64,000 nt of DNA from Allacma fusca (taxonomy: Eukaryota > Arthropoda > Collembola > Symphypleona > Sminthuridae), in contig OX359250.1 in the NCBI GenBank assembly GCA_947179485.1, positions 36,610,783 through 36,674,782 on the forward strand, given 5' to 3'. The translations under genes were made by a program, and so were the position numbers. The notes under the pieces were generated by a model that searched no databases, was not told the origin of the DNA, and worked only from the letters and a program-made list of their open reading frames with translations. Each line of letters begins with the position of its first letter. Position 1 is the stretch's first letter. Shown in pieces: positions 1 to 64,000 of the stretch.

Positions 1-115
1 CCTGACTGTCTTAATTGCAACCTACTGAACACAGTCCTAATCAATTTTCTATCAGGACGGGTAAGAACCGTGACGAGGGTTGGGAAGGGCCAAAATGCAT
101 CTGTAGAGTACTCAC

Positions 116-1788
116 CAGGGCAATTGTCTTTGTCCACTCCACTGAGCTCATATGGGTACAATTTGATCAGCTCCTCATTAGGTTTGTATGTTTCCCCAAT
201 CCTATTGATTCCTTCGTCCTGACGGTACTTGTAAGTCTGAAAAGAAATGTGAGGTGTAAAAGTAAGTAAACTGCAATGTACATAAAAATTAAGTGGGCAA
301 GTTTTTCTCATTTTCTTCTTGATGATATTTGAACTCCGCAAAAACTCCTCTGTCAGACTCCCCTCTCTATACATTTGTTCCACTCTTCCCAAAAACAAAA
401 TGACATACGTCAGAAAAGTACAGTCGCAGGTTGAAGGACAGAGACTGACTTTGTAGCTCGTAATACAATACTACTTTGCAGAATTCCATGCGAAACTTGA
501 CAATGCAGACTGCAGCTCTTTCTCAAGAACAGACGGATGAGTTGGACGTTCCAACAGATAAGCATTTGTAGTCAGTCAGTGGTTATAATCCGCCAAGAGA
601 CCCATTACAGAACATATTACAATACACTAGCATGCAGCTTAATGAGTTCAAATCTAAAAGATCCCTCAGACTCTGCAGCCAGTCCTAGCGCCCCTCATCA
701 TACAACAAGACTGTAATAATACGGAATTCCATGGAGAAAAAAAAAGCTTTCCCTCATTCCCAATCTACCACAAATCTTTGAAACATCAAAAAATAAAAGA
801 GTCACATAAGAAAAATTACTTACGGCGAGCAAGCCCTCTTTAGTCTTTTCCACATCCATGTCTTTCACTGCAATCACATGAAAAAAAATGTTTTCAGGTA
901 CAGAGAGACTCATCGTTATCATAAAAACGTGCTACCAAGTGCTATTCTTTTCTGTGAAACCGGATTTTCAGGCTTGGTCCCAACAACAATAATTCAAACT
1001 ACTATTAAGCATTTTGCCCGGGGGGTTTATTTGAAAGCAGTAAAAATTGGAGGATTTAAATAAACTACTAATTTAAGACCGTATTTTCCTACATTCTCAA
1101 AACAGTGACGAACACATATTTGACGGAGAGTCTGCCCTAATGTATTTTTTTGAAATTAATGTTTTCCGTCGACTCCTCATTGAGCATACACAGCTCGGCT
1201 CACGCCAAGCTCAGGTAGTGTATCTCTCTGTGTGTGAGTGAGTGAGTGAGTGAGTACGCTAAGTGAGAAAATAAAGATGCAGTGGCTTATTTAATATTCA
1301 TGAGGGACTTTGCACTACTGGGACGAGCAGAGAGAAAAAAAAATCTTACCTCTCAACCAACGGAACAAGAAAATGTCATCGTTGATGTCTGGCCATTCGT
1401 TCGCGTCAATGTCCACAAGTTGGTCACGAAGCTAAAGTAAACACATGTTAGCAATTATTATCCTTTGATTCTTAAATCACGAGATGGAAAAGTTGAGCAT
1501 GACAGGACTGTCAAGCTCGTTGGGGCCTTTTAACTTTGACGCCGTGACAAAAAAAATAGTGTTTTTCCTCCAGGAATTAAAAAAATTATTGTCAAATAAG
1601 GACTTATACAATTTCTGGCGGAGAAATGACACATGATCTCTTGGGAGAATTCCTATGGGAAATTTGCACACAATCCAGCATTGGACCTGCTCTACCATTA
1701 GGAGTGACAGTTGTCAGAAAAGAATGGAAATAAGATATACCTTGGCAACAGTAGCCAGTTGATCAGCAGTTGGAGGAGGGATGCTCAT
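116..1788 (-). CDS. SEC14-like CRAL-TRIO lipid-transfer protein, 5' part (continues past left edge)
   Basis: Four coding exons on the minus strand, all with GT-AG borders: 1741-1788 (start codon, 16 codons), 1350-1431, 824-867 and 116-236. The frame stays open across every junction (about 98 residues), and the gene runs on beyond position 1. The start MSIPPPTADQLATVAK is followed by LRDQLVDIDANEWPD, then DIFLFRWLR joined to VKDMDVEKTKEGLLA. This is the CRAL-TRIO N-terminal helical domain, whose hallmark is FLLRFLRARKFDVEKA-like. The fourth exon ends with YPYELSGVDKDNCPG, matching the entry to the SEC14 lipid-binding domain (GYDLDGCPVWY-like in SEC14-like 2). Known role of the family: cytosolic binding and exchange of phosphoinositides, tocopherol or retinoids. 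The substrate cannot be told from this half. The SEC14-like 2/3/4 branch is favoured over yeast-type SEC14 by the short N-terminus. The lipid pocket and any GOLD domain lie outside the window. Confidence 0.82.
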
Positions 1789-3951
1789 GATGGAGACTTG
1801 ATTAGAATCTCAAAACAGGTATAAAATAATTATGTGGGGGAAAAATTATAATTTCCTCAGGAATTTCAACACCAGGGACTGTGTGTAGATCTATTAGTAT
1901 CTATAGGAACTTTTGATGAAGCAAAAATTCAGTTGAGCAGACTTGTGAGAGTGTTGAGTGTAAATGTAGGAATACTGTGAGTGTGTTGAGGAGCACAGGT
2001 AAAAAGCTGACGACGAGACGACTTGTCTGTTGTCTGTGTGACTAGCTGTCCAAACCGAGACTGACTCCAAGACAAGAAGGGGGCTTTGAAGAAATAAGCA
2101 AAGATAGGAAAAACTATTGAGACTACATGGCCTGAAGGATATGTGGGAATGAGGATTTTACCGATTTCTACATCATCCAATACACAAGTTGAGTCTTGGA
2201 CTTAAAATTGGTTGACGTTGCAACTGGTGCAAAAACCAACAGGTTTTCCCATAATTCCCCATTGAGGGTGCATATATGTGTAATGTATGGGTGTCATGTG
2301 TGTACAACTGCACTACTACCTCTCCCTCACATCTCAAGAGTTGCATCAGGTGAAGAATTATATGGCAACCATTTATCCTCATAATGCACATTGTACACAT
2401 ACATATTTACAAACACACACTCACACACAAAACTACAAGAGAAGAACTTCATTCCTTTCGTATTACTCCCATTGTAAATCCTACACTCACAAACATCCAT
2501 ACAATTATTGACTCTACACCTGCAAAATCTTACCCCAAGACTAGAACTATCACAGATGAGTATCTACCTCATTGTACATCCCTTGAGATTGTTGAGATGC
2601 ACTACAAGAGTCCTATTAACTCCAAGCAACTGCATTATTGGATTAGTGACAATTATTTTCATTGCAATTTCTATATACGTTGGACTCATTGTGTAATTAT
2701 CATTCTGTTCATTCACTGTTTCCCCCTCAGTGCTCACCACACTTGGCATTTCCCTTCATTACGAAGGGTAGCAAAGCTTCACAAAATCCTCATTTTTTTC
2801 AATTTTTACTCCCATTCATCTCTCAGTGAATTATAATTTCATAGGCTGACCACTCCAACAAAATAAAATAAAATAACACATATTGAAATGAACTTACGGC
2901 TTGAGCTGAGGAGTAAATCGGTTGTTCGAGTTAATCTCTATCGACCCTTGCAATTTTTATAACATTATTAGCCTCAATAATTTAAGTTCCAACTTCCAAC
3001 TCCTTTTTCCCTATGTACACTCTGAGCCCCATAGCCCTCATGGATTTGAACCGATATGTTTTTTTTTGTATCTCCTACTGTATGGTACAAGGGTAAGTTA
3101 TAATTCCCACAAACCAATTACCATTTACTGCTCTCGCTCCGTCTCTCATTAATCCTTAATGGATTCTTCCATGGAATCGGATTCTCCTCTCAGAAACTAC
3201 ACATTACTCTATCTTTAGATATAGCTACATATTGTTTGAAAAATATACCTGAAATATTCTTCATTCATTTTACTACAGCTATATATCTAAAGCTTAAGTT
3301 CCTCACAGCTCCTTGACTCCTGCATGGAGGAGGACTCTTCCAAGGTTCATTTTTCTAATTAAAAGTATTCGAATTATTTATTGTATGCTCAACGGAGTGT
3401 CACGTCCCTCTAACATAAGAGTCCATACATATACAGTATTTGTAAGATTGTGTAAAAGTCTATACATGGACTGAAATTAGGTACATATAGGAATTTGCCA
3501 CTAGCTATACTCTTGTTGTTCAAAATCTACACAGGATTTTATGCTGTAAAAATAAATATGTATTCCCACGTGGGGGGAAATATAGAGACTTGGGAGGAAA
3601 AACGTCCCAATTATTTTTCACATTGAATCTTTTTTATTTTTATTTTTTTACAGGTGTGTACTTATCTCTACTTAGTCTTTGGAAGCTCCTTGGAGTTGAA
3701 CAAACTTCAGGGTGAGTTCATGTAATTCCATCGTACATGTAGATACTGTATATTACAAGATTAGAAGCACACATGCAGTTGTTGTATATATATAGAGGTG
3801 GAACAAAGTCAAGCCGGTGACCGGAAGAAAAATAACGAACCATGTCCCACTTTTACGACGGAAAGACAAATAAAAGTATATTTTAAAAGCAAATTTTGGG
3901 GAAAAAAACATAATTTTATGTAGTTACAGCTAACTGCATGCAACTCCTGTC

Positions 3952-3976
3952 CTCTCTCTCTCTCTCTCTCTCTCTC
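3952..3976. repeat. (CT)n microsatellite
   Basis: Uninterrupted CT dinucleotide run of about 12 units. Confidence 0.9.
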
Positions 3977-5533
3977 CGTCCCTCATGCCTTGTTATGAAA
4001 TTGATTGCTGTTGGAGTATGCATTAAAACCATTGAGAAACCAGAGTTTCATCTGGTAACTATGTGAATTGTAGGGAGTCCTGCCGCAATTTTTTTTTGGC
4101 ACTTGGGATTTTATGAAAATTATCATTTATCTTTTATTCTATGGAGGCGTGAATCATCAAAGATTCAAGCGGAAGATATTTTTTCATAGTTTTCCCCTAC
4201 GGCATCAAAAATATTATTTTCACTTACATTTCCTCCAATAATGCATACTATACTCCCCATTTACAAACCCTAACTCCACACTGGGTTTCCCTCCTCGAAT
4301 CTCTCCGTCTCCTCACCACACTCCATCATACATACAGATCTGTTGAGCATGTAACATGAGAAATTCTTCCCAGGAATAAGCTACCTCAAGTCACGAAAGG
4401 CCATATGTACAATGAGGCTCCACATTGGGAAAAACAGTTAAAAAAATAGGAATTACACGTGGCTTTAGCCCAACCATACCTTATCTTCCCAGGGGTTGCC
4501 AAGCCTTGGCTTTTTAATTGAATAATAAAATGTTCAAATTTGAAAACGTTTTATAATTAGTTCTAAACGGTCAATCTTCGGGATCTGGCGTTGGGTGCCA
4601 ATTTCGTGCCCAGGAGCCTTAGCACCATAGCTTGTACGGCTCCTGTCAAAGGCCGATAAGAACAAGTTACTGTTGTGAGTTTCTTTTTGCTCAAGATATT
4701 TTATTTTATTATGTGTTTTATACAGATAGTAAGAGCGGAATATGAACTTGGTCTTTGGATACGGTGCTAATTAAGGCTTCAACCTTCTTTCCTCTACCCG
4801 GAGTATGTAGAGAGGAGAGTTTGTGATGTACATAGGGACTGGGAGTCTTTGAAGGATTGCTCATATAATTGGATGTTCTGTAGGAAATTTTTGTACAAGC
4901 TCTGGGAATTGTTTTTAGAGAAACGTACATAAATAATTATTACACTGAGGCATTACAGTCATATTCCTTACAACGGGTCACGGGATTAAAATTTCAGGGG
5001 GTAAGACTGCTCTGTGTATATGCGATGTTGGGGCTTCCTATAGTTGATTCATTCCTTCACAAAATCCCATGCATGACTCATGTTAAGCTCTATTGTAGGA
5101 AAAAATTCCTGTAAGAAACATTTTTCGCACTGATTAACATTGTAAAGTTTATGAGATGTTCACGTGTATTAAGGAGAATTTTAAACCAGAACAATTGCTC
5201 TGTATATGTTCAGAGTTGGAGGGATAGTTCTATGATTTATATCAGAGGATGTGTGTATACCTGTAACAAAATAAGACTGCTCTGATGTTCCTCTCATTGA
5301 AGGTATACATATGAGACGGGGGCATTAAATTAGACTGTATCGTGCTCATGTATGTAGGAAGCTTTCATTCAGTTCTGAATTTAGTTTTTTTTTCAGTTCA
5401 AATGTCACTTGGAAGAAACACAAGATAACCGGTGAGTGTATCAATATGCAAGCATTAACAGGTCTTGTTTTGATTTCACTGATAAATTAACAAGCGGATA
5501 GGTTTTTACGGGATATATATCTTATCTGGTAGA

Positions 5534-5794
5534 CATGAGTCTCTATAGATCTTATATGCGTGACCCTCTATAAGTATCTTTTATATGGGAGTCTCTATAG
5601 AAATTTTTATATGGGAGCTCTATAGAAATCTTATTACATGAGTCTTATTGAAATCTTATATACATGAGTCACTATAGAAATCTATGTACATGAGTCTCTA
5701 TAGAAATCTTACATACATACATACATGACCGTCTATAGTCATGTCATATACAAAACCTCTGTATCCATATAATTACATACATGAGTCTCTATAG
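5534..5794. repeat. Degenerate minisatellite, unit about 26 bp
   Basis: About ten diverged copies of a unit built on CATGAGTCTCTATAGAAATC followed by TTATATA. Later copies carry CATACATACATAC expansions. The copies vary by small indels, as in an old, non-homogenised array. Confidence 0.8.
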
Positions 5795-8700
5795 AATTGA
5801 AGCCATACATGAGAGCTTCCTCACTATCGTATGTGTATGTGGGATTACTATAATAATGATTATGATTGTGGCATTAGTTTATGGGATATTTCTCATCTTT
5901 TGTTTTTTAACCAGCACAATTTAAAAATTTCTTTTCTACCTTCCTTCGCGGCTGCTGATTCTTAAATCTTAGCAATAATTTATTGAGTGTGACACTGCTG
6001 TCAGTCCTGTAACTTGAATCCCGTTGGGATCATTCTTCGGAAAAAAATGTAGTGGACGAAACCCACAGACCACAGATACTGCCTTGTTTTCTTTATTGTC
6101 CCTATACTCTACACTTGAGCACTACACATATATGAATGAGCCTTATTAAAATGCAAGGAAAATTATATTAAGTGTAAATCATATTTGACCGTCTCACCTT
6201 ACCCCGCATGAGCAAAGTAAAACACACGGGTCAACGGAGAATCTCCTCTTCCTCGTACTTTTGTTCCCTTGAGTTTATTTAGATCTCAATTAAGGGACTG
6301 AAGGTGAGATTTATGTATTAGAGATTATTTAGAGATCTATAGACGTCTCCCTTGTTTTAAATAAACCTCGACCAAGTCTCCAATTTACAAGGAGTTAAAT
6401 AAGGGAAGTGTGGAGTATTTAAAGTAGTCATCTCAGCGGACTGCTCTAGAATAATTCCTGTATTAAATGATGAGCGATAATTTTACTTGATTGTAGTTTA
6501 TGATCTAGATTCTTTGGGAACCTGTTCTACATTCCGTCAGAGTCCTGACGTTTTTTTGTTTATGGTCCTCCAAGATGTCTTCCAAGTCCGTAGCTCTCGG
6601 GGACTGTAGCTGTGTACGCGCTGTCATCATAAAATTAATTATTCGGTTTGATAAATTGTTTATACTCGTGGACACTTGGGATCTCCATTTGTGCTGGGCC
6701 TCATAAATCCCCCAGTCTCAATGCATTTATGCACATGAGGACTGACTTCAATCCTAATTATCGCCCAGTAAATTGTGACACTTTCGCATGGCTGCATCGA
6801 TTCTCTCATTTAGTCTCTCATATAACAAAAGAGCCCAACCAAAATTTATGTATTTTGAGTACTCACTTCAGATGGAAACTTTGATTTCAGTCTAATTAAA
6901 TGCAGAGGCTCAGGATATTCTGAAAACTATTTATTCTTGGATTGTCAACCAGTTTTTGTCCTGGCTTACTTTTGAGGACTTCCTTTGACTTAATGGTACG
7001 CCTCCGTCCAAGTGTACCTTTAATTAGCTTCAATCGAGCGGAGGATTTTCTATTACACTAAAGGGTTTCTGGGTAAAATAGGTCAGAACTAACTTTATGA
7101 CAGAATCAAATCCCCTCTCGCTACAAGGGACTCTCTCCTGTCTCACGAAAGCATTTTCCCTCCAAGAACAAAAATATTCTCATTCAACTTTTTTTTTCCC
7201 ACAAAAAAAAACACATCCCAGAAATTTGTTAATTTGTCTCCTTGGAATTGCATGTCAGTTTAAGAGTCAAATTTTGTTTTTTTTTTTACGGCTCCTCTTA
7301 CAATTATTAGAGTGCTCTCTATTTAAAAAGAGGCTTCTTCCGTACGAGCTTAGTTTTTTTTCGGAGCGTTTCACCCTTTCCCTAATTTCCCCTAAATAAT
7401 TTCACATAATTTCCTGAATTTTTAACCCAATCTCCTGCTCCGACTCAAGCACTAAATAACTTGGGATAAATCCATTTTATAGTGAGTGATAATGCAGGAC
7501 CCAATGCTAGGACAACATATGGGAGTGTACGTAATTGTACCTATCGATATGAAGCGTAGACCAGTTTGTATGCATTGGACTAATAGTCATTATTATATAG
7601 GGACAGTCGTAGGAGAGTGGGGAGGACCAAAGAGTGTCATGAATGTTTTATAGGGTCATAATTGGAGAAACACATTGTAGGTTTCCGGTGAAACTGTAAC
7701 GATACGATGGATATTCCAGAGCCATTCCACACTTCATACATAATACAATATGCTCCAACCAAGGCCATGAAGTTGTCATAAGTGTCATTCTCAAACGTCA
7801 GAGTGAGAGACAATTTAGCGAACTGGCATTTAATTCAGGTGAGAAACTTGAGGTTCTCCCAAAACTTTATGCTCTCGTCGTCCCGATCGATGATGAGTAC
7901 CATTTTAGTAGATTGCTTCAGTTCAGTTTCACATCCTGGGATTTCCCTCAGGGAAAAATATAATCCAGCCCAATTCCAGGGAATGAGCCAGGCCCGGGAG
8001 ATGTGTAGTGTATGTACAGAGAATCTCTCCTAGAGATGACAAACCCGTCCGGACAGACAGTGTCACAAGAATAAAGCCACAAATCATTTCCATGCGGGTA
8101 CAAATGTGCAACATTTTTATGAGCACTGACTTTTTCCTATCTGCTTATAATTTGGCATGGGCCTCTGTATATTCCTGTACTTCAGGAAGCAGTCAAATAA
8201 ACTGACGGTGGGGAAAAGAGCACAAGGCGGAGTTCAGTACTACCAGGGGATTGATTAATTTCAAGCGGGACTGGACATAGGTATCTATCTCTGCATGGAT
8301 TTATGGATTTACAAGGGAATCAATACTAAGACCAGGACTAGGTAAAATTACAAACCATGGAATGTTCTCAATGCTTTAGTAATACATAGATAGAAAAAAT
8401 ACTCTATTTCTGGTTCGGACACACAAGTTTACCAGTGCTAATAAATTCCTTGTTTATAGGATTTTATTTACGCAGGTGGGAATAATTTCCTGGTCTGATA
8501 ATAGATACTAATAAAAGGGAAATTTCTAAGGAGCCGTGAGGCTCCGGGTGGGTACGCATCGTACCATGACCACTCCATATGTATTGGAGTTTCCACAGAG
8601 TCATGAATGACGAAATATTGAATGGGTAATTAATATACTTTTATTTTGAGGATGAGGAACCAAATCGTCCATTCTGAGTGCATTAGAAAGTGGACGGGGA

Positions 8701-9024
8701 CTGTTGTTTTTCCCAGTAATTGCTCATTGTTTCCAAAATCTATGCAAGGAAAATTAATGGGGCTTCTTGAATAAAACGTCATTAAGCATGAATTATTTTG
8801 AAAGTTGTCACAGTCAATTGTTATCACTTTTCCTCAAGTTGTGAACCCAATCGAAAATTATGTCCTCACTGGTTTAATTGGAAGCAGAGTATAGAGCCAG
8901 CCTTCTCAAAGGAGTCCGTCTCAAAGTTGGGACATGTCCATTTTCTCAACTTACCCCTTAAACCAGCACTGACCTTCTTACATTGTCCCTCCTGACCGAG
9001 GCTCTCCCAATTTTCTTTAAAAAA

Positions 9025-9610
9025 ATGAAGGGCATCAGGCTCAAGTCCGTGCAGGGGAACACTTTCCTTGGAAGTTTGACCTTCCTATTAATTTGGAGTT
9101 TATTCTCGGAAGCCTCAGCCGTAGGTTACAATTTTTTTTATATTTAATTAAGGAATCTCATATGTACATTATGTGAGTTCTTCGAAATGACCTCTTCAAA
9201 GGGAACTCTTCAAAGTTGTTCCTATTTCCTGTCTGCAATTTATTTAATTGAAAATGTGCATATAGTACGTACATAGGGGACTGCTTGGATTTCTATGGGA
9301 TTTAAATGCATGTGGGATTTTATAGAAGGTCGAGATTGAGACCCATGGAATCTTGCACTGTGAGTTGAAGCCAACGGTGTGTTCCCATGTTTGTGGGACG
9401 GCGAGTCCGACCTGTGAACTCTCGGGTCAGTGTATCTGCCGCCATGGACCTGACCCCAAAGGATATTCTTGCACGGAGCCGGTCGGGCTGGAGATGAAGC
9501 GCTGTCACCGTAATCACTGCCTCCCCAATCAAATCACTCGTCCCCTCGTATGTCATCTGAGTAAAAATATTAAAGTGTGTGCTTGTTTCCCTGAGGAACT
9601 CTCTCAATAA
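9025..9610 (+). CDS. Secreted Cys-rich peptide with CS-alpha-beta-like cysteine spacing (copy 1)
   Basis: Two exons, 9025-9120 and 9326-9610, joined by a phase-0 GTAGGT...TTTTATAG intron; product 126 aa. Exon 1 is a signal peptide: basic start, hydrophobic core GSLTFLLIWSLF, end SEASA, with the intron just behind it. Exon 2 holds 12 cysteines at residues 44, 51, 55, 62, 68, 70, 81, 92, 97, 108, 117 and 119. The first six follow C-x6-C-x3-C-x6-C-x5-C-x1-C, the order of arthropod defensins and other CS-alpha-beta peptides. The last six follow C-x10-C-x4-C-x10-C-x8-C-x1-C and could be a second, diverged module. The same pattern recurs in the convergent gene at 11614-12136, so both are real paralogues. 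Likely extracellular; an antimicrobial or other defence role is inference from spacing only. AATAAA motifs lie at 9614 and 9727. Confidence 0.75.
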
Positions 9611-9996
9611 TCTAATAAATCTCTATCAATTGTGCAATATCTGCATTCGTCATTTTTATTACTCCCATTCCCCGTATCCTGGATGGGTGGGAGGGGCTGG
9701 GATCCTATAATTTTCACAAGTACTAAAATAAACCGTCATACATAAATAATTCCCGTGGTATACGGGAATAATAATTATTTACGTAGATATATTTATTTTA
9801 TTACGTCCAATTCCCATTACTCCGGAATTTTTTCAATCAGCACAAGTTGTTTTATTGCAAATTTACAAAAGTCACCCTGAAAGCAGAGAGGTGTTGTTGG
9901 AAGTCAATAAAAATAATGAGCAGGGGTATTCCATTACGAGATAAATTCCCTATCTTGTACACATTTCAAATAGACGATGAGTCTTGGGAGTTCCGA

Positions 9997-10295
9997 TTAG
10001 ACAAGTAAGTGATAAGCGGCTTTCTTCACCTGTGCAGTACTATGTTTGAATTTTAACTCCAAGTCCGACAGTGTGGAGGCTTGCTCATATTCCTTATCAT
10101 CCAAACAGCGTTCCATCCTTAATGAACCCAATAACTTGATCACATTGAATCGTTGACAACAACATAGTCTCCTACAGGAATACAAATCCAACTGTACAGT
10201 CCTATCAGAGAAAAATAAAAACATTTTTATGAGCAACCTAAATTGACGTCCAGGCAAAACAACTGACACTGCCTTGTGGTAAAGCCCTATGAGTC
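9997..10295 (-). CDS. Unidentified terminal exon (hypothetical protein, C-terminal part)
   Basis: Open frame of 99 codons ending in TAA at 9997. It is preceded by a good acceptor (TATTCTTACAG) at 10296-10306, and the reading frame closes just upstream of it, so this looks like a last exon rather than a whole gene. The sequence is mildly hydrophobic at first, then SCRRLCCCQRF, then an acidic/basic helical stretch (LDDKEYEQASTLSDLELKF) and a KKAAYHLLV end. A second possible acceptor at about 10204 (TTTTTCTCTGATAG) would shorten it to 68 codons. I do not recognise the family and could not find the upstream exons. It lies between two convergent Cys-rich genes. It could be a chance open frame. Confidence 0.3.
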
Positions 10296-11613
10296 CTGTA
10301 AGAATATTCACAAGAAATTACTTTCGAATCACTTTTCCCAGGTAGCTCAAGGACTCCATAAAAACCATCCAAATTAATAGCACCCTATTAGCTAATCATT
10401 GGGCATCTCGATCTCTGTGTCCCTAAAGTCCATAGGAGTGCCGACAGTAGTTCAACTGATTGTCCCCACATTGTATCTTAGACATACATAACGGAATCAA
10501 GTTCTGGGACTGGGCCTCTCGGAAGAGCCACGTCTTTTAGAACCACATTTGGACAAAAGTCCATTAACAATTAAGTAAAAAGAAATCACGGATTTTCCTG
10601 GACAAACAAAAGTACGGTATGAATTCACAATGAGCGATCAAATGAGGTTCGAGGAACAAGAACTGACAAAAAGGCCCTTGTTAACCTTGGAATTGTTTGT
10701 AAAGAAGTTAAAGAAAAATGTGGATTTTTTTTGGTACACTTTGTGTGAATTAAGTTTTTTTTATGAACTTCTGTAAAGCTAAAAGTCTCCTGAGCCGACT
10801 CGGCTCCAGGAGTATAATTGCAATGGGGTTCAAAAAATTAATTCCCTTTAAATTTTACTAATAATTGAGCAATCATAGCCACGTCAAAAATTTATGGAGG
10901 TTCTTTTAATTGCATGTGGGATTGTGTGAAGTTGCAGTACTAGCGGATTTACTAACCCCAGCTGGAGATTATCTCAAGATTTATTATTTACTTGGATTTT
11001 GTCAACAACAAAATTACAAGACCCAACAAGTTTATACAACAACAATAGGAGAGAAAAAAAAAGTATTTTTATGGCAATGAGTGTGCATAAAAATGCAGCA
11101 AAATTTACTAGAGAAATTGAAATATGAAAATAAAAAGAGCAAAACAAGACAATGTAGAAATTCTGACTTAAAATTCACACTGGATTTCCTGATGTTACAA
11201 TGTACAGCGATAAGGAAACAATTGTAAATATTTCGGTTGGATTTTTCTACGTATGTAAGCTGTCTTGTATGACATTAATCATCAAATAGGAAGGGGCAAG
11301 TGTTGGAGTGTAAAATATTGGGGTACATTCGCACTGTAATTACTTCCCAGAACAAGTTTATGTAACACATTTTGTAACTGTACCAATAAATAAATAAGCT
11401 TGTCTACAACAAGTAAAAAATTTACAACTATTATTACTGATCAGATGGGGAGATGTGAGATTACTATTCTTAACCAGTTTCAAATGTGGACATGGTCTGT
11501 GCCAATGGAGGCAAGGATCTAAATATCTATCATGTTTTTATTTATAACAAGTTTACAATTATTATTCGATGAAATCATAACACTATTGCAGAAGTCTCTG
11601 GGGTTTTTACCCA
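10296..11613. other. Intergenic AT-rich sequence
   Basis: No supported gene. TTTATT on the plus strand at 11537-11542 reads AATAAA on the minus strand, about 72 bp past the stop of the Cys-rich gene at 11614, and is its probable poly(A) signal. Confidence 0.5.
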
Positions 11614-12136
11614 CTAGAGGAACATAAAATGCTTCCGTCTCCCCTCACTACTGAAGGGAAGGTGGGTAGAGGTGTTGGAATTCTCTGTACTCAGAGGGAC
11701 GGTGGGTGCACAGACGCAATATTTCTCGTCGTTGACACTACACACGGCAGCTGTGGTTCCCTTCCTGTCGCAAATGAAACTATTGCACTTGCTGGCCTCA
11801 AAAATTGTGGGCACAGCACACTTGCAGTCCTCGCTTGGACGATGGTAACAACTGCAATGTCCAGTCATGTCACAGCTGGGATTGGCCGAGCCACAGAGTA
11901 AAGCACAGACGTAGGGGTTCAACTGACAGTTCCTAATGTCATCCGAAGGGAAGTCAAAGTCCTGAGGAATAAAACTCATGTCTACCAAAATAATATGACA
12001 AAATAATAATAATTCTGTCCCATCAAAATGTAAATACGAATTTCCAAGGCCGGAATCATACCATAAATCCATAGGCAAGGGCCATTCCCATGGACAGAAA
12101 AATGTAAAGATCTATTTTTAAATCAAACAATATCAT
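11614..12136 (-). CDS. Secreted Cys-rich peptide with CS-alpha-beta-like cysteine spacing (copy 2)
   Basis: Two exons on the minus strand, 12062-12136 (25 codons) and 11614-11961 (116 codons with stop), joined by a phase-0 GTATGA...ATTCCTCAG intron of 100 bp; product 140 aa. Exon 1 is a signal peptide with core YIFLSMGMALAYG. Exon 2 has 13 cysteines at residues 37, 44, 48, 55, 61, 63, 71, 73, 84, 89, 99, 107 and 109. The first six have exactly the spacing of the gene at 9025 (x6, x3, x6, x5, x1), and in both genes the first cysteine is the 12th codon of exon 2. The second half also follows the partner (x10, x4, then x9, x7, x1), with one extra Cys in the linker. It differs by a 31-residue Ser/Thr-rich, basic tail after the last cysteine. 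Reading exon 2 upstream without splicing gives a longer frame, but the signal-peptide exon and its matching phase favour the spliced model. Function beyond secretion is unknown; defensin-like by inference. Confidence 0.72.
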
Positions 12137-13756
12137 TCTACCTTTTACAAAATTATTAATCTGATTTGGAACAATTCACTCAAAGTGAGAGTAAATGCCC
12201 AGGTTTTTTCTACAACTGAAATTTGCTCATTTTGAGTTTATAATGGTAGATGTAGCAATAGATAAAAACGCTTCTAGTAAAATTTTTTTCCCTTAAAAGT
12301 CCAATAGGGACTAAATAGTACTAAAGGGAGAATTAGCCTTTAAAAAAGTAACTCAAAAAAGACGAGGCTCAATTTTTTAACACAAGTTAGGAGTCAAATT
12401 GTAAACTCGCACTCTACAAAACGAACAATTGGGAATGTAGTGAAAAAAGTGTTATTAATTTTAAATAATAACAATGACAACTAAAAACAATTTCCCTTCA
12501 ATGCTTGAGCAAATTCAATGAATGTTAATTTCCTAGAATTTCTAAAATCACTTATGTAAAAACCCTCGGAGTGACTTCAGTCACAAAATAATACAACAGG
12601 CGCCCTCTATTGCCCCTCAAGAGTCAGTGGGAAGCTAAATTTTTGAATGGATCACGTGTGAACAATGTTTACAATTTACAATATCCCTGTCTGATGCCAT
12701 GCGAACAAAGATAATTAGTAATTTTGTATGAAAGAATTTTAAAAAAAGAATTGGGCATCCCATTGGGAAGAATCTCCGGTTGCCCCGGAAGGATTTTGAA
12801 ATTAAATATTAAAATTAGTTTTATTCAGTCTATTCCACACAGCTACGATTTATGCCACGTATTACAAAGACAGTGCACCGTTATTTAACCAGAACTAAAT
12901 ACCTTGACCAGTGTGGACAGTCTTGGTATTCTTTCCAAAATTTTATAAAAATTACAACTAATTCCACTCATTTTGTTACAAGTTATCAAAACAGTCCTTA
13001 CATTTACATGGCTTTTTCTGTATAGGTTTTTTTTTTAAATTCCGTTAAAAATGTATTACCTGAAATATTATTTAAAATACTGACAATTTGTGTACACCGA
13101 ATGAAGGGGCATACTAAAATGTACCCTGGGTATATCAATAACCAAATTTATGCTAAATATCCCACAAAGCTAGACACAAGATAAGCTCATACATTCGCTC
13201 CCATATTTTAACCCCCAAATTTACAGGAGAGTCAAAATAAAAATTAAGTTGCTATTTTTTTTGAATTTCCAGACCCTGATTGTAAAACACTGGGTTTCGG
13301 TTCCCATCCAAAAATTCCGTACGAAGCCTCACATAATTATCCATATTGTAAAATTTAAATCAATTATTATTATAAGTACACTGGACAATATTAATAAGCT
13401 GATTGATTCTCAAATACTGCTAATTATTACAAATAATACAGATGAGTAACATTTTGACGTACACATGACAGACACTACAAATTGGGCTGACTTTGAGTCT
13501 CAGGACCAGGGGCTATCTTATAATTATTATTATGGGAAATCTATATAAAAATGATCAACATGGCCAGCCCCCTTAAGGGCATTGAGTCATAAAGGTGTAA
13601 AAATAAGGAACAACAATAATAATTATTTTTTTCTTTCGTTGTAAAAATTATAACTGTCTTAATAATTATTAAAAAAAAGGGAAACAGGACATCCATAATT
13701 GAACCACACAGATACACACAGGGAATGAGGTGATGTGACAAATGGTACAAAAATGT
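12137..13756. other. Intergenic AT-rich sequence
   Basis: Region between the Cys-rich gene and the first tetraspan gene. A short minus-strand frame beginning MSGISCNFYK with a GTATTT donor near 12903 was considered as an exon but has no partner. Nothing else is supported. Confidence 0.45.
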
Positions 13757-16735
13757 TTACACGCTGGTAACAGTTACAATTCGTGTTCTGTTAAAGTCTT
13801 CAATAGGCCCATTATAGCAATTACCATTCGAATGAGCCATAATGCTTCGAGGAGTCGTTCGGGGTGGGATCGGTGGTGGCGGTGGCCTTGAGGGTTTGTT
13901 CATTGTGGGTCTCTCCACGACGGGACTTCGAGAGTTGGAGTAGTAATTAGTTGCTGTAACCCATTCTTTAAAGAGGGAGATCACCACAAGGAAGTAAACA
14001 TGAGCCATTGTGATTGCAAGCAAAGGTAATGTCGCCAGGAATTTTACTCCTTGGGAACAAATCAAAATAATTGCTAGGACGCCCGATCCAATGAACACAA
14101 GATTCGTGATGAGGCTCCATTGAAGAAATTTCAAATCTTTCTGTAATATTGATAATACCCATGTAGTTAATTTTTTTCATCTTTGAGTATACCATAACTG
14201 CCTCAAGAAATACCATCTGGAGGCTTAATTCCTTCCTGAGCTAACAACCTTAATTTGTACTTGTACAGGGCGTTGCAACAATCTTCCTCTCCCTATTTGA
14301 TCGCATATCAAAACGTGTTACACATTTTTCGATCGCATTTCTGAATCCTTCTTTACCGATTTAAAATTTAAAAAAATAAAAATATTAGGATATAAATTAT
14401 TATTGACCTCAGGAAACCCATCTCGGTAAAATGATCGAAGCGAAATGTTTTTTTCTCGAAAAAGTTCTATTCTGAATTTTCGTTTGCAAAACAAAATCCT
14501 ACAAAATAATAATTGACACTTCAACTGCCCCTTGCAAATTTTATGGACCTTAAATTGAGCATTATAGCGGTCACTGCAGGAGAGTTCTGAACACTTTTTT
14601 TTATTAGTTTGACCTCAGGTCAAAAATGTGAGGCGTTTATGAGAGGAAATCTGGTTTGAGAAAAATATCAGTATTAACCAGTTGTTGTCTGTGACCAGAC
14701 AACTCACGCCTCTCGAGAGTCCAGTGACACATCAGCAATTGTCTGATTTTAAAGCCCATCAAATTAGTTGTAACCTGATCCATATTTTCTTGAATTCATT
14801 TCAAGAAATAAAATTCAGACTGGTAGTGGATTGTCTCAATCTAAAGCCCATAAAATTATAACAGCTCCAGATTCCTTTGAATTTATTTCTCGAAATGAAA
14901 ATCCAAAGGAGGATTGTCTTCTTTTAAAGTCCATACAATTAATTGGAAACTACATTTTAAAAAAATATTATTCCTGGAATAAAAATGAAATTTGAATGGG
15001 CTTGTGGCTTACATGAGCCAGGGGGGAAGAATAAGTTTTGAAACACGCTGTACAGTCATGACAGAACTTGTTCTCTCAAAAAATACATATTTACTGAAAA
15101 TGTTGCTCGTCATGTTGTCATGACCATTGGATACACAATGGTTGCGAACATCACTCAAATCACACACGCAATCTTGGAAAGTCCAATGGTATAGGAACAC
15201 CTGAGTGTGAATTTTAATCGTGGGAGACGAGAGAGAGCCAGGAATTAATTAAGCGCATGATATCATGCAGGAACACGAATCCCAATAACTCCTCACACAT
15301 TATTGATTGAGTATCGATTTCAGTTTTGAATTACCTTTATAATTGAAATAAAGACGCAAATTGCAGATGCTACAGGAAAACAAGCCGGTACAGCAAACGT
15401 GTAGAAGATATTTCGGAGAACTGTTCCAATAAACAACATCAAAAAATCATTTTAACATACTTGACAATGACAATTCCCAGACATGCCACAAATGTTAACC
15501 CGATTTTGTTTCATTCCATTCATTGAATTTCTATTCACCAAAATGATTATTCTGAATAATTACCCTATTTTCCGGAACACATCGGATGGAATTTAATACT
15601 TATTTAATACAAACTCATGGAATCATTTGTCCTTCCCAAAACACCCCCTTATCCAAAAATAGATTTTTAACAGGAATTATCCCTGCCCCCATAAAATATT
15701 TTTGATCATTTCAATGAATCCAAGAAACGAATCCGGTTACCATCGTCATAATTTGTATAACCTGTAGTAGCTTGACGCATTCTATTACCTTCAATAGAAT
15801 AAGGACTTTGAAAGCTTTCTAAAAAGTCTTGGCCATTAGCACGATACTGAGCGGTGTCATATTCTGAAGCCACGGACTCCGAGCCGATAAATATGAACAC
15901 AGTCCAGTACAAGCCCAGCATACTCAAAGGTCCTGTAAACTAAAGAAAAAATAATCGGCTTTTAGTGTCCTTCAAAACACTCTCATGTAAACATCCATCC
16001 TCGCAGTACTTCACAAGAGCTGACTTAATTGCAAAATAATTATCTTTATTGGCTCATACATACATACATCCTTACACATGGGTTAGTAGGGGGGACCCAA
16101 ACAGGAGTGTACATATCCCACTCTGCTTAAAACCATATCTATTTAATTACTGGAACATTAACACATTTTCCAGAGCCACTCACAAGTAAGATACAAATAA
16201 TTACTTGTATGTGCATGAAATGATCCCCTTGGCCTCTGAGTAAGTTACCGCCTGTCATTAGTGCGTGCAGTCCGCTCTCACTCTATCTAAGATAATCCTT
16301 TATGAGAGGGATTTCTCATTGGGAAAAAATATTCCACACATCCCGCATATATACGTATATACATACGCTCAGGCTGTAGAATGTAAATTTTTCCCATTAA
16401 GGCAGAGCATGCTAATATTAGAGAGTTTGGGGATATTTGAATGATGCTTTTTTTTTTATTATAGGGACTGCTCTGTAAATGTTCTTTGCAAACTCTTTGT
16501 GACGTTCCGTTCCTGTACTTGAGCCTTTTGAGATAGGGTCAGTGTGAGGTCAAGAGGGGTTCTGGACACTTGTTGGGAAGGGACTGAAGGAGAGGATGAG
16601 GCCTGCTCTAATTTATGTATAAATATAGAGAGTCAGAGTTGAATTTATTGATCTTACAAGTTTTAATATCCCGACTGCCAGAGCCCCGAATAAAGGTCTT
16701 AGACAAGGGCAGGCACTGCCACCACCTCCGTACAT
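13757..16735 (-). CDS. Small tetraspan membrane protein A, with long proline-rich C-terminal tail
   Basis: Four exons on the minus strand: 16658-16735 (26 codons), 15789-15939, 15335-15420 (86 bp) and 13757-14140; intron phases 0, 1, 0; product 232 aa. The N-terminus MYGGGGSACPC is followed by a first membrane segment that crosses the exon 1/2 junction (FGALAVGILKL / FTGPLSMLGLYWTVFIFIG). A polar loop to about residue 76 has no cysteines. Exon 3 is the second segment, and exon 4 opens with the third and fourth (residues about 112-132 and 135-158). Residues 160-232 form a cytosolic tail with PPPPPIPP, an SH3/WW-type ligand, absent from the other three copies. Size and topology resemble arthropod small tetraspans (DUF4728-type, pasiflora-like septate-junction proteins); this assignment is by eye. 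An in-frame upstream ATG near 16840 exists, but the Cys-rich start used here matches the paralogues. Confidence 0.8.
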
Positions 16736-17040
16736 CTCAAAGGACGAAATTGTGGTTTCTACGGTCTCTCGAACTCCCAGGGACTTTGGAAACCATGAAG
16801 AATTTGAAAGAGCACTCCTTCCCCTTACATGGATGACCACAGTAAGTACACTAGGGATAACTTTAGTCTGGCCATATGGCTCGTATTTAGCATTTTGAAG
16901 TAAAAATTCTAATATATTCTGTGAGGATCGTTGTCTGGGAAAATGTTACAGCCATTTCTCTCTGTCCCAGGTTAAAGTGCCGTTTCTCACTCGTCAACTC
17001 TTCCAAGACCGACGAAGAACTGGGGATAAATATTTTTCAC
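16736..17040. promoter_or_regulatory. Short divergent interval between two tetraspan first exons
   Basis: About 305 bp separates the start codon of tetraspan A (minus, 16735) from the start codon of a plus-strand tetraspan-like exon (17041). If both are expressed, this interval plus the 5' UTRs would be a bidirectional promoter. No clear TATA box or CpG cluster was seen, so this rests on position only. Confidence 0.3.
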
Positions 17041-17115
17041 ATGAAAATACCTTGCGGACTGGCCTGTATGCACCTCATTGTTAGGACAGGATTACTCATT
17101 GGGTTGTTCTTCTGG
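17041..17115 (+). CDS. Orphan first exon of a tetraspan-family gene (plus strand)
   Basis: Twenty-five codons from ATG to a consensus GTAAGT donor, phase 0. The peptide reads MKIPCGLACMHL, then IVRTGLLIGLFFW. Length, phase, Cys-x(n)-Cys then R-T-G then hydrophobic layout all match the first exons of the four minus-strand tetraspan genes (compare CGCVRPRTGAIIVGTIDT at 47575). I looked for a phase-0 second exon in the next few kilobases on the plus strand and found none convincing. It is either a gene with a long first intron, a gene whose later exons have decayed, or a duplicated fragment. Confidence 0.5.
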
Positions 17116-17640
17116 GTAAGTACGTTCCCTATACCCATATGGAGGAGCTGGCTGCATCAAGAGTTGAGGGTGAAACCTGAATAGTTGGGCTTGAAGTTAT
17201 AAGTTGGAACGAGACTTGTGCCTTGGCTTGCCTTTCCCAAACCAACACGAAGAGCAAAAAAAAATCCGTCTCTTCGGTACTACCCTATATATCCTCACAA
17301 TTATGCTCACCATAGTTCAAGATCATCATCCCTAGTGTATCTATAGATATACAGTATTGACTGTGTGCACGTAACAAAAAGGGGGAAAATCCGTCTGGCT
17401 TGTGCCTTCAGCTTCAGTATCACTTCGACCCACCACAATAATTCCAAACGAAACAAACTCCATACAGAGGAACCAGAGTGTTGGGTCTTGAAGGATATTT
17501 ATACTTTTCGTACTTCCCTGTATTTACATACCCCACAATCCTATGAATGATATCCTACATGAGGAACATTATTTTCTTCCTCAACACCCTCCAAGAGGCC
17601 ATATGTAGCTTTTAGCATCAAACCAGCATCCAACACATAC

Positions 17641-19568
17641 CATATCAACTTTCTCATTGGGATACTGCGGAAGCACTCTGAAACTGTGACAGGACTTGGC
17701 ACAGTAGGGGCTTTTCAGTCTGTCATTCAACATATGGAAATAAAAGCTATTCTATAGAAGAATAAAATCCATGGAGGAGTATCTACAGAAGAATAAGATC
17801 CATAGAAGAGTATAGAAGAATAAAATCCATAAAATAATATAAGTGGAAGAATAAGTTCCATAGAATAATATAGAAGAATGAAAACTATTTTATATCGGAC
17901 TAAAAGCCAATTAAAAATATTTGTATGTTTATCACCGACAGAGAAACCTGTGGAAATGGTACCCAAATATTTCCCTCGCACATAATCAACTTTCATTTTA
18001 TTACCTCCCCACATAGCTCTCCTCACACTTACAAATACATAGGACTCCTACAACAACAACACCTGCTCCTTGCATACACATACATACATACACCAGGTTT
18101 TTAAATTAAGTCCAATGCAAGTTCAAGAACATGCATTGTCCTTGTAACAAGTCTATTGCCTTAAGGATGAAGCTGTCAGGATAAATTGTTTGTTCGAGGA
18201 CTGAATAGAGCAATCGACGCCAGGAAGAAATCTCATGCATGGGAACATAATGATGCTCTTGCACCATTCCAATCTTACACCCATCTTCAGTCTTCCATGT
18301 TTCCCCATGTCGGAAAAAATTAGCCAACCTGTGAGAGGATCTATAGTTTGAAATGAAGCTCCTAGGTGGAAGACAAAATGTCATCTTTGGAGTTACCATT
18401 CTTCCGCTCTGAATCTTTACAAGAGCAAATGTGTCACCTGAATTTTTGCTGAATATTTTTTATTACTCATATTTTTTGTGTAGTTAATTATGTTGGGATA
18501 GCTGAATCGAACAAGACTGGGCTTCCTATAAATGGGCACAGTCCATGGCTTGTTGATGGAGTCAATCTTGCAAGGAACATGTAGTTCGGTACTGCTCAGC
18601 AAAAGAGTCATCACGAGCGCTCTCCTAATAAAAAATTAGTATTTTTTGAGGTACTGACAATGATTACAGGGGAGGAGGGATATGACTCAAATGAATGTAA
18701 TCACCGACATGTTTCATTAGAGCGTGAATTGCCGACATATAAACATAGCACTGTTTCTGTAATCTCCCGTCATTGTTCTCTTTTTATTGCATACTAATTT
18801 AAGTATAGTGTTAAAATTCCCCAGCGAAAAAAAATTCTGTAGATTGTACCGTGACGAATGGCCCATGAGTGGTAAAGTTGTTCACAATGATAAAGAGGAT
18901 TTTTTCCAATGGGACTGACAATGAGCCCAACTGTGTAATTACTCCATTCAATAAAATTAATATTTACGAAATTGTCAAAATTAAAGGAGAATTAATTTTT
19001 GAGAAGCTGCTGTACAGGATGACAACTATGATTTTTCCAAGATGCTTCCAATTAAAGGTTTTTTTTTCTCTTCTTCCAGACAGTGAGTTATTGACAAAAC
19101 GTGTTTTCCGTTTATATGTCAAGGTGTGTAGGATGAGTGGTTTAGAACACACTTGCATGGGTTGTATCATATCTTCATCAGGAATGACGTGGCTGTCAAC
19201 GACATTCCGCTCAAGCTAATTACAACAGACCAAATATCCTTAACACTCAAGGATTCTGAATTACAGACAAGATCAATGCAGTACTTTAGGTACAGTTTAC
19301 AAGTTCATTTGAAGATTTTTTCCCTGTAAAAAGGGTTGATTTACCTTTCTCATTACACTTCATAATGTACACTCGTGTGTGGACATGCTCTGCTTCTGAG
19401 GAGAGACGAGTCATTGGGAAGCAATAGTTGGAGCCAAATTAATTGCCCCTCACTTTTCCTTTCAGTGTCAGCCTTAAATTCCATAGGTAAATTAATTTTA
19501 ATCCACGGACGACTAACCAGAAGTGACGAGTAAGGTGTTCCCTTCAAATTTACCAACGTCAAGTTCAA
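17641..19568 (-). CDS. Unresolved minus-strand gene or pseudogene, secreted-protein-like, possible VWC-type motif
   Basis: Several protein-like blocks share one strand. Block 1 (19353-19568) includes NLTLVNLKGTPYSSLLVS. Block 2 (about 18426-18620) follows a TTTTTTATTAG acceptor and includes LHVPCKIDSINKPW and YRKPSLVRFSYPN. Block 3 (18106 to about 18437) includes FCLPPRSF, then FRHGETWKTEDGC. Block 4 (17641-17719), between an acceptor and a GTATGT donor, includes SPYCAKSCHSFRVLPQYPNE. GETW-x3-DGC is reminiscent of von Willebrand factor C modules, but the usual CxC is missing. Blocks 2 and 3 abut but are in different frames, with the change near an A6 run at about 18455, so there is a frameshift, an unseen intron or a sequencing error. 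The upstream exons and a signal peptide were not found. The blocks may not all belong to one gene. Confidence 0.25.
17742..17885. repeat. Minisatellite, AGAAGAATAAAATCCATAG-type unit
   Basis: About five to six diverged copies of a unit of about 24 bp (AGAAGAATAAGATCCATAGA variants) in tandem. Confidence 0.75.
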
Positions 19569-20880
19569 GTTAAATTTGACTTACAGGGGTCACAGTCAAG
19601 TCACATCTCATGAGCATAATTTTTCTTACGCTAGATCTTAATTAATTGTAGTCATATCGTTGATTTTTTTGTATCTAGATACTTTCAGATGTGCCCATGG
19701 AATGGTTATTCCAATAATTATACAGACGCAGTGGCTCCTCAGAGGAAATTAATTTCAGGGATTGTTGTTGAGCTACCAAATTGCTGGTATTTCCTGCCGA
19801 AATCCTCCTGGAATTAGTATTGTACAGGAATAGGCACATGTAATTAAGTACAATTTTTTTAAATTGTGCAAACTATTGTAAAAAAAAACGTTTTCGTTCC
19901 AGCAGCGGAAGTAGGAAAAAATTCAAGACTGGACGGAAGACATAAATTGAATCCCTCAAATTACAAACTCTAGATATCCTACACTTATTAGAGATACAGA
20001 AATTGCAGATGTAGGTAAATACAATACTTTATTTTCAGTCACAAGCTTCAAGGAGGATTCCACACTTTACGTACAACTGAATTTCTTCACATCCTTTAAC
20101 TTACAACAGACAGAACATACATAAGTAAAACATAAATGGAACTTAAGGATAATTCAAAATGAATACATTCAATTACAGTAAATTGTTCTTTGAACGAGGA
20201 ACCTTTTAGTCGACGGTTACAATAATAATAATATTATTATTATTAACAAGAAAAAAAAATAGTTTATACAAATTCATACAAATGGAGGATTCACAACAAA
20301 ACAATACGCTCGCCAGTGTGCTTTTATAATAGCACTATATTACATTAATACAAAACAAACCTCAGGACTCTTAAACTACATCGAGTCAAATAACAATAAT
20401 TATTACAACCAATTTCGAAAATTGACCTCAGGAGTGATCAAACTATTTCCCAATATCTCAAACAAGGCTGAAAGGGTCAACAGACAGGGAATTTGTTCCG
20501 AAGCCCAAAAGACACGTGGGTAACAGGACTTTGTTGAGGGACAGCTATTTATTTTCTAAAACTATTTGCATATTTCGTAACATCGATAAAAATGAATGCA
20601 CCTTCTTGGTAGCTGATGGTCTCCTGGACTGGATGACTTCCAGTCCCATACAATTCGACCTGGTTTTGAGGGAAACCAGTCCGTAAATCACAAGCTAATG
20701 GACCTTCATGAGGCTTAAGATTCTAGAGCTCCTCTCAATCTTCGAGATATTTAGAGAACTTGTTTTCTTTCACGCCAGGTAATTATATAGCTATAGAGAC
20801 AGACATGCTTGTGATATAAAACACTTTTGTAATAATATGTAATGGTTTGTAGTTTTTTTCCCCCTCAATCCCTTCACTTC

Positions 20881-23572
20881 CTATGCTTTGGAAATCACAA
20901 GCATCTCTTTATCATCTGTATGCTTCAGTTCCCACTCATATCTGCTGAAGTCCACCACTACCATGTAGAAGAAGCATTGGAGAATTGTGACGCTGAAGTA
21001 TGGCATGATCCCCACCCAATTCGCACCCGACAGAAATAAACAGAGAAGACAAGCGATGGAACCAGCAATGAGGATTGTGCTCAGGACAAATGACGAGATC
21101 ACCGAGCAGGAGGATTTCTGTAAGAATAAATATTAAAATCAACATTCGATTGTTTTTTTCTTTAAATACAATAATCTCAAAACTACACAATAGATCCCTT
21201 GTTATTACGATTCAAAATCTACGTTACAACCACTCCACACTTGAGCAGCTAGTTTTTAGGGCGAAGGAAAATTTTTCAAGTTAGAGAACAAAAAAATGCC
21301 TACTCATGGGGACTCTATTTATATGTAATTACATGCATACTTTTATACAATTACGTAAATACATTATACTCCATCATTGGGGAACTCCATACTAATTCTA
21401 GTTTGCTCACTGATTGTGTGAATATTTTTTGTATAATTAATTCTTCTGTCCTAAAAAAGTTTACTGCGCTCTTACTGTGATGGACGCGACGATGAGGACG
21501 ATCCCAAGAAAGAATAACGAGAGGGCTGGAAGCCAGAATTCTGGAATGAAAAAAATATTTCATAATTTACATACATTCGAGATACTTATGGCTAATGCAA
21601 AAATTCTGATTAATATTCATCCCATGGACAGAGCTCTTCAAGATAGCGAATGCCATTTGCCATTCATTCATTATGAATGATATTTTGAGGGTTACACACA
21701 CAAGTACGAAGGATTCATCTAAATTCAATGGAAAAATGGGACGAAAGAGTTTATTCTTTAATTCCTTTCTGTGTAGAGCCCAGAGCCTCTTGTACTTACT
21801 ATTAATGCCTTGCATCTTGAATGCCCAGGATTACATACGTGCATTTTTCCAGGCTCGGCATTGATAACCGATAACCGTTACCCAGCGGCGCCTGGCACTG
21901 TGTCTTTGCACACTGACCTTATCAGTCCAAATTTGACTCACCTAAGAGAAATTGGAAGGTATCTTTGATAGTATCATATCTAAGGGACTCCAACTGGTGG
22001 GGGTTTAGCATCGGGTCCAACATCATGTGTCTCTCCTTCGGACTTAAAATTACTAGCGATATTCCTACCACTCCGATTATCTGGAAAAAAAATGAAGGCA
22101 ATGACTTAGTTTTGTCCCATTTTATAAAAACAAAACAATATACATAAACATATGCTTCAATAGAAGGTTTCCGTAAAAAAACGCAGTTTTGCACTACACA
22201 CTGTGTACAGATCCCTTGTTATTTTCCCGTACTCTCCACAGTTATTATGTCTCATTTTTAGCGGTAAACACCTTTATTAGGGATGGTAATGGTAATTATT
22301 ATAATTATTACAGCAGCTTCAATGGAGACGTGTAATTACACAATGTGCATACTCCTGCATACTAGGACCAATCTCTCACACACACACACTTAATGATGCT
22401 CGCAAAAAGTTTTTATGTTGATTGCCGATAATGGGGGGTGGTCCCAGTCGTGCATTAAAAACATGGGAAATGTCACTGTCGAGCCGTTCCTCTCCACTGA
22501 CCGCTGATTACCTAACAATAGCTTTATCACATCTGGAGAGTGAGATCACACTCTCCAAATCATACCAACAAGCATTTCCATTTTTTTAAGGGCACGTGAA
22601 GCAATTTTAACTCACGAGTTTACTCTCGTTCATATTTTGTTACCCACAATCTACCACCGATAAAATTGGATATGAATCACATGCTCCTTAATTGACCATC
22701 TACCCTCCGTTTAGGACTGCTGGCGGACGAGATGGTCAAAAAGGAACTAAATGTAAACAAGGGCATGCCAAAGGATTTGAATCTGATTACTAAACATTTA
22801 TGTTTTGAGTATCAATTTTAATAAAAATAGTCTCTCCCTGAAATGATCCCAGAGTGAGGATAATATTATTATTTAGTAATAAATCCCTCAATTGTTATCC
22901 CAATTTAATATTATTTCTGCAATGAAATATCCCTTTTGAATCAAGCTAGCATTTCATACAGTATCCGCTCTATGGAATGATGACATAACATCCGGGAGAG
23001 TACAATTAAAACTAAGCCTTTTACTCCCATGAAGGAAGTTACAGAGAATTTCAGGGAGATAAGCAAACTAACACAAACATGAAAGGTCTTCACAAAAGAT
23101 CCGACGACCCATTAAGCCCTCATGTGACTATAATCTGCTTATTATACAATCGTATATTTACTAATGAGACCCAACTATCACATTAGCGTCTCTTCCTGGA
23201 ACCCTGCTCTGCATTTTAGTATCAGGCGACGACGGTAAATATCTCCAAGCCCCATGTATATTTGTACAAGCTACAAATGACTCATTAGTCCCGAGAATGA
23301 GCGTAAAAATTGCCAATGAAATAAAATTTGAATAGAATGAGGAAGCGTTTGAAATTGGGACTATCACATGGGGGAAAAATGTTTTTGATAAATGATAAAA
23401 GCAGTAAAAAAGGGCAGTTTTTGAGGCAGTAATAAAAGTGGATTTGTCATTTTTTTGAGGGAAATTTCAGGGAATAAATGTGAGAGGAACAGAAACTTAC
23501 CACGTCAATGACTCCTGCAATGAGCGTTCCCGTCCTCGAACTTAAACACAGGCAAGGTCCGAGCACAGCCAT
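20881..23572 (-). CDS. Small tetraspan membrane protein B
   Basis: Four exons on the minus strand: 23501-23572 (24 codons), 21942-22080, 21476-21540 (65 bp) and 20881-21117; phases 0, 1, 0; product 170 aa. It starts MAVLGPCLCLSSRTG and goes into membrane segment 1 across the first intron (TLIAGVIDV / IIGVVGISLVIL). The loop includes KERHMMLDPMLNPHQ. Segment 2 is FWLPALSLFFLGIVLIVASI, and segments 3 and 4 are in exon 4, followed by a short charged tail ending MLVISKA. Exon 3 is 21 bp shorter than the 86 bp of the other copies. Its donor (ACA|GTAAGA) is followed at once by an in-frame stop, so the short form is the only reading. Two short introns and one of 1.4 kb separate the exons. Same family as A, C and D: membrane protein, role unknown, septate-junction-type by analogy. 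Confidence 0.84.
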
Positions 23573-24666
23573 GATTTCTTCCCTTCTGACTTTTATTTCC
23601 CTTGCTGAAAGTGCACAGAAACTTGAGAAAAATTCAATCGTGCGGTGACGTAAATTGAACGTGCAGAGAGATCATTCGGTGTCCTCAAACAGGACTGGTG
23701 TAGGTTGAAGAAGTATATAACCTTGCAAAAATTAGTCACTTGTGTTGTGTTCACCCACAGACGCATACACACACAGACACACCAACGACTCCACAGTATA
23801 TGGGGAATGGGGCTATATAAGAGCAAACGTCAAATGAGAAGATCGATCGTCAGCACATGTAAAAGGTGGAAGTAAGGGAGAATTTTGTGAGAGCCGTCAG
23901 CAATAAAAATCCTGTAGCGTAGGTCCTAACGGAAGCCAAGCACGAACTAATAGTGACTCGGACCAGATACGGACTGTTGACTTTTCCCCTGAAAATCCTG
24001 CCTGACAGTTATTTCCCTCGACTTTGGATGAGAACCCAGAAGTAATTTATACACAAACAGTATTTAATTGTTCAATTTAACTCCATGATTGTTCCTTACT
24101 TGCGGAATCCAATTTCACTATTTCCAAGACTATGTACGTACTAACAGGAGAAGTAATTGAGCCAGTCCTATTCCAGGAGTAGTATCTAAACCCAGGGTTT
24201 CAATTCCTCGTCAAAGGTACCGACTGAAACAGCTCTGGTGAAAATATCAAATGTCTCAGGGAACCTTGAAACGGGTCTATTGTAAAGTAAGTGGACTGGT
24301 GTAGTGTTCGCCGTAGACTACTTACAACTACTACTACTACTCCGAAATTGTTTTTAAAAAATGATCCTATCAAATTTTCCCGTAAGTAATTATTATTCCA
24401 GCTCAACTCCGAGCTCTACTTCCAAGTTCAACTCTATCAGGGGAATAATTGCGAATGGTACTAAATGGTAACAGGGCTCCTTGAAGCACGCCAAATTGCC
24501 GACATACGGATTTCTACGTCAGTATCTGTATCAGCTCATATTCATACACAGGAATCTATAAATTACTGTGTGTAATGGTTCACTTCAGCACTCCGCTCAC
24601 AATTCAAGTCCGGAATTCATGAATGGAAGATGAGGTGGTAAAAAATAATTGTCTATTCAGGTTTCG

Positions 24667-24689
24667 ACTCTCTCTCTCTCTCTCTCTCT
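24667..24689. repeat. (CT)n microsatellite
   Basis: About 11 CT units in a row, followed by a short CA-rich stretch. Confidence 0.88.
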
Positions 24690-25041
24690 TTCTCACAGAC
24701 ACACACATACACCAACAATTCAGGCACACTCTGTGTCAGTACGAACACTTGATGCTGCACATTTGAGGGGGATATTTTTCTGGGACTTATTTTCTATATT
24801 ATTGTCAATTGTCACTCCTGAGCGTGTTTGAAGGGTGATGACAGAAAGGTGAGTCTTATATTTACCCAAGGCTCGGACTCAATTCTCTCTTTGGAACTCA
24901 ATAGCTCCAGCAACTCTGAGTGGAGTAATGGATGAGTTGATAATTCTGTTGATGATAAAAATGACGTGGTTAATCCACCAAAGAGCAGACGTAAATGCTC
25001 TAGACCGGCTATCAAGCCTCAACTTTTATCATTATGATTCC

Positions 25042-25067
<26 letters not shown>
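25042..25067. repeat. (GT)n microsatellite
   Basis: About 13 GT units in a row, then a second short GT run after AAGA. Confidence 0.9.
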
Positions 25068-25072
<5 letters not shown>

Positions 25073-28000
25073 TGTGTGTGGCTCCTGTTCACTAGGATAG
25101 TTATATTATTCCCATGTATAATATATGGAGAAAGAAGAAAAAAAGAGTGGAGGTATACAGCAGTTGAATTTTTCACAGTGTATATGACGAGAGAATAGTA
25201 TGGAGTTTCAACTTGTTCCTATCAGGTAAAAAAAAACATGTATACACCATCCTCCTGTGCAACCTTTAATGTGCGTGTGGTTCGTCTCCAAAGGTATGAG
25301 GGAACGCCTTTCAAGACTTTATTGAGCATGTTAAAATATTCCCGATGTTGCATGTAACAACATTACTGCTCACAAAACAATTACTAGGAGCGTATACACA
25401 CACACTCACTCCTAGAATAAAATTCCCTAGCAGTACTCCTACTATTATCCACATCCATGAACATGGAGTCGAACTAAGTTAACATTTCCGTACGACCCAA
25501 CATGGGAAATCGCATTTCATTTGTTATTGTATGCATCGGCTCTGCAAACATCAGAATAGACCGAGTCCAATTTCAGCATTCTCAATATTCTCACGTTGAC
25601 ACGTATGTATATCTACAGACGTACATGGACTCACATCTGGAAGTACATACCCAACAAGTACATTGAATTTGACTAGTATACACTGTCAGGCCGAGTAGAG
25701 CTTCTCTCCCAAAATGTCTTGAGTGCCAGGAGCTTACTACTACAGTATAGAGGACTATCTATAGGGAGAGTAAAACTACAGGTGTACTAAAAATGCATCA
25801 ATATCCCCATGTTCGTGGTTTGTGAGGTACAAACGACAGGTATGCAGAGTACTGGCTGGTAGCAGCCCCTCTGTGTAGTTCTACGTAGGTACATACATAT
25901 ACCTACAAGGGGAAATCTTAAAAGCTTTTTGCCACAGTCCTCACAAGTTACCTGCTAACTTCATCACGATCTGACTTACAGCTCAGCCCTGCCCTGGAGA
26001 GACAGTCTCCAGAAGTATGCCCACGTCTTTTACAACGGGGGAAACACGTGCGTGAGGGTATTTACTAGCTCACCATCCCCAGACCTTCCAAATCTACTCA
26101 CAGACCTTACTTTGACTGACTTGAATTCCTAGATACTTTAGAGATCACTTAATAATGCGCTGGGGAGACACTCTCAATTCCACGCTGGGTACAGTGGACT
26201 GATTAATTATTTGCATAATACTTTTACCTTCAGCAAGGTCCTCCTGCCGCAACCCCTGTCGCATATTACATTCCTTCACATTCCTCAGATTATGTAGGAC
26301 CAGTTTTGCTTGTAAATGCTGGTGGACAAGAGGAACTACCACTTGCTAAAATCTGTGGGAATAACGCGACAGGCTCTACACTCATACCCATTAAATCAAT
26401 GAATCAATCCATAGAGTCCGAGCTATTTCGATTTGGTTGGGTGGGAGTTCGATTTCCGATTTAAAAGTAGCGCAGGGCTCGATTACACAGGTATAATGTA
26501 AATAGGAGTGTCTGATTGGGAGTGGAGACACGGAGTCTCGGAAAAGTCTGTTTTTAATGAAAAGACACGGGAGGAAATTACTCCTGTCATGATTGGTCCC
26601 ACGGGTGGGCTTCTGAGGGGAAATTATGCCCTGCTGAAAAATTAATACTATTTATGGGACGAAAGTCGCTCCAATTCCTGTCAGAGTGGCGTAACTTCCA
26701 TGCAGACTAGTCCTGGTAAATATTAATAGGATATGTCCTTGCATATAGATACGGGGGGAGTTACAAGTATAATAATTATTACAGGGAGACGAATTCACCT
26801 CTTGGAGTCAGGAAACAAAAGTTATTTGGGAGTCAGTTATGATATTACTGTTCGGTCGAGCTGGGTCGCTTATGACAGTCTCTCACATTTTTTTCCCCGG
26901 CCGTTGAGTCTATGGAAGCTCTACACAAATAGTACTTTCGCATGGGATTCTGATTAGATGTAACATTTACTCGTGTTTGAATAATCCCATTGACATGCAA
27001 GACCATTCTCCTCCGTTTCCTCGGCCGCTTTCCTCCATTCTATTTAAGGATGGTCTCTGTATAGTTAGCTGTATAGCTCCTTGTAATTGCTCCTGCTCCT
27101 ACAGGGGATGGGACATGTTGGTGTCGTTGTCACTCCGTCACAAAGATGAGTTTACCCCATGCTGCTACTGTTTCTTTTCTTCAGCCATACTACTCAAAAA
27201 TGTGAGCTATGCATAGGAGCATACACTCACCTTTCCATTATCTATTCCTCTGTAATAATTATTATTATTGTCTGAGGAATGGATAATTACTCTCCTGCAT
27301 TTGATCTGATATTAGGAAAGGTAATATGTTGCTGTAGACCAACCTTTGCTCACCGTAATTATCTTTCCTTCTGTTTTTCCATTGGCGATTTGTGCAATCA
27401 ACATTTGTGGGAAAATAGAGAATCACAAGCTTGTTTTTACCTGACTAGGTCGGTTTTTACCACTGCCTTGCTTACGTATCCTCCTTCGGGTATGTACGCA
27501 ATGGGAGGAATAATTCAGCTCAATGCCATCTATAGTTTTGCAACTTCTTATTGGCCAAGAGACACCCATACCTAATGATTATTATCGTAGAAATAGTGAC
27601 AGAGGAATCACAAACAGGGAGAGGACGTCATTGCCGAGGTCCAGAATTATTCCTCAGGAAATTTCCGCTGGACAGATATCAAGGAATTTTCCCAGAATTT
27701 TTTACAGGCGAAACCTGTACCAAGGTGTATTTTAACCCCAGTCAGGATGTATTCCCTGGAAGTTTATATTTGTATGGGAAGGATGGATACTAAAGGAATT
27801 AATTATTGTTGCAGGTACTTACTTACAATTAGACCCACATGTCAAGGAGGCTGTTGTTGAGTCAACTTGCATTTTGCAAGTTGCAGAATTTCCATATGCA
27901 CTCTATAATTTTTACTTGATGTAAAATACGTGGAAACTTCCGCTTAACAATCAAGTTAAAGGACTGAATATTGCAGATCCTCCTGATGCTTGTGTGATTT

Positions 28001-31000
28001 CCTGTATACACAACAACATGAACTAAAAATTCAGTACTGTATATGATGTAGTAGTCTATGTCCCTATAATGCAGCTGTTATTCTCAATGTATTGCCATTA
28101 ATTTAATATACAGTCAGAATTCTTACCTAATTACCTGACACACTATCTACCCTTTATTTCGTCCTGGGCTCTTGGGGAAAGATTAAAAAATATTGAGGTT
28201 TTTTTGGGTTACAGCGAAGCAATACGAAAAATACCAAATCATGTTGTTACTATTGTCATTCTTGGAATTATTATTTAAAATAGTATCTGCATATTTTATG
28301 ACACAATGCTTGCAATTTAATGATCTCTCCCTTTTGCTTGAACTTACAATTAGTGTTAATGAATGTATGAAACGAAAGCTCCCTCCTACAATTTAATTTA
28401 ATGAACTCAAAACTATATGGGACGAATAATTATCTACATGTACTGACATGCGTGAGAGATATATATTTACATGTAGCAATTGATGCACGAGTAATGTATC
28501 GAGGACCACAGGGCGAAAAAAATCGTATCGCTGCAACTTGTAAATTAAACCGTGAGTTAACTCATTAGCGGTTTTAACGTCTGCAGTAGCCAAGACTACC
28601 ATTACAATTTAGCTGGTTCGTGCTGATGAGGCGTTCAGTCACTGATGTCATCATTGACGGACTCCCAAAGCGATGTGAGGGAATTTTATTACATAAAAAG
28701 TAAATGGACTCGTTGCTAATTTGAAGGGGGTGATGGAAGCCCAGCATCACATTAAAATTTCACGCAGTGCGTGTCCTATTACTTGAAATTTCATGTTCTT
28801 GTCTAAAACAGAAGAAGACATGGTTAGCAAGTGACCGTTCCTGTAGTATGAGAATTATATACTGGGAGGTGAGATGTTAATTCTCACATTATTTGTGTCC
28901 TGCCTCTTAATATAAGTTAGCACGCGACTGACTCAAGTTACTTTTACACAATGTTGCGAAAAGTATAATCGGATTTACACTTTCAACTTCACTCAAAACA
29001 GGTGCAGCAAGAATAGAGTGTATGATTGTAGCAATTGTCTTGACACCAATCTCAAGCATATATTTAAACCGTACAGAATCAGGGGATTTTTTTATTCCAA
29101 TGAAAATCTTATGGTAAATTGGCTCTTATTTGGAAAGCATGCAAATCAGAATTCACACTTGAGTTTCGACACTGTGGCCCCTTTTCCTGACTAAAATCAC
29201 CTGTAATAATTAGGATTTACGCTTTAAATTAGAGCTAACAATGAGGAGTGGGTCCTACAAGCATGAGCATAACAATCTCTATCCCCCTGAAAGGACTGAG
29301 CTTAAAAAATTGATAATCTTATTATACGGCTCATGTTAGTCTCTAACGTCATTGATTCAGCATGGGTATCTTAAACGTACAGATGTTTCATTGGGACAGG
29401 CAAATTTCTTGGGAATCCATGAGGAAAACAAGCTGGCAGACTACAAGTACAGAAAAATAATCTCCTGAAAAATAATAATGGAAGGTATCACTAAAGGGAA
29501 ACTTTCGAAAATTACATCTGAATCATTATCCCTATCTGAAAGAGCATTAAGGGAAGAAATAATATTAGTATTTCCCCAAGTCTTCAAACTTGATATGAAG
29601 ATCTGATGACGTCTGTTTGCATGCCTCATCCGCTATGAATTAATCCATTGTATGATAAGAATGATAGAGTTTTCACACAATAGGATTTTTTAAGGGTTGT
29701 AAAAACAAAATGAATGTAAACACTCCCACGAGTGTATACGCCTTCTAATTTGTTACCAATATTTGACGTCAGTCATTTCAAATGATCTTCCAACTTGGTA
29801 AGCCTCTTATTTGAAGAGACATTATATGCTAATATGAGTACGAATAAGGATATAGAATTCTATCCTTGCATTTTGTTTTTTTTTAAACCCAAAAACATAA
29901 GTAATTTCGTGGATCCGTCAATTCCTTATTATTTTACTTTCAACAGGGATTTCCTTTCAAGAGACTCAAGATATTTGTATTATTTTCCTCTTGAGGGCAA
30001 AATGTGCTAATTAAATGTGTGCACAGCATCAGGAGTCAACTTTCTCTTCGCATGTTGTGTACACACTGGTTCGGGACTGTACATATAGACACAGGGGTTG
30101 TATGCACAACTGATTTTGTCCGTATCGGAAGGAAATAAGATTTTCTTGTTATTCTTGTTTAATTACATTTCTTAGTGCTAAATGGAAACATGCATTCTTC
30201 ATCCACTATAAGCACAAATGAAAGTTACGGGAATGGGATATGGGTTGTAGCACGAGTTAAAAAATGCCCTTCGGCTCCCAAGATCTGAATACAATTTACA
30301 CACTTTAGGGCTGGGTTGCGAAAGCATTGGACATAAAACTGACAATTGGCTTCACAAGCAATTATTATTACAGGAACACCTTCGCATACCAAGCGCGTAG
30401 TAGGTCCTAATACCAAATCAATATTTTATTGTACACAGAAAACTCAAAGGTGAGAGATGGAACTATATGGACAACTCCTGTCATTTACTATGATGACCTT
30501 GTGCCATGTGAATTGCATGAATTAACTATTATTACTCCTCATTGTTTTATCCGCTGTATATCTTAATGAAGAGGATTTTATCATCAGGAGATTACCTTCG
30601 GTCTTACCTTAGACCTCTTAGGGTACCTCCGTGGATTAAGGATTTACTCGTGAGCTTCCTTTTGCATTCTGTGCCTCCTATTTTTATAGCGGAAGGATTT
30701 GCATCCATAAATATGGATTTGCCGTGTTTTTCTGTCAGGGCATTCCCACGTTGGATAACAAGAATATCTGAGGTATAAATTTAGATTATGGACATTTTAT
30801 TTATTCCATAAATGATTCTGCTCGAAAAGAAATCATACATGAGCCGGCACATTTACATGTACAATTAAGGTAAATTTAATTTATATTCGTGTAACCACAG
30901 GGTAATAATTAAGGGCATGTCCTCCAGAAAAAATAATCCTTATACGTACACTGATTGTGAGTTGAGTGTGAGTCTCTGTCAATGAAATAATGGTGTGATT

Positions 31001-33580
31001 TCCCAATTATAATCTCTTTAAGGCTGATTAGTCACTGTTCTGCTGATTACTGTCCATAAGCACAGGGAAATGTGAGATTTTTAATATAACGGTATATGTA
31101 CTCCCTGACATAATAATTACATTTGACAGTGAGTGCACAGATACAAATACCTATGTTCATTGTACCACTTCAATGTTTGAGTGTAAAAGGCAGCATACAG
31201 AAAACAATACTTGAATATTAAACCTTCACAGGGTAGTGGGAATCAAAGACACTCCTGCGGTTTGATGAATGTCTTTAAGGAGCAGAGCTTGATTCTGCAG
31301 GAGGTCAAATCCAGAATTTACCTTGCATGTCATTTGCTTCACTTAATTTGGGACTCTTTGTGGAGAGGTGCCAATATTTGTTAATAACCATCTATTATGC
31401 TTCATGTTTTGGACAATAATTATTTAAGCTTTCGAAATTTTGAAATTGAATTGTTCGCATTAGATTTAACGTTGTTATCCGAGCATGCTACTTTAAAATT
31501 GATTTGTTAAATTAAAATTTTGGGGAACTATGTGTTTTAGGGGATCATTTCGGAAATTATTTCTGTTATGTGTCTACGTATATGTGAAAAATTATACAAC
31601 CTGAGTACTGAGCTTTGGAGGTAGCTACACGGGGATTTGATCTCTGGGAGATTAAAAGTATTAAGTATTTACTAGTAGCCACTTGAAAAAGTTTCTATAC
31701 ATGACATTTAATACAAGGTTCAGGGTCAAACTCGCAAAGGGGTCGCGAAGATAAAGTTGCATTATTCATATCAATCCTGTGGTGAAAAAATTCATGTGTG
31801 TGACTTAATTTGCATGTAAGTAAATGGGTCTAAAATGTTTTTTTGCATGTCAAGAGTAAGGAGATAAAGTGATTACTAGCAGCAGTAAGTTTTTCTGAAA
31901 ATAAAAGGTTGAACTCCTTTCTCGGTTCACATGTCCTCATGATAGAACTTGGGTAACAGTCTATTACTGGAGTACTGGAATTTGACATCGACAAGATTTA
32001 ATTAATAGACAATAGCACATTGCTAAACATTCGTCTCCATGCAAAGTAAACTATTGACAAGTGAAGTTCATTTGCTGTAAACAAAAAAGTAAGCGGGAGT
32101 AAACATGAATACTTAGTACTTTTCATCATGATAGATTGATTTTTAGTGCAGCTGAACTTTAAGCAAATACAGTAAGGTCGAATGTAAGGGCAACTGAAGT
32201 GATGAATATGGTAAACAAATAGTGAGAAAAATTGAAAATATTACTGCACGACCAATTTTAAAGTATCTACAAACTGTGCTTCATGACCACGCACTGTTTT
32301 TGTTTACTACACTTACTGTATGAGACGGGAACCAATTTGACTACAGAAACAACAACTTGAAGTATCGGGCAAACTTCAATAATCTTGACATATTTTGTAG
32401 CACAAAACTAATTGGCAGTTCAGTCAGTGCAATAGTACTTGCACGGAGAGCATTAAACTTTTGAGGTTATTTTATGCTTACGTTTACAAAATTCTACAAA
32501 AGATGTAACTATTAGTTTATATGTCGAGAACAATTTTGAGGCTTGTTAATAAAATTTCAAAGTTAGAATAATTAACGTAAATATGATATCATAGTTACGA
32601 ATGTTACTTTAAAACATGCACATAATTTGAAAATGCTATTTCACCTGCTGGTTCTTTTCTTCTACAGTTTTCAAGAGTTTTCGGGCATGCATGACTAACC
32701 ATTTTTAACTTTGCCTTCTAAATTATCATCATAAAAATGAATTTACAGAACACATTTTTAGTATTTAATATTAAAAAAGTAAGATGTATAACAGTTTCGG
32801 ATTTTAAAGGCTAACAAAAATTTCAACGAGGGTCAATGAGTACTCAAACGTTACAGCAACTTACAAAAAAAATACATTTGAAATTAAAATGTTATTCTTT
32901 AAAGCAAACATAACGTAATACCACAATGGTACGAACCACAAATTACTAAGTCACGATGCGTAAAATATCAAAATCATTTATACACATATGTCATTATTAT
33001 ATAAAATTATATACATGTTAACTTCAGAATGCATGGTATAGAAAATTTGAACGCATTTGCAGTATGGCACTGATGGCAGTTATCAGTGAATGTACTGTAA
33101 TCCATATTCAATCATTAGAGCAGTTGCGTAGTTGTCATTTACATGTACAGCTCTCCACATATCATTGGAAATTCTATAACAACTCAATTACAATAGCTTT
33201 CAGCTATACAACTTTTGTGACATTATGTCGAAACTATTACATTTTATTTGGTTAAGTTTAGCAATATTTGCATTTACATGTAACACGTATGCCTAAAACA
33301 ATACAGAAGGCAGAGGTTCGTCGGACGGTAAAGCTGTTTCTCTAAATGTATTTGACACGACGAGAAAGGGAATAAAAATAGAAAAATGTGCCAATCAGTC
33401 TTACAGAAACAATTACCAATTGTAAAAGTACATCTAAACAGGTTACCGATCTATAAATTAACAACCAAAAAAATAAACTAAAACTCAACTACGCGTATAA
33501 AAAAGTACGATTCAAGGTTTGAGTGATTCCAAGCGAGTTTAACTTGGTAATACAATAACCACGAGTTGATTGTAGAAACT

Positions 33581-34908
33581 CTACACAGATTCAATACTGA
33601 GCTCTAGTTTGATGAAGTCTTGGATGGCACAAACGAAGACAATTTGCAAGAATCCCCACAGCAGCAAAGGCATAGGTTCGATCCAATGTATTCCCAAGAT
33701 AAAGCAGATAACATAGATGGCCAGAGAACTGATAATCAGCACTATGGTCAGTACGTACGCAAGTCGTCCAACAATGATATTATTCTGCAAATAAATTATT
33801 CTCCGTAAGTCAACGCTTCTGTACTAGGGACAGTACTGACAACAAAACTTATAAAAACGAGACTGAATGTACGCATTACCATTGACACGGCAATCAGAGT
33901 GGTAATTCCAACAATAATGTTCAAAACCGACGGGAAAATCAGCGCTACAGCCAGTGTCCACAGTGCTAAAAATCATACATTATTTCTGTTAAATCTGAAA
34001 ACAATTTGATTAAAATTTGTTTTATATCGCTTCATCTCCCCAACTTACTTTCATAAGAGTCGTACTGTCCGTCCTCAACTGTCGTAACCGTAGCCTTCAT
34101 TTCATTCGTTTGTTCTTCCCGACGGACATCCACCAGCAAGAATCCCACAATTGCAATGCCCAGAAGACCTGCAATCTGAAAATACCATTAAATCGCCATT
34201 AATACTCTCTTAGAACAGCGCCATAAATCAGTAAGAAACATTTCTCAGTCATTAACCCCATCTCCACGACAAGAAAATCTAAAATAAATTATTTAAGTTA
34301 CTCAATCCTAAACAAAATCAGCAGACTCAAGATCATTTTAAAACTCCAAAGAATCAGCCGACATCGGATTCTGATCCGGACTGACATATCAACCATTGTA
34401 AGAACATCACCAGATACAATGCATTTAATTTCTACCTCATTGCAATTAAACCCAATAATAATGAATACAACCATAGGCAACTCTCGCCCCACCGTATCTT
34501 ATCGGAGCCTTATTTCTATCCAACATACAGCATAAGCACTAGATATTCAAATACGAAACGATACGGTCGAGGTCAGGCAAATCAGATTATGATAAATAAC
34601 TTAAAAATAACTTATAAATAACCCCCTACAACAGAGTTACCCCCAAAATTTGACACCTGATGTCAACTAAATCAGCGAAGAAGATTACGTCTATCAACAA
34701 AATTATAGATACTCAAAATAGTAAAAATCAGTTTCACTTGGAGTCACGCTGATGTCATTCAAAAAATCAACCAACAATTTAAAATAACGTCTTGATTTAT
34801 AAAAATCTTTTAATTTAAAATCTTAAATAAAATATTTACCACATCAATTAGCCCAACAAGTCTTGCTCCCGCTCTCGGACTGCAACAGCAACAAGTACGA
34901 CAGCCCAT
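33581..34908 (-). CDS. Small tetraspan membrane protein C
   Basis: Most compact copy: exons 34840-34908 (23 codons), 34049-34175, 33880-33965 (86 bp) and 33581-33784; phases 0, 1, 0; product 161 aa. The start MGCRTCCCCSPRAGARL has five cysteines in the first ten residues, likely S-acylated on the cytosolic face. Segment 1 spans the first intron (VGLIDV / IAGLLGIAIVGFLLV). The loop VRREEQTNEMKATVTTVEDG is charged. Segment 2 is in exon 3 (LAVALIFPSVLNIIVGITTL). Segments 3 and 4 are in exon 4, with HWIEPMPLLLWG between them (tetraspan D has PWIITIPV and B has NWVGIMP at the same place). The tail is only LELSIESV. The conserved W-[IV]-x3-[MI]-P between segments 3 and 4 supports one family. Introns are 95-664 bp, with consensus ends. 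Confidence 0.86.
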
Positions 34909-36344
34909 TTTGCCAAATATAGTTGTACAAGTATTTTTGTATGAAACAGATCAATTTCAGATGAACTCTCTCAATTTCAAAAACCTGGAAGAACCATTCA
35001 AAAAATAATTATAATCTTTTTTTTTTATAGAACTTAAAAATTGCTATTCTTACAGACTTGCTTCATTTAATGTACTAAATTTGTGTTATTAATTACCAAC
35101 CTTGTCAGTCCCTCTACAGTTTCGAATGTAACTTCACAAATCTCCTGTTTACAGATATGAATTATTTCCCTTCTCCAACACAAACAAATCTAGCATTAGC
35201 GTTGGAATTGTTTTTAAAGTAACAATTTGTAAATGGGAGTATAATTTGATGTTGATGACACACTTAATTTGGTATGACCACTTCCTACTGTGCTTCTGTG
35301 TATTCTGTATTTGTACTGTCATCCGGATGTGGTTTCTGGCTATGAAGAGTAGCTGTCCTGTCTAAATCCGACCCCAGTGTGTAACGTGTAACAACACTTC
35401 GAATTCAATGGAAATATCAAAAAAGCCGCCAAGCTACCGTTTGTGTAGACTCAAGGAAAGGAATCCATTTCTTGGGATAAATGTTTCGTACAGTCATTTG
35501 TCGTTACTTGCCCTTCTGACGTCACGACGTGAACTCGTTAAATGGGAAAGACAGTTGAAAGCAGTTGCGTCACGTTGCCCCATTTCATTTACATACGCAA
35601 ACCAGTCAAGTTTCACAAGTCACAATCAGTGCTATTATTACTTGGAGGTAGGTGTGCATTCGCGTCATCGACTTTATTGAGAACTGGGAACAGATTTTTG
35701 TACATATAATGTATCATTTATGCCCAAGGCTGTATTTTCCTATTTTGTAAGGGTGGAATAAATGTATTCATGTGAAAATTATACTTTGTAGTTTGTTAAT
35801 TTTATTTTTACATTTTTAATTCGAATTTTTTGAGGTGATGGCTAATTGTGTGGCTCATAACTGCTTTCGTTTCAGTTTCTAATATCATTGATGTTGTGGA
35901 TTATGTTGTAGATTCGATGGATATTGCTAGTAGTTCTAGTGTAATTGACTCGATGTAATGGCTGTTGTTGTTTCTGGTTGTGATGTAATTGTTGCTGGTG
36001 TTTCTGGTTGTAATATAATAATTTGTTGATGTAGTTGATTTAATGGGTGTTATTGTTACTGTTGTTTAGGTTGTTGATTTGATGGGTTTTTCTCTCAAGC
36101 AAAATGATGTACGTCTGGGTCTTGTTTACTACATAAGCAACCTGGTGTTCAAACTTGAGTGTCAAGTGACTACCCAAAAGTTCAAGCACGACTTGGAATT
36201 TTCGAGTTTTAAAATTTCTTTGAGTCCAAACTCAAGTCGAGATTTTTCAACTGGTTCAAATTCAAGGGTTGCAAATTACTACTCAAGTTTCAAGTTTGTG
36301 ATTCACCACTTGAGTTCGCACTGAACGGTGAAATTGGAACTGGA

Positions 36345-36455
36345 GATTAAATTCAAGTTTCAAGTAACACTCGAGTTTCAAGTAACACTCGAGCTTCAAG
36401 TCACTCGAGCTTCAAGTTGCAATAAAGTATCAAGTTACACTTGAGTTCTACTTGA
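36345..36455. repeat. Minisatellite, about 20-bp CAAGTTTCAAGTAACACTCG unit
   Basis: About five adjoining copies with small deletions. Looser copies (CAAGT/TTGAG motifs) extend left to about 36130. Confidence 0.75.
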
Positions 36456-36879
36456 GTTAAAAGCTCCACTCCGCCTTTTGCAGAGGGAAATTTATACATA
36501 GAATTAAAGTCAGTTGACTTTACATATTTCGTTACGTTTTCCATACTTCGAAAACTTAAGGAACATAAACATAGGTGATCAATAGGTACTGGGGTATCAT
36601 GCAACAAGAAAACTCTGAACTACATTGTGATTATGTAATCGAAGCAAGAAATGAAGGAAATGAGTAGGATTAGTTGCATAGCATGTTTAATTAAATGATC
36701 TTAGTTTTGTTTAATTTTGTGTCAGTACGCGAATATTTGATATATTACGCTGAAGTGGTTTTGACGTCCGTAACGAAATCCGTATACTGTACTTGTGTAT
36801 TGAGTTGTATGCGAAAATGATAGAATGCTAATTATAGTCAACGCGTATTTAAGTATGACTGTAGAATATGTATATCAAA

Positions 36880-37190
36880 TTTAACCAATTTCGGAAGAAA
36901 ATTGTATAAAACCCGGGTTACTCTGAACCTGGTTGACTGATTCGGCTTAACTTGTAATTCTGCTAAATTTTATCACTGGAGAGTATGTGCACTAATTTAA
37001 AACAAAATCAGAAAGAAATTGCATAACACCCGGGTAACTCCTAAACGGGTTGATCGATTCGGCTTAACTTCGAATTCTGATTTAGTGTACTACTGGATAG
37101 TATGTGTACCAATTTTCAGCAAAAACAGAAGGAAACAGCATAAAACTCGGGTAACTCCAAAACGCGTTTACTAATTCGGGCCCATTTATT
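36880..37190. repeat. 117-bp tandem repeat, about 2.6 copies
   Basis: The landmark ACCCGGGTTACTC / ACCCGGGTAACTC / ACTCGGGTAACTC recurs at 36911, 37028 and 37145, exactly 117 bp apart each time. Each copy also carries TGAT/CGATTCGGCTTAACTT and GGA[GT]AGTATGTG blocks. Divergence is moderate; no coding frame is kept. Confidence 0.85.
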
Positions 37191-37762
37191 TTCATGGCAC
37201 AACTTTAGGTCACGGCGGGTCGAATGATAGTTCGAACGTCACCGTAGATGTCTTCAGTGTCAAGATATGGGTGGGACAAATTTCGTTACAGAAAACAGTG
37301 TTCGTAGGTTCGCTTCGCTCCTAAAAATCGGAATTGACATTATGAAGCCTATAAAGGTACTACAATGATCCATTACAATGAGCCCAAATGCGGGTGACGT
37401 GTAGATGAATTTCCTCAACCTTGCTCTGTGTTCATACAGGTCATGACCATAGTTCTCCATGCAGAGACCTTTATGATAGTTCACTGGAAAGTCCATAGAA
37501 TTTCCTACAACAGCATGTCCAAACATGTTCCCAAAAAAATATTGTGCAGAAATAAACAGCTCAACTACAATTCCTTTAAAAATTCCGACTTTTGTTCACA
37601 TCTGCAACCTCACAAACTGACCGAGGTCAACGAAACAATTTTTTTCAAATCTGGAAAAGAATTGTTTTATAAACTGGGGGAGCTGCTCCCATATGTGGGC
37701 TGGGGGGAGAAAAAGCACATGATTTTGTATCTGTTCTCAAAGCCAAACAACTTCAAAAGACG

Positions 37763-39814
37763 ATGGTTAAGTCCAGGCTACTGTATCTTCGTTGGATTGT
37801 GCTGCTGTACTTTCATTTACCCCTAGTTCCTAGTTTCCATTATGGTGTGTGCGTGGGTCATATTCTGGAGGATAATTATATGAGTGTAAATAGTATAGGA
37901 AGTGGTTCCCAAGAATACCACGGAATTCTATTGAGCAGTGGTGGAACTAGGGCTTCAGTGTGTAATTTGAGGAATTTTCTACAATCGTTAATAAGACTAA
38001 ATTAAGATGAAGGTCTCACAAATTCCGGCTGAGTTTTACTTTCCCAGACACTGTATTACATTTATGAAATCATTGATATGAGTACAATTCTATTAATTCC
38101 AGGGTGTTTTGACACTCCTGAAACCCTTAAAAACACGTGGACTCCACATTACATTGTCTACCAGTCTACAGATGTCCGCGACACGAGGGACGAGGGAAAT
38201 ACATTGCTTGGTTGGTTAAGTGTCGACGTCGCTATTCCGGACGGTCTTGACGTATTCCTTATAAATCCTCAAGCTGTCAAATCTAATATGTTTATAGTAC
38301 CAGGAGAAGTGGTCACAACACGATTAACCCACAATTGTAAGGAAAAGTTGGGGAAGGAGGATGCAACGACGGCCACTTTCAACAAAAAGCATTTGGCCCC
38401 GCGTCTCTTCGCGCCAGACCCACCCACTACCGTTCCAAATGCTGCAACTTAATCTGGACCACGTCTTAAAGGCTTCCGATTAACATTTCGAACTGATTTT
38501 CCCGAATGTGCAACGACTCACTCAAATATGCCACTTGAGTTTGCATTCTTTGGGAACAGACAACGTGTGGTAACGGTCGGGGGGGGGGGTGTAGGCCAGC
38601 TGGTGTAGCCAATGCGTTCACCGCACCACTAAATAAGATTGTTGTACGGGACGATACATATGGAGGACATGATCCTGACCCACCGAGAGAGTTAGCCAAA
38701 GTTAGCTGCGACACACATTTAAATTCCTCCAAACGATGGGTTCAAGAATACAGCGCATATGCATTGCATACTGCCTCAAGCAAAAATCCACACCAGCCTT
38801 TTGAAAGAAGTTCAAATTGCTTCAGGAAAGCTGATCACAGTAAAAGCTTTGCAGGACGTTGTTTCTCATTTTCAAATAGTTCGGCCAATATTGTATCACC
38901 CAATAATAAGTACGCTTGCCCTTACCCTGAACGGAATGGACCTGGTTACGTTGAGTACATTCATAACAATCCTCCTGGTGAAGGAGTCTGCGAAGGATGT
39001 GTATATGGGCGAGAAACCGCACAAGAGAAGTGGGCTTGGCTTGTGCCAGTAGCATTGGTCAAAATATATGGGGCCTTCGATCCACTCATGGGATAGCTAT
39101 GGCGTGGACTGCTAGGGTCATCATACCCCTCTCCAATCTCTTGTCCCGCTACTACAAAGAGACCTTTATGAGTTATTGATACGTCAATGTCCATGTATGG
39201 CATGGAGTCCACGCTGCAGCTGGTTGGACAGGATTCGCCGGCCTTCTGGGTGGTTGGGTAGGGGCATTCGTCGGTCGTCTTTATTTTGGGTATAGCAAGA
39301 ACGGGTTGGGCTACTTACACTGGGTCATGGGTTACTTCTCTATTATTTCATTCCTGGTGGCCTTTTTTGGAAGCTCTGTCAGAATATTCGAAAGGCGATT
39401 CCGCCTTCTGGCCATTTTCTTCCACTTCTTGGCCGGATCTGTAACAAGAATCTCTGCTGGACAATCTGCCTTTTGTCGTCACTCTACATTCCGGGATCAC
39501 CAGCAGCCATGAAGGACGTCCACATGTCGGGATTTACCGTAGAGCCAGCTCTGTCAATTATCATTCCATGGGTCATTGTAGACGTGGCCGTACATATATT
39601 TCTCATGGTCCATTTAAAAACAACGGACAAAAATTCCAGGTTCCCTACTGTAAGAACCTACGCGATTGCCGTTCCTATTCCACTTATTAGACCTGAGGAC
39701 GAAACGGATTTTCCTGGAGCAGGGTTGCAGAAAATTCTGCTCATTGTGCACACAGTCGTGGGAATATTATGTGCCTTGTTACTTTCAATTTTCATGTCTT
39801 TCGCATTCTACTAG
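37763..39814 (+). pseudogene. Decayed cytochrome b561-type multipass membrane protein (DOMON/ferric-reductase-like), intronless as it stands
   Basis: Protein-like sequence runs for 2 kb in one direction but is broken. A signal-peptide-like start at 37763 (YLRWIVLLYFHLPLVPS) is followed by an extracellular-looking region from about 38090 (CFDTPETLKNTWTPHYIVY). That region is interrupted by TAA at 38450 and shifts frame near a G10 run at 38580-38590. A Cys-containing block follows to 39085. After another frame change comes a multi-membrane region: THGIAMAWTARVIIPLSNLL, TGA at 39177, then HVWHGVHAAAGWTGFAGLLG, GYLHWVMGYFSIISFLVAFF and FFHFLAG. A last frame change near 39480 leads to LSIIIPWVIVDVAVHIFLMV and a final membrane helix, ending at 39814. 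Spaced His residues in successive helices (HG, WHGVH, LHW, FHF) match the haem ligands of b561 proteins. AATAAA lies at about 39961. The extracellular part is not identified. Alternatively a gene with unusual introns, but several breaks fall inside conserved blocks. Confidence 0.55.
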
Positions 39815-40849
39815 TAATCGGTACTTTGGTCAAATGTGGTACACGCACAAAGAATCTGGAAAGTTGAACATGTTAATGAATGAAGTATTTTATCCTTAAA
39901 ATGTAAATTACTGCAGATAAATAGTGCAATTTATTTTTAGTTCCCGAATTTAATGTGTAATAAATATTCTTTGCTTATTTTAAAGCATCCTCCCTTTCCG
40001 ATTTCATTTCATCTATTCCTTTCACTACATGACTGGTTTTGACGTAACTACAGATGAAAATTAATTAAAGTTACTTCCAACAGGGCGTCAGCAATGCACA
40101 TTCATTTCAAAATATGGTTTTCGAATTAACATCCCGTTTAGGATTTATGACCAACGCATGTGTCAATATTGACACAGGTCAATGAAACTACTTTAGATAG
40201 AAATCTGAAATAAATTATGGGCACAATAGTATACCTATAGTTTTATGCTTTTCAAGTTTTGTATTTCAGTATGTGCTCGTTTGGCAATGAGTCAGTAAAC
40301 AAAAGGTTGAAATTCTGGATTTGTAGTTCAAAATATTTTTTTAAAGTAGATATCAGTGGGAACGTGCGCAAACGCAAACAACGGTGGGTTTGATTTTTCA
40401 GATGCGACAACTAATTATATATATAATTATAAGAGGCATCCTGGAGTAAGTAATAAATTGTTCTCTAGCAGTTAAGACAGTCAAATCGAAGTGCATAGCA
40501 AAATAATGATGTACACATTCGTGATAATTTATTAATATGAAAGTTATTATTATAATTATTGTCATAATTTCTAGCTTATTCTTCTTATTACATATGTATG
40601 TATAGGAGTCAAGGGATCCGATTGAACTGCCTTGTTACAGAAGACGTCCCATTCATAGTAGAAAATTGCGTAATAAAGAATAGCTGCTTCTCCGCCTGGA
40701 GGAATTACTTCAACTTTCCCGTTGATGCAAATAGCGACAGAGCAATTCTTAATTCCGAAGTAAATAACAATGGCCTAAGAACCCCGAGGCATTTTTAAAA
40801 TGTCGCATTTTCATAGCTTCACATAAATTAAGTATACTTTCTCGAACCT
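39815..40849. other. Spacer between two pseudogenes
   Basis: AT-rich sequence with no supported exon. The short plus-strand frame at 40598-40798 is not recognised. Confidence 0.4.
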
Positions 40850-41625
40850 ACATCTCTTGATTCCTATTAAGCCTAACTTCTTTTTGGATCTTCTGAGTTG
40901 CTGAATCTTCGATTTTGATGTAAGTTTATTTATGCTTCAACCTGACCTTTACTTGGAAGCATTTCTGCATTTCTTGATTGTAGTACAACTCCTCTTCCTC
41001 AATAAGTTGAATGATGGCTTGCTTCACCTCCATTACGTAGTATTACCTTACTTTATCAAGATAATGCAGGGCTTTCGAGCCTTGATCACTCTTCCTTAAA
41101 GATTTAAATTATACAAAGTCCAATTGAACTTGATCAATATCATCATCTAATTCTGACCTGAAATTCTGTAATCACTTATCATCAACGCCTTGGTATGCTG
41201 CGGATGCCTTTAGAAAATATTTATTTAAAGTTAGAATCGCCTTGGATTTTTCTTTCGCGTGAGAACCTTCCAAAATGGCACCTTCGATAGGGGCCATATT
41301 AGTTTGTGGAAACAAATTCTGCATGACATTGGAGTATTCTTTCAAAGCGGCATCCTTCGCTTGCATTACAGAAGATCTTACAATTAGTTCTTACTACTTC
41401 ATTTGCGGAATATCCAACAATTTTGTATGACTACCAGAATTCGAGTGTCAAGGTCGTATTACAGCTTGGCCAGGTACTTTTTGTCTGAAATTGGCAAGGA
41501 ACTTCGAAGAAACATTGGGTTGTATCGATCTTTTATGGTATTCGTGGAATAGCTTTTTATCTATTTATGTGATTTTGACGTACTTACTGTAGAACCAAAT
41601 GCAAAATCTCCCTCGAACCGCTGTA
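40850..41625 (-). pseudogene. Relic of a guanylate-binding-protein/atlastin-like GTPase
   Basis: The clearest part is minus-strand 41172-41366: AKDAALKEYSNVMQNLFPQT, a short linker, then EGSHAKEKSKAILTLNKYF. After an in-frame TGA (41172-41174) come LQNFRSELDDDIDQVQLDFV and a second stop. The order (A-KD-x2-x-Y-x3-M ... E-x2-H-x3-K-x-x-A-x2-x-F ... L-x4-L-x2-I) matches the middle helical domain of atlastins and GBPs. Upstream, LLDIPQMK is followed by tandem stops TAG TAA (41391-41396). Further upstream, about 41575-41625, FAFGSTVSTSKSHK resembles the G-x-T-V-x-S-x-T-K switch region of GBPs. Downstream, to 40850, a coiled-coil-like MEVKQAIIQLIEEEELYYNQ continues with stops. Much of the GTPase domain is absent, so this is a deleted, decayed copy. 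Confidence 0.45.
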
Positions 41626-41699
41626 GTAACCCCAACTCTTATCTTGTATGAATTTAAGGATTTTCGATATTTTGAGTTACAATTTTTAAAATGAACGTA

Positions 41700-43345
41700 A
41701 ATTTTGACCGGTTTTTGCACATAACTTTTCTTTTTGTCTAAAAGAAATTATCTGAGTCCTGACCCCCTCAGGACTTACCTTCTGATGACGGAGTTTTAAA
41801 ATAATTAAAACAAAATTAATTCATGTTTATTGGGATTCGGAATTTCAAAAAACCGATTTTGAGGCCTCCAAGTCCTTCCAAAAACTGGAATAGCTGGTCT
41901 TGCAAGGGACTTCTCGGTTGATATTAGCTCATTGAAATGTTATTTAATTGCCCAACAAGTTTCGGTCATGTCAGCCGAAATTTCGAAACCCTGGATAAAT
42001 TTTTTGCGAAGTTTTCAAATTTAACAATTTTCAACCAAAATTTCAACAATTATTTTCGTGAAGAAGGAATCATCTGAGACTTGGCCATCCCCCCTCAGAA
42101 CACATTCTCTTTCGTTGAAGTTGTTGAATAATCTTTTTTAAATCAAATTCATGTTCATTGGTCTTCAAAATATCAAAACAGCACATATGGGGTGCGATTG
42201 TAAAAGAAAAACTGCAATTTGTACATCCCGGTCAATAATGTCTCATTAAAAAGATGTTTAATCACTTTAACACCTAAAAGCATGTCAAGCGAAATTTGAG
42301 CGGGGTATTATGATGATTCATTGAGTTCCACCCACAATTTGAGTTTTATCTTGCCGAGAAGAAATCGTTTGAGACTTGGTACCCATCAGTACAAATTCAG
42401 TTTCCCGGGATAAAATTTTTAAATAAATTTCAAAAAATAAAATTTATGCCAACTATAGTTTTGAACTACACTATAGTGTTGAAATTTTTGACAAAAAACC
42501 AATTTCGGAAACCAATTGGAAATTCGAAAGAGTACAATAAGTATTGACTGAGCTGGCGTATCTAGGTCCAGGAGTACCAATGTCACTGGGATGGCACCTT
42601 TGGGACAACACTGTGGCAGCACTCCTTCCAAGTCTGAACCAACTTAACCATAGCGTCCGGAACGATAGACAAGTTTTTTGGGGTGGCGTCAGCCCCCTGA
42701 TAAAATCGCCTTGTCCGTACATACGTCCATGTGTCCTTCCGCCCGATATCTGAAAAACTACTTGACCGATTTCAATGAAATGTTTTACGGACATTTCTTG
42801 TGTCAACCGTAAACCTCATTTCATATTTGGTTGAAATCGGCCCGATAGTTTTTGAGAAAAAAATTCATGAGATTTTGGACTTCAAGTAAAATGACAGTTA
42901 TCTCCAAAACTACTGAATCTATTTCAATGCAATTTTTTGTGAATTTTGCTTATGTAAATAGTAAAGGTTATTGCTTATGCGGTTGAAATCGGCCCTATAA
43001 GTTTTTTGAAAACAAATAGGAAATTTCGAAAAAAAACTCAAAATTCATCCTAATTTGACGGCGGTAGCTGACACCACCGTACGCGAAGCCTCAAATCATC
43101 GCGTAGCGATGATTTTTCTATAGCTGTTAATTTTTTATTGTTGACAGTACTTAACTGCGAATGTCAAGCTTTATATTTGCCATTTGTGGGACTACTCATT
43201 TTAAGAGATTTGATTGCAAAACAAAAATAGCAAAAACAGTTTGTGATTAAATTTGATTTTTTAAATTTTAATCAACAACCTAAACGAAAGACAATTGTTC
43301 TGAGGGGGAGAGAGAAGTCTCAGATGATTCCTTCTTGTCAGTCAG
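41700..43345. repeat. Complex repeat block: about 300-bp direct copies with one inverted copy and a nested element
   Basis: A motif [AG]TCATCTGAGACTTGG... followed by CCCCCTCAGAAC recurs in direct orientation near 41745, 42065 and 42358 (spacing about 317 and 296 bp), each followed by AAATCAAATTCATGTT-like sequence. An inverted copy lies at about 43220-43340: the reverse complement of GTCTCAGATGATTCCTTCTT pairs with the copy at 42065 over roughly 110 bp. The block looks like a transposon-derived satellite or a degraded element with internal repeats. No transposase frame was seen. Confidence 0.65.
42684..43078. mobile_element. Possible non-autonomous element with short terminal inverted repeats
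   Basis: GGTGGCGTCAGC at the left end and GCTGACACCACC at the right end are inverted partners (11 of 12 bases). Inside are two diverged direct copies about 152 bp apart, each with AACTACT...GATTTCAATG(A/C)AAT and GGTTGAAATCGGCCC...AGTTTTT. No open frame. Sequences of the type CCGATTTCAATGAAA next to CGTCCGTACATACGTCC are common in dispersed arthropod repeats, but the class is not identified and no target-site duplication was confirmed. Confidence 0.45.
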
Positions 43346-45880
43346 AGTCATATTAGTTTAGGAAGGCCCTCCTCCTGATTTTGTTTCTTGTTGTGTAGAA
43401 AGATTTTATTATCCGTAAAAAAAAGTACTTATTTTATTATTTATTGTTTTTGTTACTGCCAAGCAGCAACGCCAAATAAATTTTAATTACGTAGGTACAC
43501 ATTTGTTGATGCACCTCTTTACCGCATATATGTATAAGTTGCAAATTCATCATCAAAAAATTCCCAAACTGCTATTACAATTGAGTACATATGATTTCCC
43601 CCTAATGACCATGGTTTTAGTTCCTAAACAACAAAAACGTAAAGTTGTCCATAATTGTCCAGAGACGTTGCTAGAAACCTCCAGGAAGTTATCTGTAAAA
43701 CACACCTTTTATTTATTATGTTCCTTTCAAGTGCTTTTGTTCCGAAGCGAGAACAATTTACATGATGTATAGTTGCTCTGCCTTCACCATAAATTCCTGA
43801 GGATAAATTATTTCTGTTGTTCTTGTCTGAAGCACTTTTGAGGAAAATGATTAGAACAATACTGGAACCACCCAATGGCATATACATACATGCCTGCAAC
43901 AGGATTTTAAAGCGGTTCCTTCCACGCTCAGTACTTATCCCCCTAATGACAGACGTGACCTTTGAGCCTTGTTCCAATTTGGCAATTCTGTTTCTCCGAA
44001 TGACAACAGATTGGTTTGAAATTCTCAGAATCCGTCATGATAAATAATGGAAACGCGTAAGTCAACTTCAACACGAACAACTGATGATCTGTGGTTACTT
44101 CTCTCGGCTTGAGTCATGTGTCATATTTTTTCTCACAACTAGAATAATAATTAACTGTACTACAATATGGATGCTTACAAAAAATAAAATACAATGGACT
44201 GACAAACTGATTACAAAAGTATAAATAAATCAGATGCTCATCTACACTTCAGCCTTGCATTATTTCCCCTCCTATTCACATACACAAATTATGTGAAATC
44301 AATTCATTTAAGAATTTTAAATGTTAAGGTATCAGAGCTACAGTCCATCAAGGGATCGTAAATTTACAGTCAATAATTTATATACCATTAAATAGTGAAT
44401 GCTAGTTCATGGCAAAGCTCCAGTATATTTTATGATTCTGCTTAATTTACTGTTTACAATTATTTTGGTTACTTAAATATGTCTATAGACTCAGAAATTT
44501 TAAGGGTATTCACCCTGGAAGTGTATGACAGCTGCCTATAATCATTTAAACCCTTCATACATTTTGAGATGAGAGTCTCTCCTAGATTTGAACCGCAAAT
44601 CTGGCCTAACAAAACCACTGACATTTTTCCTGGCTTAAAAATAAGGGCTAAAAATCCCATTACAAAATAAGATCCCAATAGTAATTCTGAGTATGTCCCT
44701 CATGACATAAGCCTCACGCTCCAAGGGAATCAAGCCGAAATGAATCAATTGGAGAGCGTGGGTCTATTGGCCTTCTAGTAACTTACTTCAGGGTGATTGC
44801 TATAGTAGCGAGAAACTGTGCATTTTATCTATTTCATTAATTTCTGCTTATAGCCCATTGACGTTGCGATAAGCGGACTTGTTGGGTAATGGTCTATTTA
44901 TTTACAAACGAAGTCACTCATGTGCATGACTCATCCCCACTCATTGGGAAATTGTTTACGAAACAGTGGATTCAATGGGCTCTTTTGTCCCAACTAAATG
45001 TATGTAAATAAAAAATAAATAATTGAAATGACTTTATACTGGTCTCAACACAAGTAGTATGTACATGATTATGTCAGCTATCGTCTGGTTGATTGTTTCC
45101 TAATTGAGATCCACTGGCTGTTCCAAAATAAGTCTGTTATTTGTTATTGTTCCTCACATATGTAGGATTTTGCTCTGGGCTAATTGTGAGATTTTACACT
45201 GGAACTTTTGTTTTGGCAGAGTTGCGTAAGGGATCATGGGTGGATAGAGTCTATAGGGAAAAATGTGTGGAGTTGTTGGAGGAGCACCTTGAGCTCCGTA
45301 GATTGTTATTGCTGCGACAGAGCCTCACCAAACACGGGAGCATTATTGCCGCACTAATAATGTTGCAGAGGCTGTGGTGCTAGAGACAGTCCTGTTTTGT
45401 TTTAAATTTATATTCCTCCTGTACTGTACACACATTTTGGTGCAAGGCATCTCTGAGGAAGGAGACTGACGTGAGGCAGTCCAACATGAAACAAAAACAT
45501 TGGTAATGGAGTGATTGACGAAGATTCACTTGGTACTGCTGACGTAGATACATTGTCAAAAACAGTTGCTCGATCATTAGTAATAACTCCGGCCATATGA
45601 GTTCCTATACACAGTCCCATATATATAATTAATTATCTCTACAAGAATATTTTTTGCTGGATTAGCTCCGATGAGGAAGTCAATCTATCTCGTCGATGAC
45701 AATGATCCAATAAGTGACTCAACCACGGATTAGAAATGCGCCATGTATAAGCTTTATTTATAAACAGAATTAGCAAACTTAACAACAAAAGATTTGATAG
45801 ACAGGCGGAAAAACGCCGTATGGCTACACAATAAAATATAACAAGGAGGGGGAAAGGAGAAGGGGGAGGAGGGGGTAATT
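43346..45880. other. Intergenic region upstream of tetraspan D's 3' end
   Basis: No supported gene. A plus-strand frame ending at 45383, with an acceptor-like TTTTGGCAG before it (ELRKGSWVDRVYREKC...), is protein-like in composition but unrecognised. TTTATT at 45753-45758 reads AATAAA on the minus strand, about 125 bp past the tetraspan D stop, and is its probable poly(A) signal. Confidence 0.45.
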
Positions 45881-47575
45881 TTACGAATAGCGTAAAATAG
45901 GTTTCAGCTCCGTGTGCCGATAGTCTTGGACAATCCATAAGAAATATATCTGAAGTCCAGCTGCAAATATGACTGGTATTGTTATTATCCATGGGGTTGA
46001 GAAGACCATCATGATAAAAAATATGGCAATGGAGCCCATGATTAGCATCATGTTTATCACAATGCAGATCGTAGCAAGGCAGAAGTGGTTCTGTGAGTAG
46101 ACACAAGCACATTAAAAATCTCCTTCCTTATCCCAACAATCTCCCATCAAATTCTTGTCCTACTCTGCCTAATCACGAGGATCCCATTCACATGTATATT
46201 TTCAATTTCGTCTGAAACTCATCCCTGGAGGCTCAATTCTTCCGAGTAATTTCCCTATACGTTTTGCTTATAACCACTCACACAAAATCTAGTACAAGGG
46301 AACCTTTATAGTCACAACCCTATGCATACAATCTTCTATCCCAGTAATTACCTGAACTGAAGCATTTTTTTTAGCTCGAACTTCCAAATAAACAAGATTT
46401 GTCTGTAATAGTGGATTCAGTGGAGTCTCATTTACTAAAGACAATTCCCCACGATCGCTTTACTAGGAGCTCCCTGTAAATGCTAAAAATTAGGAGTGCC
46501 GGGATTGGAAGGGAGTCCTTGCATAACTTGTATTTGTTTCGTATAACTTTACCTCAAAACTTGTCAAGTTTTTTCTTGCCCTATAAATCCTTCCCTGTAA
46601 GATGACTTCCATGCTTAAAGTATAGCACAGGCCCTTGACTTTTCAAAAGAGTACATACCATTATTTTTTAAAGCTATAGTTTGGGTCAATGTTGACTGTC
46701 CTTCCTATTAGTATGTTCTTCTTATAATATTTAAGCATCTTCAATTATTTTATTTATAAAAATTGTGACCTAAAAAAATTTGTGAGGGGGCGAGATTCAA
46801 AAATTAGGGATCCTGTCGGGTTAATAATTCTCACTTGATATTCCTATAGATTCTTATGTAATAATTATTATAGGTGTATATCATCCCTGAGTTGAGTAAA
46901 TCTATATACATACACTTGAAGGGATTTGTGGTGCGGAGAGGGGGGGGGGAAGTAAAAGTCTACTGAAGATAATTCTGGTAGGAAAAATGGGACTAACCAT
47001 GATGGCAGAGAAGATGATCATTACTCCCAAGAAAAAGGTAACGGTGGCTGGAAAGAGCCATGAAAGAGCAACGTACCAAAAGGCTGGAAATGAAAAATCC
47101 AAGTTTTACGGTTGAGTCCGCAACGCCGCCCCATAATATATCGTCCCTACTTAAATATGAATAGCGGAAGTATAAATCATTCCCTTACCTGCATTAAGGT
47201 TGTTAATGTGAGCGTCCAAGGCTTCACCAGGAGGTTCCAGAAATTTGCTATCTCTCTCCCGGATGCGGTTATCGTACAGGACTAAGCATGTCATTCCAAT
47301 GCCTACTGTACCCACGATCTGAAATATTCCATGACAAAAGCGGGTCAGTTACTGTATACAAAAAAAAAGAGTCCTGGGTTCTCTATACATACTTCCTTGA
47401 AGAGGGGGGAAAAAAATTGAACGTACATTTCACGGATAGCTTGATATGCCGATCACTCTTACAGGAAAAGCAGACTATACTGTCAGCCAAATATCAACTT
47501 CCTTACCGTGTCAATGGTTCCGACGATAATAGCACCCGTTCGAGGCCTCACACATCCACAGGCAGGACAAACCAT
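45881..47575 (-). CDS. Small tetraspan membrane protein D
   Basis: Four exons on the minus strand: 47507-47575 (23 codons), 47189-47318, 46998-47083 (86 bp) and 45881-46090; phases 0, 1, 0; product 164 aa. The start MVCPACGCVRPRTG is followed by membrane segment 1 over the first intron (AIIVGTIDT / IVGTVGIGMTCLVLY). The loop is NRIRERDSKFLEPPGEALDA. Segment 2 in exon 3 is FWYVALSWLFPATVTFFLGV. Exon 4 gives segments 3 and 4 (NMMLIMGSIAIFFIMMVF, PWIITIPVIFAAGLQIYFLW) and a short tail ending ILRYS. The donor of exon 3 is GTTAGT; the others are GTAAG. A longer open frame covering exon 4 in another frame (45639-46112) is a shadow. Closest in layout to C: equal exon 3 length, nearly equal exon 1 and 2 lengths, and a similarly short tail. 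Confidence 0.86.
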
Positions 47576-48379
47576 TTTGAGAATCTGTCACTGATGTACA
47601 GTACACGCCAAGTGAGTGTATAGTCCCTCTCCCTTATGTCGTTGACACCTTGAGATGATTATTCTGTAAGAATTTTTGAGAAAATCTTCAAAAAAACCTG
47701 ACAGCCTCCACCAGGGATTTGAAGAAAACAAGTTCCACGCGTTCAGTAGTAGTCGTAGTTGTAGTTGTAGTAGTAGGAGATACTCCTCTAGTAGCATCTA
47801 TATAGGACCAGTTTGAATTTATTCTCCACACATTTTGTCACAAACACATTTGAACGCTAAAACACACACTCGGAGACACTCTCACATGGTACGGGTAAAA
47901 TTCTAAAGCTCTATAAATACTCCCCAGTATTTTTTTTTAACTTTGCAAAAAAAACAAAATTAAGGAAAGTGTCAGAAGAGTTGAAATCCTTTGGAAAATA
48001 TTCACAGCATATAAACTATTTGTGTAATTATATATCTATAGATATGAAAATAAATAAATATGATAAATCCTCAAGACACGAGGGATTCCTTTGACGCAGA
48101 CCACCTCAAGTCGCTTAGACTGCCCCAGCTCCACAACTAACCTCACAACTAACTCCACAGTATTGTGGGACACTTCACCATCGTTGATGATATTGTTGGC
48201 AAAATTATGCTGAACATGTGTGGGCGACCCTACCAAGGTGCGTTTTGTATGAGTGTACTATCTCCAACTTCGACCTATTCAATCTATCTCGTAGCCCCTC
48301 ACACACATGTGAGTGTAATTTTTGCTTGAATGTCTCAAGTCATTTTTGTTCCTGAAGGCCAATCAAGTTTAAGTAAGGT

Positions 48380-48380
48380 A

Positions 48381-48411
<31 letters not shown>

Positions 48412-48424
48412 TAGAGAGAGAGAG
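48380..48424. repeat. (AG)n microsatellite
   Basis: AG run of about 13 units, interrupted once by ACAGAT, then resumed. Confidence 0.9.
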
Positions 48425-48960
48425 ACTAAGTCTTTCGCACATTACATGATTTCCTCTAAGAAAACATCACGACTGACTTTTATATCAAGACTATTTAAAC
48501 ACATGCTGTAAAAAAAAGGTACTGGTTGGGAAATAAGGTTATGCACTACATATGATGTGGATATCTCCTCCACACTGTGCACAAGCAGGCGGGATCGTAA
48601 CTACTTGCATCTGCTCAACAACTTTTTATTCATGTTAAGAGGCCTAGAAAGACAAGCAGATGCAATTTTTTTCCCTCTGTCCTCCCTCTCTATATCTCCA
48701 TTGGAGATTCCCAGAGAGTGTATATACTTGAGCGAGGGAGCACGCCTAGATCACAAATTCCCATTCAGTGTCCCAACTTCCAAGGCGTAATTCGCGAGTT
48801 GGAAAGTAAAGTCGTACATTTATAGTATCTTGATGATGAGTGTAATAGCTTGTACACTGCCTACCTTCAGCATCTTCTTGGTCCATACCCAAAAAACTTG
48901 GCTCAAAGGTGGATGCACTTGAGCCAAGCTTTTGGATCAACACTGTAAATATTCTGCATG

Positions 48961-48963
<3 letters not shown>

Positions 48964-48993
<30 letters not shown>
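48964..48993. repeat. (CT)n microsatellite
   Basis: Pure CT run of about 15 units. Confidence 0.92.
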
Positions 48994-48996
<3 letters not shown>

Positions 48997-50866
48997 AGCA
49001 GGCTGGGGCTCTGCGTGTTGGGTCCTTTTCTGGGTGTTGTACCATAAAACGCCCTATGTGCTATAAGTAGTTACCACAACGGTGGATTTATTTGATAGAT
49101 ACGTTTTAGCATGATCATATGGAAGGAACCGCCACAATTCCGCTCCCAAACAAGGCTCAAATTTATCCTAACTTTTACTCCAACGTCCACACGGGACATC
49201 AATGGTAGAGACGGTGTAGTGTGTAAGCTGAGTCATTATTTTTAGCCCATTACTCCCAACTTGATAAACAGTATGAGGTTCTGAGTGCATTAGTCCGGGG
49301 CTATTATACTGACACATGATCAGAGAGGAGACATGCGATATTAAAAAGTGCTCCGTCCGTAAAGTTTATTTCGTCCGTGTGAATCGCCTTCAAATTAAGG
49401 AAACCCTTTATTACCTCATCCTGGGAGTTGGGTGCATTTGTCTAAAAAAAAAAATATAACCTTTTAATTTAAATATCCATTTAGATCAATCTCATTTACT
49501 TTTATGACTCCGTCATCTCCCCTACTCCCCACAATAAAGTATGATTTGTAACAATGCCCTGACACTGATAAAAAAAAAAATGGTATTAAAAAGAAGGTAA
49601 TTTTATTTTGTTGGGATCGGAGACGTAACCTCATTCAGAGGAAGCGTGTGCGTTGTTCCTCCGTGTCCCACTCAACGCTAGAATAATTATTACTGGTGCG
49701 TAAAACACCCAGCAAATTTGTTTGTTACTTAATTAGCCTGATTACAAGGGAAGAGGAGTATGTAACGCGAGGATGACTTGCCCTACAAAATGATAGTCAG
49801 TCATGAACTTGAATCCCATTTCACATGAGGAGACCCATATGTATGGATTGCAGTCAGTCGGCCACTGCACTTTTCCCACACTGCACTCCCATGTGAGGAT
49901 ACATATACTCCTATATATACAGGGCTATATATCCTCTGTAGGAGTCTGTCATCGGAAAATAAGAATGAAATAAAAACCCGTTATGATTTCCACCTCCGTA
50001 TGTATCCTTTGACGTGGTGAGTTCTCTCGCACTTTAGAACACTCACATTGGATACAGGGGTAGGTACAAATGGACGTACTAAATGTACCCGAAAGAGCCA
50101 ACATGTAACTTTGTTGGAGCGACATGTACAGTCCTTACTCTTGTTCACGCTACCTCATCTGCCTCTGTCATCGCTGGCTTTTGACATATATATGTGACCC
50201 TTAAGAAAATATGGGTTTTAATCTTACTCCACCCCACAGTGTATAGTAGTGGAGTAAAAAAAAACTCATTCACTTTTAAAATCTCGGCATGATTGTTCTG
50301 CCATTTCTTTCATCCTGAAGGAGTTGTTCCACTACACGTTTCTGCTGGGATGTATATATATATATATGTAGGAGCATTGTGTGAGTGCCCATGCACTGCA
50401 ATCAGGGTAATTCAGGTATGTACCTCTTGAGCACTCTCGACTGGGGCTCTTGCCACGACAGACTCGTTGTGGCAAACTAATAACCATAATGTGTGTCATT
50501 GGGGAAATTGCTCTGCAGTCACAAAACCATCAAACAACAAATCACTTTGACTAAAGGCAAGAATAATAGATTGAGGAACATCGGCGGAATTGAACGTGGG
50601 AGGGGAAAAACCAGGTGGGTTTTTTTTTTCAACTGGAATTTCAGGAAATGAATGTGAAAGAGCAAGAGTTGGGATGTTTGATTTGGGACAGAGATACAGA
50701 GCAGGCCTTTGACTTGATGAGAATGACATGACTGACAAAAATCCTCTTGAGGCTTGTAAATTGCTAATGTATTTTCGTTCCTTGGGTGAGGAAGAGGCAC
50801 TTATTGTTCAACAGCTATACAACATTCCCAGACAATGAGAGGGCTTGTCCACACATTGTGACAGGA

Positions 50867-51095
50867 AGATCTTGAATACCAGAAGAGGAGCAAAATTTTG
50901 AATGCCTGAAGAGAGCAAAATTTTGAAAGGTGACAGTAAAAGGTCGAATGCCAGAAGAGAGCAAAATTTTGAAAGGTGTCAGTAAAATTTCGAATGACAG
51001 AAGAGAACAAAATGGCATCAAAATTTTGAATACCAGAAGAAAGCAGATTTGAAAAACAGGAAGAAATCAGAGTTCGAATACCAAAAGGAAACTGT
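50867..51095. repeat. Minisatellite with GAATGCCAGAAGAGAGCAAA-type unit
   Basis: Five or six copies of a unit GAAT(A/G)CCAGAAGAGAGC followed by AAAATTTTGAAAGGTG, with units of 28 to about 58 bp because some carry an extra CAGTAAAA block. Minus-strand open frames here are repeat-driven. Confidence 0.8.
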
Positions 51096-51646
51096 ACTGA
51101 TTTCACTAGATCGGTTCGATATGATGAGCATTGGTAATAGGTTCATTTGAACCCCTCTAAGGGATTACTTGAGAAGAAATACCCCTTATCAACTTTCCCC
51201 TCAACTTTTTATCATCTGTTTTTTTATCGACTGTCTTTTCCCACTCTTGGAGCTTATCTCAGTCCAGCTTCTGGTCCGTATTGATTTAGTACGACAAGGA
51301 ATTATTGCACGAGCATGAGCCTTACAAAACGTGTCTCGTTTATATTTAGACTCCGACATCATATATATATAGATATGCGTCAGCCCATGTTTTTCCCCAT
51401 ACTACCAAACTCTACAAAGGAGATATAGCAACTGTAAGTATGCACTCTAAAAATTCCAAGTGCACATGGCACATGCAGATTTTTTTAGGCGTGTGTACTG
51501 TTTTGAATAATAATAGTAATCACAGCACCCACGCCATCAGCAAACCAAAAAGGTTAAGATGAATTGAATTTCTATTCACAAGTATACTCAAGTGACAACA
51601 TTACTTTCTCATGAATAGCAAAAAGTTGTGTTTTTTTTTCAAATAC

Positions 51647-51652
51647 AAAAAA
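51647..51652 (-). terminator. RNA polymerase III terminator of the 5S gene
   Basis: Six A on the plus strand are TTTTTT on the minus strand, 7 nt past the 3' end of the 5S rRNA. A second, longer T run follows at 51631-51639 only on the plus strand. Confidence 0.75.
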
Positions 51653-51659
51653 CAGTAAT

Positions 51660-51777
51660 GCCAACAACACCCGGGGTTCCCAAGCGGTCACCCATCCAAG
51701 TACTAACCGGGCCCAACGTTGCTTAACTTCAGTGATCGGACGAGAACTGGTGCTTTCAACGTGGTATGGCCGTTGGC
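51660..51777 (-). rRNA. 5S ribosomal RNA
   Basis: 118-nt gene on the minus strand, recognised base by base. It begins GCCAACGGCCATACCACG, continues GAAAGCACC, and ends GGGTGTTGTTGGC, so the terminal helix (GCCAACG with the GTTGGC end) closes. The internal promoter is intact: A box near AAGTTAAGCAACGTTGGGC and C box near GGATGGGTGACCGCTTGGGA. Transcribed by Pol III with TFIIIA. Only one copy is present here, whereas 5S genes usually occur in tandem arrays or dispersed; it has no visible mutations and a proper terminator, so it looks functional. The open frame that overlaps it is an artefact. Confidence 0.97.
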
Positions 51778-52020
51778 AAGTTTTCAGGGAGCCAGACCCA
51801 GTGTTACTACTCAGGGAACTTACTCGAGCTAATCTGTTCCTGCTTAAAAAACTTTGCCTTATCCACACCCGTCTGTAATTCGAGGTTAACTGCTCACATA
51901 TGATTACTGCCATACTCATACTCATGCATTATACATGGGCTCGTGTAAGAACTTGAGAGAGTGAACAGAAACGAGTTAATTAACTCGAACACTGCTCTCA
52001 CAAGAAACCATATCATAAGC

Positions 52021-52092
52021 GGTTCCATGGTGTAACGGTTAGCACTCTGGACTTTGAATCCAGCGATCCGAGTTCAAATCTCGGTGGAACCT
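52021..52092 (+). tRNA. tRNA-Gln (anticodon TTG)
   Basis: Complete cloverleaf of 72 nt including the discriminator base. Acceptor stem GGTTCCA pairs with TGGAACC. The anticodon stem CTGGA/TCCAG encloses loop CTTTGAA, with anticodon TTG at 52054-52056 reading CAA (Gln). The T arm CCGAG/CTCGG encloses TTCAAAT. No intron; CCA is not encoded, as in eukaryotes. A T run at 52102-52105 serves as Pol III terminator, with a second at 52108-52111. It lies 243 bp from, and divergent to, the 5S gene. Confidence 0.97.
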
Positions 52093-52101
52093 CAGTATTT
52101 A

Positions 52102-52105
52102 TTTT
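52102..52105 (+). terminator. RNA polymerase III terminator of tRNA-Gln
   Basis: TTTT ten bases past the tRNA 3' end, with a back-up TTTT at 52108-52111. Confidence 0.6.
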
Positions 52106-52169
52106 GCTTTTAATATTTTAGTACCGTGCTATTTTGCATTGTGATTTGTAGCACCACACTATTGCTCTG

Positions 52170-52510
52170 AGAATTTTAGCATAATGCTATTTTTCTTTAA
52201 GAATTATAGTACGAATATATTTTTCTTTAAGAATTTTAGTACGAATATATTTTTCTTTAAGAATTTTAGTACGAATATACTTTTCTTTAAGAGTTTTAGT
52301 ACGAATATACTTTTCTTTAAGAGTTTTAGTAGGGATATATTTTTCTTCAATAATTTTGGTAGGAATAAATATACTTTTCTTCAAGAGTTGTAGTAGGAAT
52401 AAATATACTTTTCTTCAAGAGTTGTAGTAGGAATAAATATATTTTTCTTTAAGAGTTTTATTAGAAATATATTTTTCGTTAAGAGTTTTAGTAAGTAGAT
52501 ATATAATTAT
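52170..52510. repeat. 30-bp minisatellite directly after the tRNA gene
   Basis: At least nine copies of ATATATTTTTCTTTAAGAAT followed by TTTAGTACGA. The first five or so are near-identical at exactly 30 bp; the later ones are longer (33-36 bp) with AGGAATAA inserts. The 30-bp period keeps frames open on both strands, so open frames here are repeat artefacts. Confidence 0.9.
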
Positions 52511-54659
52511 TTTTCTTGAAGAATTTTAGCACCAAGTTATTTTACTTCGCTAATTTTAATGCCCCACTATTTGCTTCGGAATCTGTAGTACCCATGAAGG
52601 ATTTTCCTAAGAAATGCATTAGCATCAATGCATCCTGTCGGAATCAAAAATCTTCTGAGCTTAATTCTTTCTCAGAACAGTACTCTCAGATAGTCCTGCT
52701 GAATTCTGTATTTACTCAGAATTGCTCGCTTAATTTACTTCTGCCGAGGAGCTTCATCAGAGCTTATGTCCCCCATTGTAGATGATGTGTTTGGGTTATG
52801 GTTTACTTCACATAGGAAACTGTAGGATTGATTTGCTTCGGAAATTCTTTCAAGGATTTAATTCTTGACATAAGGCTGCTCAACTCTTGCTTTACTTCCC
52901 AGAAAAATCAACTTCCCGGGAATCCACGGGAAGGTTAATGGACGGTCTTGTCTTCTTTTCTTCTCCCCTCATATTTTGTTACACACTAACTCAAGCAATC
53001 CTGAGTCGTGTCAGATTGGCCGGGAATTTTTTCTGAGAAGCATATCAGACAGCGTCAGGAATTACGAAAAAGACGGCAAGGTTTAAGTATAGATAGAGTT
53101 ATGACTGTGTGAGCACTCCAAAATATTTCATAGATGCCAATGTAATTACTGAACCTACAAATCCTACTACCTACATACTATGCAAATGAATGTTACCTTA
53201 CCCAAATAAATCCCCCTTTCAATAAAATCCCATTGTAAGGGTAATTTACTTATTACCTTATTTTTATCCTACCTGACTGTACTGTACCAGAAAAGGAATA
53301 TCCAGAATATCTGACCTACAGAATAGAAATACTAAAACCCCCTGTTAATTTCCTGAGAAAGGGAAGCGTTATTTACAATAGCTAATTTTCCTGGCAGACT
53401 CACTGCCAGAGGAAGTTTCCTTATAAATGCGTACTAAATGCTCCTTTAGATATTCCATTAAGGAGGTCTTGAGGCTAAGGGCATTTTCAGTGCCGGGCAA
53501 AGATTCTGAGAGGAACTGCTCCCATGAAAATAAAGTTTGCTGAGAGCTCTTATTTATTTTTTCCGAGGGATGTAAAACGTTAATCGGACTTACAGGACGG
53601 ATTTGTAGGAACTCAAAAGCTACAGACACTTACAAGGAGACCTAAAGAATTAAACCAATAGTTACGTGGAGGAATGGAGGCTCTGACTACTAGAACAGAG
53701 GACTATAACAATTCATTTGAACTATAAGTAGCGGGTTGTGGGAAGGACCATTCAACTGATTTCACATTTGGGTCCAGGAAATAGAGAAAACTACCCATTT
53801 AATTCTGCCCAGTCCCACGTGGTCCCTGGGACCCGTGTTTCCTCACGGGTTTGAGTAGGAAATGACAGTAAAGTTGAATGGATGAAGAGAATGCTCAGAT
53901 GGGTGGTCAATAGTTATTTGAATTCGGATTTTGGCCAAGATGTTCCCGGGAGTTGAGCTCTTTTGACAGATATAATCGTAAAAAGACGTGCGTCAATGGT
54001 AAGTGTGTACGGAGGAGTGTAGTCACAATAAATTCAGTGCTTTCTCCCAAAATCCCTTCCCCCTCCTCTGGTGTGGCTCACAATTCCTCTGGATGTGTGG
54101 ACGAGGAGGTTCGGCGAGAATGTGCGTACTAACTGTATCTATGTATCTACCTATAATAAAATGTGCTGTTAGAAATAAATATGGGGAAAAAATAGGAGTT
54201 GATTTCCATGTGTAGGACAAATAAAGGCGAAAGTCGCAAGAGATGTAATAAAATAGGCTTGACTGGGCGAGTGTGATAAATCAGGTTTTCACCATTTAAT
54301 TCCAACGTCTGCATTTTCAATAGCTTTTCTCTTCCTCAGTCTCTTATTCTGTCTTGCAAAACGGTAGGAAAAACCAGGAGCGGAACAGTTTCCCAGAGAC
54401 GAGAGGAGAGGAGAGGGGAAAAAAGGAGGTGGGGGGGGGGGGGAAGAAAGGAGTTGAAGGAATTTTATGCACATATACTTTCTCCTGAGCTCCTCTGAGG
54501 AGGAAAGAGTCCAAGAGGAACTGCATCTATAATTTTCTTCTCTCAACATCTCCCGTGAGTTCCCAGTGCTAAGAGTCCTCTCGGCTATATTCAACTACTA
54601 AAAAGTTAAAATGAAAGGAAACTGTGTGAGAAACGCGCTCTTTCTTTTTTTTTTTACTT

Positions 54660-54760
54660 CTGCAATGAACTGCAACTACTACAACTACAACTCTTGCTGC
54701 AACTACTACTACTACTGCTGATGCTACTACTACTACTACAACTCCTACTACTCCTTGAGA
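54660..54760. repeat. (ACT)n/(ACA)n trinucleotide microsatellite
   Basis: Mixed ACT, ACA and GCTACT triplets for about 100 bp, giving Val/Ser runs in open frames. Confidence 0.85.
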
Positions 54761-55189
54761 ATATATGTGGTACGTGAAGGAGTCTCGGGATGTCATTCCG
54801 CACTATTATTTCTAATACGCATTGTACTCCTCTTTTTGTCCTCCACCTCCTCTTGGCCTCTTCCCCGAGCAAATGTTTTCAAATTATAGGAGACCTCGAG
54901 AGGACATGGAGTTGGGAGATTGTGGAGGCGCCTCGAAAATTTCCAGTGATTCATTTGTATTAGACATTTACTCATTTCCCCCCGAATTCACAATAGACAG
55001 GAAGATTCAACTGAAGATTCAATTTTCGACTTTCAAAGATAACTACAGAGATGCCTCCGTGCCTCCGTACAAAGAGGAATATATCATGATCATTTTCTTA
55101 CTCCCTTTAAAACTATTCAAATATGATTCATTCTCATGTATAGTAATTATTCAGTACCATCATCCTCGGGGGTCTCACTGTCGAAGGCA

Positions 55190-55192
55190 CGG

Positions 55193-55233
<41 letters not shown>

Positions 55234-55252
55234 TCTCTCTCACTCTTTCTGT
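55190..55252. repeat. C11 run followed by an interrupted (CT)n microsatellite
   Basis: A poly-C run at about 55192-55202, then three CT blocks separated by CA steps. Confidence 0.88.
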
Positions 55253-56577
55253 CTAAACAATTATTTCTCTCTCTTCTGGATCGCCCTTTGATTACACTAG
55301 TGACAATGGCGGGGACTCTCTCCTTATTCGGTATCCTTAAGTGTTCTCAACCCCGGTATTCTTTTTGTGAGCGGGGAATATGACAGGAATACAAAACATG
55401 ATGATTCCGTAGTCCACGCACATTTTCCTCCATCAATTCATTCCCGCTTTCCCAGGACTCTCCCGACCAACTCTGCCTCAACTTCCCCACCAGCCCGAAA
55501 TTCCAATACTAATTGCTCCCACCATTTTCCTCGAATTTCAATCTGGGAAGGTAAGTGTGTGTACTAAACTCTCTCTTACACGGAACCCTCTCCCTAGGAC
55601 CTAAGCACTGGGAGTTAACAAGGGCACAAACTTTTCTACCACGTGGAATTAGTTTTCCTTAACTGGATTTTCAATGTGGGCTCCGTCACGCTCTTCCTAC
55701 TTAACTCCCTTCGAAGGTTCACAGAGGGCAGGAGTTGTGATTCCTTTCCCTATGATTTCCCACTGCTTTCTTTTTAAAGCTAGCAGAATTTTTTATTTTA
55801 TTTTATCTCGCTCCAATAAATACCCTTAATAATATAATAATTCCGAATTTTAAATAGTAAGTAATTTTGAGTGAATGTCTCGTGGAGATGTGTCTTCCTG
55901 ATCCCACTTTGGACCCCTTTTCCTTGATTTGAGAAAGTTATGCCTGAAATTTCTTTAGGGGAAAGTTTGAGAGTTTACTTTGCTTCTTAACGGGTGAGTT
56001 TGAGGAAGATTTTGGTGGCAGGTGAGGATTACTATACGGAAGAAGGGAAGAAAACAGAGTGTTATTTTATGTCGTAATGAGGCAAGATCTTATGTGGATC
56101 GAAGGCTTCAAAGTGCACGGTGCTTTCACTCTCTCTCTCTCTCTCTCTCTCTGGAATTGTTAGACTTCCCGTGACTCAGCCTATAGTCCGAATGTATTAC
56201 GGATGAAGAATTTGATAACTAATATCAGGGAAGACGTCAAGTATGAATGATGACGGGAGTTCCGTATGTATCTCCCTGAGTTGCGGCTCTGACTCTCTAA
56301 TTCCTCCAACTCCGTTGTTATTCTAGAAAATTACGAAATGGATTTCCATTCATGTGCAATCATGAGCAAATTTACGTGCTTTTTACTTTGACTTCCCATC
56401 TCCCCGTTAACTCTTTCCTTATAGGGTTCTTCCAATGACTCCACCCGGAAAAATTTCCATGGCGTCTTTCTTTTTTTTTTCACACAAAAATGTGTACACA
56501 TTCCCTCTCGCATTCACATATGTGAGTACATACGGATGCATCCTTTGTAGGAACAAAAACACACACACGGAGACACA

Positions 56578-56610
56578 TCAACATACACACACACACACAC
56601 ACACACAGAC
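56578..56610. repeat. (CA)n microsatellite
   Basis: CA-rich run with about 12 clean units, flanked by ACACGGAGACACA. Confidence 0.85.
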
Positions 56611-57699
56611 GGAGAGCCACATATGCCCATGAGATAAACGGAGTGAACATATGTAGAAGTTTCCCTGTAAAAAAACTAGATGCTTTCCCACTTACAAATA
56701 AATTACATTTTTCTAACACACTCACGGAAACATCATTTTGAAATAGAACTTTAGTTACTTACATAGGTTTCGTTCTTGCTCGTCCTGGACAGAGCTCCCA
56801 GCCTGAAACTCCGGCATAGCTTTCCCCATGCAAGTTTTATGATTACGGCGGGAAATAATAAAAAAAGCAGCGGCTCAAAATAACCGAATAAAAGAGAAAG
56901 CAGGGGAAGAATTCCTGACTTCCCAACCTACCTGTATCCCGACTTACTTACATAAATCTCCATATAATTACACAACGGGCATACTAAAAGTGAAACATTC
57001 ACACTCAAGTATGCACACGCAGGGTTCCCACAGCCCGACCCATGCATCCAGTGAAAAACGTGTGGGGGAAGAGCTACCTAGGAAAATACTTGAGGAGAGA
57101 GAAAGAAACCTGAGCTTGCACATTGTTTCCTTAAACTTATTCTCCATTCAAGTTGCATACATTGCCACGTTATTTCTCACAATCTTCCTCTTCTCCCCGT
57201 ATTTTGTTTTCCGGGAGAGCATTTAATATTTTTCTGGAGGAAAAAGAAAAACTTTGTCTAACTTTCTCGCTCCTCTTTTTTTATCCATTTTAGAAAGATC
57301 CAGATTGCATTTTAAGCTTTAATCGTTTTCCTGTGTGCTTTCCTATGTATGTAAATATACGGCAGGGAATCCTGTAGTTCAGTATACTAGGGACGGACAT
57401 ACAGGAGTATGGAAAAGTTTGTCAGCATTTTTATAATTTTCGCACCCTACAACAACTAAAGACTCCAACTATCTCCTTCCCTTTGGGCCGGGCCTTACTG
57501 TGTGGGGTCCGAAAATTCCTAAAGTTTTGATTAATGGAGGGTACATGCTATACATTTGCATTTGGGCTTATAATTACATACCTGTATGTACGTGTACCCT
57601 CCGTATTTTGCGCAGGTTCCTTAATAAGCCTTTCTATCCCTAATTATAATGAGCTCTGGGTCAGGAATGGCAGTTGTGCACGCATTCACTTTCACTCTT

Positions 57700-57812
57700 A
57701 TGCTATAAGCTCCGGTGAAAGTATAGCAATACTCCAGTGAAAGTTTAGAAAGTTCTGGTGAAAGTATAGGAAGCTCCGGTGAAAGTATTGAAAATTCTGG
57801 TGAAAGTATTTT
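57700..57812. repeat. Minisatellite, about 24-bp CTCCGGTGAAAGTATAG unit
   Basis: Five copies alternating CTCCGGTGAAAGTAT and TTCTGGTGAAAGTAT. Confidence 0.8.
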
Positions 57813-59302
57813 TTTTGTTTTAAATTAATAGATTTATGTTGAGCAGGAGGAGTGGAGCGAGAAAAATTACCGCTTTAACAAGAGATGATTAGAGGGAAGC
57901 CAAATGACGTCTAAATTGAATGAGTTGTACATAATTTAAAAAATTAGTCTTCCGAGGTTCCTCGGATCATTCCATGGACAATCAACTGAGGGGAAGACAC
58001 GTAAAGCGGCAGTAACTTTAAGCCGGACATAAAGTTTAATGAAAAATTCAGGGAATGGAGACAAGTTGTTCCAGTAATCAGCCACTATTTAAAGTTGTTG
58101 CGGATCTTCCTCCAATGTTTTGTCAGTCACGATAAAATGTCCTGGCAATTGTAAACTTGTTATTACCTTCCACATTTCCAAAAATTACCACTGTTAAAGA
58201 TTGCCATTGCTAAGGAGTAACATTTTGTTATGTTGTGAATAATGGTCCTGCAGAACTGTAATGTACAGAAAACATTCGTATAGGAATACCTACCATGCTC
58301 AGAATACGATTGCTATAAGGAGAGCTATACATAGATATAAAGAGTACGATTGTCATGTACAGAGTACGACTGCAACCTACAGGATAGGAAGCTACGGAGA
58401 AAGTAGTAGATACTGCTGAAGAATAACATTTTGTTATATGGAGAGTGGAATCGCTAGCGAATAAAATTTTGCAGTGTAGAGAATAGCATTGCTGGAGAGC
58501 CCTATTGGGGAAGGACATCAAGGAAGAAGACCAAGGCACGGGAGAGAGGTGTAAGAGGAAGACGGAGGAGGTGGATGGTTTGGAACGGAGATAAAGGAGT
58601 AAACCTCCTGAAGAAACAAATGTCTCCATTGCGTGTACCTTATTACCGTGTTAATGTCTCTGTTGAGCATTTCAAAGACGGTTTACCCGCCTTTTACAGG
58701 TCATCATAAAAGCAAGTAAAGTATATTTACCATGCAACGTTTCCATTAAGCATTATTTATCGTCCGATCTTATTACTTTCCCTCCACCGGAAAACGGGAA
58801 AAATTGTATCAATAGTTGAGCCACATAGGGAGAGGAATGACCAGAGGGAATCTTCTCTTACCTTTCCTCCGTCCCTCTGTATCGAGTGTGTAGAGCCCCC
58901 CCCTCGAACATACAATATTTATTTATCCTAACCAACTGGAACAAGATTAACGTTAGAGAGCATCATCGTAAAGACACAATTGCTACCTTTCTCCCGGTCT
59001 TGGGATATAAGCTTGAATTTAATTGGCCCGGCTCAATTCACTGCCTTTATTACTCCTTAATGGACCCTGTTTCTCCTCAAATTACTTGATTTATTCAACC
59101 AATCTAGGTAATTGTTGAAGGTCCCTTCCACACATGCCCTTTCTCCCTACCATTCTCCTTCGCTTTTGCTGGAGGTCCCTCTCATCAAGCACAGCCTTGT
59201 GGTCTCCGACGACTTCCTAGTTGCTCTCCCTCGTCCTCAAACTACCAGCGGCTTTTCAATTTACTTCCTATAATGGGGCTCGTTTCAGTTTAAAAGCTTA
59301 TT

Positions 59303-59306
<4 letters not shown>

Positions 59307-59338
<32 letters not shown>
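59307..59338. repeat. (CA)n microsatellite
   Basis: About 15 CA units, then CATACATACA. Confidence 0.9.
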
Positions 59339-59340
<2 letters not shown>

Positions 59341-61332
59341 TACAGAAAGACACACACACATACAAAATCCGGGGGGTTCAAAATCTAATACTATTACTGC
59401 CGAGACGAGAGCTGGCAAGAACAACAAAATCCCTGACAAATTTACGAGCTATAGCGTCACTACATGAAAATCCGAAGGCTCCAAAGTGTTTCACCTAAGG
59501 ACCGCAAAAGAGCCACACAAAAAATTATAAAAAAATTGGCAAATCAATCTCATTTGACAATTTCCATTTCCGGAGAAGAATGACCCTCTGTAAGGGCAGA
59601 CGTAATTACAATCAGGACTAAATACGAGTAAATGTCTTCCTTGTTCCGAGGGCATTTGGAATTTGTCCCGGGAATGACAAAGTCAAATATTACAAGTTGT
59701 AAGTCCTTGTGACATTTGTCCATGTGGAATAAATTGGAGGCTGCCGAAGGCATCGGAGCATTTCCAGAGGATGGATATAAAATGCAATGAAATTAAATTC
59801 CCAAGGTTTTCACCTCTCATTGGGAAGGCTCAGCAGGGAACTAACTAACTAACTTCTCTTCAAGTCAACCCTTTCAACTTAATTAGAACCAGTAAGGAGC
59901 CGCCTCTCAATTTATTTCCCAAACACTGGAGGGACTAGGGTTCATACGACTGTTATTTAAAAAAATGAAGAGCTCGAGTGGATTTCTTGTGGCTTTGACT
60001 TTCTCTACAGAGTAATAATAAAGTGATTAGAATCATTTGAAAGTAGGTTTAATAAAGGTAAGAAACTTTGAGTTGTCTCAAGGACTCTTTGATTCCCGCT
60101 CTGATTCTTGTAAGTATGCGTTTCTGCAAGTTTTGTGTGAATTTTCTCTTCCGCCTTCTTCATCTCCGTGGGTTTACTTTCCCCTGACTTTCTCTTTCTT
60201 TTAATTCGTATATTTTTCTTCTCTCTCTCTCTCTCTCTCCATCTTCCCATTCTGATTCTTTAGTATGTTATGCCATCGTTACTCCTCTCCCTCTCGGTTC
60301 ACTTTCCCCTTTCCATTTCACTTATTCCATTCTATTTTCTATTTCTTTGTTTCCCTTGAATTCCTTTCTGCCGTTCTAAAAATTCCTCGGGAGTCTAAAT
60401 TTGCAAAATGATAGTCGGTGGAACTGTTGCTGGGACAAGTTTCCAATTTTGCTAACCCTTTTGGGTTTTTGGGTGTCTATTTACAAGAAATAATTAATTG
60501 AGTGGGAGAAGGGCTTGGGATGGGAATCTCGGTGAGGAATTTTGGGAGAGGGATGTTGTAGGTATAGACAAGGGAAGGAGAGGAGTAGGGAAAAACGGAT
60601 GACAGTCAAAATTCAATTCACACTGTCCCAGGGTGACAGGACGACCCCCATAATTGGATTCTCACTAGCGCACGTCAACATTTGCCTCTTGGAAGAAAAC
60701 TTGAAGCAGAGCTCAGATTTTCTTTCTCTCACTCAATCTCTCCTCACTCACTCTGCCTCAATCTCCCTGTCTAGCCTATTTTCCCGTGGACGGATTGGCC
60801 CTGTTGGCCTTTGTGTGTGTGTCCCCCTAAAGGAACATGATGTAGGTCCCTGATTCTATTTTCTATTGTAGTTTATGGAAATAACATTTGAATGTGGATT
60901 CCTCCCTTGGTGGAAATTTTCATGGGAGTTTGTGTATACTATGTAGCCAGAGTCGTTGCCGTACTCTAATATCATTTCCTTCTCCCTGTCTGTAGGCTTT
61001 TTATTCTCAACTTTATGACATCACTTGGATCCCATTATTTCCCTCTTATTTACTACCACCGTTACCCACAAATTCACCCATAAACCTTCTTCACACTCAT
61101 GATTTTCCGTTGGGGCTTCAAGTCCTTCCGTGAAAAATCTCTTCCAAATATTATTCCCTCTGACCTGTTGACAGCATTAGTCGCTTCCTTACTTCCTTAT
61201 TTTTCTAGAAGGCCTTTCCCCTTCAGAATATATGCAAGCACTTTCTTCATCAATTCTTAGGCAGGCATGTATAAGCACTTTCTCTGTGTATGTACCTACA
61301 TATGATGAGACTTTCTCTGTATATGTACCTAC

Positions 61333-61635
61333 ATATCGTCGCTGAAGATGCAAAATGGTCTACATGCATTTTCGATTAAAATCAAAATGGTCTACTTGTA
61401 GTTTTACTAAATTCAAAATGGAATAGATGCATCAAGTTTTAAAAGCAATATGGTCTACATACAATTTCGCTTAAAAGCAGAATGGTCATTAGGAAAGTAT
61501 ACACGCATATAGTTCATTTTGCTTGTATGAAGGCTTTCAACTATTCCATTTTGCCTTGAAGGAAAAAGACATGTAGACTATTTTGCTTCTAATCGAAATT
61601 GCACTTAGACCATTTTGCTTCTTCACCGACGATAT
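61333..61635. mobile_element. Fold-back (long inverted repeat) element, possibly a MITE
   Basis: The first 60 or so bases (ATATCGTCGCTGAAGATGCA, then AAATGGTCTACATGCATTTT...) are the imperfect reverse complement of the last 60 or so (...TTGCTTCTTCACCGACGATAT). The interior has several head-to-tail CAAAATGGTCTACATGCA-type units of about 32 bp on the left arm and inverted units on the right. No coding capacity. A clear target-site duplication was not seen. It could also be an inverted minisatellite. Confidence 0.65.
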
Positions 61636-61729
61636 AATGTGTATTTCTCTGTACGAACACCTGTCAGGATAGAGATTTCTCCGTAGAAATATTTACAAGG
61701 CGTTTCTTCATATAACTGTAAAGACTCCA

Positions 61730-62185
61730 TATAAAAGAATGCACTAACTTTCTCCATTTAAAATATGCAAATAATTTTCATCTAAACATACGGACTTTCT
61801 CCATTTAAACATATGTACGAACTTTCTCCATTTAAGCTTATGTAAAGATTTCTTCCACTTAAAAATATGTCAAGACTGTATATAAACATATGTAGAGTTT
61901 CTCCACAATAACAAATGTAAAGATTTTCTCCACAATAACATGTAGAGACTTTATCCATTTAAACATATGTAAAGACTTTCTTCATTAAAATACATGTAAA
62001 GACTTTCTTCATTAAAATACATGTAAAGACTTTCTCCATATAAACATACGTTAGGACTCCATACAAACATGTGTAAAGACTTTCTCCATTTAAACGTGTA
62101 AAGATTTCATACAAACTTATGTATGAATTTTCTCCATTTAAACGTTTGCAAAGACTTTCTCCGCTGCTGAGCAAAGATTTTGTCC
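61730..62185. repeat. Minisatellite, about 27-bp AAACATATGTAAAGACTTTC unit
   Basis: About 16 diverged copies of a TTTAAACATATGTAAAGACT followed by TTCTCCA unit. Two adjacent copies with TTCATTAAAATACATG are nearly identical, indicating recent duplication. Confidence 0.85.
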
Positions 62186-64000
62186 ATATCGTCAAGTAAA
62201 TAAATTCCAATACAGATACTCCCAAAAAACGGGATTTTGGCTGTACGAGTATTTTTGTCCTATCGCTGTATTACAGGTGGACAGAAAGCTCTGCCTTTGG
62301 TGTCCGACTCGTTGAAAAGGGAAGAAAAATTAAAAATAATTCAAGCCCTGAAGAAAATTCCCCCGGCAAAAAAGGAGCAACGGTGATGGAGAAGTCTCCT
62401 GGGGTACAGCAAGAGGGAAAAACCTTCTGACTCGGCACTTTCCCTTCTGTCTGCCAACGCGCTCAAGCGTATGCCCATTTTTTTGCCATGTTTACTGATT
62501 CAGCTATTCATATGAAAGAATGTTGTTTCTTCATCATTTCCTAGCCCACCAATTTCCTTGTATGAAAAGGGAGAGAGCATCCAGTGTTTTCTCCTCGGTA
62601 ATTTCTTATTTAGCATTTAGTATAGATGATATAAATAACAGCTATTGAAGACAGTCCCTGGTTGTTGGGGACGGAGAAAGTGAGGGCGAAATGGAAATTT
62701 GTCGAAGACATTAATTACGCCCAGTGTTAACCCGTCAATTTCCCTCCGAACGAAAAGAAAGTAGCTCTGCTTAAGTTACGGAAATCCTGGAAAGAAAGAC
62801 AAAGTTGATGGTTGGTAAACGGTACTTAAGTAAATTAAAAACTTTCTCTTTCATTCTTTCCCTCTCTGTAAATCCCATCCCGCTCTTTCATTCGCATGCA
62901 TACATATTACTTGAAGACAGAGAAAATACCTCCGAATGTTATCGGGAAGGGAAGACAGGACTGAAAATCATAACATTTATCCTGATAAATGCATACATTC
63001 CTACCATTTAATTTCGACTCGGTCAAAGTCAGACTGTAATGATGAAGGAAGGGGAAAACGACAGAGAAAGGAGGGATAGAATCTTTTGGGGAAATTTCTC
63101 AAAAATGTTCCCAAGTTTCCAGACAAGTGACGGAAAGGGAAGTGAGGAGAAAGTCGAAGAGACAGATTTGGAATTTCCTACTTTTATTGAGGGAAAAGTT
63201 CCAGATTTCACCAAGGTGTTATTATTGATTGGGGACGGAAATAATGGAAGGAGTCCTTATCATTTTGATCCACTTAATATTGTAAAAAGTTTAATTTCAA
63301 AGTTTGCTTGTAGATAGATGCGTGTGTGGAGAAAGTGAAATAAGAACGAGGAGAGTAAAAATAGAAACTTATCACTTTCCCTCTCCCACTTCCCACCACA
63401 ACTCATTCTGATGGATGGTTCTGTCCAAAAATTAACTGAAAACGTTGACGCGTTGACTAAACGCCGAAAATTACCTCAAATTTGTTCGAGTCAACGAACT
63501 AGAAAAAATTATGCATATTAATCTATTATCCAATGGAAGAAAGAGAGAGATGGCTCGCAAACTTAGAATTAACAGGGCTGAGAGAGAGAGAGAGAGTGAG
63601 AGGAAAGGAAGAAAGAGAAATTACGATGGAGGTAAGTAATGTAGTGGATATAGTGCGTCAACCCTGAATTTTCGATGACAAGAAAGATCGAGCAGAGGGA
63701 GAGATAGAGAAAAAAGAGGGCGAGAAAGAAGTTAATAAGGAAAAAACTTTCCTCCTTCTTTCTATAAAATATCTTCTTCCCCACCTCCTATCCACCCGCT
63801 CCTCGCTAATTTTTCAAAAACTTGGGCTCCTCTTTTACAAAACGGACTGAGAGAGAGAGAGAGAAAGAGGAATCCGCAAACCGCATCTTTTCCCTTTCAT
63901 CCATACTTCCTTTTCATAAAGATTCCTCCCAAAATGCTTCCACTCTTTCTGCTTTCATTACAAAAACTATTATTTTCTCTCTTACTTTCCCTACACCCTA

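What the first reader, a model, noticed from the sequence alone, without database searches (positions are those of the whole stretch)
13757..47575. Dispersed tandem family of four-exon tetraspan genes with identical intron phases
Four minus-strand genes (starts at 16735, 23572, 34908, 47575) encode proteins of 161-232 aa with a Cys-rich start and four membrane segments. In every copy intron 1 is phase 0 and interrupts segment 1, intron 2 is phase 1, and intron 3 is phase 0. Exon 3 is 86 bp in three copies and 65 bp in one. Sequence identity is low, so shared gene structure is the best evidence of common descent. This looks like an old tandem expansion that was not visible as long open frames. 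Arthropod septate-junction tetraspans of this size exist (pasiflora type), but identity to them is unproven.
Basis: partly seen in the sequence, partly recalled or inferred. Interest (0 to 1): 0.72.

Follow-up and report, generated by a model that had tools for sequence, protein, structure and literature searches.

The report
Springtail four-exon tetraspan membrane gene family
Four small, highly diverged membrane-protein genes sit in a row on what is probably a springtail sex chromosome; their matching splice pattern suggests that they are distant, undescribed relatives of insect cell-junction (pasiflora) and lysosomal (LAPTM) four-pass proteins.

Summary
Four minus-strand genes (A 16735-13757, B 23572-20881, C 34908-33581, D 47575-45881) splice as described: 12 of 12 introns GT-AG, phases 0/1/0 in 4 of 4 genes, exon 3 of 86, 65, 86 and 86 bp. 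Leave-one-out profiles recover exon 4 of each left-out gene: B, C and D strongly, A weakly. The genome matches the springtail Allacma fusca, probably chromosome X2. Three more members on chromosomes 4 and 2 (E; F and G from weak first hits) splice to the same 0/1/0 plan with 65- or 86-bp exon 3. E groups with B (97/97), so the family is not purely tandem. The predicted DUF4728 hit fails in 7 of 7 proteins; the pasiflora TM3 PW motif is absent in 7 of 7. A DUF4728 gene of the same genome shares the phase-1 intron before TM2 and the phase-0 intron after it. Two further exons, DUF7027/DUF4728-like and LAPTM-like, appear to share the phase-1 entry. Best reading: a divergent subfamily of a pasiflora/LAPTM-type superfamily; a junctional or membrane-organising role is inferred, not shown.

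The parts
16658..16735 (-). gene A exon 1 (78 nt), first half of TM1, donor phase 0
15789..15939 (-). gene A exon 2 (151 nt), rest of TM1 and loop 1, ends phase 1
15335..15420 (-). gene A exon 3 (86 nt), TM2, phase 1 to 0
   Evidence: an internal donor would give 65 nt
13757..14140 (-). gene A exon 4 (384 nt), TM3, TM4 and proline-rich tail, stop
23501..23572 (-). gene B exon 1 (72 nt)
21942..22080 (-). gene B exon 2 (139 nt)
21476..21540 (-). gene B exon 3 (65 nt), 7 codons shorter than in A, C, D; same length in gene E on chromosome 4
20881..21117 (-). gene B exon 4 (237 nt), TM3 and TM4, stop
34840..34908 (-). gene C exon 1 (69 nt), Cys-rich start
34049..34175 (-). gene C exon 2 (127 nt)
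33880..33965 (-). gene C exon 3 (86 nt)
33581..33784 (-). gene C exon 4 (204 nt), stop
47507..47575 (-). gene D exon 1 (69 nt), C-x-C and RTG motif
47189..47318 (-). gene D exon 2 (130 nt)
46998..47083 (-). gene D exon 3 (86 nt)
45881..46090 (-). gene D exon 4 (210 nt), stop; first poly(A)-type signal 123 nt downstream (45758)

Best explanation
A to G are a springtail family of small (150-232 aa) four-pass membrane proteins. They form a divergent subfamily of a wider superfamily that includes pasiflora (DUF4728) and LAPTM (Mtp) proteins. SHOWN: homology among B-G (A is the weakest member), a four-exon 0/1/0 plan in 7 of 7 spliced models, four hydrophobic segments in A-D, and the same phase-1 intron before TM2 and phase-0 intron after it in a DUF4728 gene of the same genome. 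INFERRED: superfamily membership, cytosolic termini, and a Cys-rich N-terminus with a C-x-C/R-x-G motif leading into TM1. The proteins probably pack side by side in one membrane with partner proteins, as proposed for pasiflora and claudins in septate junctions, each copy perhaps serving its own epithelial or glial type. They look like old paralogues spread by tandem and interchromosomal duplication. Exon 3 codes for TM2; 86 bp is the commoner state, and the 65-bp form probably arose before B and E separated.
For: Exon plan in A-D. E, F, G found by sequence and then spliced by hand: phases 0/1/0 in 3 of 3, exon 3 of 65, 86 and 86 nt. In E only one AG-GT pair fits the exon 3 frame, and it gives 65 nt. 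B-E group 97/97; z 11.6 (D-F), 14.1 (B-G), 12.8 (D-G). DUF4728 gene H (C5:4130328-4125031), exons 2-5 spliced: Pfam DUF4728 30.4 bits, cut-off 26.7. Its TM2 exon is 83 nt with a single in-frame acceptor, phase 1 in and, at its best donor, phase 0 out. The DUF7027/DUF4728-like exon L036 enters TM2 at phase 1, and the LAPTM-like exon L039 does so at its first AG. The recalled LAPTM4A itself weakly hits DUF4728 (E 0.014) and DUF7027 (E 0.0014), both below cut-off. The pasiflora description (169 and 258 aa, four TMs, intracellular ends, larger first loop; PMC4582180 section 9) fits the hydropathy of A-D.
Against: No Pfam hit to DUF4728, Mtp or DUF7027 for 7 of 7 proteins at E up to 10, although HMMER filters drop most weak matches, nor for the consensus of A-D. 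PW at TM3 absent in 7 of 7; VxS at the TM4 boundary only in A. The profile against gene H gives no meaningful alignment (probability 1%; H lacks its exon 1). L036 and L039 have no intron between TM2 and TM3, and in L039 a second AG two bases on would give phase 0. H exon 1 was not found, so the phase of its first intron is unproven. A is weakly tied to E and F (z 2.8 and 2.1), and the own-genome search with A found none of B-G. F and G were first seen at weak E-values (0.107; 0.47 and 0.0496). F has a very short loop 1, so an exon may be missing, and its exon 3 donor is weak. Nothing tested here bears on cellular function.
Confidence: 0.6

Rival explanations
1. A-G are nearer to LAPTM-type endolysosomal or Golgi four-pass proteins, sorting cargo in internal membranes rather than building junctions.
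For: The exon 1 motif aligns with the recalled LAPTM4A N-terminus (E 6e-4, 0 of 400 shuffles). A LAPTM-like exon of the same genome appears to have the same phase-1 entry before TM2.
Against: No Mtp hit for 7 of 7. The LAPTM-like exon L039 has no intron between TM2 and TM3, whereas A-G and the DUF4728 gene H do. From reading the sequence, gene A's proline-rich tail has no PPxY motif (that motif is recalled as typical of LAPTM).
Confidence: 0.25
2. A-G are true tetraspanins or claudins that have diverged beyond recognition.
For: Four passes and similar size.
Against: The nine ancestral tetraspanin introns are all phase 0 (PMC2650405, passages), whereas intron 2 is phase 1 in 7 of 7 here; derived tetraspanin introns can be phase 1 or 2, so this is not absolute. 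No Pfam tetraspanin or claudin hit; no claudin or tetraspanin chain among the 8 and 4 PDB rows listed up to E 10.
Confidence: 0.04
3. A-G are an orphan springtail four-pass family whose shared intron phases with DUF4728 and LAPTM genes are coincidence.
For: No significant sequence link of A-G to any Pfam family. The comparison genes were few, chosen and spliced by hand.
Against: The position directly before TM2, as well as the phase, agrees in the 3 comparison genes used (one of them with an alternative acceptor). H also shares the phase-0 intron after an 83-nt TM2 exon. The N-terminal motif match to LAPTM4A is independent of introns.
Confidence: 0.25
4. Some copies are decayed or mis-spliced, and the array is partly pseudogenes.
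For: No transcript evidence; A is the most diverged and its first poly(A)-type signal is 932 nt downstream.
Against: All four frames are open over four exons with GT-AG sites. GC3 is above intron GC. Poly(A)-type signals lie 123-333 nt after the stops of B, C and D, weak evidence in AT-rich DNA.
Confidence: 0.08

Closest known systems
Pasiflora family (DUF4728, PF15860; Drosophila Pasiflora1/2, Fire exit; PMC4582180)
   Same: Small four-pass proteins with a larger first loop (A-D by hydropathy; F is an exception). A DUF4728 gene of the same genome shares the phase-1 intron before TM2 and the phase-0 intron between TM2 and TM3.
   Different: No Pfam match in 7 of 7; no PW at TM3 in 7 of 7; TM4 ends with [VI]-x-D-[FY] in 4 of 7 in place of VxS(QYQ). 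TM3 and TM4 share one exon, whereas H has further introns there.
LAPTM / Mtp family (PF03821)
   Same: N-terminal C-x-C and R-T-G motif running into TM1 (alignment to a recalled human LAPTM4A); apparent phase-1 intron before TM2 in the springtail LAPTM-like exon.
   Different: No Pfam match; an intron between TM2 and TM3 that the LAPTM-like exon lacks.
DUF7027 (PF22954)
   Same: A springtail exon matching it best (L036, sub-threshold) also enters TM2 at phase 1.
   Different: No match of A-G to the family; L036 has PW at TM3 and no intron between TM2 and TM3.
Tetraspanins (PF00335)
   Same: Four passes, intron plan conserved across paralogues.
   Different: Tetraspanin ancestral introns are all phase 0 (PMC2650405, passages); here intron 2 is phase 1. 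No Pfam match.

Membership tests
Pasiflora (DUF4728) | Pfam PF15860 match | tested here: not met
   0 of 7 proteins; consensus of A-D also none. Positive control: gene H of the same genome 30.4 bits, cut-off 26.7.
Pasiflora (DUF4728) | PW motif at the beginning of TM3 (PMC4582180 section 9) | tested here: not met
   0 of 7 at TM3; six proteins have no PW at all, D has one at residue 128, between TM3 and TM4.
Pasiflora (DUF4728) | VxSQYQ, or VxS, at the TM4/C-terminus boundary (Pasiflora1 and 2) | tested here: not met
   VxS at that place in A only (residue 158), 1 of 7; [VI]xD[FY] there in B, C, D, F.
Pasiflora (DUF4728) | Four TMs, intracellular termini, larger first loop, 169-258 aa | tested here: inconclusive
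   Four segments in A-D and a larger, acidic loop 1. Orientation is only a hydropathy/charge guess; E-G were not scanned for segments; F has a very short loop 1.
Pasiflora (DUF4728) | Intron positions of DUF4728 genes | tested here: met
   Introns 2 (phase 1) and 3 (phase 0) shared with gene H, one gene only; intron 1 of H likely phase 0 but unproven.
Pasiflora (DUF4728) | Septate-junction localisation | not testable with these tools
   Needs tagged protein or antibody.
LAPTM (PF03821) | Pfam Mtp match | tested here: not met
   0 of 7; recalled LAPTM4A gives 78 bits.
LAPTM (PF03821) | N-terminal CC-x-CC...RTG motif before TM1 (recalled from LAPTM4A) | tested here: met
   hhalign of the A-G profile, E 6e-4 over 26 columns, probability 28.9%, 0 of 400 shuffles. 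One recalled sequence only.
Tetraspanin (PF00335) | Ancestral introns all phase 0 | tested here: not met
   Intron 2 is phase 1 in 7 of 7; PMC2650405 passages.
Tetraspanin (PF00335) | Pfam match | tested here: not met
   0 of 7.

The most novel reading that the evidence does not exclude
The phase-1 intron directly before TM2 is an ancient landmark of one animal superfamily that joins LAPTM, DUF7027, pasiflora (DUF4728) and this unrecognised springtail subfamily. Insect septate-junction pasifloras and lysosomal LAPTMs would then descend from one four-pass ancestor, and hidden relatives could be found by intron plan where sequence searches fail. (Probability lowered from 0.45 to 0.40 on checking: the LAPTM-like exon allows a second acceptor with another phase.)
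Probability: 0.4. Interest if true: 0.5.

Novelty: new variant of a known kind. Interest (0 to 1): 0.38.

Why it matters
Pasiflora proteins were reported to show no sequence similarity to claudins or other tetraspan families (PMC4582180 section 9). Here splice positions may carry information where sequence has faded. They give a testable route to place an undescribed springtail family and to ask whether junctional pasifloras and endolysosomal LAPTMs share an origin. The case also shows how such genes escape open-frame or Pfam scans of raw DNA: exons 1-3 are only 40-151 nt long, and even the DUF4728 gene H passes its Pfam cut-off only after splicing.

Tried and rejected
Pfam on A-D, on their consensus and on E-G gave no family over a cut-off; weak rows such as DUF6056 (B), DUF4064 (C and the consensus, E 0.01 and 0.0032) and DUF6320 (E) are far below theirs. 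NCBIfam with D gave one chance row (E 3.6). PDB profile searches gave 8 and 4 rows, the best E 0.22 and 0.018 (a designed membrane protein, TMH4C4), which I take as chance. A profile search of viral contigs could not start. The DUF4728 place L009 is a long multi-pass frame that looks chemoreceptor-like to me and was set aside. Own-genome DUF7027 and Mtp searches gave 2 and 4 sub-threshold places. I judged 2 of 6 (L036, L039) usable for intron comparison; L037 was looked at and not resolved, and L038, L040 and L041 were not judged relatives. Exon 1 of H was not found within about 6 kb upstream. A search with D gave C1:78494209 at E 8.1, not a member by profile; a search with A gave two places at E 3.6 and 4.1 that I did not examine.

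Classical tetraspanin identity was rejected on intron phases. A purely tandem origin was rejected on the B-E group; the other forks of that tree are weak and three branches are long, so the order of the other genes is unknown.
Full report
What is there. Four genes lie on the minus strand of the window over 34 kb. Splicing gives A (232 aa), B (170), C (161) and D (164). All 12 introns are GT-AG and the phases are 0, 1, 0 in 4 of 4 genes. Exon 3 is 86 nt in A, C and D and 65 nt in B. Hydropathy shows four segments in 4 of 4, with intron 1 inside the first. No fifth copy was seen in the window or in about 20 kb on either side of it.

More than chance. Profiles built from three genes and run over the window's reading frames recover exon 4 of the fourth: E 1.2e-8 (B), 1.1e-7 (C), 1.2e-8 (D) and 0.0032 (A). 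Pairwise z-scores against locally shuffled sequence run from 4.0 (A-B, 2 of 500 shuffles reach it) to 13.3 (C-D). Third-position GC of A-D is 0.41-0.58, intron GC 0.356. A is the weakest member: its other exons were not among the printed rows, its z with E and F is only 2.8 and 2.1, and an own-genome search with A found none of B-G. Its place in the family rests on exon 4, on z 6.1 with C and D and 8.5 with G, and on the gene plan.

Which genome. The window is C9:36610783-36674782 of a 392,743,791-base assembly in 91 contigs. Contigs C8 (75,608,127), C12 (58,810,162) and C5 (55,591,601) match chromosomes 2, 4 and X1 (75.61, 58.81, 55.59 Mb) of the springtail Allacma fusca (PMC10427803, passages). 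C9 (48,059,808) is nearest to X2, listed as 48.07 Mb. The paper gives 392.8 Mb in 95 scaffolds, so contig number and the X2 length differ slightly. The species is an inference from these lengths.

The family elsewhere. Own-genome searches with D and B found three places outside the window that proved to hold a whole gene: E (C12, 12.70 Mb; E 2.6e-11 with B), F (C8, 59.71 Mb; E 0.107 with D) and G (C8, 42.02 Mb; E 0.47 with D, 0.0496 with B). The first hits of F and G are weak alone. Their membership rests on the profile matches of exons 1 and 4 in those loci, on z 11.6 (D-F), 14.1 (B-G) and 12.8 (D-G) of the spliced proteins, and on the plan. A search with C found only window genes, and one with A nothing convincing. 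I spliced E, F and G by hand: phases 0/1/0 in 3 of 3, exon 3 of 65, 86 and 86 nt. Counting AG-GT pairs that keep the exon 3 frame, E allows one pair, which gives 65 nt. F allows two phase-compatible pairs (86, 140), G six, A two (65, 86), B four, C twelve and D three, so the choice was partly guided. F's exon 3 donor is weak and its loop 1 very short. The tree supports only one fork, B with E (97/97), the two genes with the short exon 3. The family has therefore spread between chromosomes as well as in tandem. Searches with E, F, G and H did not complete, so seven is a lower bound.

Is it DUF4728? Directly, no. Pfam gives no DUF4728, Mtp, DUF7027 or tetraspanin match for 7 of 7 proteins at E up to 10, and none for the consensus. 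The pasiflora paper (PMC4582180; abstract and sections 9, 15, 21 read) names a PW motif at the start of TM3 and VxSQYQ or VxS at the end of TM4. PW is absent from TM3 in 7 of 7, and VxS is at the TM4 boundary in 1 of 7.

Indirectly, perhaps. The own-genome search with DUF4728 gave 2 sub-threshold places. One, on C5, lies in a gene (H) whose exons 2-5, once spliced, reach 30.4 bits against a cut-off of 26.7. H has PW at the start of TM3. Its TM2 exon is 83 nt with one possible in-frame acceptor, entered in phase 1, and left in phase 0 at the strongest of three donors, as in A-G. H exon 2 most likely starts in phase 0, but other acceptors fit and exon 1 was not found. H has further introns after TM3 that A-G lack. 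A DUF7027/DUF4728-like exon (L036, C8) enters TM2 in phase 1; a LAPTM-like exon (L039, C10) does so at its first AG, while a second AG two bases on would give phase 0. Both run through TM2 and TM3 without an intron, and as single exons both score below the Pfam cut-offs. So the phase-1 intron before TM2 is in 10 of the 10 genes compared, one of them ambiguous, and the phase-0 intron after TM2 in 8 of 10 (A-G and H). The three comparison genes are those I judged usable among 8 places of three family searches.

The N-terminus. The hhalign E-value is 6e-4 over 26 columns, probability 28.9%, and 0 of 400 local shuffles reach that score. The same LAPTM4A weakly matches DUF4728 (E 0.014) and DUF7027 (E 0.0014), below their cut-offs, so these families may be one superfamily. 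The profile against H, which lacks its first exon, gave nothing.

How it probably works. Shown: four hydrophobic segments and an acidic first loop in A-D, a short N-terminus before TM1 that is Cys-bearing in six of seven (none in E), and TM2 as its own exon. Inferred: cytosolic ends and side-by-side packing in the membrane, as proposed for pasifloras and claudins in septate junctions (PMC4582180 section 15), with copies specialised by tissue. A LAPTM-like role in internal membranes is the main rival. Classical tetraspanins are unlikely: their nine ancestral introns are all phase 0 (PMC2650405, abstract and passages).

In print. Searches of the held library found one paper with DUF4728, a tardigrade genome paper that lists it among families new in Tardigrada plus Arthropoda (one passage), six with pasiflora and septate junction (listing) and none with DUF7027. 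A search for Collembola, tetraspan and septate junction found 68 papers with two of the three terms, and none of the 10 listed contained Collembola. The listings (10 and 8 rows shown) also showed no springtail family. I saw no description of this family in those listings; unlisted papers were not seen.

Noticed in passing
window about 9025-9610 (+) and about 11961-11617 (-): Two small Cys-rich frames with similar Cys spacing, on opposite strands; the first has what looks like a signal-peptide first exon. No Pfam hit at E up to 1 for the main exon of either.
   Followed up: partly
window 37400-39811 (+): Several overlapping hydrophobic frames between genes C and D look like a multi-pass membrane gene, spliced or decayed. 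Five of these frames were scanned with Pfam and none passed a cut-off.
   Followed up: partly
window 51659-51777 (-) and 52021-52092 (+): A 5S rRNA gene and a tRNA-Gln (TTG) gene about 240 bp apart on opposite strands.
   Followed up: no
window about 41300-43100 (-): On reading, a stretch with recurring phrases that looks like an old dispersed repeat or transposon; not tested.
   Followed up: no
L033 and L034 (C5 about 4123000-4134500): Arrays of short satellite-like repeats lie on both sides of the DUF4728 gene H.
   Followed up: no
L036 (C8:63716703-63716906, minus): A further PW-bearing four-pass-type exon (DUF7027/DUF4728-like), TM2 and TM3 in one exon; the rest of the gene was not read.
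   Followed up: partly
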